Source: Tomocerus qinae (lineage: Eukaryota; Arthropoda; Collembola; Entomobryomorpha; Tomoceridae). From it: a DNA stretch of 64,000 nucleotides. How positions within the stretch are numbered: the first letter of the stretch is position 1; every line of letters starts with the position of its first letter. Of this stretch, positions 1 to 64,000 are shown one piece after another. Where the stretch lies: positions 21,668,701 through 21,732,700 of the forward strand of contig CM034548.1 in the NCBI GenBank assembly GCA_020055645.1. The letters run 5' to 3'. A program made the translations under genes and the position numbers. Below the pieces are notes generated by a model. It saw nothing but the letters and a program-made list of their open reading frames with translations, was not told the origin of the DNA and did no database searches.

Positions 1-576
1 TTAGTTGATGCTATATTAATTGTAAATACAATGACAATAATGTTAGACATAATATTAATTTAAAATAAAGTGCCATCATGACTATTAATTTAAAAAGTAT
101 TTCGTATAATCTGTAGCATCATTAAAATAGTTAATATATTCCTTTGTAGTGTGAATTGCATTTTGTAAATATTAAGGGCATTTGTATTCATTAACAAAAC
201 GAAATTTATTGTTATATTTAGTAAATGAGCACATGACAAGAAAGTAATAATAAAGAATGATATAAATACAAGTGAACATAATAAATATAAGTATTTAACT
301 ACAAGGAAAACATGGACAAATAGAGACATATGCAATATTATGATGTTAGTGACAGGAGCATACAAAACCAATCGTAAACTTTATGAATTGACAACTCGGA
401 TTATGTAGCTATCTTACTGATGAGAGAGAAGCATTGCCTTAATCAGATTAGGCCTACAGAAAGTGGATACACAATTGGTTACAATAAAAACTTATGTTAG
501 CATTATGAAAATTGAAAAGTAGTAGCAAACCCCGATCATCATCACAAATGAGACTAGCTAATGTTTTAGTAATGAA
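1..576. other. Downstream flank of the lipoprotein gene
   Basis: AT-rich sequence following the apolipophorin-type gene on its transcribed strand. It may hold alternative 3' UTR: a second AATAAA on the minus strand lies near 206-211. A 93-codon minus-strand open frame at 90-371 is rich in Leu, Ile and Phe, as expected of AT-rich non-coding DNA, and has no recognisable motif. Confidence 0.5.
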
Positions 577-582
577 TTTATT
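577..582 (-). promoter_or_regulatory. Polyadenylation signal of the lipoprotein gene
   Basis: Minus-strand AATAAA, 18 bases beyond the TAA stop at 600-602. If used, the 3' UTR would be only about 40 bases long. Another copy near 206-211 would give a longer 3' UTR. Confidence 0.45.
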
Positions 583-599
583 ACAATTAAACTATGTAG

Positions 600-1564
600 T
601 TAGTATGAATTAGTAGACTGTTCTTGTTCCATTAAGTCCGACGCTAAAAGTTCCTCCATGTCCAAGTATTGATATTTTTGCCAGTCTTCCATAAATCGTT
701 GGAGAGTTGGAGAGACACAGTGATGGCACATTAAATTAGCCCTTCCATTTTTATCAGGAACGCACTCACAGCGCTGACACTCTGATGGCTGAGATGTCTG
801 AGAAATCCTCCTTGACCAAATATCCAGAAATCTCTTGTTAGTCGGTTGCAGAACACTAAAACGAGTTCCATTTGTTTCCATTGCGAGTGGAGTGCAAAGG
901 TCTTTTGGCAAATTAATCTGTCTCTTCAGCGCCGTGTCTGGCTCTACATTTCCTCTCTTAGACGGGTGGGAGGTGTACACTCCATTAATGTCCATGCCAT
1001 AAAGGTCGACTTGTTTTTTGTTGTTGCCCTATTTGCAAATCACATAATGAGCATCATCCCTGTCGTTTTGCAAATTGAAAGTAAGTGACTCTAAACAGAC
1101 AAAGCAATAAACTTCATTTCACTCACCTTCATAGTAAATTCCTTGGGAGCCAGAATATGGAATTTTATATCGTTCTCAATCAATAAGGTGAGAGTGTCTG
1201 CAAACTGGTCCGCATCTCCACATTGCTCGTCTCCGCAAGTCAATGCTATGATGTTTTTGGAGACACCAGCTCTAAATCCAAGGGAAGCTGCATATTCAAT
1301 GGCTTCGTAGACATTTCCATTCTCCTCACCGTCCATTTGAATGTTTTCAGGAATTTTGAACAACGTGCTATGAGCCCAGACTTGAGAGGATGATGTTCGA
1401 ATGTGGGGCTTGCGATGAACTCCCTTTCCTCCGAAACCAACAATTGCGTATCTATTTTCCACTAGTCCTTCTGCTCTTAAAGCCAAATCTAATTTCGTCA
1501 TTGCTTCGGAAATTGAAATTCCGTCTAGACAAGATGACTCTTGCAACAGGAGGATGACATCAGA
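600..1564 (-). other. VWA-like domain and cysteine-rich C-terminus
   Basis: Exon 17 (1127-1653) encodes a Rossmann-like sequence: DVILLLQESSCL, then YAIVGFGG, then NIIALTCGD and FHILAPKEF. This strand order resembles a von Willebrand A fold, but the DxSxS metal site is replaced by LLQESS, so metal binding is doubtful. Exon 18 (600-1028) encodes LYGMDINGVYTS, LCTPLAMETNG and a CxxCxC...CxxC cluster, the signature ending of apolipophorins, then an acidic tail and TAA. Confidence 0.7.
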
Positions 1565-4500
1565 TGATTTGGGAGTGTCAAGAGGGCCGTTAGATTCCAA
1601 AGTTGCGTTCTCTCCACTCGTAAGTGCAGTTCCATCTTCTAATTTGCAGCGGACTATAATAGAAAAAATCAATGAAGAATAAACATAAGTGTCATAATAA
1701 ACGGATTTTAATTGATTTACCGCAAGAAGGAGGCATCCAGACATCAATGTTGTTTTTCTGACACTCAGAGACATAAGCACTGATGGCAGTACAAGCTGAT
1801 TCTTGACGGAAGGCGCTATTGACATTGACGGAAGTGTCATATTTGCACATTTCTGTGTAAATTGTGGTGTCAACTTTGTTAAAGCATGGTCGGAGGGGAG
1901 AGCTAATGTCACTGAATAGTTGGCTGCATATTCCATCAACATCAGTTTTCTCTACGTTGTCCCTTGCAAAGTTTTTGGCTCGGCAACCGCCGCTGTTCTT
2001 GCCAACCCTCCATGAATGAGCAAACGTTGATACATCTGTTACTATTTGGCCGTCGGGTGTTTTAAAATCATTCCAGTCCTCATTATCATAAGTTCCAAGA
2101 AGACCTGCCAATTTTCCAAAGTACCAGCCCGAGACAGATACTGTGCATACAGATGGACTCAAACTGCAACTCATTTGGAAACCACGAGAGTCAAAAACTT
2201 CCAAGCCACTAGGCTGTCTTCGGATAAAAGTTGGACCAACTTCAAGAGGAAGCTCCACCTTTTTTCCATCTAGCGTAACCTTGAAATTCGAAGTGTCGAT
2301 CTCAACAAATCTTTCATTACTGATGAGGGAGTAAGATTTTTTGCGAATATCACCGTCTTTTTGCTCGTAGTTTGCAATTAGAGAGAAGTTCTGGTGTAAG
2401 AGATCAGCAGCAAGAACGTAGCTGCATTCTCCTGCAAAACGGAAATATTTCTTGTCAAACGTAAAGTAGTGATAATCTCCGGCCATCACTGCGTGGGTCC
2501 CGAAAGGTGGAAGAATGTCTCGGATATTCATGTCGATAACTGGCCGAGCGTGTCTGAAGTTGTCCAGAATCTCATAAAACAAATCGCTCATTTTACTAAT
2601 TTCGTCTTCATCTTGCTGAGTTCGCTTCCATTGTGGATATTGAGTAAAATCTTCCCAGATGACAAAAACGAGGGATTGTTGGTACTCGATACGACCGCTG
2701 TCGATATCCCACACAAAAGCTACAGTTGGCACGTGACGTTGAATCATCCCATCCAGACTTTTCAAAGATTGTCTCACTAAGTTCTTGACTTTCTGCTCCG
2801 CTTCGATAATACGCATCAAATGAGATGAAGCATCCCTGACTTTTCTCAGTACAAACCGTATATAAGGCAATGGAGGGATTTCCAGGAATGGTAAACTATC
2901 CCCGTCAAAAGCTTTGCTTATGGCATCAAAGTAGGGTTTGTATTGGCGCTCTAAAGGTCTCCAAATTCTGTAAATTTAATTAAGAATTATTAAAATTTAA
3001 ATGAATGTTACATATTATTATTCAATTTATTAAGGACACTCACTTCTCTTCGAAGAAATCCGTGATATCATCAATGTAATCCTGAATAGGTAGTTCTTCT
3101 ATCCATGCTGAGTAATCTTGGTATAATTTGATTATTTTACGGACAATACTAACAGCAAGAATTTTCCTTTCCAACTCTTCTATTCTACCGTCAATTGCAT
3201 CTTCAATCAATTCGTAAACTTCTTCCAAATAATCAAAGAAATTGGAAATCGATTGGAAATTCTCCTCCCAGACAGCAACAATAAATCGCTCCGTTTCATC
3301 CCACGTGTTCATTATGATTGTTTCAAGTTCGCTTCCGTATTTAAGCCAAAATTCGTAAGCATCGACAACAAATTCTCCAACAATTTTGACAGTCGACCTT
3401 ATTAACTCCGTCGTCGCTTTTATTGTCTTTTCACTAAAAGAAATTCAGGTTCAAGATCAAGAAATATTTTACATCAATAAAATACTATGCTAAAATGTGA
3501 AATAAATGCATTAATCAAAAGTATAAGGGAAAGTACGTTTGCAAAAATAAACTAACCATATAGTGTAAACGGCTCTGTAAGAAGAGTTGAAAATGGCAGC
3601 AATATTTTGTGAGTAGAAGACATTTCTGTCGTACAACTCCTTTACGAAGTCCCAAGTAAGATATACATCCGTCATAATGGTCCTGAATTCATAATGAGTG
3701 GTGTTAATGACATTTTCGATCATCTGCTGAACTTCTGGTTCTAAGAAGTTCCAACGTTCATTAACTTCTTCTGAAACTACAGTCCAGACGAGAGTCGCTG
3801 CGTTTCCAAAAACCTCTCTGAATGTCTGAGGGGCATTAATTGAAACTAAAGATACTTGAATTTGGTCAAATAATTCCGGCCGCCATAAGACTGTACTTGA
3901 AATGAGTTGAGAAGTGTTTAATCTCAATGCCACAACAAAGTCATTAATATTCTTTCCGTATTCATCTCTCCATACTTTGACACTGATTTCCTTTTTGTTA
4001 GGCATTCCAGCGGAGATGTGCAATTGTTTTCCAGTGTCATACTTGAGATTTAAATCCAAACAACTCAAATTTTGCTTCAGACTTGCATCGAACTCAGCTT
4101 CAAATGTCTTAAAGTTAAGTAAATAGTGATCTTCATTGGGACTAATGTCCAGATAGAAAATCTTAAAAAGATTTGCCTCTTGTCCAGCATCAGCATCAAT
4201 TGTTATTCCATTTCTAGTGAGAGTCTTCCGGAGTTTTGCAAGGTGAACAATGCCACGGACGTCCATGTATTTAATAATAAAATTTTGCTCTTCTTCAGAT
4301 TGTTCAAATTGTAATTCTAAGTAAATATTGGTTGTTGGTTGAGTCAGTACGAAATTGAATCCATTCGAATCGGAGTCCTCGTTCAGTCTAAGAAAACGTA
4401 ATTTGACATCATTTTCTTTAAAGGGGGTTGGTTTAATTGTCATTTCAACATATTGGAATTGGTTGTATTTGTAGCCAGTTTCAGATGTGACGATTATATC

Positions 4501-7500
4501 ATGTTCCATAGCAGAGTAGGATACAGTCAACGTTTTGGATACTATAAAGCTTCTCCAGGCTGTGGTTTTCCTCTCCACCAATTCAAATCCGATTTTCTTG
4601 GTAGGGTCTTTCTTTGCATCCCATTGGATTTCAGCAAATCGAATGGATTCCTTTTCAGTTGATGTAATGCGAGATTCCACTTTCATGGACCTCCACGGAG
4701 TGAAGATCGTTACCACTCCGTCATATTTTTTATCCCTAGCATTGGAATTGTCATTGAACATAATGGAATAACCGAGTTCTCCACTTTTTTGCATTTGCAG
4801 TAAATCCCATCCCAATCGGACATTTTGTTCTAGTTTGGATGAAGTGAGTAAGTGACTGACATTTGCTAAAAGTGATCCAAAGTGGGCAGCTTGGAGTTTC
4901 AGAGAGATATCTTTTCCTGTTGAAGTACGACATAACACCAGCTCCGTTCCTATAGTATTTCCTTTCGGGTTTTTCAGATTCCAGCATATTTCAGCATTCA
5001 ATCTCAATTTGTGACTGGACTCCTTGTCGTACTTTATAGACAAAGACACCGGCCGTAGAGGATTATGGATTTCTAAGACTCTTTTACCATTTTTGCTAAC
5101 AAGTTCTATATTCATAATCTTTTTACCGTTGAAAAGCAATCCCAATTTTGTATCTAAAGAATTTATCAATTTATCAACGCTGAAATGCTCCTTGGAGTGG
5201 GTAAATGGAGAAATTCTTACTACAGCGTCAGCAGATCGGAATTTCTCCCACATTGTTCTAACAATGATTTTTCCTTCGACTGTACTTTCAGGATTCAAGA
5301 AAATAGCAACGACCGATATAATTGATTCTCCTTGAGATTGAGTTTTAAAATCAATGCTAACGTCATGTTCTCCTCTGGTGAAATCCATTTGGGTGGTCGT
5401 ATGATATTTGTCGTTCTTTCCTAGTTGACTTTCAAAAATTACAAACGTTTTTTCAGGGCTCCATCCAGCATCCAGTTTAAGGAATGGATTACAACTTTCC
5501 CATTTCCCTTCGACAATGGCGCTGTAGCCGCCAATTTTCATTATACTTTCTCCACGAAGAATAAAAGGATAGATTCCGAAGAAAGGTGCCGACATACTAA
5601 ATTCACCTTCCATATTTGCAAATCCTTCAAGACGGTACCTGTAATCCAGTTCCAGTTGAATTGGTTCCGCCCAGTCTGGTTTTTGAAAGTCAATGTGAAT
5701 ACTATGTCCTGAGCCGATTTCTTCATAATTTTCCAAACGCACAAAGAATGTGTATTTCTCAAATCCTTTAAAAGGTGTGGCCAATTCTGAAGACAATTTA
5801 ACGTTTTCGGACTCCCGACGAAGTTTCAAGTCGAATTTAATAACTTCTCCATTAAGTTCTCCTAGGGATTTAAATTCTGCACCGCTTTCCCATCCTAATT
5901 TACCACCCAGTAGTAATTCAACCGTTTCCAGAGTTTTAAAAGGCGATTTTAGTTTGAATCTCATCTGAATGATATTTTCCAGGTCTAATTCAAATGATCT
6001 AATTGATGAAGTCTCCAAACTTATAGCATAACTCGATGTTGCTTTGCTTTTCGTAACTAACTTTTCATACTTGGCCCCAAATTCCCCAGTAGTACTATTC
6101 GTGGGCATCTTGGACGTCACTGTAAAATTTACAATACAAAAATTAATTTTTAAAACATTTCTCACACTATTTATTTCCACAGAAATCGTAGAAAGTAATT
6201 TAAAAAATTATACGTACCTGATAAAGAATAAGAGACACAGGGCAAGCCGATAATCACTCTGGGACTCATGTTGGTCCACAAACCTTCTTCCAATGATGAC
6301 AAATCTGAGATTCCTAGCATTACATTGGGTATAGCTTCTACTGGTGTATATATTTCGACATGGAATTCTTCAGGAACAGATTTGATTGCTAAAGTTAACC
6401 GATCCAAAAACTCAAATGTTGTACGGATTTCAAATTTAGATTCCATATTTCTGAAGTTTTCATATCGAGAGGTTCCTTCCAAACGCCAGTGAGATTTGTC
6501 AAATTTAAAGTCTCCCAAAATATCAAAATCGCTTTCCGGTACGATGAATTTCAAGTGAATGTTGAATTCCCGATTTGGAATGTATGGACAAATAATATTC
6601 AGAAGGACTTCATAGTTTTCTATATCTCCGTTCATTTCTATACGATGAAGTACATCATTGACAGTGATCTCAAATTTTCCTCCGATGGCATTAGGTTGAA
6701 GTTTCCAATTAGCATCTAAGACAATTGGTAAAATGTCAGAAGATTGTATTTTTGCATGTATAGTTCCGCGATTCCTATCAAAGCCAATAGAAAATGAGCC
6801 GGAATGTGTAGATTTTCTTGTTCTGCATTCAATACTGGAATCAAATCCATTTTCAGTTGGTTTCACAACTCCAAGTATGACAACCTTTTTTCCTTTTAAT
6901 AAACTCATAGATTCTGCGCTTATTTCTGCTTCATAGATGCCCTCTTCGTTTTTACTGACATGCAATTGGGAGAAATGCGTTCCAAATGTGCCCGACATTT
7001 TTGAAGAAACAGTGAATGAATGACCAAGAATTGTGGTTAGACCAGAAATCTCAAATGATTTTTTCCCTTTAAGCCCTGAAATATCTACAAAGTACCGATG
7101 GTTATTCTTTTTGTACATTTTTGCGCTAAAATCTAACGTCTCGCCAATAAACCGAGGAGAATCCATTACAAGGCGAGTGTTCCACCCTTCAGAGTCTCGA
7201 TTTATGTCCAATTCAATAATATTGTAGCAGTGACTGCATGAAACATTCGCTTTAAATTTCACCTCCCGTGAAAGATCAAAAACTCCATTGATTTCCATTT
7301 TGTAAGGTGTGGAATCTGGCATGAAATTCGGCAAGTTGGCAATAGTTTCCAATTTGAATTGTGGAAGTGTTGAAAAATCCCATGAAACTTTCACCTGATT
7401 TGCTTTGTATCGCATATTGGCATCAAATTTCGATAGACTGATTTTATTTGCTCCAATTGAAAATTCAACCGGTTCTTCTGAGACGTATGAGCTGTCCACA

Positions 7501-10500
7501 AAAATTACTGTCCCAATTCTCTCAAATCTATCAATAGGAATTTCATAACCCAGGGCAAACTTTGATGTTTGAGAATTTGCATAGACCATTGTTTCAACAT
7601 GAAGACTCGCGCAACTTCCTACAGGCTGCTTGACTGAAGTCTGGACACGAATATCTGAAAATGAACTTCCTGGTAGAGACAAAGCCAGTTCAATATCTCG
7701 TTTTTGAAACCTTCCATAAGATGCATCGTCATATTGGAAGGAATTCCACAAGCTATGCAGAATTAGACGTCGTTCCAACAAGTTCAAATTAATTTTGACA
7801 TCTGTCATTTCTTTTCCATTCTCCATTGTCTTCTCTACAGTAAAAACGCAATCTGCTTTCTGTTTAAGCATGGGAATATCAATACTAACTTGTGCTCCAT
7901 GAATGTTTCCATTTCTCGTGGTAGAACCTTCCAATTTTGATTGTACTTGGTCATATACAAAATGAAGTTTTGCATTAATTTCCCCATTTCTCGAAGCTAT
8001 TAATCCGTGAGTACTAAAATCTTTTGTCCAAGGGCTGCTTAAAGAAACCTATTTAAAATCATAATAAATAAATAAAACCTTTAGTCATTACTTAATTATT
8101 AAATAATTTTCGATACAAATTAAATTAGGTACTTACAGAGAATTTTCCAGGACCAGTTTCTCCACTGAATTTCACAACTTTCTGACGATATTGAACTGTA
8201 GTCGAAATGGCCTTTGGAGAATCCAGATGAATATAAGATTGAATCATATAGTCTGTTCCAATGCTGGCATTAAAACTGTACTCTCGAAGTCCAATAAAAT
8301 GACTAGATTCGCAGCTGAATTTTTCAACAGAGTCGAAAAACAGAGAAAATCTTGCTGACGCTGATTTCCAAAGAGGAAGTCTGCCATTCTCAACGACATT
8401 GCCTCTGACGGAAATACTTCTTGTTCCCCAAGTACCAGTTGCTGTAATGTCTCCATTTTCTTCAATAGCAATTTCGACGGTTGTTGATTCAATCTGCGCC
8501 AAACTGGAAACTAGTTGGAAACTTGCCTTCGCAGATGATTGTGATGGTGTTTGAATGCTAATTCTCATTGATAAAGTTTCTTCCATTGCTTGCACATCTA
8601 CAGACAATTCCTTTCCGGTAGCCTTTGTAGTGTCATATACGCCGTTTACAAACAATTCTTTTAATCCACTGATACCAGAACTAAAGGTAGCCCGGAAATG
8701 GTCAGAGCCAACGGAGAAAGTAGCTTTCACTTCAGGTACAGATCCCATTTTGAAAGAAAAGTCGCTGCTAATCCCTTGAACAAAATTACCTCTCCAGTTT
8801 ATTTCAGAGCTGAGGGAAGGAACCAGATTTTCATCAGGACTTTCAACTTCAAGCTTGGCTAAGAAATTGGTAGACGGTCGAAGAGTCCCAATTACTTTCC
8901 ATTGAGCCAAGTGAGTGGAGTCCAAAGAAACAGTCAATTCCCGAGTATCATCGCTTTTATTGACTTTATAAGCTACTTTTACCGTTCCGGAAGAAGTAAT
9001 GGCTGCTAATGGGACATTGCTGTCTACATTCATGTATAATTCGATTTCATTGGAATTTTCGGGTAAGATGGCTGAGCTGGTGATGCTTACTACATATTGG
9101 CCTTGAGTGAAGAAAACATTAAATTTTTTGTTGGAAGTCTGCGATTCGTAAGTGATATTTGTTTGGAAGGGTTCGCAAAGTACCGGAGCATCAAAGTTAA
9201 GACTAATTGTGCTGGATTTAGGACTAATGTGGTATGAGCTTTGAGTATTGAAAATTGGTTCCTGATTGTATTTGATAACAACGCCAACGTCTGTATTGTA
9301 ACCGCTAGATAATTTTCCATTGATAACGATTTCTCGCAGACTCGAAAACGGTGTTTCCAGTTTTAATTCCAAAATTTTAGCTTTGGTACCTGTTAGTGAG
9401 CAAGAAATTTTAAATGTCTGAGTAGGTTTTTTATTTTTGTAAGACAGGGAAGCTTCAAACTTCTCATGTCGATGTAAAGAATAGTCAGCCATTATTCCTC
9501 TTTCTTCGCTTTCCGTTCCTGATTTCAACCATAATTCAAAATTGGCGCTCTTCCACTTTTCGCTCTCCCACGACGAGCGTACTGCGTATTTTCCCAATTT
9601 CGGGATATCGAAATGAGCATTTGCTTCACCATGACGAACGCCGGGCTCTAGATTCCAGCCTAGTTTAAGATTTTCCCAACCTTGGAAAGGTAATTCAATC
9701 TCCAAATTTCCCTTTTCAAATCCTTCAATATTTGTCATCAATCCTGCCTTATGTGCTTCGCCACCGGTGACAACTTCAACTTGAACATTAAATGGATAAC
9801 GATTCCAACTTACAACAGACGTGGATTCAACGAAGTAGCGGGCGATTTTAGATAGCAATACGATTTCTAATTTATTATCAGCGCAGGTAGTTTCAATTGA
9901 AAGTTCTTGTTGAGTATTGCGCTCCATTGCAAAATTCAGCTTACGGAAAGAAGGTTCTATAGTGTAGTTGGACGATAGTACGATTTGCTCATAGTTATAA
10001 ATGGGACTATTGACTTGTAATTTGAAAGAGCCCTCATCAGGAGAGTAGGAACCATTTAATTTGGCTATGTATCTTACCCAATCGTTTTGGAAATTGAAAG
10101 ATGTATCTAAGTCCCCAGAGTTTAAGCTAAATTGAACTTCTGCGGCAACATTTTTAAATCCTGTCATTGGAGATTTAAGCTCTACAGAAACTTTGGTCTG
10201 GCGGATACCTTCAAATTGATAGTCGCTCTTCAGTTCAGTTTTCTTGTCATTAATTTCCAAAATGGCATTGAATTTCTTTCCTACTTCGTGTTGAGCAGAA
10301 ACTTTAAAAATCCTCAGCCGAGGGACAGAAGTTTTAACTTCTAATTTGCCGTATGATCTCGTTAGTTCGAATGACCCATCAATTGTATGTGTTTTCCCTT
10401 CCAAATCTACTTGAGCGCTCAGCGTCTTTTTCTGATTAGAGCTAAGGACCAAATTGATGCTACGATTGAGACTAAAATATGGAGCTAAAATATCAGCTTT

Positions 10501-13500
10501 GATGTTAGCAGTAAAACCATTATTTGTCTCGAAAGAAGCTACAACATTTCCAGTGATTTTATCTTCATTTTTCCCCGCAACAACGCTGACCTTGTGCGTT
10601 CCTCTTTGACGAATGTATTGAGTCTTAATTTGATAGTTTTCAAATCCTTCCACGGGAATAGTCACTATTAATTCAAAGCTAGCAGACGCGGGAGATTTTA
10701 AATTCATGATTTTTCCTTCTAAATGTGCCGTTGTATGTAATTCTATTTTCTTGCCATCATCTCTTTCAACGACGAAACTTAAAGCTTTCCTCTGTCCTAA
10801 ATCGTACTTCATAGTTGATTTTACTCTCGTCCAAGGACTCCATGGCGTTTCAACGTTCAAATCGATTTTCCCTTGATCCACAACCAGTGTTGTTCCAATT
10901 GTTCCAGTTTTACCGTTGATATCCCATTCAAAAGATCCTTGATATCCCAATTGGTTCCTCTTGTAGCCAGTCTTAATACCGAATTTTTCAAATCCTGTAA
11001 AAGGACTAATTGCTTCAACGTGGATAGATCCGTTTGAAATGGCCACACGACCTCCAATGTTTTGTCTTTCTCCACTGGTTTTCAAGCCAAGCAAGATGTT
11101 GTATTCCGTAGTAAGATCGTAGCTAGCAGTTACATCGTACGTTTCATAAATTTTTACTTTGATCTGGGCGTTTCCTTTCCTGGGTGTGATATTCCACTTG
11201 CTATGCACTTCGTAAGTGTCTTCGTTCAAAGTGGTTTTTAATTTGAATTCTTTCTCCGCTGCAAACAATTCCCAGTTGCCACTCAATGAAATCTGCTTTG
11301 CAATTCTAATTGGAGTTTGAATTGATAGTAGGACATCCGAGGGGGACCATTTAGCGTGCAAGACTACATTTTGGGATTCCCGAGTTGCAGTAAACATGAT
11401 TTCTGACTTCCTAGCGATTGTGTAGACCAGTTTCCCTTCTAGCTTACGATATCCTTCGAAGGGACTCTCTAATCCGATTAAAATGTTACCATTGCTGATA
11501 TCGCTATTGACACGGATGTCCATTTTGTAAGTATCGTCTTCTTTCTGTACAGAAACGGAAAGGATCTTGGGATCTTCTTCAAAGTTGAATTCTCCTTTCA
11601 AAATTAAAGAGGTCCAATGGAGGAAAGGAGTTCGGATGTCAACCAACGCTTTGTTTAAGTCTACTCCGATGGTGAACAAAAATTGATAATTCTTATTTAC
11701 AAGCATTTTGATCGTATGCTTTCCTAATGCATATTCTCCTTTAACTTGACTGTATTGGGCATCAACTTTGTACATTTCTTTCCCCTGGTATTTTACAGTA
11801 GCTGTCAACTCATCCATCCCAATTGCGACAATATCTAGAGACGCATCCCATCCTCCACCGAGACTCCATTTCATAGATTTGTTTTCATCAGACCAAACCC
11901 CAACACCTTTGAAATTGTACTGCTCCTCTTTGTTCTCGTATTTACCTTCCATTTCAAATCCGCCTGGTCTAATTACATGCGTGAGACTCAATCTTATCTT
12001 TTTTAATGATGGGTGTAAACTGCTTTCAATTTCGAAACGACTTTCTCCTTCACCTAATGACACCTAGGAAATGGTAATAAAATAACTAATTCAAGCTTTT
12101 AATTGTCAAATAAAAACCTTTAGTAATTCAACCAAGTAAATTATTTATTGTTAGGCTACTTTTGGAAAGGTTCTTATTATTGAGCGAAAATGTATGGTTA
12201 ATGATTTCATTATTATTTATTACTAGGCCACCAGTACTTTTTTTGAATTTTGAAAGATTTAGGCTTCCGTTTAGGTTAATTTCGTAAGACGCTAATGCTA
12301 ACCCAGAGTTGAGTTCAATATTTTGTGTAATATGGTTATTTTAGCGACATTTGTCAAACATACTTACATTCAGCCCCCTTAAAGCTAAGAAAAACATCTA
12401 TTTTTTCAAAAAAGACTGAAATAACATTTAACATTTAACAATAACTCATTTTCATAACATTTTCATAAACTTTAAAGTGCCTTCCCCCTCCAACAAATTC
12501 CTGAATACGTGCCTGATAGCCACGGTATCCAATACGCACGATTAATGATGGACGCCTACCTTTCGAAATTGAGTCACCCATGCCAGGGGCTCGGCTACTA
12601 TCTTTACTCTACATAAACATAAACTGGGGCATGCGCATGGGATTGTTCCACTATTCTTGAATAAATGTTTGTATATATGTCCGTAATATTTTGTAACTAA
12701 TGAGTAAGGGTAATATTTTGTAACTAATGAGCAAGGGTAATATTTTGTAATTAATGAGCCAAGCCTAGACTACTGAATCAACGGTCTATGAAATTCGGGC
12801 CAATGCGCAGTCGCTAGAAATTTACTGATTGCAACATTTTCTAGCACACTTTGTGTGCTAGGATTCAACTAGTGTAATATAAAAAATATTGACATGAAGT
12901 CACATTTTGTAATTTATAAATTAAAAATTAATGAAACTTTTGACTTAGATCACAAGAAACGCGAACATTTTATTGATGATTTCTGTTGAAGTCAGATTTC
13001 ATAGTCCTTGAGGCAACCTTAAGAATTTTATAAGCCTGCTCAATGTGCCTAGATGGAAAATATTTATTTCAGGGTTCAAAATTTGAGGGATCAAATCATC
13101 ATAAACGACACCATTTATGACTATTTCGGACAATATATGCCTGGGTACTCTGTGACGGCAGTACGGATTTTTATCCAAAGCTACACATCATAGTCTATAG
13201 ATAAACGATATAAACGGGACCCTTGTAGCATAATATTGGACCAAAATCACATTTTGTAGTTTATCACTTTAAAATTAATTAATTTGAGACATGTGTCACA
13301 ATAAATGTTGTCATTTTAGTTATGGATTAAAAATGTCCAATATTATGATGTCAATTGAAAGTCCTTGAAACGAGCTTTCGAACGGTATACGACTTGTTAA
13401 TAATAGCTACATGGAAAGTATTTCTTTTAGGGTCCGAAAATTTAGGACCATATCATCATAAGTGACACTTTTTAAAATGAATTGGGGCCATTTTATCATA

Positions 13501-16500
13501 AGTGACAAAGGCCATTTTATCATAAGCGACAATTTTAATTTTCATGTATTTTCCTTATTTTTTCCGTACTGTTTGGAAAGTTTAGACTTTAAATATTTCA
13601 GTATGTAGGTATTTAGCCTAGGTATTTTTGGTATAACCCATATTGATATAGGTAGTTGTTTGACTTAATTATAGACTTAATTGTAATTAAAGGCCTACTT
13701 GCACATATGATGTACTGCGCTTTTGACATGATTATAAATCTGAAAGTCCTTTTCATAGTAACCTATTGTGTCGGAAAAATTAAATGACATCTCTAGCAAT
13801 TGCAATTTTATAATTAGAACTTTTAATGCAACGTTTAAGGATATCTTATATGAATTGTACGAAAATTGTCGTTTATGATCATATGGTACGAAACGAAAGT
13901 CGCTTATGCCACCAAGTGTCGTTTATGACTACATGTAGTCTCAATCAAAATTAAATACTTCCCGTTCTTGTTTAACTACATTAGCAAGGTTTACATCAAT
14001 CGAAAGATCGTTTCAAGGACTATTAAATGATATTTCCAACGCAAAATTGGTGGACTTTTTTCAAGCCCAATACGATGTTCACTAAATAAAATGTAATTTA
14101 CTCGGATATTATTTTATAAGCGTTCTGTTAGTCGTCTGACTGAATAGCCAGATAGTTTAAAACACGCTAAGGCCTAAAAAATCTTTACTAACAGCTATCT
14201 GTTAACCAATAATTGTGTAAATTACCAATTTGTAATATTTAGGCTGAAGGTGGGAGCTATAGGTGAAAGCCAACCTGTGGACAAATCCCATGCCACTGAA
14301 AAGTGGGTGGAGTTTGAGGGAATTTGTTATGGGATTTTGACTTCGAATGACGTCACTCAATGCCATATTTAGGGAATTTACAAGTATTTACGTGCTACTA
14401 ACCTCGGGGCTGACCTCGGGTGATCTCGCATCTCCATTAGCGATAAAAATAACAGCTAGTAAATTAGAGCAACAAATTGACCTACCAGGCTATCTATCGT
14501 CTAAACGTGTGGTAGGGTGAGCCAAAATACAAAAATTGCTAGTACCAATGCAACGCTCTCTTGGTTAATATTAGTATATTTCGAAATGTAACCTAAAGAT
14601 TTTGACAGGTAAATCTTTTAAAATTCAATATCAGAACTGGTGGCCTAGGAGGAAATATTTTTTAAAATGAATTTAGACTTAAAGAATTGGAGAGCAGTTT
14701 TATCAAATCTCACTATGCTCAAAAATTATACTACAATTATACTGTTATTTGTCTAAGTTGTTAAACATGAAAGAGATTATGACGATCTCCCTTTACTAAA
14801 AACAGATGTTTGCATTAGAAGCTGTAAATATTACTGTTGAGAAATATCCACGGTGCATGAAAATGGCAATACTTATGTAGTATGGCTTAATGCAGACGTT
14901 AGCGAGTGTAAGGCTAAAGCATGATGACATTTTAATTGAGTTACGAAAAAGATTTACTTACCATAGAAGAGAGATGGAAGCTTATCAAATTGACATTATG
15001 ATTACGTAAGTTCATTTCAATGACATGGTTATCCCAGTCGAACAAAACAGTTCCAACAACATGAGGTCCGTCAGAGTAGTGAAAGTCGAGGTCTCCGCTG
15101 ATTTTGGAATGTTCTTTTCCCCCCTTCACCTTAAAATGTAGGATCTCTTCGCCACCAGAAGACGCTGAAAAGAAAGATGTGAGACTATCGCTGTGTTTTT
15201 CATATCCGGAAATGATTTCCATGCGTTGAGCAAATGTTGGGTTGACGCTGATTTTGATGTTTCGCTTATGAGCTGAATTTTCAAACTCTCCTCTGATCTC
15301 CGCAGTTTCCTTCCCGAAGACAGCACTTCCTGTGATATACTTTCTGTCGTTGATGTTAAATCTGACATTAGTATGGAATTGATTGTTTTCCACTCCCCAA
15401 ATATAACTAGGCATGGGAGTTATTCTTAGATCCGACATGTGGGAGATTGCATTGGAGTCCACCATGCTGTGACGGCTTTGCAATTCAATAGTAGGTACTT
15501 GCTTGAAAATGGAGTTCAATTTAACTTGAGCATCCCATTGCCCTGGGTTGGTTTCCTCAAAGTTCGTAAAGATTTGTATCAACGAATTCGAGCTCTGTAC
15601 CACATTGCATAAGATTTTGAACTTCTTGTCGCTTCTCTCGTGTTTAAATTCAAAGGATGATCTTGGTTGAGAAGGAGTTTGTCCCCAAGCAGTTGCTTCA
15701 ATGGATTTACCATCGTCTACAAAATGCCATGTTATTCCAGCCACTGTCTGTTCCCCATTAGCCGTGATATCTACATTTGCTGTATTTGTAATACCGTTCT
15801 TCTTACTGGAAATATTCAATTCATATTTGTTGTTTGGGAATTCAAGGTAATTGTGAACAACAGTGTTGTCAGCATCCACAATTTGTCCTACGGAAGAAAT
15901 TCTTACTTGGTTTCGTGTTTGTGAAGACTCCCAAGATACAAAAACTTCATTACGGAAGTCGCTCAACTCTCCATTGACTTTCGCAACTACGAGAACCGGG
16001 AAAAATTCCAGCGACCCGTCCAAATTGATTTCCAATTCACGCACCAAATGTCGATTTTTCAAACCCACACTTGCCTCCAATTTCTCAAAATTTTTCCATG
16101 GAGTGGATAATAGGAAAGTATGTAGAAACGGTTTCATTTGAGAGGTCAGTTTGAATGTCATTTGGCGGCGACTGGATTTCACTGGAATCCACTGGATCTG
16201 TGCCCCGGTTGATAACTGGTCTGTCATTTGGTGGTAGAATTCGAGATAAACCTACAAAATAAATAAATTTATAATCTCGTAAATTCCAACGGGGTATTAA
16301 AATGGCCATTTTAAAATCCAATTATTAATTTCTGAAGTGAAATTAGTATTTCCAACCTGTGGCAGAATTGTACATCCGCTGAATCCCATTCTTGTATCAT
16401 AGCCACCTTGAAGGCGTGTAAATTCGAATGTGAATTTTCTAAGCTCTTCTCCCCGCTTTGCAGTCAACTCAAATGATTTTTGATTTCCAGTTTCTCCTAG

Positions 16501-19500
16501 AGTAATAATTCCTTCCAATTTTGGATAGCCACTGATATCAAGTGCAGCAGAGAATCGAGATTCCGGAGTGCTAAGTAGAGCAGATGAAGAAAATGCCGAA
16601 TATCGTTCTTCGACCTGTCCTCGTATAGCTGTGTCCATTTCCGCTCCATTAAAATGGTGGGTTACAATCAGAGACGAAACCTGGAGTCCTTCGAATGGAG
16701 TTTCTAATTTTACAGAAAATACTGTTTCTACAAAACTGAAAGATGGTGCTGTAACGATTAATTTGAAGCGTTGATCCACGCCCCATTCCGCTTCCACTTG
16801 CAAATCAGTGTCTTGAAGTTTTCCAGTAGCTGAAAATGCTTCTCCGAAATAGTCAGTTCGAATATGAATAGCCTCATTGCTAAGCGTTCCATAAAATACT
16901 AGTTTGCTTTCACTGTCTTCATCCGCATCTGGTGTTAGCGAAAAGGAGAGAGCAAAAGGTAGAGGGAATTCTCCAGTAAACTAAAAAAAAAAGAAATCAG
17001 AAAATAATTTAATACCATTATTGAATTGTGTTTCATACACTAATTGGATTGCAAATAATATCAAGTTAGCCATCAAATTAAAATATAGTAAGCAATTCAT
17101 ATACCCCATAATTATATAATTTGATTTTGGATATGAAGAGAAAGATGCTACATTAAATTTGTAAATAATATTTTTGTGTAAAGAAAACTAACGTTATATT
17201 AGCAATCTAACCTTCATATCAGCCACGATGTGTTTTTCTAGTTGTAGATCAACAGTAGCAATCCTTTCCCCTGATTTCGTTTGGCGATAATTAATTTCAC
17301 CATTGTACTTCTTGTCATTCAAAGTTAGCTTGCCCTCAATTTTGTGTGTATTAATTTTGACGATATTGTAATCAAGACTAGTACTCCAGCGTCCAGGTCG
17401 CTTCCCCTCGATTTCAAAAGTACCTCCGAGGTGACTTTGTTTGTCGCTTGAAGATAAGGCAGCGGAGCCAAAGAATGGCGCATCAGTGAAGCCTCTGGCA
17501 CGGAATTCTAATGAGTGATCTAATTTCATATTATTGGAGCGATTTATATAGGTAATCGTGGCTTTCATTTCTGGGTCTTTGTTCGGAACAAGGATAAACT
17601 CTGCTTCAAACTCCCCTGCGCTTTTTTCAATGACAGCCGAACGCAGAGCGTAGTCACTGTCTGGCCAACTAGCCTCAGCAGTCAATCGCTTTTTCACCAA
17701 TGTCTCCGCTTCAGTTTGATATTCCATGTGAGCTCTGATTTCATTTTCTGGGTTTGTTCTTCCAGAAACTTTGGTCGTTACGTTGTTCTTCCCAACGAAA
17801 TTGAAAAATTCGAAATTCCAGTCGATTCCTTGCTTTGGAACGGCAAGTGATAGTTGAATGTTCAGTTCCTGCTGCTCCCGTGTCACTTGCTTATTATAGA
17901 GGGTGTGAGCATCCCAAGTATATTTCCCCAGAGTAAATCTTGCAGTATTTTCACAAAAGCCAGTGCTTTTTTGGTTGTCAAATGCGAATTCAAAGTTAAG
18001 TTCGGGAGACTGTGGGGAGAAGAAACTAGCAGCGGCATTAAAACGAGTCAGGGCTCCCTTTTTCGTTCTTTGGACCTTTGCGTTTATTTCCAGATTTTTG
18101 CTTTCTGAATTCTCCCAGGAATAATGCATACTAGACTTGGTGCTGAAATGTCCTGGTTTGAGACGGAATTGAGAACGAGCACTTCCACTTAGCATATAGG
18201 AATCTATCTCGAAATTGGTATCATATTTTTCTCCGCTTTTGATAATGTCACCTACGAAAATGAATTGAAAACCGTATTAGATTAATTTCCAACAAAAATG
18301 CGGTAACTATCAAAGAATAATTAAATTACATTTTACCTTTAAGAACGATAGGTTTTTGTGTGAGATACTTGAGTGCAAAATCAAAATTTGATTTGCTTGT
18401 TTCATCACGAGGATCGGGGAGGTTGATAGTTCCGGTAAATTCAGCAATTGGTTTCTTATAATACTTAATTAGGAAATTTGGCTCAATGCGACGTCCTTGT
18501 GTTCTTAGATTCGTATTAAAAAAGAAGATCCTTTCTTTTGCCGTGTCAATGGTAAACTGCAGATTTTTTTGGGCCTTTGAATACAATCCTTCCGCTTTGA
18601 AAGTTTTTTTTGGTGTTTCGAATCCGGCGACCAGTTTTCCATGATTAGTATCGAGATTAAAATGCGTCGAGAATCTACGGTCAACAAGTGACCCTGGTGT
18701 GTTAAAAATAATGCTGACTTCCGTAGACGAAGGTTTATTGTCAAATTTATAATCAAATTCATAGCTAGTAAAAGTATCTGTTTTCTCCAGGTACAAGGCT
18801 GCCTTCGCAGGGGTGATTAGAGGGAACGAAGAATCTTCAGCGACATCAATTTCCCCACAGAGTTTTACTCCAAAGATATAAGAGAATCTATCTGAGGTAC
18901 AAACTTTGTGCTGGAATTTGGGGAGTCCAATTGGACCAGTTTCAATTGCGTCGGGTTTACCAGATGGGCTCAAAATAAAAAGTTGTGACTTGGCTTCAAA
19001 GATTTCTTGCTTATCTTGGGGTAAGCTGAGAGATGCATGAATAACTTTCGTGCCTTTCATCATAATGTGACCTTTGACAGATGTTGACGAGTGCAAAGTA
19101 TTCTGTAACTTCAACCCACTTTTTATTTGCTGACCAAGTTGTCCCAATTGAACTGTGAGAGATCCATCAATTTTTAATGATGCGCTCGGCTGTAACGATC
19201 CTTGGATTTCAAATTCTTTTTTATCTAGAAATTTTGCTACATCGAATCTTCCAGTGGCAGCCATTCGTACTGTGGTCGCTGATTGAATTGACAAGCTTAA
19301 AGGAATACCCGCTGAAGTCGCTACTGAGTAACTCACATCCATCATGATATTCGAGTTGGTAAATTCAGTTTTTTTTCCTGTGCTCAAATTATTTAGAATA
19401 CGGCTGACGTCAAACCAGTTTTTCCCGCCTTCGTCATACAATGTTGGTACGCTTCCCTTATCAGAAAACTCAAAATTTTTGTACAGGATTTCATGGCCAA

Positions 19501-22500
19501 ATATTTTTGTGGAAAATGAGCCTCCTGGAGATGCATCCATTCCTTTGGTCGCCTGTTCGTAAACGGAGCCTAGTCTTTCTATTTCGTTATTGGAAACGTC
19601 TCTTTTCTTCCTGATTGAATGCAAAACATCGGTCATACTTGTATCAGGGAAATAACCTTGAGGTCCAAATACTGGTTCTAGAAGTTGTTCTAATGAATGA
19701 ACCCTTGCGTCGAATTCCACGAGGTTTATTGCTTGTCCAAAGGCAAGGACTGTTAGATTAAGCATAGCCGATCGTGGGATGAAGGAATCTGGAGTAAAAA
19801 TAACGTTAGCATCCACATTGGCTCCAGCATTCATTTCTTCCCAAAAAAGAGCTCCTTCATAATTCCTTGAAAACTTTCTGGCGTCAGTATTGAATTTATT
19901 TTTCAAAAAATCATTGGCTAGCAGATTTCTTATTGTTTGTTTGTCGGGGCTTGAAGTTTCCTGAAGATTTGTCAAATGAGTCCATACAAAAGAGCCAACT
20001 ATAAAAAACGGTATAAATTCAATTAACTGATCTTTAAAATTGAGGTGTGATTAATGTTTGAGATATCATTGATTATAACCTTGGTTAACTGCATCTGTGT
20101 ACAAAGTGTCCTTGACCGAGTCGATAATTTGCCTATCAGGGCAACGCATGACACTCAGATATGATTTTATCCTCACCTCAGTATTTTCTTGCATGTCAGT
20201 GTACACACTCAGCATGGGTCTATTTTCAAAGCATTTGCATGGCATTCTACGGAAAGCGTCAATTGAAGCCAAGCGGATTTCAATAGGATTTGTCTTTTCT
20301 TGGAAGCATCTGTACAGATTATTCAAGTGCTGCTCTTCATTTTCCTCAGGGACTCGTCCTGCATTAGCGATTGCTTTGAGAGCAATTAAAATCTGTCTCG
20401 TCTCTTCCTGATCATAATCAGCACTAGTTCTGCATGCTACTCCTATCTGCGAAATTATTTTTTTCAGAGCGTCTTGTACTACATCTTCTGTGCAAACTCC
20501 ATTTTCTTTACAGTAGCTATTGATCAGAGAAGAAATCCCGAGCATTGCTTGTTTTCTTGGAACATTGTCCAGCAACGGCTACATACATTCAAAATTTTAT
20601 AGTCATTCATCTTAAATTTTATATTTTCCACTAAATTCTAAACAATAAATACCATTAGAGCTGAGATCATTTGAACATGAGGTTCCTTAATGAAAGCCAC
20701 GCTAGTGAGCCAAGCATCTTCCTGTGCTTGACTCAGAGTGTCTCTGAGTAGGAACTCTGTCATTAATTTTAATGCCGGAGCAGTCCCCACTAGAGGTAGA
20801 GCATCTAGTAAATACTTTCGTCCTGCTTCCCCCTCTGCTCTTTCAAACAAAGTTTTCAAACTGTCGTGATTGAGTTCTCTCATTAGCTGTACAAGATGAA
20901 TGAATTGATTTGCTGCATCCGACTCCACTTCAACTTCATTGTCTCGCTGTAAACTTTCCAAGGCTGATAATGCGGCAGTAATATCTCCACTATTTCCACC
21001 ATGATCAGTCTGAGCCTCGTATAGCAACGTCGATTTTCTTTCGTAACTGATATCTATTTTTAGAAAGATATTTCCTTATTCGTTTTAACTCTTTTAATTC
21101 ATGAATTTTTATTTTTTTATTAATCGCATATTTATTATTGATTTACTAAACCTGAAGGTTGGGCGGATAGATGTTCTTTGGAATAGATTAAAGTCTGGAC
21201 AACAATAGTATGGGCACCACTGCCTTCTTTCTCAAATGGTTGGAATTTGTGTTCTTCACGGCAGTTGACTTGCTCTATTTTCTTGTAGCGAACAGTTTGG
21301 GTACATTCCTGCACTCCCGAAAGAAGAGGAATGCCCTGAATCAGTGAATTCGATGTATATGGAACAGATTGCAAAACAGTGAACTGATTATGACGATAAT
21401 TGCATTTTGTCAAGTCTTTCACTTTCCGGTACGTTTGGCTACCTCCCCAAGAACTTCCTGTTGGTTCATATGTCGTCAGGCATTGTCCACTGACATCAGT
21501 CTAATAATTTATCCAAAACATTTTAAAAATAAAATCAAGAGATAAGAATGCATCAGCAAATGGTATGAAAGTCTCACCTCTTGAAAAGTCTGTTCGGCTT
21601 GAAAGTTATTCATAGTATTTTGTAAAATGGACAGTAGACCACGTTTGACATTAACAACCCAAATGGGGTCATCCAATTGGGAACAGATTTGTTCAATTTT
21701 TCCATCTTGAAATGCGAAACGAATAGGTCTGCGCTCAATATCTGTAACCATACTTCTTGCTCCTTCCAAAGTATGCTTCTCATTTGCATTTTTAGGGTCT
21801 GAATCTTCGAGTCGTACATTTTTAAGCTATATAATTATTATAAAGAATCATGTCGTTAGTAAATATTAAATATTCATCGTCAGTATAGGTTTATCATGAT
21901 TGAAAAATGATACCTCTAGCTGAAATTCGCAAGAAGAAATAGCCGATATTTCCGCTGTTGCCGTTAAATGAATTCGAGATTCTTGAGATGAGCCATCAAT
22001 TACAGACGAACTAATATCCGTTGCATAATCGTAGACATAAGTCGTTCCAGGTTCATATGCAAAGTTTTTAGAATCTAAAAATAATTATACTTATATAGGT
22101 TTAACATTTGCACATAAGGATGCGACTAAAAGGAAGGATTCTTGTCATAGAAATGAAAGGAAGCATTAAAAAATTGACACGTGTGTTTGCACTAAGTATA
22201 CATACCTTTACAAAATGAGACGCATTTTGACGTACTTCTAATACCGGCAGGGCCTAAGGAAAACAATGAGGACTATGAAATGTATCATTTATATTAAGAT
22301 TAAAGCTTAATGTACAGTACAGGCATTGTGTTAAGTGCATATTCCAAAGACGTCAGATCTCACTGAAATAGTTTTGAAAAGAGTGTTATTTTCGTTGAGC
22401 AAATATCACTTGAAGACAGAAAATCTTATCATATAGTTGTATAAATAATGTAACAGAGAAAACTGAGTAATATACTTCTCTGATTAAGAGGTCAGTTTAT

Positions 22501-25074
22501 TAGTTCGAAGTTCGTCAGGACAAATTGATAAGCGCAGTTATAACAGAGTGCACACAAACTCATCTCTTTTATTGGCTATCATTTAGGAAAGTGTAGAATA
22601 AATTGAAATGAAAAACACTTGATTCTAACTTATTGACTTACAGTCAAGTGGAAACTTATTTGCTCATTACTTTTGTAAAAAATTATTTTAACAGGATCGT
22701 GGCATTTCTTTATCATTCAATTACGCATCAGATGAAAATTCCCAAATATATGATGAAAACATTATTGTAAATGTAGCACCCTAACACCAAGTTTGATTGG
22801 GAATAGAAATGCATTGAAAAAATAAGGAAATAAATCTCAGTTGTTGATTAATAACAAAGGACTATATCATGGACAGTTTTGCGGGATGAACATTCCAGAA
22901 AAATTAATTCGATATCAACTGGATAGGTCTAGTTGGGAGTTTCAAAACTCACTTAAGCGGTTTTTGATTAATGCAATGACGTTACTAATTGCATTATCAA
23001 TATAATTAGCATCTCATTCAAGGTCCCTCTTCATAAAATATACATAGGGCCATTCAAGATCAAAGATTTTACTGTTGTTCCTACAATATCTACGTATGTT
23101 ATTAAGAAAAATCTTTTACCCAGAAACTGGCTTCCTTATAATATAATTTGATTGAACATGATTTATTACTTAAGGTATATAGCTACACAAGTAATAATAA
23201 TAATGATAAGGGTAAGTACCTACATAATATTGTTGACAATCATTCTCCTTAAATAATATTTGTATTTTGTCATCTAATCAAAGTCCATTTCATCATCTTT
23301 TAATGAATCTCTTCACGGATCTTGTGCCTTAACTATTATGTAAATTAACTCCAGTATAAAAGATGGTATAAAAGAAATACATAATTAAACTCCAAAAACC
23401 CAAACCGAGAAAAAACCGTCTCCTAATGCATAATTTTCCACAATATTTTCCTAAAAAAATAAAAATCGAAAAGCTGCAAGTTTATTTGAAAGTAATACCG
23501 ACCAAAGCATAAGAAACTAAGAAATCTAATTTTAAAATTATGAAAAACAAAAGATTTACGATTTAAAAGAAACTAAATTCATATTGCAAAATATTCTGCC
23601 AAAATATTCTAATAATTTATGTTAAAATCCTGAAAGCCGAATATACAGTTCGGTTACAGTTTGAAATTTAATTTCGAGGGTAATAAATTTGATTTGATGA
23701 CAGATTATGCAGAAAAGTAGTTAAATTTTGATAACGTCTATAGCGTTGATAGCCACCTTTGCACTTTTATGTTATTTATGGGTTTGACTACCGAGTAATG
23801 ACATAACATGACAAGGCAACATCAAAGTCAGTTTAAGAAATTCATTTATAATCTCATGCAATTATTACATGACAACTCCCTATCACTATTATTATGAAAT
23901 GTTTTGCTAATTAAATAAATAATAAGTCTTTTTACTAATAATTTTAATACAAATAAATGACATGAATGCATCTTTGATGAGCAAAGATGCACATCTAGCA
24001 TGAAAGGAAACTATTTCGTTGACGTAAACAAGTCCTCCTAACCCTAGGACATCAGATCATCTAACCAAAGCATGGTGATAGCGTGCTTTGCCGGGGAAAT
24101 GATCTCTTATGCCTCCGACTTACACACTTGTTTCTTTGTTGAAGTCTAATTAATGAGATTATATTTCACTGCAATTCATCTTTGTGAATAACAACATAAT
24201 AAGTATGTGCTAATGAATGATTATCCAGCTATAACCCATTTAAACATGTCTTTGCTACATGTCACTTTTATGGCATTCCTTCCTATCTCCTTACATTTAA
24301 TTCATTTGCATTATTATGCTGCTTCATTTAATCATTTTGATTTTATATATAAGAAATACAAAAAATGAGAAATTCGATATAATAAAAACATAAAAAGCCT
24401 GTTTAGTCAATAGCTCCTTCGAAAGAAAATAATAGATGAAACTATTAATATAGGTATAGGTAAATAATCTATAGCTAACGAGCTTTCTCTTGTAAATGGT
24501 AATAAAATTGGAAAAATATTATTATTTTCTATTTCAATGTAAAAAATATGATTATTATAGCTTTAAATCCTTACGTAAGTTATTTTTTAAATAATTAGAA
24601 GGAAACTTTGACACCATTTGTGACTATTCGAACAAATTCCACTAATTCGCCAATGATTATAAATAAATAAAAATTTTACCAGAGGAAGAATACGCTTTAA
24701 ATATTCATTGGTTGCAGATTTATGTCCTGCTTTGAATTGCACTCAGAGAATATCACAAAATAACAAAATGTAGGTAACTTTTATTTTAAAATAATAGAAT
24801 TTCATGCCTTGCAGTGTTTCTGATTCTTAACACGAAATAATTTAGCACCGCATGTAAAGCTAAGTAACGCAATTAAAAACTAAGTTGTATGGAAAGCAAT
24901 TCTTGATATCTACAATATAATAAAATAATTCACTCGTAGTGTTATGTAGTTTATAAAGTAATGATTGAAATTGAAATAATTACCTGAAACCACACTTGAC
25001 ACAAATATAAAAAAAGTCACTATTGTGTAAAACATATTTCGGTGTGGCTCACTCGCATTTGCGAGTCTAGCCAT
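600..25074 (-). CDS. apolpp: Apolipophorin-type large lipid transfer protein precursor, 5,775 aa
   Basis: Secreted lipoprotein scaffold of the large lipid transfer protein family (insect apolipophorin-II/I; crustacean discoidal lipoprotein precursor). I joined 18 coding exons (high to low): 25074-24984, 22253-22206, 22074-21914, 21826-21578, 21500-21152, 21053-20653, 20578-20080, 19998-18337, 18251-17212, 16980-16357, 16251-14962, 12063-8137, 8048-6218, 6119-3557, 3433-3044, 2967-1721, 1653-1127, 1028-600. All introns are GT-AG, all phases match, and the total (17,328 bases) divides by three. Order: signal peptide, Vitellogenin_N-type module (about 47-620), RKKR furin site (729-732), beta repeats (to about 4,800), helical segment, VWD (5199-5370), VWA-like (5488-5633), Cys-rich tail. 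The tail (CQRCEC then CHHC, preceded by LCTPLAMETNG) is apolipophorin-like, which argues against vitellogenin. Insect relatives are near 3,300 residues, so this one is unusually long. Start: Met in good context (A at -3, G at +4). Confidence 0.93.
1983..2498 (-). other. von Willebrand factor type D domain
   Basis: Residues about 5199-5370. The domain opens with GDYHYFTFDKKYFRFAGECS, the usual VWD start (phenylalanine-rich, then the first Cys). It later has GLLGTYDNEDWNDF, the GL(C)G-x-NN motif with Leu replacing the usual Cys, as is common in arthropod lipoproteins. It ends near SWRVGKNSGGC. It lies entirely in exon 16. Confidence 0.88.
2640..3830 (-). other. Amphipathic helical segment before VWD
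   Basis: End of exon 14, all of exon 15 (3044-3433) and the start of exon 16 switch from beta-type repeats to acidic, aromatic-rich sequence with helical spacing, for example DETERFIVAVWEENF and RIEELERKILAVSIV. It probably forms several amphipathic lipid-binding helices. The domain assignment is inference from composition and periodicity. Confidence 0.6.
12683..12759. repeat. 27-bp tandem repeat, nearly three copies
   Basis: Units begin at 12683, 12710 and 12737. The core of each is GTAATATTTTGTAA followed by an AATGAG-containing end. Copies differ by one or two bases. Confidence 0.85.
12899..14045. repeat. Diverged direct and inverted repeat cluster with a 12-base core motif
   Basis: Two diverged direct copies (about 12899-13112 and 13247-13468) both start TCACATTTTGTA and end ATCATCATAA(A/G)(C/T)GACAC. 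A third copy is inverted (about 13917-14045): its CGAAAGATCGTTTCAAGGAC at 14001-14020 is the reverse complement, bar one base, of 13361-13380. The core TCATAARYGACA recurs near 13096, 13452, 13493 and 13517, and inverted near 13867, 13898 and 13917. This looks like a degraded MITE or nested insertions. Confidence 0.65.
19601..19612 (-). other. Furin cleavage site RKKR
   Basis: Residues 729-732 read R-K-K-R followed by Asp-Val. This matches the furin consensus and sits where insect apolipophorin precursors are cut into the N-terminal apoLp-II (about 700 residues) and the long apoLp-I. Cleavage here would give a fragment of about 700 residues and one of about 5,040. I saw no second R-X-K/R-R site in a comparable position. 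Confidence 0.8.
19940..22074 (-). other. Vitellogenin_N / LPD_N lipid-transfer module (exons 3-8)
   Basis: Residues about 47-620 of the lipoprotein. It opens with FAYEPGTTYVYDYATDI, the conserved beginning of the beta-barrel in this family, followed by a cysteine-containing strand region. Exons 6-7 (20080-21053) are alpha-helical and leucine-rich, as expected for the helical horseshoe, with CKCF and MRCPD near the end. In the family this module binds lipid and starts lipoprotein assembly with the microsomal transfer protein; that role is by homology. Confidence 0.85.
22254..24983. other. Intron 1 of the lipoprotein gene
   Basis: 2.7-kb phase-1 intron between the signal-peptide exon and exon 2. 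It is AT-rich with no coding exons visible on either strand. The only distinctive structure is a run of short perfect hairpins at 23967-24105. Confidence 0.65.
23967..24105. other. Cluster of hairpins inside intron 1
   Basis: A perfect 10-bp stem (23967-23976 with 23982-23991, 5-base loop) is followed by a weaker GTCCT/AGGAC stem (near 24032-24049). Then comes a two-tier hairpin: outer stem 24054-24060 with 24099-24105, inner stem 24066-24072 with 24084-24090, with unpaired bases between. The two-tier shape recalls an H/ACA-type pocket, but I could not place H or ACA boxes. A non-coding RNA is possible and not shown. Confidence 0.25.
24984..25074 (-). other. Exon 1: start codon and signal peptide
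   Basis: First coding exon of the lipoprotein gene. It encodes 30 residues. A second Met at residue 14 begins the hydrophobic stretch MFYTIVTFFIFVSSVVS, a typical secretion signal. Translation may begin at Met1 or Met14. The exon ends TTTCAG|GTAATT and joins exon 2 in phase 1. The 2.7-kb intron that follows separates the signal peptide from the body of the protein. Confidence 0.8.
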
Positions 25075-25160
25075 TGTAATTAGTAATTATTTATTTCTGT
25101 ATTGGAATTAAGAGTGATGATTATTGAGGAAAACTAAATTGAATGAGCTGTTTTCAGAAG

Positions 25161-25168
25161 TATTTATA
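25161..25168 (-). promoter_or_regulatory. TATA box of the lipoprotein gene
   Basis: TATAAATA on the minus strand, with its first T 94 bases upstream of the ATG. A TCATTC sequence matching the arthropod initiator lies at 25141-25146, with its A 24 bases from the first T of the TATA box, slightly closer than usual. The 5' UTR would be about 65-70 bases and unspliced. Confidence 0.5.
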
Positions 25169-28100
25169 GCGGTCATCTTGTCGTCATATGTAATAAATAT
25201 ATGGATAGCCACAGTCCATTCTATACTTATGAAAAAGAGAGACAGTCAACCTTTGAGCTCGTCGTAATAAATATAAGATGCTGCTCAAGTCAAATAATAA
25301 ATACAGATAAGAAGATAACCGACGGAGTATGGATCACTCGAAATGAGACATGTCTTTTACATCTCAAATAATAAATAAATTCTTAACTATCTTTCTGAGA
25401 TGTGTCCACTATGTCATCAGGTTTCATTTTTGAAGCCACTTATCAAAATTTGATCCGGTTAAATTGAAAAGGCTTCATAGTTATCTTAAACTTCCTTTTT
25501 GTATTTAGGTGAGATCTGGATTCAATATGTCTTTCTGTAATTATTAGTAAGTTCACGCATAATGAATGGATGCAGAAGAAAATGAATTTCCTATCAGCCA
25601 TAATTTTTACATTGAAATTGAATATGTAGAGCAACATTGTTTGGGTTTTAGTACACAACTTTGAAGTCACCTTTGAAGAGTTATATATATGGTTACTCAA
25701 TATAGTAATAATAGTAGCTTGTTACACAATTTAGCAACCAATTTTACAGCAATCAATGCTGAAGCGACCCCTAAATACATGGAAGACACACCGGGGTCAC
25801 ATATCTTCAATTCCAAGAAAAACAGCTTTTTACCTAAAATTGCCTGGAATTTGCTAGTTTTAGGTTATTTTTGGCTCATTTCTGTATCTGCCTATATATG
25901 GGCTCAAATTTATTATTTTAATGGTACACACCTGAATTTTGTATGCCATCAAGTTAAAATACACATCTTAAAATCTATGGTGCTAACGTATAGTAATATA
26001 TATAACGAATAGTCTGGATTTTGTATGACAGTATATATAACAATTAACAAATAGTCTTAAAAATTATGGTGATGAAATCTTAAACGTACAAAAACGATAT
26101 ATAATAGTTGATATATAAGAGAGAGAGAACGCCTTTTAAACTGCATTCATCATCAACAGAAATAAAACATTCTTTATTTAAGTGTTTTCGAAAATCAAAC
26201 CACATTATAATAATTTAATAGTCATTCGTCGTCATTCGCTTCGTTCTCATTCCTAAGCATTTTTTCGTAGCATAGTCATTCGTCCTCACTCGACCGCATT
26301 CGTCCTCATCCGTCCTCATTCGTCCGCATTCGTATCCTTCGTTCGCATTTGTCTCTCCTTGTCGTTCTTATTCGTTTGTATTCGTTTTCTATACCAATAC
26401 CAATTGCCAGTCATGTCCAACTGTCATTCGAAATCTCTTTCAATTGGCTTTTAAAATTAATACTTGTCAATGAATTAATTACTTCATATAATCATATAAA
26501 CAATTAATGGCTAAAAGACTGTCGAAAATGATGATACCTAGGAATTTAGTGCACAAATCTAGAATCGTCAACTTAATGTAGGAGATTCAATATCCAATCA
26601 TCATAGTAATTGCACCAATTGAAATTCCAAATGCAAGTGAATTACCTTTACGAAGTCTATTATTTTCATGTTGTCCGAACTATCCCTTTATACTACAGAG
26701 ACTTCAGTGAAAACCGCCTCTTAATGCACTATTATGTGCAACAAAGAAAAGCAATTGTAGGATCAGGCTTCAGACTTCGATGCCCACTGATAGCACAGCA
26801 CACCTTACTTTTTCAGTTAGTTATAAGGACGTGTATTAATTACGGTGAAGTTGCTAGTCAAAGGGATTGAAAGCTGGACTGAAGATGTTTAAAATGGAAA
26901 GGAAGCTGTTATTAACATTGCTATTATTAGCAAAAATTATTTTTAGTTGTTCAATCAATTATCATTGTACTGCTCCAATGCAAATAAGCTAAATAAGATT
27001 CCTTTGTGTGAATGTTTTCACATTGTTGTTAGAGCTAGGGTTTAGGGCTAAAGGTACTGTCCAATATGAAATAGGTCACATGTATTTAACACTAATTGTT
27101 ATACAATGTATAACAATCCTTTGCAAATTTATGATCATCATTTGAATATAGTTAATCCTTCATTAATGAATGAGAGATCTAAAGATATAATGGCAATTTA
27201 ATATTTTTATCAACGTCAAGGAGACACTAAACATCAGTGAGACTGAGACTGAAACTGCCAATATATTGCATACTGCATTGCATACATAATACATATTATA
27301 CACAATGTATTAGAGTAATATACAAATAGCTTGATGTTGTAGTTGTAGGAAATAATACAAATACAAACACTAGAAAGATTCATTTTACAGTAATTAATGA
27401 TTACAATAAGTGACTTACTGCTATTGCGCTACTACTCTACTGCAGTACTAATACTAACCTACACACTAAAAATCTAAATAAATGTTTGTTTGATACATTT
27501 TGGTCGTAGGATGAGACAGATAACTCCTCCAACAATAAGCTGCGTTTGAATAAGTTTTCTGCCATCTGTTTGGAATGTAAGCAATAACGGAGGTTCATTT
27601 TGAACAGCGGAAGTCCTACATTCCTCCAGTTCGGTTCAACGAATTCTGTGACATCACATCTTCCTAGATTAATTACTTTATAAAAGATTATAATATTCTC
27701 TGCATGATTATGTTAGAAAAATTGTAGCATTAGTCTATTTTTGAGTAATCAATAGTAACCTAACTGTGAGTAAAATAGCCTTGGGTGCATGCATTGCATT
27801 GGCGAATTCAGCATGCTAATAATAGCAATAATAGAGCTCATGTTCGTTGTTCCTTTTAGACTTGCAAATGTATAAATGCATGATAATAATATTATGATAA
27901 GTGATATATGTGCATCCAGAAGTAAATGGTATTTGATTTTAGTATTAAGGTTGTGGCAGTAGTAGTAAGTACAGATGATGCATTAGAGGAAGTAGTGTAA
28001 TAGTAGTCAACGGAGTGGAGATTCATACATTGAGCTAACTGTTGAAATGAACTGAGTCTGTTTCTGTTATGTTGCTTAGGGCATGTACACCAACCAACCC

Positions 28101-28590
28101 AATAGACATTATCAATATGCAGAATGTAGACAATTGCAATGCAATTAGGTAACGTAAGCAAAATAGGGGAGCTTTACAGTATTACGAAGAACACATACAA
28201 AAACTGCCGTGGGACAAGTAGTCCCGTACTGCCGTAGGCTGGTCAGTGGGTCGATCCTATTATCTTATTCTTTATCCTATGTAATAACTATATTATCTTA
28301 TATAGCATTACTAATGAGGAACTAACTGACAGCTAAGCTAGTGTAGTAAGTGCAGCAGTCAGGGAATTTTATTTGATAATATTCGCTGACCAAGAGGAAT
28401 TCCCATGAATTCAAAATAAAACCCTCGTCAGGCAATCTATAAATATTTAGGTAGGTACCTCAAAATTAAGATATTTATTAAGAAAACAATTTTTCCTTTT
28501 CCTGTGTGTGATTTGATTTGATTTAATTCATTTGTCTCTTGTAGGTAACATTGTTGCAGCTAAAACTAGCATTGTCCGGTCACAACTAAA
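25169..28590. other. Intergenic region between divergent lipoprotein and HMG-CoA synthase genes
   Basis: AT-rich sequence that must hold the upstream regions of both genes. A degenerate CATTCGTC repeat lies at 26221-26390. A less AT-rich patch at 27520-27660, with TGACATCA near 27650, could be the HMG-CoA synthase promoter or first UTR exon, but this is a guess. A splice acceptor (CTCTTGTAG) just upstream of the HMG-CoA synthase ATG suggests a separate 5' UTR exon. A 107-codon open frame at 25689-26012 shows no family resemblance. Confidence 0.5.
26221..26390. repeat. Degenerate CATTCGTC repeat
   Basis: An imperfect array of 6-12 base units of the form CATTCGTC / CATCCGTC / CACTCGAC, about 15 copies in 170 bases. 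It is C- and T-rich on the plus strand and unlike its surroundings. Confidence 0.7.
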
Positions 28591-31500
28591 ATGAGTGAAT
28601 TCAGGAGAAATGGAGATACCAGCTCTTGGCCACCGAATGTCGGAATTCTTGCCATTGAACTCTACTTCCCATTCCAATACGTTGACCAAACCGAATTGGA
28701 AATATTCGACCAAGTGTCTGCTGGCAAGTACACTGTTGGATTAGGTCAGTCCAAAATGGGATTCTGCTCAGACCGAGAGGATATCAATTCTCTATGCTTG
28801 ACTGTGGTTCAGAGATTAATGGAGAAAAACAACATTGGTGAGTTCAACTTTTTTCCATGTCATTGCTCTGCATTAATCAACGTACAAAAATATTTGTCTG
28901 CTGGTGACGATGCAGGATTTTCTTGGAAAGCAAATATCTTAATGGTTGCATGTTTTGATATTTTAAATTTAATGTTTATTGTCTTCGCAATCAAAAATCT
29001 ATTTTTAAAGCTTTTAATACAAGTATTATACGAAGAAATAGATTTTAGACAACTCAGGATAAAAATTAGCGTCGGTATTATCCGAGATCGTTAGCTCAAC
29101 CTAATTCAAAATTCAAATATCTCATATTATGTATTGTTTATTTAAATTTATGTTATAATTTATAGTTTCCGAACCTTAAATGCCTTGTTAATTTAAATGG
29201 CATTATTGTTTTAGGACTCAGAGCAACTAAACATGCCAGACTATTATTTCTTAAGCAATGATTTTTTCATTAAAAATTCGGAAATCTGTACAGGGTCAAA
29301 GGTAAATGAGTACCTACAGTACTGTCATTTAATAATTAGACGAAAAAAATGCTGCGCCTCATTTTAGCCTAGTTTAACATGGAGCCTGGGGAGCAGCATT
29401 TTTTTCGTCTAATTATTAAATGACAGTTCTGTATTATTCTGGGACGAGTACACAAATGTCATGTGGATGATTACTTGAGACTCATAAGTTAAAGTATGAC
29501 AACAATTAATTTTTTCAGTTTTGTGTTTAAATTTTGGTGGCAGGTTACGATCGCATCGGCCGGTTGGAAGTTGGCACTGAGACAATTCTGGATAAATCTA
29601 AAAGCGTGAAGTCGGTTTTGATGCAACTATTTCAAAACAGTGGCAATACTGATGTGGAAGGTGTTGACACGACGAATGCGTGTTATGGTGGAACTGCTGC
29701 TCTATTCAATTCCTTATCATGGCTGGAGTCAAGTGCCTGGGATGGTATGATAAGATCACGTTTTTATATTTTTATTCATTTCACGACGACGGCATCATTT
29801 TTTTCTTACTAAAGCGTACAATACTGGTTTATACATCTTCTTATGAATGGAAATTGAATACATATATCATAAATGATTTTATTCTTTTTTCTCGTAACAA
29901 TTTTACATAATAGCTGTTTAGTAAAATATTTTTAATAAATCCTTATTCAGTTTTATATCTTCAAAAATCTGCCGAGTAAGAGTAAGTTTGGATACTTGGT
30001 ACAACTTTTAGGCGGAGTACTTTGCGTAGGTTTTCAAATTCAATTATGGTTACTTACGATTTGTTTTTTTGACATAGGGCGACTGGCTCTGATGGTGGCA
30101 GGTGACATAGCAGTTTATGCCAGTGGCAATGCCCGTCCAACTGGTGGTGCTGGAGCTGTGGCTCTACTTTTGGGGCCTAACGCCCCTTTGGTTGTTGAAC
30201 GTGGTGAGTGGATGTCATATAGGGGATTGTTCATGTGTTTTGTGGATGTGTCTCTACTAACAATTATTATGTGCCAATACGAAAGTAAAATGATAAGATT
30301 TCCTTTACTTAGATAGGTAGGTAGTGTTCTCATCTTAGAAGCAGTTCCCTCTTTTTTCCTGTCCCGACGAAGGCAAGAACCTTTTGACTTCTATTGATAT
30401 TGACCTCTGCAAAACACTTAGTAAATGCTGAATAGCCTGGTATTGTACTGTCCATCATTCTCGAGATCATGAAAGGTATGCTAATGGCATGCTCTTGTCA
30501 AGCTCTTCGAATTCCTTATCTTATGTAAGTTTATTCATTGATACTCTTTGACTCTGCTACAGCAGGGTTAAAAAGAGTAACAGATATGATACTCTCGCGT
30601 CGTCTCCACTTTTTATGCAATAAAATAACAGATTTTATATTACTGTACATCGTTGTGGCCATGGCATTGTATTAAAGCAGTTTCGGAACCAAGTTATTGC
30701 TTCATTAAGCAATTTCTACAACATGAATGCCGTACGTGAGAAATGACACTAAAGTTTGCAAAGTAGAAATGACTAATATTTAGTCACTATTCATTATACA
30801 GAATTATCTCGTAGATACGAATCAGGAATTGTATTTTCTGATAAAAACCCCTGCAAAATTATTATTCTAAAATTACTGCATTTTGAAAATGAAATTGTTA
30901 TGAATTCTGCTTTGCTAAAACATCTAAAATGATAAAAGTTCATCCAAATTATTTAATCAAAAAAGTTTTTTCTTAAAATTGTGTAACTGAAATAAGCCAG
31001 GTATTTTTCCATTTATAATTAGGTGTAGAATATAATTTCAGCAAAAGATGTATATGCTAACGGTTAGCTACATATTAATTTGGAATATATGTATTAGTAA
31101 TTTAGATTAGATGTAGCAATTAAATGCTACCTGCTAAAGATAGCTTTACTGCTTTAGCAGTAAGTTTAATTATTAATGTGACATGAAATAATTTTTATTC
31201 TTTTAGGAATTCGGGCATCACATTCTGTGCACGTGTATGACTTCTACAAACCAGATCTTGAATCTGAATATCCGCGAGTTGATGGAAAATTGTCCATTCA
31301 GTGTTATCTCAGTGCATTAGACAAATGTTACCAACGGCTGGTACAAAAATCTCTTGATAAAAACAGCGAGAGAATTAGTCTGGAATCTTTTGATGCGATC
31401 ATATTCCACTCTCCTTATTGTAAACTGGTTCAAAAATCCTTGGCTCGTTTGTTATTGAATGACGTGATTAATTCGAATGCTGACAACATTTTGGCCAAGT

Positions 31501-32939
31501 ACCCGGAACTGGAGTCGCTAAGGTAAAGTCGTATCAACAGATTATTTTAAATGAGTTTCATTAATACGCAAGAATTTTGGCACTTAGAACTTAGTTTTTC
31601 ACTGGAAAGTTGGATAATAGGTATCTGCTATTACTTAGGAAGTTTTTAAAGTCTTAAAAGAGTTAAAAGATCATTTAATTCAATATTAAAAAATATTTGC
31701 TAAGTTTTCAGCCAAAGCTGGGTCTTTTAATGCATGTTAATGAGTTTATTAATACAAAAATAAACTTTTAACATAGGCATAATTTATTTTATTTCTTATA
31801 CAGGAGCGTAAAATTGGAAGATACCTATTTTGATCGTGATGTTGAAAAAGTGCTATTATCTAACTCCCAAGTTATGTTTGAGGAAAAAACAAAACCTTCG
31901 CTATGTATTGCCAACCAAGTTGGCAACATGTACACTCCTTCAGTGTACGGTGGGCTGGTCTCTTATTTGATCAGGTAATTGAATTATAAAATCGTTATTA
32001 ATGTTGATTTGAAAACCAAGAATATACCTTACAATTGCGTTTTCCAATTAACAGCAAATCAGCTGAAGAGTTGAAGGGAAACCGGTTGTGCATGTTTTCT
32101 TATGGCTCCGGACTGCAGGCCTCTATGTTTTCATTGCGAATCTCAAACGAACCATCCAATCAATTAACAAAGCTATTATATGGAATCTCTGATGTCCATC
32201 ACAGGTTGGAACTACGTTCGAAAATTAGCCCGGATGAGTTTTCCAAAACAATGCTTCTACGGGAGAATGTGCATCATTCAGGTAATTCGGGTTAGCATGA
32301 CAAAATAAAACAAGTATACTAATTATAAAACTTTCTGCACTCTGGTGGAAATAAATTTGAATCCTTAAATTCAGGATATCAATGTTATTATGTATATGTA
32401 AAATATAGAGAAGAAAGGCCTTCTCTCCCCTAAATACAATCACACACAAATTTTCTTTTTCGTGAGATCCGTAAATTACGCTTTTTAGATCATTGATTGT
32501 GTCAGGACTCAAAAAACAGAATTTTTTACATCAGCCTTATTGGTATTCATTTAGAAATAAATATTTTTAAGACCTAGTTATGTCAATACGACAATTAATA
32601 CTGATGATGTATTAATTATTACTACAATTATTATAGTTTATGAGAGACTACCTTATTTTACTAGTGTATACTTGAAAGTTATTTTTTCTCTTTGCTTCCA
32701 ACTGTAATTATTATATTCATATTTATTTAATTAACTATATCGTACAGTGGAAATAACTAAATGTGATGTGTATTACTTGTTCCAAAATGAATGCTGGCTT
32801 TTTATGATGTTTAGCTCCGTATGTTCCGGTCGGACCTACCAGTGCACTATTTAGTGGAACATTTTTCTTGGAAAATGTCGATGAGATGCATCGTCGCAAA
32901 TATTCTCGCGTGGAAGTAAAAATGAACGGAACAAATTAA
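28591..32939 (+). CDS. Hmgs: Hydroxymethylglutaryl-CoA synthase (cytosolic), 470 aa
   Basis: Condenses acetyl-CoA with acetoacetyl-CoA to HMG-CoA, the second step of the mevalonate pathway. Arthropods do not make sterols, so the pathway feeds isoprenoids such as methyl farnesoate, dolichol and quinones. Seven exons: 28591-28837, 29544-29744, 30078-30203, 31207-31522, 31804-31974, 32055-32281, 32815-32939. Phases match throughout and the total is 1,413 bases. Catalytic residues are visible: Glu in RLEVGTET, Cys in [12 protein letters not shown], His in [16 protein letters not shown]. Also present are [27 protein letters not shown] and [16 protein letters not shown]. No mitochondrial presequence is seen, and the length fits insect enzymes (about 450-470). 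The start ATG follows CACAACTAAA and a plausible 5' UTR acceptor about 45 bases upstream. Divergent from the lipoprotein gene. Confidence 0.95.
29317..29431. mobile_element. Mariner-type MITE with near-perfect 39-bp terminal inverted repeats
   Basis: 115-bp element in intron 1 of HMG-CoA synthase. The arms 29317-29355 and 29393-29431 are exact reverse complements except for one position (29320/29428). The loop is 37 bases. It is flanked by TA on both sides (29315-29316, 29432-29433) and its ends begin CAG(T/A)ACTGTC, both typical of Tc1/mariner-derived elements. The transcript would fold into a long hairpin. The near identity of the arms suggests recent activity. Confidence 0.8.
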
Positions 32940-33226
32940 AATCATCACTTCAGTATTGAAAATGTCACAATAGTCGGATAAGGCAATCGATAGACAACGA
33001 TTTAAGAAAAGCAATACAATACATAATTAAAGAATTACATAATCCAAACAACACCAAAAATTGAATGTGTGTTGAAAATTATGTTGCTATAGTATATAGA
33101 GGAGAATAATATATGTTTTGTTGACTCAATATTATTATAGTATTTGTAGTAGGATCAAGGAATAGTATTAATTTAATTTATTGTTGTTATATGCTAGTGC
33201 TACAAAATGTGGCTAGTTTGTTATAA

Positions 33227-33232
33227 AATAAA
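33227..33232 (+). promoter_or_regulatory. Polyadenylation signal of HMG-CoA synthase
   Basis: AATAAA about 290 bases after the TAA stop at 32937-32939. Later AATAAA copies near 33313 would run into the neighbouring gene's 3' end. Confidence 0.5.
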
Positions 33233-33291
33233 ACTGTTATTCCTACGTGGAAGTAATAAATTTTCTACTTTTAATGTAATGAAACTGTTAT

Positions 33292-33297
33292 TTTATT
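33292..33297 (-). promoter_or_regulatory. Polyadenylation signal of RBM8A
   Basis: Minus-strand AATAAA 70 bases after the RBM8A stop. It lies 60 bases from the converging HMG-CoA synthase signal, so the two transcripts end close together or overlap slightly. Confidence 0.5.
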
Positions 33298-33366
33298 CCA
33301 AACAAGTAAAGTACAATAAAGACAAATAAAGTAAATAGTAAAAGAATTTCGGTGCTATCAAATCTA

Positions 33367-34303
33367 TCAATGACGCCTAGAACGACGAATTTTGAGAGGT
33401 TTCTTCATGAAGGCCCAGTCAACGGCAATCTTGTTGCCCAAGAGCTCGGCCCCATCAAGTGCTGTTTTGGCTGCCTGGGCGTCTTCGAACCTTTCATACT
33501 CGACCAGGGCATAACCCTACAGAACAAAACAAAATTAGTAAAATAAGTACTAAGCATCAAGGGAGACCTACTAAAGTCCTTACATACCTTTAAAAATCCC
33601 GTTCTGCGATCCAAATTCAAATGCAGATTTTTAATGGTACCGTAATCAGAAAATCTTCCGTGAACGTCATCTTCGTGTGCCTCTTCATGGACTCCGGTCA
33701 CCATCAGAATCCACCCTTCAACAGCTAAAATTCAAAGAATTATTTAGTTTTATATTCACTCTCGTTGAATTCATATAATTACAAAAAAAACAACAAAAAT
33801 CAAAAATTACATCTTTGAGCATCACAGTCCAATACGTCAGGTTCTGAAGTATCAATAGTTTCAAAATTTTCAATTGCTTCCCTTGACGTCATCTGACTGT
33901 TAAATCCACGGCCTTTTCGTTTTCGAACATTTTCTTTCAGCTTGACAATGTTGACTAATTATTTAAATACAGAAAGGACATAAGTCATAAGTATAGGTAC
34001 ATCTTACATTTTTAAAGGTTTAACTCCCCCTATTTGAATTAACCCATTTGTGATTTACAGTTAATATTTAGGTGTTCGGAAAAAGTTTAATTTATTTATT
34101 ACATCGTCAAGTACTATTCCAAAAATCGGCATACTTCGTGCTTGGTTTTTGGTTCATCGTTTTCATTTTTGGAACAGTTGACTGTAATTTACATTATTTA
34201 ATTTTAAAAAATGCAACAATCACAACTTACCCTCATCCTCGATCCCGTCATCCTCAATGACCATATCGTCATTACGAATGTCCAAGTCCAAAATATCTGC
34301 CAT
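33367..34303 (-). CDS. RBM8A: RNA-binding protein 8A (Y14 / tsunagi), 167 aa
   Basis: Core subunit of the exon junction complex, pairing with Mago nashi; in the family it marks spliced mRNAs and acts in localisation and decay. Four exons (high to low): 34303-34231, 33954-33811, 33724-33588, 33516-33367, all in phase, 504 bases. N-terminus [13 protein letters not shown] matches the family start. A basic stretch KRKGRGF precedes the conserved QRSVEGW. The single RRM shows RNP2 ([12 protein letters not shown]) and RNP1 (GFLKGYALVEY, split by intron 3), with LDRRTG and DWAFMKKP. It ends in a short RRSRRH tail, shorter than the vertebrate Arg/Ser tail. The length fits Drosophila tsunagi. Exon 2 begins at the acceptor that gives [10 protein letters not shown]; an acceptor 12 bases further on would also be in frame and drop four residues. 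Confidence 0.95.
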
Positions 34304-35423
34304 AGTTATTAGTTATTTATTTATATAATTATTTATTTATCCTATATCATTTATACCACTATTGACACTAAGAGAGATGAGTTAATAATAAGATGCGGCG
34401 GCACTACAATTCAAATCTACCACCAAATCTCAGCAGTTTTAAAACTATTTGTGCAGATGGAGAGGCCTTATCAAAGTCAATGTCTACAATTGCTGATTCA
34501 TAATAATAACAATAATATTTTTGCCTTCTTCTCAACGTCTCATGATCTTGATCCATTATTATGATCATGACTGTGGACCGTCTCATCGCACGCAACCAAC
34601 TTAGCTTTTGGCTATTGTCAATTTTATTATACATAATACATTGTATTCTATTCTACATTGTACTGTACCATTGGTTTGTCTTGACCGGACCGATTGTACG
34701 TTAACAATAGTAGTTGAGTGAGGCAACTCAACGGCAGACGATATTAATTAAGGATGTGTGTGTGGGGTGGGGGACTGAGAGATTCCGGGAAATCGGCTGA
34801 ATGTATGTGCAGCAACAGCAATAGAGTTTTCATTTTTGGAATCTATCAAGATCTTACAGCAGCAAATCATTTTTAAAGCATCGAAAATTCAATTTGAATG
34901 ATTTGGTGTAGGGAGAAACATTCAAGGAATATATTTTCTTTCATTTTTGCAAACATAAATTCAAATAAAGTGTTGGTTAACATGTTCCTTATTAATAGGG
35001 CATTTTTGTTACATTTGTACATTGTCTAAAATACCGGAATAAAATTATTCTGATTGTAAATGAGAACTGTTTGGTAACGATGGTAACCATTCCCACTTTA
35101 CTACGGGAAGTGAGACAATAACAATAACTACCACCCTCAGTGCAATATTTATTCTAGGAATTCAAATTTGTAAATACTGGTTTCAATATTTGCTAGAAAT
35201 AACCAAACTGAAAACTGAGAAACGTTTACATAAAATAATTTAGTAATAATAATAAGACAATTTTATTTTTGACTTAAAAATTGGTAATTGGTGTGTGTTT
35301 ATAATATTAAACATTCAAAGCATGCCAACTCTTTAAAAAAAACCGTATAAAAAGCTCAACTAGTCAAATAAGGCAATAATTGTTTGTCTGTTTTTATCGA
35401 AATACTCGAAACATTTACTTATG
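34304..35423. other. Upstream flank of RBM8A
   Basis: AT-rich; presumably contains the RBM8A promoter. No TATA box is obvious and no other coding sequence is recognised. A 76-codon minus-strand frame (34404-34634) has no recognisable features. Confidence 0.45.
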
Positions 35424-35750
35424 TATTACTATTTCAGTATAACCTGGTAAACAATGGATACAATGGAAACAATGAAACGCCATCGCTAATTGGATATTTT
35501 GTATCGTGTAGCTAATTGGTTTTAATTGCCTTTCCTCGACGCTCGGCGAAGCGAATGCAGTATAGTGAATGTGTTGTAGAGAGCTGCTGCATGGCGGGGA
35601 CAACCAAACTGTCGAAGTTCTATCTTCAAAATACCGAACGCAACTTATAATACACAATCTCACACACAAGTACCAATATATTAATAACATATTAGAAAGT
35701 TGCACTGGCTCGAGTTTCTCTTTCGGGTTTCGACCCGACCCGGCCAGTAC
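35424..35750. repeat. Left copy of a 327-bp inverted repeat
   Basis: Reverse complement, with scattered mismatches, of 40383-40709. Both copies share sharp outer ends at TATTACTATTTCAGTATAACC and a GC-rich inner part (TTTCGACCCGACCCGGCC). Such GC-rich CCCGACCCGG stretches are common in hAT-type non-autonomous elements, but I saw no clear 8-bp target duplication. Confidence 0.8.
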
Positions 35751-35826
35751 TAGTTTGGGCCACATTTAAAAAAATTTTACGGGCACGGGCGGGCTCGGAC
35801 TGATGAAGGATTGTTACGCGCAGGCT

Positions 35827-38800
35827 ACATTCAATTCAATTCACATTTATTCAAGTGCCAAAAAGTTCAAATCATACAAGATGATATTGTTTTATCAACA
35901 ATTAGCACCCGAAGGCAAGCCAATTACGTTACCTTACTCCCTTAGACAAAGCCGGATCGCAACCAAGTTTTAAGATCGAAAGTCATATTATATACATCAT
36001 TTTTGAGTGTTATGACACCATGTATCATGACACTAAGTCAGTAAACTATAGATAATCCTCAGAACACTTAAATATATTTATCCTAATACACAATTTCATC
36101 ATTTCGCTGATTTAACAGGTGTTGATTCATAAGTTTCGCAAACATTTTTACAGACACATCTTTCATTTTCAGGACTTGACTAAGAGAGTTCCAGGTAGCA
36201 CAGGCATAAAAAATTGGGCTTTTCGCGAATGTGGCTGTACGATGTACAATAATTGGGAGGTTATTGGCTTGCCTAGTGCGTCTTGATGTTACATTATTGT
36301 CAGTCCGATTGAAATATTCGTTAATCGATAATACCTTACTTCCATACAATAAAATCTTATACAGATTAATCATAGTTAAATAGATAACTCTTTCTTTCAC
36401 AGTTAATAGATTACCTTTTTCAAGAAGTTGGAACCGGTCAATTTTAGCATGCTCAGATTTACACAATTTGATTTTTTTATTTTTAGTTCCTACATCATGA
36501 CCACTATTCCAAAAATTTTTACAATAAAATTTTGCTAACTTAGGATATTGTGTAATACAAAGACATTTATCAATTTTATTCTGCAGCAAATTCAGTTGCT
36601 CATATTTTGTCGGACCCCAGATTGACAATGCATAATCAGACACTGTTATAACAAAGGTGCTAATGAGCATACACAAAATTTTGTATGGTACAAGACGTCT
36701 GATTCTATTGATTCCCCCTAAAGCTGAAGAGTATTTGTTCTCCACATGCTTATAATGAATGTTAAAATTTAAAAACGGATCTAGATATACCACAAGATAT
36801 TTAAATTCAAAAACTCTTTCAATTATAGCACCATTGCACTTAATAACTAAATTTTCAGTTATGCTAGTATTGGTTTTATGAAATAACATAAATTTTGTTT
36901 TTTCGTAGCTAATTACGAGATCAAGTGAACAGCACCAATCATTCAAATCGTTAAGATAAGATTCTAGTTTATCCCTAATATGTGATTGTTCCTCATTTGC
37001 ATAAATTAAAACTAAATCGTCTGCAAATAGTAAATGAAAAATACCATTTAATTTTAGTTTTATGGATATAATATTAAAATATAAATTAAATAATAAAGGC
37101 CCTATCACTGACCCCTGAATGACCCCGCGACAGTAGTCGAATTGCTGTGATATAAAATCTCCATTTGCTATTACAAACTTTCGATTGTTAAAATAATTTT
37201 GAAAAAGTTCCAAATACATTTTAGGGAGTTTATAATGGTTTTCTAAAATTTTAATTAAATTATTTTGGACCACGTGGTCAAAGGCTTTTTTTAGGTCAAC
37301 AAAAATGACCCCCACTTTCACATTAGGTTTGTCTAACTCCGAGTAAATATGCTGAGTTAGTGTTGTAAGAGCAGTAGTGCATGATCTACCTGTCCTAAAA
37401 CCGTGCTGTTCATCAGTTAAAAAGTTATTATCTTCAACATATGTGCTAACATTCGTTTTGATAATAACCTCGAACCATTTACTTAGTAAAGGTAGGTTAC
37501 TCACAGGACGATAACAATTAGGATCATTTTTACTGCCCTTGTTCTTATATAAAGGAATAATTTTGCTTTGTTTCCAAGTGGTAGGAAATATACCTGAATT
37601 TAATATATTGTTAAATATTATAGTTAACTTATCTATAATACTGGACATACAGCCTTTAATGACATTAGCCGGTAATTCAGTTTGCCTCTCAGCCACCTTA
37701 AATTTGACTTTTGTGGCAGCCCTGATTAAGTCTTCTTTAACTATGGTTAGTGACAGCTTTCCTGGCAAGTCAACTTTATTTATAGCACTACTAGTATTTT
37801 CTAACAATTTACTCAAATCTCCCACCGTAACCTTGCCAACGTTCCTAACAATAAAAGCATTGGCTAAGGTTTCACAAATTTCGGGGTTACTATCTATATT
37901 ATTGTTCTTAACATTAAGCGAATTAATACATTGTACTTGTTTATTATTGTTGCAGAAAAGTAAATTAAGCTTACGCTAGATACTACTGCTACAATCATTA
38001 TTAGTCAGTTCTTTAATGAAATATTCTTTCTTCGCACGTGCTAATTCTTTTGCGACACGATATTTTAACTTTCTGAATTCTGAATTCAAAACCAAATCGA
38101 ACTTCTTATCTAGTTTGTTTTTAATTTTGTGCTTCTCATATATAAGAGCTCTCAGTCCTGGCGCATGTGTTTCATTGAGCCAAGGAGATAAATGTACTCG
38201 AGTATTACCCTTTTTTATAGGTATATAAATATCAACTATTTATTGTATTTCAATGTTAAAAAATTCTAATTGCTCATTTACATCCAAATCCTCTAGAGTA
38301 CTCCATTCAATTTTAGAAATTTCAATATTTAATTCAGACCAATTCACCTTATAGTTACGATATTCTATTTCTTCCGAGTGAAATTTAATATTATTTTTAT
38401 GTAATGTTACCATAGTACACCTGTGATCGGAGTTTGTCAATCAAAAGACGTCTAAATGAGTTTTAGATAGATCAATGTTCGTATAAATATGATCAATCAA
38501 GGTACTTGTTTGGTGGATAACTCTGGTAGGTTGGTCCACTAATTGAGTAAAATTAAAAACGTTAGCTGTGTTAATTAAATTTCTAGCACCAGTATCCTCG
38601 TTTAAAAGGTTAATGTTAAAATCCCCTAGAATAATAACATTACTTTGTAACAGCTGATTAGAAATGAGGTCTTCAAAAGTCTGAATAAACATATTATTCG
38701 GTATATGTGGTGGATTATAGACTACGACAATAGTGAGGGGTTTTTTATGACTAGTTTTAACCTGCAGAACATGAATTTCTAAATCAATATGTGGTTTGAC

Positions 38801-39480
38801 GACATAGTCGATTTGCTTACAGGAAATATTTTTCTTAGTATATACAATAGTCCCTCCACCCTCATTATGTTCCCTATCTATTCTTAGCATGTTATAATTT
38901 TGAATCATATAAGTTTTATCTAAATCAGAACTATTTAATTTAGATTCCGTTATGGCCAAAAATTCAATTTTATAGTCATGTAAAAAAATTTCAATATCAA
39001 AGAATTTGTTTCTGATTGAATTTATGTTGAGATGAGCTGCCCTAAATCCCTTTTTAAATTTTGGGATAGGGATATTAAAATTAGTATTGCTCGTAATATA
39101 GTTTTCGCTTTCTTGGATACAAGTATATGTATCCTTTGATAATTTTGACAGGTCCTCCTCATCAATTATAAAAGGTAAAGTCATACATTGTTCGCATAAA
39201 TTATTCTTGTTTAGAGTGTTACTACACAATAGACATATTTTATCGAAGATATCTAAACATTGCTTACATTTCCAATTTTTTTGTAAAATTTTGAACTCCT
39301 TTATACCGACTGTGACTTGACATACTCGATGAAAAATCTTCTTACAGCTGTTGCACTCCAGTTTAAATTGTCTTGAACCAATTTTCTTTCCTGCTGTACA
39401 TTCTGGATCAGCACAAATCAGCGATTTCTTCGTATTCACCATGTTGAATAGAAAGGCAGTACACCGGTATTCATGAAATT
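35827..39480 (-). mobile_element. Jockey-superfamily LINE (CR1/L2/Daphne-like), nearly full length
   Basis: A single reading frame encoding PHD finger, AP-type endonuclease and reverse transcriptase, followed by about 255 bases of 3' UTR. It ends in a short GAATT-type microsatellite (35827-35850), the usual tail of CR1/L2-like elements. The upper boundary is approximate, placed just before the start codon region. It lies between the inverted repeats, so it inserted into that element or between two copies. The clade is inferred from domain order and the microsatellite tail. Confidence 0.8.
36083..39442 (-). pseudogene. LINE ORF: PHD finger, endonuclease, reverse transcriptase; three in-frame stops
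   Basis: A 1,120-codon frame read without frameshift but broken by TGA (38441-38443), TAA (38240-38242) and TAG (37976-37978). The N-terminus has Cys/His pairs of a PHD-type finger (CADPEC, CNSCKKIFHRVC, WKCKQC). The endonuclease shows HLNINSIRNK, the catalytic Glu in AITESKL, GDFN and SDHR. The reverse transcriptase has HGFRTGRSCTTAL, VDLKKAFD, QGSVIGPLLF and the active-site FADDLVLIYA. All domains are present, so the copy was complete when it inserted. The stops make it non-functional. Confidence 0.88.
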
Positions 39481-40382
39481 GTAGTTCTAGTCATAATCCC
39501 TTAGTATCCATTCAGCACCGTCAGTAGCAATTTCCTCAAAGAGAATCGAATTTCATCCATTAGATTAATTGTTGAGTAATGACTAATCATTGTTCCATAA
39601 TATCCGACATGTATATTGCATAATTTGTCAAAAAAGTATGTATTCAATGTATTTAAACATACACGCAGGGGGCTAGATAAAGAATCTTCGCCCCCACTTC
39701 GCAAAATATGCAGTTGATTTGTCCATATCCCCTGTCCAGTACTCCAGATCAAGCTTCCAATACTCCATCAGCAAAGGATTTTCGCTCAAACCGCAATAGC
39801 AACGAAAGATAAAGGTAGATCCATGGCTTAAAACTACATTGTAGACAGACATCAGGCAGACGGTTCGCGGGTATACAGACAAATATGTTGAAAAACTTAG
39901 ACTTCCGATTATAAGCTTAAAAAGGGAATTATTAAACTTTTTGGTAGTGAATGAAAGAAGTGATATAACTGTAGAAGACTTTACAACGATAATCTAGTTA
40001 ATAAAATTACATTTCTAACTTTAATTCGTAATTTTAAAATCAAAATAGGCAAAAAATTTTAGAGCGAGGAAAAATTTTGACTCCTCGCGCTCCCCGCCAA
40101 GGAGACGTTAAATTGACGATGACCGCGGGGGCCCGTAATAGCCCGCTAGCTAATTAAATTACCTATATATATACCTATATATTCTTAATATATAGGTATA
40201 TATTTTTGCGGTACAACTCCATATTTTTGATATAGGTATGTACATATTTTACTATATCTTCATATCTTATACATATAAATATATCATATCTTATACATGT
40301 AAATAGAGAATGGTGCAAATACGAACATTTAATAAAAACGAAAACTGATCCATCGTCAATTTAATGTAGCCCGCCCGAGCCC
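39481..40382. other. Sequence between LINE and right inverted repeat
   Basis: Contains two overlapping minus-strand open frames (39501-39752, 39673-39882) that might be remnants of a coding element but match nothing I recognise. Also a GC-rich patch (40075-40150) and an AT-rich palindromic patch (40160-40310). TAAATTGACGATG at 40110-40122 recurs inverted near 40352-40364. Confidence 0.4.
40167..40203. repeat. 17-bp perfect AT-rich palindrome
   Basis: Arms 40167-40183 and 40187-40203 around a 3-base centre, core TACCTATATATT. Just downstream, CATATCTTATACAT occurs twice (near 40260 and 40288), a short tandem duplication. Confidence 0.85.
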
Positions 40383-40709
40383 GTACGGGCCGGGCCGGGT
40401 CTAAACCCGAAAGAGAAACTCGAGCCCGAGCAACTTTCTAATATATTATTAATATATTAGTACTTGTGTGTGAGATTGTGTATTATAAGTTACGTTCGGT
40501 ATATTGAAGATAGAACTTCGCCAGTTTTGTTATCCCCGGCATGCAGCAGCTCTCTACAACACATTCACTATACTGCATTCGCTTCGCCGAGCGTCGAGGA
40601 AAGGCAATTAAAACCAATTAGCTACACAATACAAAATATCCAATTAGCGATGGCGTTTCATTGTTTCCATTGTATCCATTGTTTACCAGGTTATACTGAA
40701 ATAGTAATA
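40383..40709. repeat. Right copy of the 327-bp inverted repeat
   Basis: Inverted partner of 35424-35750, with the same outer end (GGTTATACTGAAATAGTAATA). Its inner edge carries a GC-rich run (ACGGGCCGGGCCGGG). The 4.6 kb between the copies is mostly the LINE. Confidence 0.8.
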
Positions 40710-43239
40710 AAATATTTCCGTGAATATGAATGAGGGATAAACAATTATTTACAAAACATGATTGTACATCAATTCTACGGCATGGAACCTGTAAATAAGC
40801 GCTTCCAGGTAGTGTAAGTAGACACGCAAAATATTTTTAAATACATTATTCGTGTCCTGCAACTGACAGAGGTACTTTGTTAATTTACCTTTAGAGTATT
40901 GATGGCTGATATTCCTAAAACAATTTCCTTACGGTAAGGTTGGTTAACCATAAAGGTTCAGATTTGGCACATGGGAGGTTAATCTTGGCTGGTTAGATAG
41001 TAAGGGCTTCACGCTCAGAGTTTGACCGAAAGTAGAGTGGACGCTAGTTTGGATTTGACAGTCTCACAGGAATATTCAATGTAGAAGACAGTCATTTATT
41101 TATCTCGCTAACATTAAGCAGTGATTGTTGTCAGACAGGACAATAAAGCACAAGGAGAATAATAAACGAATGCTTTGATAATTCGCAGAAATATATTATG
41201 GTCAACTCCCAAATGGTCAAAAATCACGTAAAGAGGTTGACATTCTAAGCTTTCTGCTAATTCACATAGCAATAATTTTATATTTTTACATAGCATTCAT
41301 GCGTATCAGTGTTGCTTAACATAGAATGCATTTGCATTAGGTTACATCTGTGATGATCTTTGAAATGATCCCATCTTCAGCTACATGAATAGACTTCAAC
41401 TCAAATGAACTCTTGCTTGTTGTTAGTCAAATAGATTCGTAAAATCAGAAAGAGTCATAAACTAAACACGCATGCAGTCTTCTTACTCACACCATAGTCT
41501 TCAGATATTGGGCACATGTGCATTAACATTGTGCGATATTACGATAATGCCACATCCACTTTACATTAGGCTAATTTACGTGCAGAGCGTCTGTCAGGCA
41601 TAGAGCAGAACCATCATGGTTCATCTCAACGTTATTCTTTTAAAGTATCATTTAATAATGCATTGAATATTCAGAGCTGAGAGCTATGCTATCCAGCTAT
41701 GAATTGCCTTTTAAATACTCACCAGGTATGAATGTCTCCTCCACGACATCCAAATAGGAATTGTATAAAATACTTAAATTATTCTCAATGTAATAATTTA
41801 GACGTCCTGTCTAATTGTATAAATCCCAGAAGTCTCTAGGCTGACTAAAACTGCTCATCGTGTGCAACTGAAGACTAAATAATAATAATAACGACCAAAT
41901 AAATAAAAACACACGACCCACTATTACAAAATATATTATCACGACAAGTTGAACATCTGGACGTTACGTTTCTTTTACTATCCTTCCGACCGTTATATGC
42001 AAATATCTACGTAGGTAACATTGTTTACCATTTGGGGAAAACGTCAATCTTAAGACATAAAGACGATGCTAGAATCCACAGAGGTCATCCAATGACATTT
42101 TACATCTTTGCTCCATTCTGCTCGTTGAAATCATTCCCATCACAAGATTAACTGGCCATGGAAAACCCATTTTGGGTGATTGACGAGTTGCAACAGAAAC
42201 TGACTTAAATATACCTAAATGGACTTTTATGCTGCAAACACCCATTTTTCGACTCATAAAATGCACTCTCCATTCAATATCCTTTTTACCGTGTATGATA
42301 GCAGTCCATAGCGTCCATAAAATTGCGAGTAAACTCAAGTAATAATTGATAATTTTAATGTACATTGTATGCAGTCAATGTCATTGATACATAAGGTTAG
42401 AAAACAACCAAGAAAATGTTCAACTCCTTTTAAATGACTTGTACTACTTGCAGTAAGATTTAGTCATAGCTGTGTATTCTCTATATAATAACATTATTTA
42501 TTCCTATGTGGCAGGTATCTATGTATCTATCTATGCCATGGACAATGTGGCATTTTGTTGCGATGCACATGCGCGTATACAATACATGTTTCATAAAACA
42601 AGGAAGTCCAATATGGGTTAACATTAGCTTATTTTGAAATTAGACAATGATAATATGCATAATCATTTTGAAATTCAGCAATGGTACTGGGCCTATATTA
42701 TTATAACATCAAAACAAATATAGAAATTTACATACATTTCGTAATGATCGTAATGTGCGTATTAATTAGCATTTCAAAACTCCTAATCCAAATTGGTTCT
42801 TACAAACAAATTGTTAAATTGACAAACAAATTTAGTATTTTTAGTAGACTGGTTTTACTTTTTATTACCCCCTAGACCCCCTTGACTCCTTTGTGGCAGC
42901 TTGCACACCTTTTTGCACAATTAAATAACAGTACTGGGGGCCACTATTTATCCTTTAAAAATATTCATCCGTAAGTTGTATTCATGGGATTTATACGTTT
43001 ATCCAAAATCCCAGGGGTAATCTCATTTTTCTGATTTTAAATGGGAGCTTTTCGGTAACTTTTTGAGCTGATTATTAAAAATGGAGTCTTTCATTGTCCC
43101 CTGTATTTGATGCTACGATCTACAGTTGTAGTTTACTAAATTTCTTTTTATCAGGAAGTTAAAACTGCAGCTAATTTTTCTAAAATAAAAGTATATTTAA
43201 ATTATTGTATTTACAAATTTAATAACCTAAGGGTTATTA
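40710..43239. other. Non-coding stretch
   Basis: AT-rich with no supported gene. A 98-codon minus-strand frame at 42069-42365 has unusually coding-like composition at its end (MSLDDLCGF) but no recognisable domain, splice sites or partner exons. Confidence 0.4.
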
Positions 43240-43412
43240 AGTTAATTAATCGTTATTTTAATTAATGTCGTTATTTTGATTAACGTCGTTATTTTAATTA
43301 ACCTCGTTAGTTATTTTAATTAACCTCGTTAGTTATTTTAATTAACCTCGTTAGTTATTTTAATTAACCTCGTTAGTTATTTTAATTAACCTCGTTATTT
43401 TAATTAACCTCG
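43240..43412. repeat. Tandem array of 18- and 22-bp units
   Basis: About eight units of the form GTTATTTTAATTAACCTC, some extended by GTTA to 22 bases, giving a two-length ladder. The first units differ (AATGTC, AACGTC in place of AACCTC) and the last ones are most alike, as expected of recent expansion at one end. Confidence 0.88.
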
Positions 43413-43869
43413 GAGAAGCACGAATGGATAATTGAATATTCTAAATTCATTTAAAAATCGTAGAATCAAAATATCAAAAATCCGCTATTTGAGGACCTCA
43501 ATATTGGTCTATAGAAGCTGCAAAAAAAATTTGATAATGATTGGTTGAAAACTGTAGGAGTTAGGTTTTGCAATTGGAGTTTTTTCCCTATCCCTCCCAT
43601 GTTAGCATTTGAATTTCAAAAAATCAGAAAACGATTTCTATGAAACCGATCGTTATGAAAATGATCATTTAAGGTTCTGACTATGAGATGAACATCCAGT
43701 AAAAATTTGAAAGTCTTAGTTGATGTTAAAGGGTACATGAATTGCTATTATTATAATGATGATACATGTATATTAGAAGAGATGAATTATAAACAGATAA
43801 ATAGCTCATATAATATTATAATTAAAGATTGTTGTACATAAGTATAAGAAATGAGTCTACATCAAGGTA

Positions 43870-44560
43870 TCGAAAAACCCGGGTTTTTTAGGAAAAAACC
43901 CACGACCTCGGGTTTTTTGGGTTTTTTGGGTTTACGGGTTTTTTATATAACTATAGTCATAAATGCAAGCCTTTACTATACCATATAAGAAAACTACAGC
44001 TGACAAAAACAACATCTGTGTAATCTTGCAACTGCTATTACTGACACATAAAAAACAAAAATTAAATCACAAATATTTTTATTTTGTTAACATATTTTAA
44101 CACAGCAAACATGCAATTTTTTGGAACATCTATATACTATTATTACTCTTTGATAACAACTAATGAATAACTATTCATTATAATATTTTACTGATTAAAT
44201 TGACTTCATGAAATTCCTTCATTAATTTGCAGCTTCAATTGTGAAGCAGTACAGCAATGAATTGAAAATGTAAGGAGTTAATTAAAATTGAGCATAATTA
44301 TGTATACAATAATGTAATCTTCCACAACGATTAAAACTTACAAACTTAAAACTAATATAAAGCTAACTTAGTCATCTCAACACGATGCATTTTTGGCACG
44401 TAAAAGTGTAGAAGCTACAATTTGTTTCCACCTGATTGTATATTTGTTTACAATTTTGAATAGAAATATGAGAAAACTAGTATGTTTTTGCTTATATAGA
44501 TAGAGCTTTAGTGCACATTATTGTATTTTTGTAAAAAACCCAATAAACCCAGGGTTTTTT
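43870..44560. mobile_element. Putative short non-autonomous element with AAACCC/GGGTTT ends
   Basis: The left end has AAAAACCCGGGTTTTTT and further GGGTTTTTT units (43873-43945). The right end has AAAAAACCC and CCCAGGGTTTTTT (44533-44560), roughly inverted relative to the left. The interior is AT-rich and non-coding. The right end abuts the last exon of the small gene at 44596. The boundaries and class are uncertain. Confidence 0.35.
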
Positions 44561-44595
44561 AAGTGAAGCGGGGTGGGCCGACCCACAACCCTGGT

Positions 44596-45092
44596 CTACA
44601 TAGAAGGACGCGGTGTGCGTCGATGGACGTCGTCAGCTTTGAGATTGGGGAGCGATTTGGAAGTTAGATTAGGAGGCAATCGAACTTTATCCCTTGTTAT
44701 GTTAGGAACGCTTTGTGACCGTACTAAGCGAGGAGTGGGCATTCTACAAAAATAAATAATAAATATACATTAGCAAATATTTCGAAACCACAGACTGGAT
44801 TGAAAATTAATTTATGAATTGATATTACAATGGCGTCAAACTAACCCTATGGTTTGAGGAGATGCTACCGATGCCGATGATGGAATTTCTGAATGCCTGT
44901 AGAAATAAAAAATAAAATATGGATTTAGCAAAATCTGCCACATTGACATAAATTATGAATTAAAAACTAACGTATTGGATTATTATACATTAATAACTAA
45001 CATCATCACACAATTGCTTTCATTAAAGGAACAAGTGAAATAAATATTTACTTTTCAGCTGCTGGCTTTGATTGGTTTTCCTTTCCGGACAT
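44596..45092 (-). CDS. Small Ser/Pro-rich protein with a KEN motif, 79 aa (unrecognised)
   Basis: Three exons (high to low): 45105-45052, 44896-44846, 44743-44596. All have good acceptors and GT donors, and they join in one frame to a TAG stop. Translation from the ATG at 45090-45092 (GAG before it, a fair context) starts MSGKENQSKPAAEK. The product continues with a Ser/Ala stretch and a basic C-terminal half with two similar short segments, RSQSVPNI and SKSLPNLK, then RRTPRPSM. KEN is a known APC/C degradation motif, and the RSQSVPN segment looks like a kinase or 14-3-3 site; both are suggestions from short motifs. No domain is recognised. The protein may be longer, since the frame is open upstream into a 9-base micro-exon at 45207-45215. 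Long upstream introns reaching 56.8 kb are possible. Confidence 0.5.
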
Positions 45093-45206
45093 CTCGCTGT
45101 TGCTCCTGGAAGAAAGAAATTATAATGACAAAATAAGTAAGTTTTGGTAGCTTAGAATATAGAGTTAAGTTTTTAAATCATAAAAACTTTGAATTTTGAC
45201 TTTTAC

Positions 45207-45215
45207 CTGTAGTTT
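45207..45215 (-). other. Candidate 9-base micro-exon
   Basis: AAACTACAG lies between a pyrimidine-rich acceptor (TGTTTTCAG) and a good donor (GTAAAAG) just upstream of the small KEN gene. Nine bases keep the frame. It could be a coding micro-exon or 5' UTR. A further possible exon (45780-45820, donor CAG|GTAAGA) overlaps a sequence that recurs nearby and may be repeat. Confidence 0.3.
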
Positions 45216-45820
45216 CTGAAAACACTTCAAACAATGCTCAATGCAATGCGTGCTACTCGTTTACAGTAAAAGATGGATGAGATAGGAATTTGAATGAAAA
45301 GATTTTGGTGCAGATGAATTGAGGAGTCAAGGATGTTTATAATCAATTGAACTCTAGATGTAAGTATTAATTAGCAAATTATTTACTCTAGATGAGACTC
45401 CTGTGATTTGACATCTGAACTGAAGTCTTCATTGGTGAATGTTTTCTTAGCTGACTAATAAACTTTATGATACCGGTATACAAATATTTAACTAGTTTAT
45501 TAATAGTGCTACTAAATTTCAATTTATAATTTATAATTTGAAGATAAAACTATTTCTCCTTTTAGATTTTAAAAGCTAACAAAGCTTGATGCAGAATGCA
45601 GAATACTATATGTATATTACATAAACAATGAACTCCATTAGCATCTTTTGACATTGCACTAAATGTTGATATTGGTACCTTAAACTGATGAAATACTGGT
45701 AAGTGGTAACCTAGTATTACATAAACCAAAACCCATTCTAAAATGGAAATGTAACAACAGAGGAAATCTTACTTCTTACCTGTTTTGCAGTTTCATAGAG
45801 CCTATTAGCTTTCGAATGAG

Positions 45821-48800
45821 CTATTACACGACCTTATGCAATGAAATTAAATATTTGTACGAAGAAAAGTGAAATTACAATTATTTTCAGCCCACTCCCT
45901 CAGTTTGAATTATAATGTGTAGTCTGTAAATGTGGTCCTGAACATTTCTGAGTCCGAGTTCACATTGTACGGCGTTCTTACTATGAACAGAATTGGAGTT
46001 ACAGCAACTTATAGTTTTCACACACGTACCTATAGTCAAAGGGCGCATGCAACCTATTTAGCAGAATCCCTGAATATTTTTGCTATCGAATGAGGGATAT
46101 TACATGACTTTGTACGATGAATAGAACCCAATAAGTTTTTTCGATTTTTGATTTTTGACCCGGTGTGACCGATTTTACTCATTCGATGACGTGACCAATT
46201 TTATTTATCAATCTTAATGGAAGAAATATTACAACTGACAAAGTTGTACAAGCTTTTTAAAGTAGCAAGTCTTTAGCGATAATGAAGATGCCATTGAATC
46301 GGTACACTACCACATTGGAGTGGGTACTACAAAATATCTGAGGATACATCTTTTCACCATGAGTTTGCTGAACAAAGAATTTAAAGGGTTGAAAGATATT
46401 CTTGCCGTTGAGCCATTACCACCCGGAAATTACCGATACCGATTGTGCTCATTCGACCATACATTTGCTATCAAGGTTGTCGTCTTGTCGTTCTGTCTAT
46501 AGTGAGTTGCACCCATCAAACAAAATGTAATTACATCATTCCCGCAATACAATTCTGATAACGTTTCTGAATTGGAGATAAAAAAATTTATTGGGCATTA
46601 CTTTCTCATACTCTTAAAGACGAATGTCTCCATGATCGATAAATTTTTTTAAAAGTATATTTTATGCGTTTGTTTTATTGTTCTTGGTGACATTGAATAA
46701 AATAAATATTCTGTATTAATGTCTAACTGAAATATATTGATTTTTTGCAGTTAACGAAAGCTTGTGTCCCGTTGGAACTGAAATCTCTTTTATGCTAAAC
46801 AAACATTATAGATAGTGATGGCGTAGTATATCTATTAACAAATAGCTTACAAAGTAGTTGCCTTTTATGTATTAATTTCAGTTATTAAGTGCGTAAACCG
46901 TATTAATTTATTGTAGTAAAAGCAGTTGGGTAGTATTGTATCCTACATGATTAGTGAATTAGTATAAGACATCAGTCATTAGCAACCCTATGGCGTCTAG
47001 AGAAATGTCATAAATCCTGTATAGGCAAGGGAGTATATGGATGTGAAGTGATGTGAATGTGTCAAGAAACGAGTTTTGTCGAGCGAGGAGGACTGATGGT
47101 GTCTGTTTTCTGCAGCGTATGTGTAATGTCACATTAAACGTCGGATTAAATCATTTGGAATGGCATAGTACCGTAACACTATCAATGGCATCCTGCAAAC
47201 AAATGACAGCACTCTATTTTCTCACGAAAATCAGGAAAACACTTATAGCCAATTTTTGGTAAGGTCAGGTAATACATATTTGTAGGTAAGTATATACACG
47301 CATCCTTTTTACTACAGACATGGAGAACTTTCTTGCACACGTAGAGCATAGCTAATAGACCTCATTTTTTATTCGCTGAGTATTAACATTCCAATCCAAA
47401 ACTGTGGTCAGTCCCGCAACCTTATATAATGACTTAATGTGACATTTTTCAATCGCTTTGGCTTTATTTACTTTACTTATCAAAGAGTAGGGAAAAGTAA
47501 ATACCGTTCATAAGAAACTTTCAGTAATAAATAGACTGTTCTATGCATTTTTAAAGTAAAATCCCATTTGGCATAAATCCAGTTCAGGTGACAAGACTAC
47601 GTTACTCCGTATAATAGAAAGGCAGACAAACCATACAAGGCTCAAGTACTTCACTGTTACAAATGTACCACACACTCCAAAAACTCTCACCTATCCGTTT
47701 TCTATTATTACACGACATTATGCTGATGGTAAATATTGTAATTGTGGAGTGTAGGAGTACCGGAATATGGAATGTTAAATAATGGTCTCCTCCTGTCGCT
47801 TTTGTCTTTGTTTAGTAAGTTTTTGCATGAGTGCTATATGCATAATATACATATTGATGTAGGTGTAGGTGCTTCATTTGCATTGCTATTACTACTTAAG
47901 TAAATATAATTATCTACGTGTGAAGCATAATTACTTATTTTCCATACTTGGCACATTGCACTATTTTAAACTTAAACTATAATTTATCTCCTAATTATCA
48001 AATTATTGGCAACTGCACTGCTGTACTAATTGGGAACGGTTTACACGTGGGCTGTAAAAATTCAAATCAGGAAGCTTCATGGCTATGAGAAATTGACTAT
48101 TGGGTTTGAATATTTATAATTATTTATTACCTGATGTTTGGAACTGTTTTTTTTTCAATTTATCTTTAACAAACTCAACTACGTTGATAATAATTAATAG
48201 GGAAAGAATTCTTCCATTCAGATTCAGATCATCCCTTTGTAATGACATGGTAATAGAGCAGAGCGGGGAAATAACATGGTCACAATCTTGGTGATTGACA
48301 TTTTTACTTGTTAGACCTTAAGTTTATGAGCCCGTTGTCACTCGCGACTTGAAATAACCAGGTAGATGATTGTCTCGACATTTTACAACAACATTGTAAA
48401 TAGTAAGTAGGTACTTAGAATACTAGCGATACTGGTAGCGGTAATATGGATAGGTACTTTGACGAGGTATACGGTTTATTTTATTTATGTTTGTACTCCA
48501 CTTCTCTATACTTAAGTTACATGGGTTATTTGTCAGATTTTTATATGTAGCATTTTATAAAAACAAAAATGCTGTCAATAATTCAGGTGGGAAGCCTCCA
48601 TTAGTGATTAGCATTGAACAAAAATTGGATAGCAGTAACGGTGACGAAATCTTATCGCTAGAAAAAACGACATGCGATTCAACTATAGCCTATCTCGTGT
48701 TATCGTCTTTGTACTTTTAGATTCTAAACTACATACGTTGTTGTAGTAAGGTACATGCTACAAAGTAAATTGTAGATTGCTATATCTAGTTGAAATACAA

Positions 48801-51800
48801 TATTGAGAGCAATGCCTACGTATAGTTATTTGTTGTAATGACGTGATTCCGTAGCAGTATGTGAGATGAAATTGTAGTAATAATATTATGGTATAGTTAT
48901 GAATGACTGTAAATAAGAGAATAAAGCAAAGTAATTTGGCATAAAGATGACCTATGTAGTTTAAATGACTTTTGAGTAAATTAATGTTCAGGGTGGTTGG
49001 AGGATGTTTCTGTCTCATCTCTGTCTTACTCGTGTGGAGTGAGTTTATTTGACTTGGTCATCTCTGTGGATGGATGAGATTATCTTTGAGGCAACCGTCC
49101 CCTTTCATTTGATATTTTCAGCAGGTTTTGTTCGCATCCTTTTGTTTTCTTGACTTGTTTGATTCGGGTTTGTTGCTATCAGTCAGTACTGTATTACTAG
49201 AGCAGGAACGTTTATTAGATACCAGTTGTGTTTAGTTTTGAGTTGTATATGTAATTGTAATGTATGCTGTCTTCTCTTGTTTTCGCTAATACATTTTTGC
49301 TAATATCCTTAGTTGGCAACAGCATGGCAGGTTAGTTATATGATGCTATTATGCTTTACATAATGTGGCTGAGTGACTGAGTTAGTGATGTTGAGTTGCA
49401 TGCAGACTCTATTAATGCGGGTCACGGGGCTCTCAAATTCTTGCTTGAAAATTTTTTAGCTTTCAAGAATGCATCCGCATTTCTATTCTACCATCTTATA
49501 AGTACGTCATATAATATTTTATATATCTCTACCATTTTATTACGCTTTATACTCAAAGAGCAAGTTGGGGTTTGCAGTGTTGAGGGAATGTGATGCCAAT
49601 AATGCCAATAGCAGACCATGCCACACTAGATCAGCATCAGACAACCAGGTCTCATTCACTTAATACTAAAAGTCAAGTCAGCAGTAATCATCTTCAGTTC
49701 ATTCTGCATTGTAATCAAATCTTCTCACTCGTCAGTTGTAAAACATTGATGCATAAAATTATCCTGAGTGAGTAGCTTTCATAGCGAGAATCATGAACAC
49801 TGCTATTGAGAGCCAACTAAACTACATAAGTATTGTATAACTAAGTAATTCAACCTTTTCCATGTACCTCGTAATATACTATAAGACATTGCATTGAATA
49901 TTACTGTGTATTGTGTACCTTTTACCATAGCGTTTCTGCATCATTGTCTGCTTTGTATACAATTTTTTTATCATGGACTCACTGTTATCTCAAGTCTTTA
50001 TTATCTATAGCAAATCTTTACTAAATAGAAGTTTAGATTCTCTTAAAATTAAACAGCTATTCAACTTAAGTCGTCAGATGACTGCATAAATTATTTCAGA
50101 TTCACTGTTATTCCCACATGAATCTGCAAACTTGCAAAAGGATATACTATCTTGTCGAAGGCGTAAATTATGCATATGTGTAGAAAGTAGCATTGAATCC
50201 AGTTCTACGTATTATTAGGTATATTATGTTAAAGTGCATCTATTTAAAACAGTATTGTAGGAATCTACACCATTGTAAATTAAACTATGTGGTCACTAAC
50301 TTGACTATTGTTAGTCTTCTTAACTCGGAAGTGAAAATACAATAAGATGTGATCCAAGAGGTCAGTATCAATCATTATTTATGTAGAAAAAGACATGTAC
50401 GTTAACCTCGTAGATAAATGACCTGTCTATGATGGTGTGCATATTTATAAACGACTCTTTTGGTTCCTACTTATTTACAGTACTCATAGAGAAGATGTTT
50501 CTAAATCTCATAAAATATAATAGGAAATAAATACGCTAGAGTAAATGAATCCAGTTCTTTTAACTTCCTCTATAAATTGCTATTAGCATAGATATGTATC
50601 TACTCTCATTATGTTATCAGATAGTGATAGTTAATACACTGGTCAAGTCCGAATGAGGGAATCACACACTAGGAAAATAAAAACATAATTGAAACAAAGA
50701 GTTGTCTATTTCTAACAAATGACGCCAACGGTAATTGGCGTACTCAAAAAAAGTTTGCGAATAGTTCAGTTACTTTCACTACTAGTTCAACGATGTGCAT
50801 TACCTGTTTAACTGTAATTGGTTCAACTCTGCATCAAAAACTAAACTTCCGTGAAAGGTTCCGCTGGAAATGCTACACGAGAAAATCCAAGTTTTTCAGG
50901 AACCTGCTAAGTGGGTTCCCACACTTCAAACTTCAAAGCAACTATTTAATCAGGATGGTCAGCTCTTCACGTTTTTAGCTTTCACACATTTACCTTTACA
51001 TCTAACCACATTAGAGGATTTCGCAATAAACACCCTATTTTTACACATGCCTCTTTCTGTGGTCAAGTTGTAAAAATATAATTACACACCATATTAAATC
51101 CATTAAAGAGACTATCAATAGACCATCTTGATACTTCTAATAGTATAGTTACCCAGCGTGACCAGAGTTCCTCATTGTTAGACTAAAGCCATATTTTATG
51201 TTGAACTTTACTCAATAAATATTTTACGACACGAAACGTGACGTGATGAGAAGTAAGCTAACTAGGATGTTCCGTTTAAGTCTTAACAATAGTTGTAAAA
51301 CCGAGTGTACTATATCGCTAGAATACGTCCATATAGCCACATCAAGTAATTAACGTGCGCTGTGCTCAAAATAAAAAAACTCGCTCGAGATTTATTGTAT
51401 TGTGATTACAGACATAAGTTAGAATTGAATATAACTTTGTCTAGGTTTCATTTCAACATAATAGCCAGTAATAGGTACATCCTGCTCTTGCCTCACTTTT
51501 CTACTATGATCATTTACCTACTACTAAAAGAGTTGGGCACGAAACCTTACTTGTTACTAAAAATCGAAATTGAGTCTACCAAGTAAGAGTAAAGTTAAAA
51601 TGGGATTTTTTTTGTCTATTTTCATCCCGTTCTTAATTCTCAGTTTAAAAAACTAACAAATATTTACGGAATGCTAAAAGAAATACGGAATAACCCTTCG
51701 GAACTGAAAACAAAGGTAGAGAGTAAACAATATAGTTGTAAAACTAATTGCTACAACATGAAAGAATTTAGGTAGTAAAATGATAACTGCTGATGAGTCA

Positions 51801-54800
51801 GGTTAGGAATGCATTTATTACTCCTTTCGTTCCCAACTTTACTAACTTATACAATATTAGACACATAGGCACGATATCTAACTAGCTATAAAACAAAGAA
51901 CAGTGTTACGTGCGAACAAGTGCTTGTTTGAAGTTAAGCTTTCTAAAGGTTGCATTTTCTTAATTCCGTCCGGATTTCTGGTGAGGGACAAAAAATAATT
52001 AATCGCACATTTAAATGCAAATAATAATATGCACGTAGCTGCTAAAGAACATTCATAATCCGTGTCGAAAATTATTATTATGGTAGGTATGACATGAGCA
52101 TGTCGAAAAGCGTTTGTAATGTGTTAAGTTGCAATGTTGGCAGTTTAGTAGCATAAACATTGGTGACCTTTAATTTTTAAGAGGGCTTTCACTGCTACCA
52201 TCCAAGTTCATTGTATTCACAAGTTTGTCAATCCATTTAATAATTCCCTACGAACACAGCATTTAGGAAGCACTGGACTGTGGATGCTTACTACTTATCA
52301 GTTACCACTCTCCGACTTACTATGCAATTTAAATGGATAGTAATTACACAAAAAGGATTAACACATGCGTCTTTTAACTCCTGGATTTAAGTTTCTTCTG
52401 CCTCGTTATGTAATATGATACGCCAAATTATATTTTTATGCAACTGTCAAGGATTTTGAATTAGATTATAGTTTGATTTATAGTTAGCGAGGGTATAGAA
52501 TTGTGTTATGATCTCTTTATATGCTAATTGATGGTGAGCATGAAAATGAATAATATATTTTTATACTTTTGGTTTATTGAACAGTATAAATATTTCAGGT
52601 TTATTACGAAGACCGCAATCACAATGCGGTCAACGCAGTTGGCATGTCGTAATTGTCAAACGCGTTCCACACTTACAAATCATGTTTATTATGGGTACAA
52701 AATTGTTCATTAAAAATCTATGGTATCTGCTGAGCTGCATACAACGAGACACTAATACATCAATTCCTCGGGCTATCATTTTTAATTAAGAATACAGATT
52801 TATTACAGGTAGGCATGTAACTTATGCTGGAATGAAGTACCTATACACATAGATACATTAATATTTGACATCTGCATACAGCTAATGGTATTGAATTTAC
52901 TGTGTCCATTTACATGCACGTTCCTCACCCGATACAGTTAAAACTTCCTTGCACTTTAAATATCCACTCTATAGTATCATACACTCAAGTAAAATTATAT
53001 ATTAGCTTAACTCGAATAAAAGTTTATTTTACTCTATAATTATTCTTAGGTATAACAATTTAACAATTTCAACGTTAATAGGTTGTTTTACATCAAAGTT
53101 GTACTAGAGAGAGACCCCAATACAATAACAATAACTCAATACATCTCTATGAGTATTTGTATCAGCAATAAACTACAATTTTCAATAAATAATAATAAAT
53201 ACTGTAATAAATAACAACAACAAAATATTAAAAGTGTTTTCAACCATAGGAGACTATCTAATTGCATAATGTTGGGTACAACTGGAATGGACATACATAC
53301 ATCACATTATATAATATCTGTAAAATGTACAAAAACCCTCTTTATGCTACACTTTTTCTTTCCCACTTCCTACACTTGGCTGTGGATCCAATTTATTTAA
53401 CTTACATAAGTATATGGTGTCGTTTGCCTTTCTGTCCTGCTTACCAATAGGAAAAATGATCCCACCGTTACGTGTTTAAACTATACCAAGCACAGAATTT
53501 TATTACTGTTATGGCATTTACTTTACAAATGATTACGTATAGGTACTTATACTAACCATTAGTATGAATATTGTTTGAAATGAAAGATTCCATTTCCTCA
53601 TTTCTAACACCCACATGACACAATACAAATACATAACATCATGGCAATAAAATTCACATTGTGAGAAAGAGGAGGATTCGCAACTTTATAAATTTGTTTA
53701 ATCTGTTTCAATATGTACCTATACACCAAATTGCTCTGCCTTAGATAGCTGATTAGGATGACAAGACAAAAGGATGTCAGAGCCAGAATATCTAATATAT
53801 TGTTCGTTTCCTTAGACTGGTTTTATTCATGCCAACTAGATCCAACCAATGCACTCCACCATAAGTCGTACGACGGATGGTCAGTCGCATAAAAACATCA
53901 GAATAACACCATGATGTATCACAAATGCCTTGCCTTCGTCTAGCCTGTAATTTCCTCGACAGATTATTATAACGTTTTCAGAATTACTTTTAATAAACCC
54001 ATTCCTGTACAACTTGAGACAACAGTTTAAACAGCTTAGCTAAAAAGATGATATACCTATATATCCAAATATCTCAACTAAACACTGTCCTATACACTTG
54101 TGCATAAGTATTATGCAAAAATATGGAGATTATAACAATGGGGTGGCAAACAAAAGACTTAAAATTGAGTATCAAGATCCTCATATACAACTTTTTTGTG
54201 AACATAAACAATTAAGTAATAACCAGTAAAGTGACACGTTGTATTTTTGAAATAAAATTTGAGTAATTTAGGGGCTTGGGATCAAAAACATTGATTATTT
54301 GGTACTAAAACGTACTTTTATGTTTGTCATGTAATACAGGTTGCATATTATTTCCTTAAAGTTTTGCACACTAAATTTTAGATGATGGATTAAAACCATT
54401 ATCTGTAAGTTAGTTGTATTATACTATGTTTCCTGTATTATTAATGAAATTTTGAAATTAATACATGCTCTGTATTTTTTTAAATTCTAACCAGGTAGAA
54501 AAGGAACAGGTAAATTTAATTAATAAGCAACTGTTCATTGTGTATTGTTTACATAGAACAAAATTCTTACATAGACTAAAATTTCACTTCCTAACAATCT
54601 TCTGGTTATTAAGTAAGTGGTTGGGCAAATCCTGGTTGGGAATGTTTAAGATAATGGGAATGTGAACATACGGATTAAGTATGCGAACATTATGGGTAAC
54701 TACAACAAAAAAGATTTGCATTAGGACCTGTGCCTGAGATTTTTAAAAGGGAAACAATTTAATTGGCGAGCATGCAGAGTTGAAACAAGAACTAAGTCTT

Positions 54801-56681
54801 CTATTGTATAGTAGGAACAGTAGAAATTTAGTTTTGTTTATGTAATTTTTGGAGCAATGACACAACACAAACAGTAGGAATTCATTTCACTAAAGTAAAA
54901 TAGGAGGGGATGAAAAAGTGAGTTTCGCCGGAGAGCATAAGCCATCAGGTAATAACAAACAAACGAAAATGCAAAACTGAAGCATATTATTATGCATTAG
55001 GATAGAGTCAGTCTGCTCGTTCTCTATTTGTTTGTGAAGACAGAGTGACGAACCGATTCATTCATTTCATTCTACGTAACTACAAATTCGCGAATTTCTG
55101 TGCGGAAAAGTCAATCTATGAGTAGGTACGTAAGTACAGAACGAAATGTTCTCAAGAGCAAGACAAGGCATGAAATAGAACCGGTTCCCAAACAATGTGA
55201 GTAGTTGGTCTCCAGACCGTGACCTCCCTATAATGCTTAGAGTGCAAGGAAACGACAATATCGAGTAGCTAAGGCAGAGCAAAAGGAGTAAATGATTTCA
55301 TTTTTAATCTCTATTGTGTACAGGTATAACTAATATCATAACTGATAGTGAATTGAACAGATAGGATGCGATCTAGTATACTCACTCACAAATATTTCCA
55401 CATTTTGTTATGGCATTGAATTGCATATCCTAGTAGACAGTTCATCATACCATAATATTATTTATTATCTATGTATATCTATCGCGTGTATTTAATAAAC
55501 CTCAAAATGACAACAAAGACTCACAGATACAAACTCCCATGCAAGACAACAATGGAGAGCCAATGCATACTCACTATTAGCATTTTTGAGAAAAGTTACG
55601 CTATGACAATTAAAGGGCGGAGATGAGCCTACATAGACTACTAGTTGACTATACATGTGCTAAAACTATTAAAGATACTATTTACCCACCTGAAAACACC
55701 TGACAGATAACTGACAGTCTTATAGCTTTACTACCACGACCACACCACCTACAACTTACCAACTATCTACCAACAGCCCCAAAACCAAAGAGAGTGAGAG
55801 TGTAAAGTAAGTATATATAAATAGTATACGCGTCATAATATCTAGCAGTAGTGGATAGAGATGAAATCTTTGGCTACTGCCAAATATACGCATACAAGAG
55901 ATAAAAGCCAGTACACCTGTAAAGAGGAGTTGTATCTATGGTAAGGTATCTATGTATGTATACAACAATCTTAAAATTAGGAATTCGCAACTGTATGGGA
56001 CAATGTAGGTAGTGAAATGCCATGAGATACAGAAGCACTTGCAGAATCATGTTCTCCTGTCCTGCTGCTCTTTGCATTCATTCAGATTCTTTTGTATATG
56101 CATCTGATGCAGTTACTGGAAAGAGTCTCCTTCAATTCATGGTACATGTCATTACCTACACATTCATACGTATCATTACACATATCCTCTAGGGATTCCT
56201 CTACACATTTGGCAATCTAATCTATTCGGAATGGGAAAACATTCATGTAAAATAGGAAAACAGAGAAGACAGTCTGCCCATGGCACCATCACCGTATTTT
56301 ATCTACCTTGGTTTCATTGATTCCCTATTCTTAATTAGGTACTTATAGTATTCGCCATACAGCCTTACAAATTGCGTTACATAATTGCACTTTTATCCAC
56401 AGATATTTTAAGGAATCTATTTAATCTGTATTAGTAATCCAATACTGCTGTAAATAGATAAGCTAACTGGATGTAACAAATCTTAAGCAAACTGAATGAG
56501 AATTTTCTTTCATGTACAGGATGACTTAAATAAGTCTGGTGGAGGTGTGTAGGCAAGAAAGGCGGTCTTCTCTCTCTCTCCAAACAAACCCGTCCACGAC
56601 TAATCACTCTGCATGAAAACAATGCTATCATGCATGAGTTAGAGAGTGACTGAAATAGTTAACATATAGGTAGCTACTTAC
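45821..56681. other. Long stretch without supported genes
   Basis: About 11 kb of AT-rich DNA, possibly the intron between an upstream 5' exon and the small KEN gene. Two plus-strand segments look somewhat coding: 46278-46502 and 48587-48720 (SIEQKLDSSNGDEILSLE). Neither has a convincing gene model. The rest shows no RNA genes or clear mobile elements. Confidence 0.4.
46278..46502 (+). pseudogene. Coding-like remnant, unrecognised
   Basis: Open frame from an acceptor-like CTTTAG to a TAG stop, encoding DNEDAIESVHYHIGVG, then KEFKGLKDILAVEPLPPGNY. Codon use and residue mix look more protein-like than the surrounding AT-rich frames. No ATG-led start, partner exon or known domain is seen. It may be a transposon or retrocopy fragment. 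Confidence 0.2.
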
Positions 56682-56784
56682 TCCTACTAAGTTGCTGCTT
56701 AGTGACTGATGAGACTGAATTTGAGATGTGATGAGGAGCTGGTGTAGCGACCCCGGAAGAAGAACACGAAGGGTCATAGCCCAT
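56682..56784 (-). CDS. Candidate first coding exon of a minus-strand gene
   Basis: The ATG at 56782-56784, with an in-frame stop just upstream, opens 34 codons starting MGYDPSCSSSGVATPAPHH and ending at a strong GTAAGT donor in phase 1. It could be the 5' exon of the gene ending at 44596, 11.6 kb away. Joined to 45780-45820 it gives a frame that stops in the KEN exon; joined to an acceptor inside that exon (at GCTCTATG) it stays in the KEN frame. The evidence is splice-site quality and composition only. Confidence 0.25.
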
Positions 56785-57829
56785 GACAAATCTTTATAGT
56801 ATTTAGTATTGATACTACTTTCGTACTAATATTATGCATGTACCTATACATCACAACCTCCAGCAGGTGGATACGTTGCATAGTCCTCAATCAAATCTAC
56901 CTGATTTACTAAGAATTAGTTCAGTTGTCACGTAAGTAGGTAGTAGGGAGACAGAGACAATTATTTATGTTCTCTCTTACTAGGACAATAGTTGTAGCCT
57001 ATGCTAAATCGCAAGTGTAAGGCAATTTGTAAGAGCATGTATGTAAATGGAGATTATTATCCAAATGCTGTGAATGGTAAGTAGGTACGTACCTCTTTTT
57101 AATAAACGCCGTATTTACATACTTAATTGGCTTCCATACTTAACGGATACTACAATTGTGTTTACTTAAGTAAAAAAGTAATATTATTAGTTAGTGTACA
57201 TTCACAGATACCTCTTCAATAGTATGATTACAACGTAGACATGGCAAACTCTGTAGCTAGCTATAGTTTTATGGGAAAATATCAGTTTGCTCCTATCTGA
57301 TGACGGGAAAAGGAAAAATTAATTAGAATCATACTAAGTACTCTACCTTTATTGTATACACTAACCTAACATCACCATAAATATAATGCCTACAATATGT
57401 ATTATTAGAATCTTTATCTATTACGATAATATGTACAAATACCTAGTTAAAAATGTCCTACATGCCATAGCATGCATAATGTGCACACTATACATAATGA
57501 TGATGAATTGAGATTTACTTATCCCCAATCCACATTTAGACAGCACCTCCCTATACGTAATATGCAATGCACGTAGTTTGTATCCACGGATCTACTACAG
57601 AATTATTCCCATGCTTCCTTACTTCTATTACGTAGTCTACAAAAACAGTAGCATAACTAATAAACACACCGTACGTCCACAGAGAAAAGCCTGTGCACTG
57701 GTAGTAAGTAGTAAATTCTAATCGTTACTCATGATTCAAGGAGGGAGGTATGTCGCCGTGTACTTCTTAACATTCATTTTATAGTTATACTTAGGTAATT
57801 GGTCTGCACCTTATAGTTATATAGCTTAT

Positions 57830-57835
57830 TTTATT
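57830..57835 (-). promoter_or_regulatory. Possible polyadenylation signal of the ZP gene
   Basis: Minus-strand AATAAA about 195 bases after the TGA stop at 58030. Confidence 0.35.
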
Positions 57836-58029
57836 GCACACTACTACAGACTACTCACTACTACTCCATTATTAGTACTCTCCTTATGTAATAAATAGTA
57901 AAACTAGAGGACGGACAACAGTAAACAGAGCGACCATATCTAATGTTAATACTTTATCATGTCTCCTTATATGTAGACTACTATAGTACTTACCAACAAC
58001 GACAGTCCGTACATAGACATTACAGTTCA

Positions 58030-60938
58030 TCATGAGAGTCTTGGCAAGCTTGGCATATCGCTACTGACCTGCTGTAGGAATTTCCGTGAGAATTGTTGTT
58101 GGTGGGCTACTGTTTGTGCTGTAGTGGGATAAAAGTAATGATGTTGAAGTGGACTAGTTGCGGCTGCTGCAGCCAGCGACTGATCTTTTGACACGAATCT
58201 CTTCCTTCTCCACAAATACAACCAGGCAAAGATCATCGCCACCTGAACCATAAGGAGGACAGAGCCGCAGAGCAGAAGTCCCATTGTGTTCAGACATGTT
58301 CCCGCCACTGACCGAGATGTCGTCACTACGTTGTCCTCCTCATTCTCCGATTCCTCCTCTACCTTTTGCCCGTTTTCGTCGAACTTGAACCGATCTGCAA
58401 TTCGGATGCTGTTGATCACCAAAAGATTCTCAGGAGTTCCTCCTACATCAGGCTGGACAGTTGTGGATACCAAAGACCCTTCAGGGGCAGTGGGCCAGCT
58501 GCGACGACGTCTGCGTCCGTAGGAGTTGGCTTGGAATTGACCGCCAGTTGAAGGATCTGAAGGCACTGAACAATCGGCGGGTTGGCACGAAGGGAGACAA
58601 GGGGTGACCAGAGCCTGGAATTGTACTACTTCGGAAGTGGGGAATTTAAAGGCCTCAAAAGGAGCCTGGAGGATTTTTCCGCTGTTGTTATGCTGGGAGA
58701 CAGAGCCCATGATGGATGGATCCGTGGGGCACCCTCTCGAGTCAATTAATACGATTTCCGCTCCGTCTGAGCCGTCCATTGCGATTAGTTCTCGCACAAA
58801 TATTTCATACGGACTGTTGGCATCGACAATCTCGAAGCGCAGTGAGAGGGGATCTCCAACCTGTTCATAAAGTACACAACAACTCCAATTTTAAATCACT
58901 CCGTCAATCCAATTTTATTTCTTTCATTCTCGTCTACCCACTCACTCGACTCAACAGCCGCCGTCTCTTCAATTCTATTATCAAGATGACGTGTGACAGG
59001 CAGCCCATGTAAAATATTTCCAAACACTCTACTCACATACACCAATCTACTACTACATACCCTCCGGACATGGACACAGTAATTTCGGCTTGACTTCTGC
59101 TCTGCTTCTCATTCCATCTCACTTACCAAATAATAAAATATTTTCTGTCCTCTATTCTCATTATACTGAAACTGGCAGGAATGCATAGGCACTCGGCCAT
59201 TATAACTCACTTTAATGAATGTTATTAGCTGTACAGAGGTAGACTCTGTGTCCATCCGAGTAAGACTGTGTAAAAAGTGCCATTATAATTGTACTGCTAC
59301 ATCATAATACGAATGTCTGTATTTAAGTATTCTTTGACATGAGAGAATATTATTATAGTAGGAGAAGAGGTAATAATTAGACACCGGTACTATTGTCACG
59401 TGGTAGGTATCTATATTTAAACAATATTACGGATCGACTCCTACAGCTCAGCTTCTACTATTGTGTAATGGCGTGTCAACAGCCACTTGATTCCTAAATG
59501 TCCTAAACTTCCTGAGTCATGCAGTTTGTTCAGATATCTACTTATACTGTTATGATACCAATGCCAAAATCCTATTCACTTTACTATGTAAGCAGACCAA
59601 GTAATTATCTTCTCTACCTATCTTCTAAACCATCACTAAAAAATTTATGCACTCTTCGTGTCATAATCCCACATCATTACACGTCGCAATAAACCATTTA
59701 GTAAAAAGTATAAGTCAAACTATCCTTTAGTGATACTATACTGCCGTACATATTTATTGCTGCCATTTCACTACAATACGCACTGTATGTACCAGTAGTA
59801 GTAGCTTACATTTAAACTACCTGTACCATTACACATAGTGTCATGTCAACATGGCATATAACTTAATTACACCTTCACATTACTTCGGCTGACTAAAAGT
59901 TTGTCTACAAAAATATATTTGACTTGCTAAATCATTAGCCTCGTCCGGGAATGTACTTCGGCGTTTTCATGGTTTTCGTTTGCATATTTCAAACGAGTAT
60001 TAATTATTCTAGCTGTTTATTGAAAGGAACATCTATATTTTATTTGTGTGGTAGAGTGAGAGTATGACGAAAGTAATAGTTTGTACTTAAGGGTATTATA
60101 AGTAAATATTAATTTGGTAGGAGTGAAATAGCTAACCTGAGCAGTAGCAATATCTCCTCCGCCTCTATTGGTAATCCGCATGGTAACATTAGGTGATGGG
60201 ACGACAGCAGACTCGCTTCCCATTGATTGTATTTGTCCATTGACTTGTAAATCGATGCTGTGTGCGACGCTGCGATTTTCTAGATGGAAAGAGCACCTGA
60301 GGGCGAATCCCAAATCGGAGCTGGTCATGATCTGATCATGATGCTGGAGGACAAGGTCAGCAGCAAAGCGGCCGGGCTCTTCCTGTTTGACGCCGCAGGC
60401 AGGATCTGCATAGTCCATGTTCATCTCGAAAGTCATGCTGTTGTTGACATCAAGGACGCAGGAGTTGGGACGGGAGCGGGAGTAGACTTTTCCATTGAAG
60501 ACTTTGTTGGTGGAGAGGAGGGCGACGAGATGGTTGGCTCTGCAGTCCAGAGAGACGTTGTAACAAGCTCCTCGCTCCCAAGACACACTACCGTTCATGA
60601 TGAGATAAGGCTCTTCCACTTGAGTGACGGTGACTGAAGCGTGATGGCTGAGGCGACACACGCCTTCGAAATCAAAAGTGTGGCAACGGAACGGAGCGTC
60701 CAGACAGAGTTGGCGACACTCTTCAATGCTGCTGACTCCTTCGTGCAGAGAATCAACGGTTTTGAGAAGACGGTCTTCGATTTTCTTGAATTCGCACATT
60801 TTATTAGGCTCGGACACACATTGACTCTCCATGAAGTCCACATTGGGCTGAGCGACAAAGCGAGATGATTGACTTACGCTGTAGCGGTCAATGTCACTCA
60901 AACTGCACTCACTCAAAGATATGTCCCATGTTGCTGAT
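58030..60938 (-). CDS. PAN/apple and ZP-domain transmembrane protein, C-terminal two exons
   Basis: Apical extracellular-matrix protein of the arthropod PAN+ZP group (neyo, nyobe, morpheyus, trynity in flies), which shape cuticle and anchor epithelium to matrix. Exons 60938-60137 and 58860-58030 join in phase 0 (ATAQ|VGDPLSLRF). Order: a PAN/apple module (CEFKKI, ECRQLCLDAPFRCHTFDFEG, CRLS); a ZP domain (CYNVSLDC, NKVFNGKVYSR, CGVKQEEPGRFAADLVLQ, DSRGCPTDPSIMG, TPCLPSCQPADC); a basic RRRRR furin-type site (58501-58515) followed by Ser-Trp; one membrane span (MGLLLCGSVLLMVQVAMIFA); and a cytoplasmic tail with Ala- and Gln-rich parts. The cleavage-then-TM layout is standard for ZP proteins. The first base of exon 60938 completes a codon, so signal peptide and further exons lie upstream and were not found, perhaps outside the window. 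The exact ortholog cannot be decided. Confidence 0.88.
58861..60136. other. Intron of the ZP gene
   Basis: Phase-0 intron splitting the ZP domain between its N- and C-terminal halves. AT-rich; no coding sequence or repeat of note. Confidence 0.7.
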
Positions 60939-62395
60939 CTGAAAATGGAAAATTGATACAGGCATATTAATACATTTTTTACTGTTAGAGCAGGATAGCT
61001 AATGGTAGGACAGTTAAGATACTGATGGCCATCATCACTTGAAATTCATAGCACTTGGCTAGGTATGACAACTTGTATCAACGGAAAAACTCATTAACAG
61101 TTGACTATTCAACTCCAAATAAGGTCCTCTCCCTAATGAGGATGAGTGAGTCTAATGCATTCCACTCACCAACCATTTGGCTTACTTCGCATGGCACTAA
61201 AAACGCCAATGAATGAATTTTACGCTGACTCAACTGAAACACTTAAATAGTTATTCATTGTAGAACGCTCTCTTGTCCCTGGCCATTTCAAAGAATCTCA
61301 CTTCACTGTCTTAACGACTTGACCAAAATATTAACAGCCATTCAACGAGTGGACACTCAATGAGCCTTTCTATTCACACTGAGAGACAGATTCAGACCGG
61401 CACACTGTGCTCCCCAACTATAATGTCTTCACCAACATTCATGTCACACTAAATATATTTATCATCAAATCCACCTGGGATCATGTCTTGGCCACCATTT
61501 AATAACGTTACTATTTATTACTACTATACTATCACTACATTCAATCATTTTATATTTTCCAGCACACAAAGGAGCTGCGTAGCTAAATACAATTAATAAA
61601 TAACCTATTATGCATTCTCCTTAGCATTTTTGTCAGGCCAATTAATGAACAGTTCGCTAAAAAGTGTGTTCTTATTTATAATAAAAATAACTGAATCATA
61701 ATTTAACTACGTATTCATATAATGGCATATAAAATCGGTCAAAGCACCTTCCCCTGTGTGTTCGATCATAATAAAATGATATTTATAGTTTTTTCCTCCT
61801 TCTTTTATGAGCTATTTAGCTATGCATTGATTATAGACACTTGAATTTAAATGTTTTTCTTCCTAATGCATTTATTTAGTGATGTTGACTTGGCTTTAGT
61901 TTGTAAATTGCAGCTTGCGTTTAAAGAATTGTCATGAATGTATAATCTTTGACTTCTAATTGGCAGACTGACTGACAGATATTGATGAGATGAGATGATG
62001 CGATGAAAGCAATTAGGTTTTTTATGTAAAAGACGTAACGTCGATGTCGTCACGTTGTGTGATTTCCGTTCAATTTGGCCATTAAATGAGATAAGAAGAT
62101 TAAACTCTGTTCTGTGTAATGTAATCCCATTTGACACTTATGGCTTATAGAATTACGTGGTTGATTTGGCACACACAATTGAGCCTCAGTATGTCAGAGT
62201 CATGGGAAGTAGACGAAGAAGAGTGAAGTAAGAGAGGGGCAGAGTGGGAATCGGTCAGTGAGACAGACAGACAGATAAGTAAAGAGATACCTCAGAGATA
62301 GATAGCTGAGCATCTCCAGTCCAGCAATCGATTACCTACCTCCAATTGTCCTACTACTTGCTACAGTCAATTATTTCGTGTGAATTTCATTTCAG
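60939..62395. other. Upstream intron or flank of the ZP gene
   Basis: No supported exon. GACA/GATA-type simple sequence lies near 62260-62310. The last bases before 62396 (TTTCATTTCAG) form a good plus-strand acceptor for the next gene, so part of this stretch is probably also an intron of that gene, transcribed opposite to the ZP gene. Confidence 0.45.
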
Positions 62396-63322
62396 GATTG
62401 GAATTGGACGCTTTTTTGCTCATCACTGCCTTTCTGTTGTTGTTCAGCTCATATTATGGATGCGTTCTAAGGAGATGCCGTTATGCACTAAGCGATGAAG
62501 CCGCACCCCAACTGCCCCTCGGCATTGTTGGTAAACTATCCCGTTTGGCCTTCTGGCCTTGCTTCATCTTCACAAAAACCATAGATAAAGCCATTGACCA
62601 CAATAACCTACTAAAGGTGTGGGTTACATTTGCATCTTCTACATGCATATCCTCGTTGCGTACACTTCACTTGACTTTGAGTGTGGACGACGCCAGGAGA
62701 TAAGACGTTCACTTGCTCATCTTCCCTCACCTGACTTGGTTCGTCGTGGATGCATCTTCTTATGGTCATTCATTTCACTCCACATATCCTCCTATCCTAC
62801 TACATGCAGATCACATTCACCTATTTACTTAGGTACTTTTGAGGATTGTATGGAAAACCTCCGAGTTCCCAGTTCCCATCATGTCACAAATTCACATGGG
62901 CATGACTCAACAAACTCATAGGTTCAATACCATTGTAACAATAATTGTGTCATTGTCATTTCAACTTTTATTTACATTGCACTATTTACTCGGCATAAAA
63001 TACGCAATAAAATTTTAAGTATGCCTTTTTAATTATAATGTACTTAATACCTATAATAGTATTTATTTTGGTTTGTCAATGAGACAAAATATTTCCTTAT
63101 CACTACTCTCTGGGCTAATAATTAATTTTCAATCCCCAGTACAGTTAGCACATTTAAAAAATATTTTAATAGTGCCTCCCATATTGAGATTATGTTTTGC
63201 ATGAGCACCATTGTCTCAAGGTACCTGGTGCATTTCTCATTAGGTATCAGCATCTACAGGATGAAGATTGGGCGATGCTGATTTTACTGGCTCGGTACAG
63301 TAAACCTAAACAATTGTATGCA
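62396..63322 (+). CDS. Two internal exons of an unrecognised membrane protein
   Basis: Exons 62396-62616 and 63260-63322 share matching phases (phase 0 at AAG|GTGTGG, acceptor CTACAG|GAT, next donor GCA|GTAAGT), with 94 complete codons plus a split first codon. The first exon begins with a hydrophobic span (AFLLLFSSYYGCVL) followed by basic RRCRYAL, an Ala/Pro linker and KLSRLAFWPCFIFTKTIDKA. The second is DEDWAMLILLARYSKPKQLYA. The first exon's opening bases complete a codon, so an upstream exon exists, and the last donor implies more downstream beyond the window. I do not recognise the family. A GTG at 62380 would allow a read-through start but is not convincing. It lies divergent from the ZP gene. 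Confidence 0.5.
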
Positions 63323-64000
63323 GTAAGTCAATTAATAGTTTGATTTTGAACAGCGTAGTGTATTTTTACGGATTGCACTGGTGCACTGCATTGTATATAG
63401 TAATTGAGTAGGAGGCATAGACAGAGAGATGCACAATCCTTCCTCTATAGTGTTTACTGATGCATACGTAATTATTATGTCTAACAATTAGCTGGTAATA
63501 ATGATTCACTCTAGTAAACTATTCACTGCTGAATATTCACCTACTTAATAAACCGTAATAGGGAGAATTCAAAAAATCTTACATAACTCTAACTGTTACT
63601 GTCTATGATGGGTTATGTTTTGCTAAGATAGGTAACTAACTTGAAAACAATTAACGCATTGTCAGTCAGCATCACAATTATTCCATCTGTCGATTAACAA
63701 TTCAAATCTCATCTTATGTACTATAAGTAGGTACTAAACTTACATAATATTGGGTAATAATTACAATCTTGACTAACAAACTTGAAGATGCAACAAAAAT
63801 ATGCATTCCTATTATTTGTGATCTCGTGCATAAAGCAATTAAACATGATATTCTAACATTGCGTTACAAACTTTGGTAGAATTATAGTTCTTACAGTTTC
63901 TAATATTATGTTATTAAATATTTTTATAAATGTTTACCTAATTGGTTTCAGTGTGGTAAACTTTTACGATTCATTCATTAAATGAATGTAGCGTGACATA
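63323..64000. other. Intronic or intergenic tail of the window
   Basis: AT-rich sequence following a strong plus-strand donor; probably intron of the gene begun at 62396. No exon seen. Confidence 0.4.

Follow-up and report, generated by a model that had tools for sequence, protein, structure and literature searches.

The apolipophorin II/I of Locusta, a protein of 3,380 amino acids (aa), contains LPD_N, DUF1943, DUF1081, VWD, and C8 domains (PMC7360829). In insects, apoLTP is a second apoB homologue found beside apolipophorin; in Drosophila its vitellogenin-N module is followed by two furin sequences lying close together, and it also carries a VWD (PMC3406001); the protein extends to Ser4333 (PMC4486166). 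Among decapods, the dLp/HDL-BGBP precursor of Scylla comprises 4,831 aa with LPD_N and DUF1943 and has predicted furin sites at 2,990-2,993 and 4,096-4,099, and the crayfish precursor is stated to be without VWD (PMC8416765, PMC8545670). The salmon louse possesses two proteins, LsLp1 (1,714 aa) and LsLp2 (2,153 aa), whose genes lie 16 kb apart on one supercontig, LsLp2 having the VWD as its only domain; apoB is described as being without a VWD (PMC8545670). The lengths of arthropod relatives found in the literature were those for Locusta, Drosophila apoLTP, Scylla, and the salmon louse only. Two questions of interest are how long the beta belt of an apoB-type protein can become and whether its length determines the size or function of the particle.

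The gene considered here lies on the minus strand of a 64,000-nucleotide window, the whole stretch of DNA that was analysed, from the collembolan Tomocerus qinae. When the model was rebuilt from the sequence, the 18 phase-consistent exons and 5,775 residues claimed in the earlier note were reproduced: the exons run from 25074 to 600 and give 17,328 nt with 0 in-frame stops, and all 17 introns are GT-AG and phase consistent. Run at penalties of 12, 16, 20, and 24, a dynamic-programming gene finder shared 18, 17, 17, and 17 exons with this model and gave proteins totalling 5,888, 5,824, 5,805, and 5,759 aa, respectively; its splice scores were derived from this gene's own introns, and a single gene is returned by construction. 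At penalty 6 the finder over-split the locus into 59 exons. Exon 1 (24984..25074) holds the start codon and a signal-peptide-like segment (aa 1-31) with a hydrophobic core, as judged by eye; translation could instead begin at Met14. The short exon 2 (22206..22253; aa 31-47) is missed by the finder at penalties 20 and 24. Just 3' of the stop codon lies an AATAAA (577..582, minus strand), a candidate poly(A) signal, although this hexamer is common, with 205 matches in the window. Searches of the whole window with Rfam (gathering scores) and ARAGORN each returned 0 matches.

The predicted domain set and order are those of apolipophorin II/I, in agreement with the apolipophorin-type precursor proposed earlier. 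Vitellogenin_N (PF01347; 1.8e-86) spans aa 53-608, beginning in exon 3 (21914..22074), continuing through exons 4 (21578..21826), 5 (21152..21500), and 6 (20653..21053), the last of which is preceded by an intron with weak splice sites (intron 5), and ending in exon 7 (20080..20578). This module, also known as LPD_N, places the protein in the large lipid transfer protein superfamily. Exon 8 (18337..19998) encodes the open beta-sheet (Vit_open_b-sht; aa 641-933; 1.4e-59), followed by a candidate DUF1081, a domain that marks the APO group (apoB, apoLp-II/I, and apoCr) when placed after the open sheet; this match, at aa 965-1054, scores 22.4 bits (E 1.6e-4), below the Pfam cut-off of 25. In human apoB, DUF1081 is located at 957-1072 (PMC1783640). 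The same exon contains RKKR at aa 729-732 (19601..19612, minus strand), the single match to R-x-[KR]-R in the protein and a predicted furin cleavage site. Towards the C-terminus, exon 16 (1721..2967) encodes VWD (PF00094; aa 5203-5349; 5.1e-23) and C8 (aa 5389-5454; 3.1e-8), and a C-terminal VWD is a feature of apoLp-II/I and apoCr within the APO group. In phmmer comparisons the protein matched apoB-100 (1.6e-50) and lipovitellin (3.4e-33), and exon 8 matched apoB-100 at 3.8e-14. The N-terminal module is colinear with that of the human apoB-100 chain (entry 9bd1, 4,563 aa), aa 46-721 aligning with 41-715. With a 394-aa query from this module, 20 stretches in prokaryote contigs matched the search pattern and 0 were confirmed as relatives; in viral contigs there were 0.

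Between the N-terminal modules and the VWD, roughly 4,010 residues make up an amphipathic beta region, which is flanked by two helical regions and is free of any large helical break. It includes exons 9 (17212..18251), 10 (16357..16980), 11 (14962..16251), 12 (8137..12063; 3,927 nt, aa 2139-3447, amphipathic beta throughout), and 13 (6218..8048), and it ends in exon 14 (3557..6119), where the second helical region begins at aa 4809; this region continues as amphipathic helix in exon 15 (3044..3433) and ends in exon 16. The amphipathic beta runs measure 3,564 and 429 residues, while the longest run across 20 shuffles was 424. The beta region contains 18 copies of the motif [ST]P[FWIM], where 3.4 would be expected, and the rest of the protein contains none.

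A repeat of about 54 residues is clear in exon 12 only. Residues 2409-2590 and 2684-2869 are related at E 7e-8, with 33 of 170 positions identical (19%), and this diverged repeat is suggestive of internal duplication. Nine units of this exon (aa 2261-3073; 9259..11697, minus strand), picked by eye, served to train a repeat model, in which their own high scores arise by construction. In a held-out test this model gave two matches upstream of intron 11, one in exon 10 and one in exon 11; they score 6.1 and 5.3 bits, against a maximum of 2.5 among 50 shuffles, and are only 15 and 18 residues long. A third held-out match lies downstream of exon 12, and all three are short and weak. Since iterated models train on their own matches, only their first round, along with the held-out test, counts as evidence. 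The beta region has thus probably expanded, at least in part, through internal duplication of the 54-residue unit, most clearly in exon 12. Repeated protein units could also be expected if the extra length were an assembly artefact of duplicated sequence, but the exon 12 repeats share just 19% identity, and a search of positions 1-26000 for tandem DNA arrays gave two, both inside intron 11; such an artefact is very unlikely.

Intron 11 (12064..14961; 2,898 nt, phase 0), in which both of these short tandem repeats are located, is the place where the model might be divided. It is among just two introns longer than 2 kb, and its acceptor is middling (top 11% of AG sites), so that two genes might have been joined here: one for an N-terminal apolipoprotein whose end lies within or upstream of the intron, and another for a separate protein that bears the VWD, an arrangement with a precedent in LsLp1 and LsLp2 as they are described for the salmon louse. 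When two genes were allowed to meet in intron 11, the two-gene and one-gene scores were 1834/1823, 1742/1740, 1668/1668, and 1600/1602 at penalties 12, 16, 20, and 24; the two-gene score thus equals or slightly exceeds the one-gene score at penalties 12 and 16. The finder score does not decide between one and two genes at this intron, and its neutrality has led us to give more weight to the two-gene model and less to the single-gene reading. On the other hand, the splice phase and the donor, ATG|GTAAGT, which ranks among the top 0.9% of GT sites, fit one gene, and coding scores are 0.42 bits per codon in exon 11 and 0.43 in exon 12. Beta character is continuous across the junction of these exons, and both it and the exon 12-type repeat are present on either side of the intron. 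Moreover, visual inspection of the N-terminal peptides of the putative second gene gives no impression of a secretion signal at penalties 16, 20, and 24 (at 12 the peptide is moderately hydrophobic), which would be odd for a protein that contains VWD and C8. Of 16 ATG-started frames listed in the intron, 5 contain a stretch of 10 residues with at least 7 hydrophobic ones; as judged by eye, none of the 16 has a convincing signal peptide. On biological grounds the two-gene model is disfavoured, and we regard it as improbable. As separate observations, one 50-codon stretch inside the intron has an exon-like score (0.437, compared with an exon 12 median of 0.44), the finder adds an exon starting at 12608, also within the intron, at three of the four penalties, and at penalty 16 it ends exon 11 at 15006.

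Two further genes of the same genome bear on the identity of the giant protein. Paralog A is of ordinary apolipophorin type and size, about 3,113 aa when its end is set at an in-frame stop (the finder had continued past this stop into two short exons) and with a first exon that differs between two finder runs. It has a VWD and a DUF1081 above the cut-off. Homology between the giant protein and paralog A is colinear at the two ends only, the middle comprising 4,085 and 1,756 residues, respectively; measured against this paralog, the excess length does lie mainly in the beta region, as the earlier note had it. Its companion claim of a C-terminal module of usual size does not hold by the same comparison, because 318 residues of the giant protein follow the point where paralog A ends. 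This tail is encoded by exon 17 (1127..1653), with a weak VWA-like domain (Pfam VWA E 0.26; best solved-structure match no better than E 0.54), and by exon 18 (600..1028), which contains Cys residues and the stop codon. A search for the tail in paralog A gave nothing better than E 0.31, and pieces of it were found in paralog B, where exon 18 has a match at E 7e-6 and exon 17 weak colinear matches. Paralog B is a second long paralog, predicted at 3,966-5,450 aa over five finder penalties, its end not included. In a tree of 10 rows, all from this genome and with no insect sequence or named reference, the giant gene and paralog B group together with a support of 88/87, a value short of what the tree tool counts as strong. 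In the same tree a 98/96 split sets the giant gene apart from four rows that were labelled vitellogenin-like from their position and length and, in one case, a VWD motif. Searches for proteins typical of particular animal groups gave 0 matches to Spidroin_N (its control likewise gave none), one weak match to 7tm_6, and 2 matches to a CHH-type hormone, which would fit an arthropod, perhaps other than a winged insect.

Paralog A is also the strongest single-exon Vitellogenin_N match in the genome search. Because it fits the role of bulk lipophorin, the giant gene most probably encodes a second lipoprotein with a specialised function; with confidence only just above even, we read the locus as one gene whose product, perhaps apoLTP-like, is a secreted precursor of the apoB family some 5,775 aa long. 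Alternatively, and close to the view of the earlier note, the giant gene might encode the main lipophorin apoprotein, simply enlarged and transporting bulk lipid in a particle of greater size or different shape. Its domain order is the same as in Locusta apoLp-II/I, and the extra beta length could provide room for more lipid. In addition, if a VWA-like tail is also a feature of insect apoLpp, then paralog A, which lacks the tail, may be the exception, and the giant gene could itself encode lipophorin. Given the ordinary size, the DUF1081, and the Vitellogenin_N match of paralog A, this alternative is rather unlikely, though it deserves serious weight.

According to the specialised-lipoprotein reading, the whole gene would be expressed as one transcript, the N-terminal module would act together with MTP to load lipid within the secretory pathway, cleavage by furin would yield chains of about 79 and 571 kDa, and the beta region would lie on lipid. 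Paralog A would serve as bulk lipophorin, and the giant protein would act like apoLTP, the scaffold of the insect lipid transfer particle, a dense and scarce particle that passes lipid to lipophorin. More speculatively, and with considerable doubt, the giant gene and paralog B may represent a tail-bearing lineage of giant apoB proteins in which an amphipathic beta unit of about 54 residues has multiplied. The belt of the giant protein would then be among the longest uninterrupted lipid-binding belts known and would form an extended lipid-transfer scaffold beside a normal lipophorin, rather than a bigger carrier, with belt length as an evolving variable. One genome holds a short version (A), an apparently intermediate one of uncertain length (B), and a very long one, all alike in their N-terminal modules and VWD regions; if each corresponds to one transcript, they provide a natural series of beta lengths within one animal.

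At 5,775 aa, the giant protein exceeds both Locusta apolipophorin (3,380 aa) and the apoB-100 chain (4,563 aa), as had been claimed; that comparison was incomplete, however, as it omitted apoLTP (to Ser4333) and the crab precursor of 4,831 aa. The great length of the latter, together with LPD_N and DUF1943, is what the giant protein has in common with decapod dLp/HDL-BGBP, and a precursor of this type would give discoidal particles. The likeness to crustacean discoidal lipoproteins suggested before is nevertheless contradicted by the furin-site pattern and the VWD: the giant protein has RKKR at 729-732 only and carries a VWD, whereas the Scylla precursor is reported to have two predicted sites far downstream (near 2,993 and 4,099) and no VWD is reported for the decapod precursors. 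Such a precursor was rejected on these two features and is very improbable. Human apoB-100 differs in being without VWD and, to our knowledge, without a furin site or such a tail; its beta regions are separated by a helical region, unlike that of the giant protein, which has no large helical break. Locusta apolipophorin II/I shares LPD_N, DUF1943 (the open sheet), VWD, and C8 with the giant protein, which is 2,395 aa longer and whose match to DUF1081, also present in Locusta, is below the cut-off. Drosophila apoLTP has two furin sequences instead of one and reaches Ser4333 rather than 5,775 aa; like the giant protein, it is a second apoB homologue beside an ordinary apolipophorin, with a furin sequence after the vitellogenin-N module and a VWD.

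The window gene, an apolipophorin-type precursor model spanning 25074-600 of the minus strand, was rebuilt from the sequence as 18 exons separated by 17 GT..AG introns of consistent phase. The joined exons encode 5,775 residues, as the earlier note had proposed, and contain no inner stop; AATAAA, a hexamer frequent in this DNA, lies directly past the stop. A gene finder based on dynamic programming took its codon scores from exons 1-7 and 15-18 only and its splice scores from all introns of the gene. It had 18, 17, 17, and 17 of the 18 exons in common with the model at penalties (finder settings) of 12, 16, 20, and 24, giving proteins of 5,888, 5,824, 5,805, and 5,759 residues; at penalty 6, it over-split the gene into 59 exons. 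At three of the penalties from 12 to 24, the finder placed a further exon, with its start at 12608, inside intron 11 (12064-14961, 2.9 kb), which holds one 50-codon stretch with an exon-like coding score. Together with an Asn-rich ORF (12131-12340), this added exon marks one or more candidate extra exons at 12131-12608 on the minus strand.

The gene belongs to a known kind. Pfam places Vitellogenin_N at residues 53-608, the open beta-sheet at 641-933, VWD at 5203-5349, and C8 at 5389-5454, with DUF1081 (965-1054) below the cut-off (22.4 vs 25 bits). The N-terminal module (46-721) matches residues 41-715 of solved apoB-100 (E 1.6e-50) and also lipovitellin; by eye, a signal-like segment precedes it. 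The R-x-[KR]-R pattern has a single match, RKKR at 729-732, where cleavage would yield chains of ~79 and ~571 kDa. In a simple moment profile, helix (299-798) is followed by beta (799-4808, with a single 17-residue break) and again by helix (4809-5225); the longest beta run among 20 whole-protein shuffles is 424 residues. Judging from the family, the protein would be assembled with MTP and its precursor cleaved by furin, with the amphipathic beta region holding the lipid. No longer family member is known to us, and we claim no record.

The 334-Mb genome has 23 Vitellogenin_N matches, grouped by position into ten loci. Among these, paralog A, at about 15.625-15.636 Mb on C5, is of the ordinary apolipophorin type, with an approximate length of about 3,113 residues (its first exon is unsure, and its end was set by hand at an in-frame stop skipped by the gene finder). 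It has a furin-type RVRR (713-716), open sheet, VWD, and DUF1081 above cut-off, a weak C8 (E 0.03), and the same helix-beta-helix order with a more broken beta part. Window protein and A are colinear at 44-1068/27-1055 and 5154-5457/2812-3110, between which lie 4,085 and 1,756 residues, respectively. Because the VWD motif lies at nearly the same distance (527 vs 524 residues) from an end-of-beta anchor motif, which was paired by eye, the 2,329 extra residues are assigned to the beta part, where the earlier note had also located the excess. Two matches lie off the line: 1152-1201/1937-1985 (E 0.0025) and 2685-2754/868-937 (E 5.6e-6), the latter joining exon 12 to A's open-sheet region, from which the repeat unit may derive. 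Paralog A ends just past C8, and the window protein continues for 318 residues more; insect apoLpp presumably has a similar tail, which lends weight to the less likely alternative that the window gene is the lipophorin itself. Since an ordinary apolipophorin is also present in this genome, the likeliest reading of the window gene, by analogy, is a second lipoprotein with a specialised role.

The beta region appears to have been enlarged through internal duplication, most clearly in exon 12 (8137-12063, 3.9 kb), where residues 2409-2590 and 2684-2869 form a diverged repeat (33/170 identical, E 7e-8). A repeat model of nine ~54-residue units, picked by eye on a TPFxGF-like motif, also matches twice within exons 8-11 and once within exons 13-14; each match is weak and 12-18 residues long, but exceeds 50 shuffles. 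The beta region contains 18 copies of [ST]P[FWIM] (3.4 expected), and the rest of the protein has none; between neighbouring copies, a spacing of 54.5 residues is favoured (P 0.012, for a motif chosen after viewing the sequence). The extra length leaves a visible signal of its origin in exon 12, with none apparent elsewhere. The same motif counts are 3 in A (0.8 expected) and 6 (2.1 expected) in paralog B, a second long relative.

The gene finder yields one gene by construction; a two-gene run, in which separate genes on either side shared intron 11, summed to 1834, 1742, 1668, and 1600 vs 1823, 1740, 1668, and 1602 for one gene (penalties 12, 16, 20, and 24), which does not decide between them. 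That two genes parted at intron 11 were joined in the model is conceivable by analogy with the salmon louse, for which PMC8545670 describes LsLp1 and LsLp2 as predicted genes 16 kb apart, with LPD_N and VWD ends on separate genes. It is nonetheless quite unlikely here: the donor of intron 11 is strong (within the best 0.9% of GT sites), its acceptor is middling (best 11%), and the phases match; beta character lies on either side, two short repeat matches lie upstream, and the second protein of the two-gene models would start without a convincing secretory look (by eye).

Paralog B (C3, 40.60-40.68 Mb) has long introns, an N-terminal module, REKR, the anchor motif, VWD, and C8. Four exon-17-like pieces (E 0.18, 0.0013, 0.0048, and 0.44) and one exon-18-like piece (E 7e-6) follow in order, with one out-of-order tail match (E 0.23); with the same queries, the best E values are 0.31 for A's stretch and 0.54 for the opposite strands. 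Its furin-to-anchor distance is 2,621-3,217 in gene-finder models at five penalties and, if these are roughly right, B would be intermediate in length. A transposase-like piece seen by eye inside its model (L032) is probably a mobile element within one of the long introns. A tree built from ten N-terminal modules of this one genome groups the window gene with B (88/87) and A with a short paralog (92/95), both below the tool's strong-support mark, and sets these apart (98/96) from four rows to which we gave the label vitellogenin-like; several branches are long. The short APO-type paralog (C2, about 5.94 Mb, L020) has a ~1,670-residue gene-finder model in which no VWD motif was seen. On C5, two adjoining vitellogenin-like genes of similar sequence share a strand at 20.155-20.173 Mb (L015, L016).

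Adjoining the window gene is an HMG-CoA synthase gene (28570-32295, plus strand; Pfam 3e-33 on the first exon, later exons by eye from ORFs), followed by an ORF resembling, by eye, an RRM of RBM8A/Y14 type (33405-33731, minus). LINE-type ORFs (35424-40709) encode a reverse transcriptase and an endonuclease with a sub-cut-off PHD finger, and are flanked by inverted 337-nt arms, 95% complementary, an odd layout for a LINE. A PAN and cuticlin/ZP-type gene (58030-61045, minus; PAN_1 2.9e-9, CUT_N and CUT_C below cut-off) fits an arthropod.

Among known systems, the likeness to crustacean discoidal lipoproteins suggested in the earlier note fails on predicted furin sites and VWD when set against the precursors described in PMC8416765 and PMC8545670. 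Drosophila, according to PMC3406001, has two cleaved apoB homologues side by side: apoLpp, the bulk lipid carrier, and apoLTP, which forms a scarce dense particle that loads apoLpp. The window gene may resemble apoLTP, a likeness drawn from the parallel in coexistence and from length, not from orthology.
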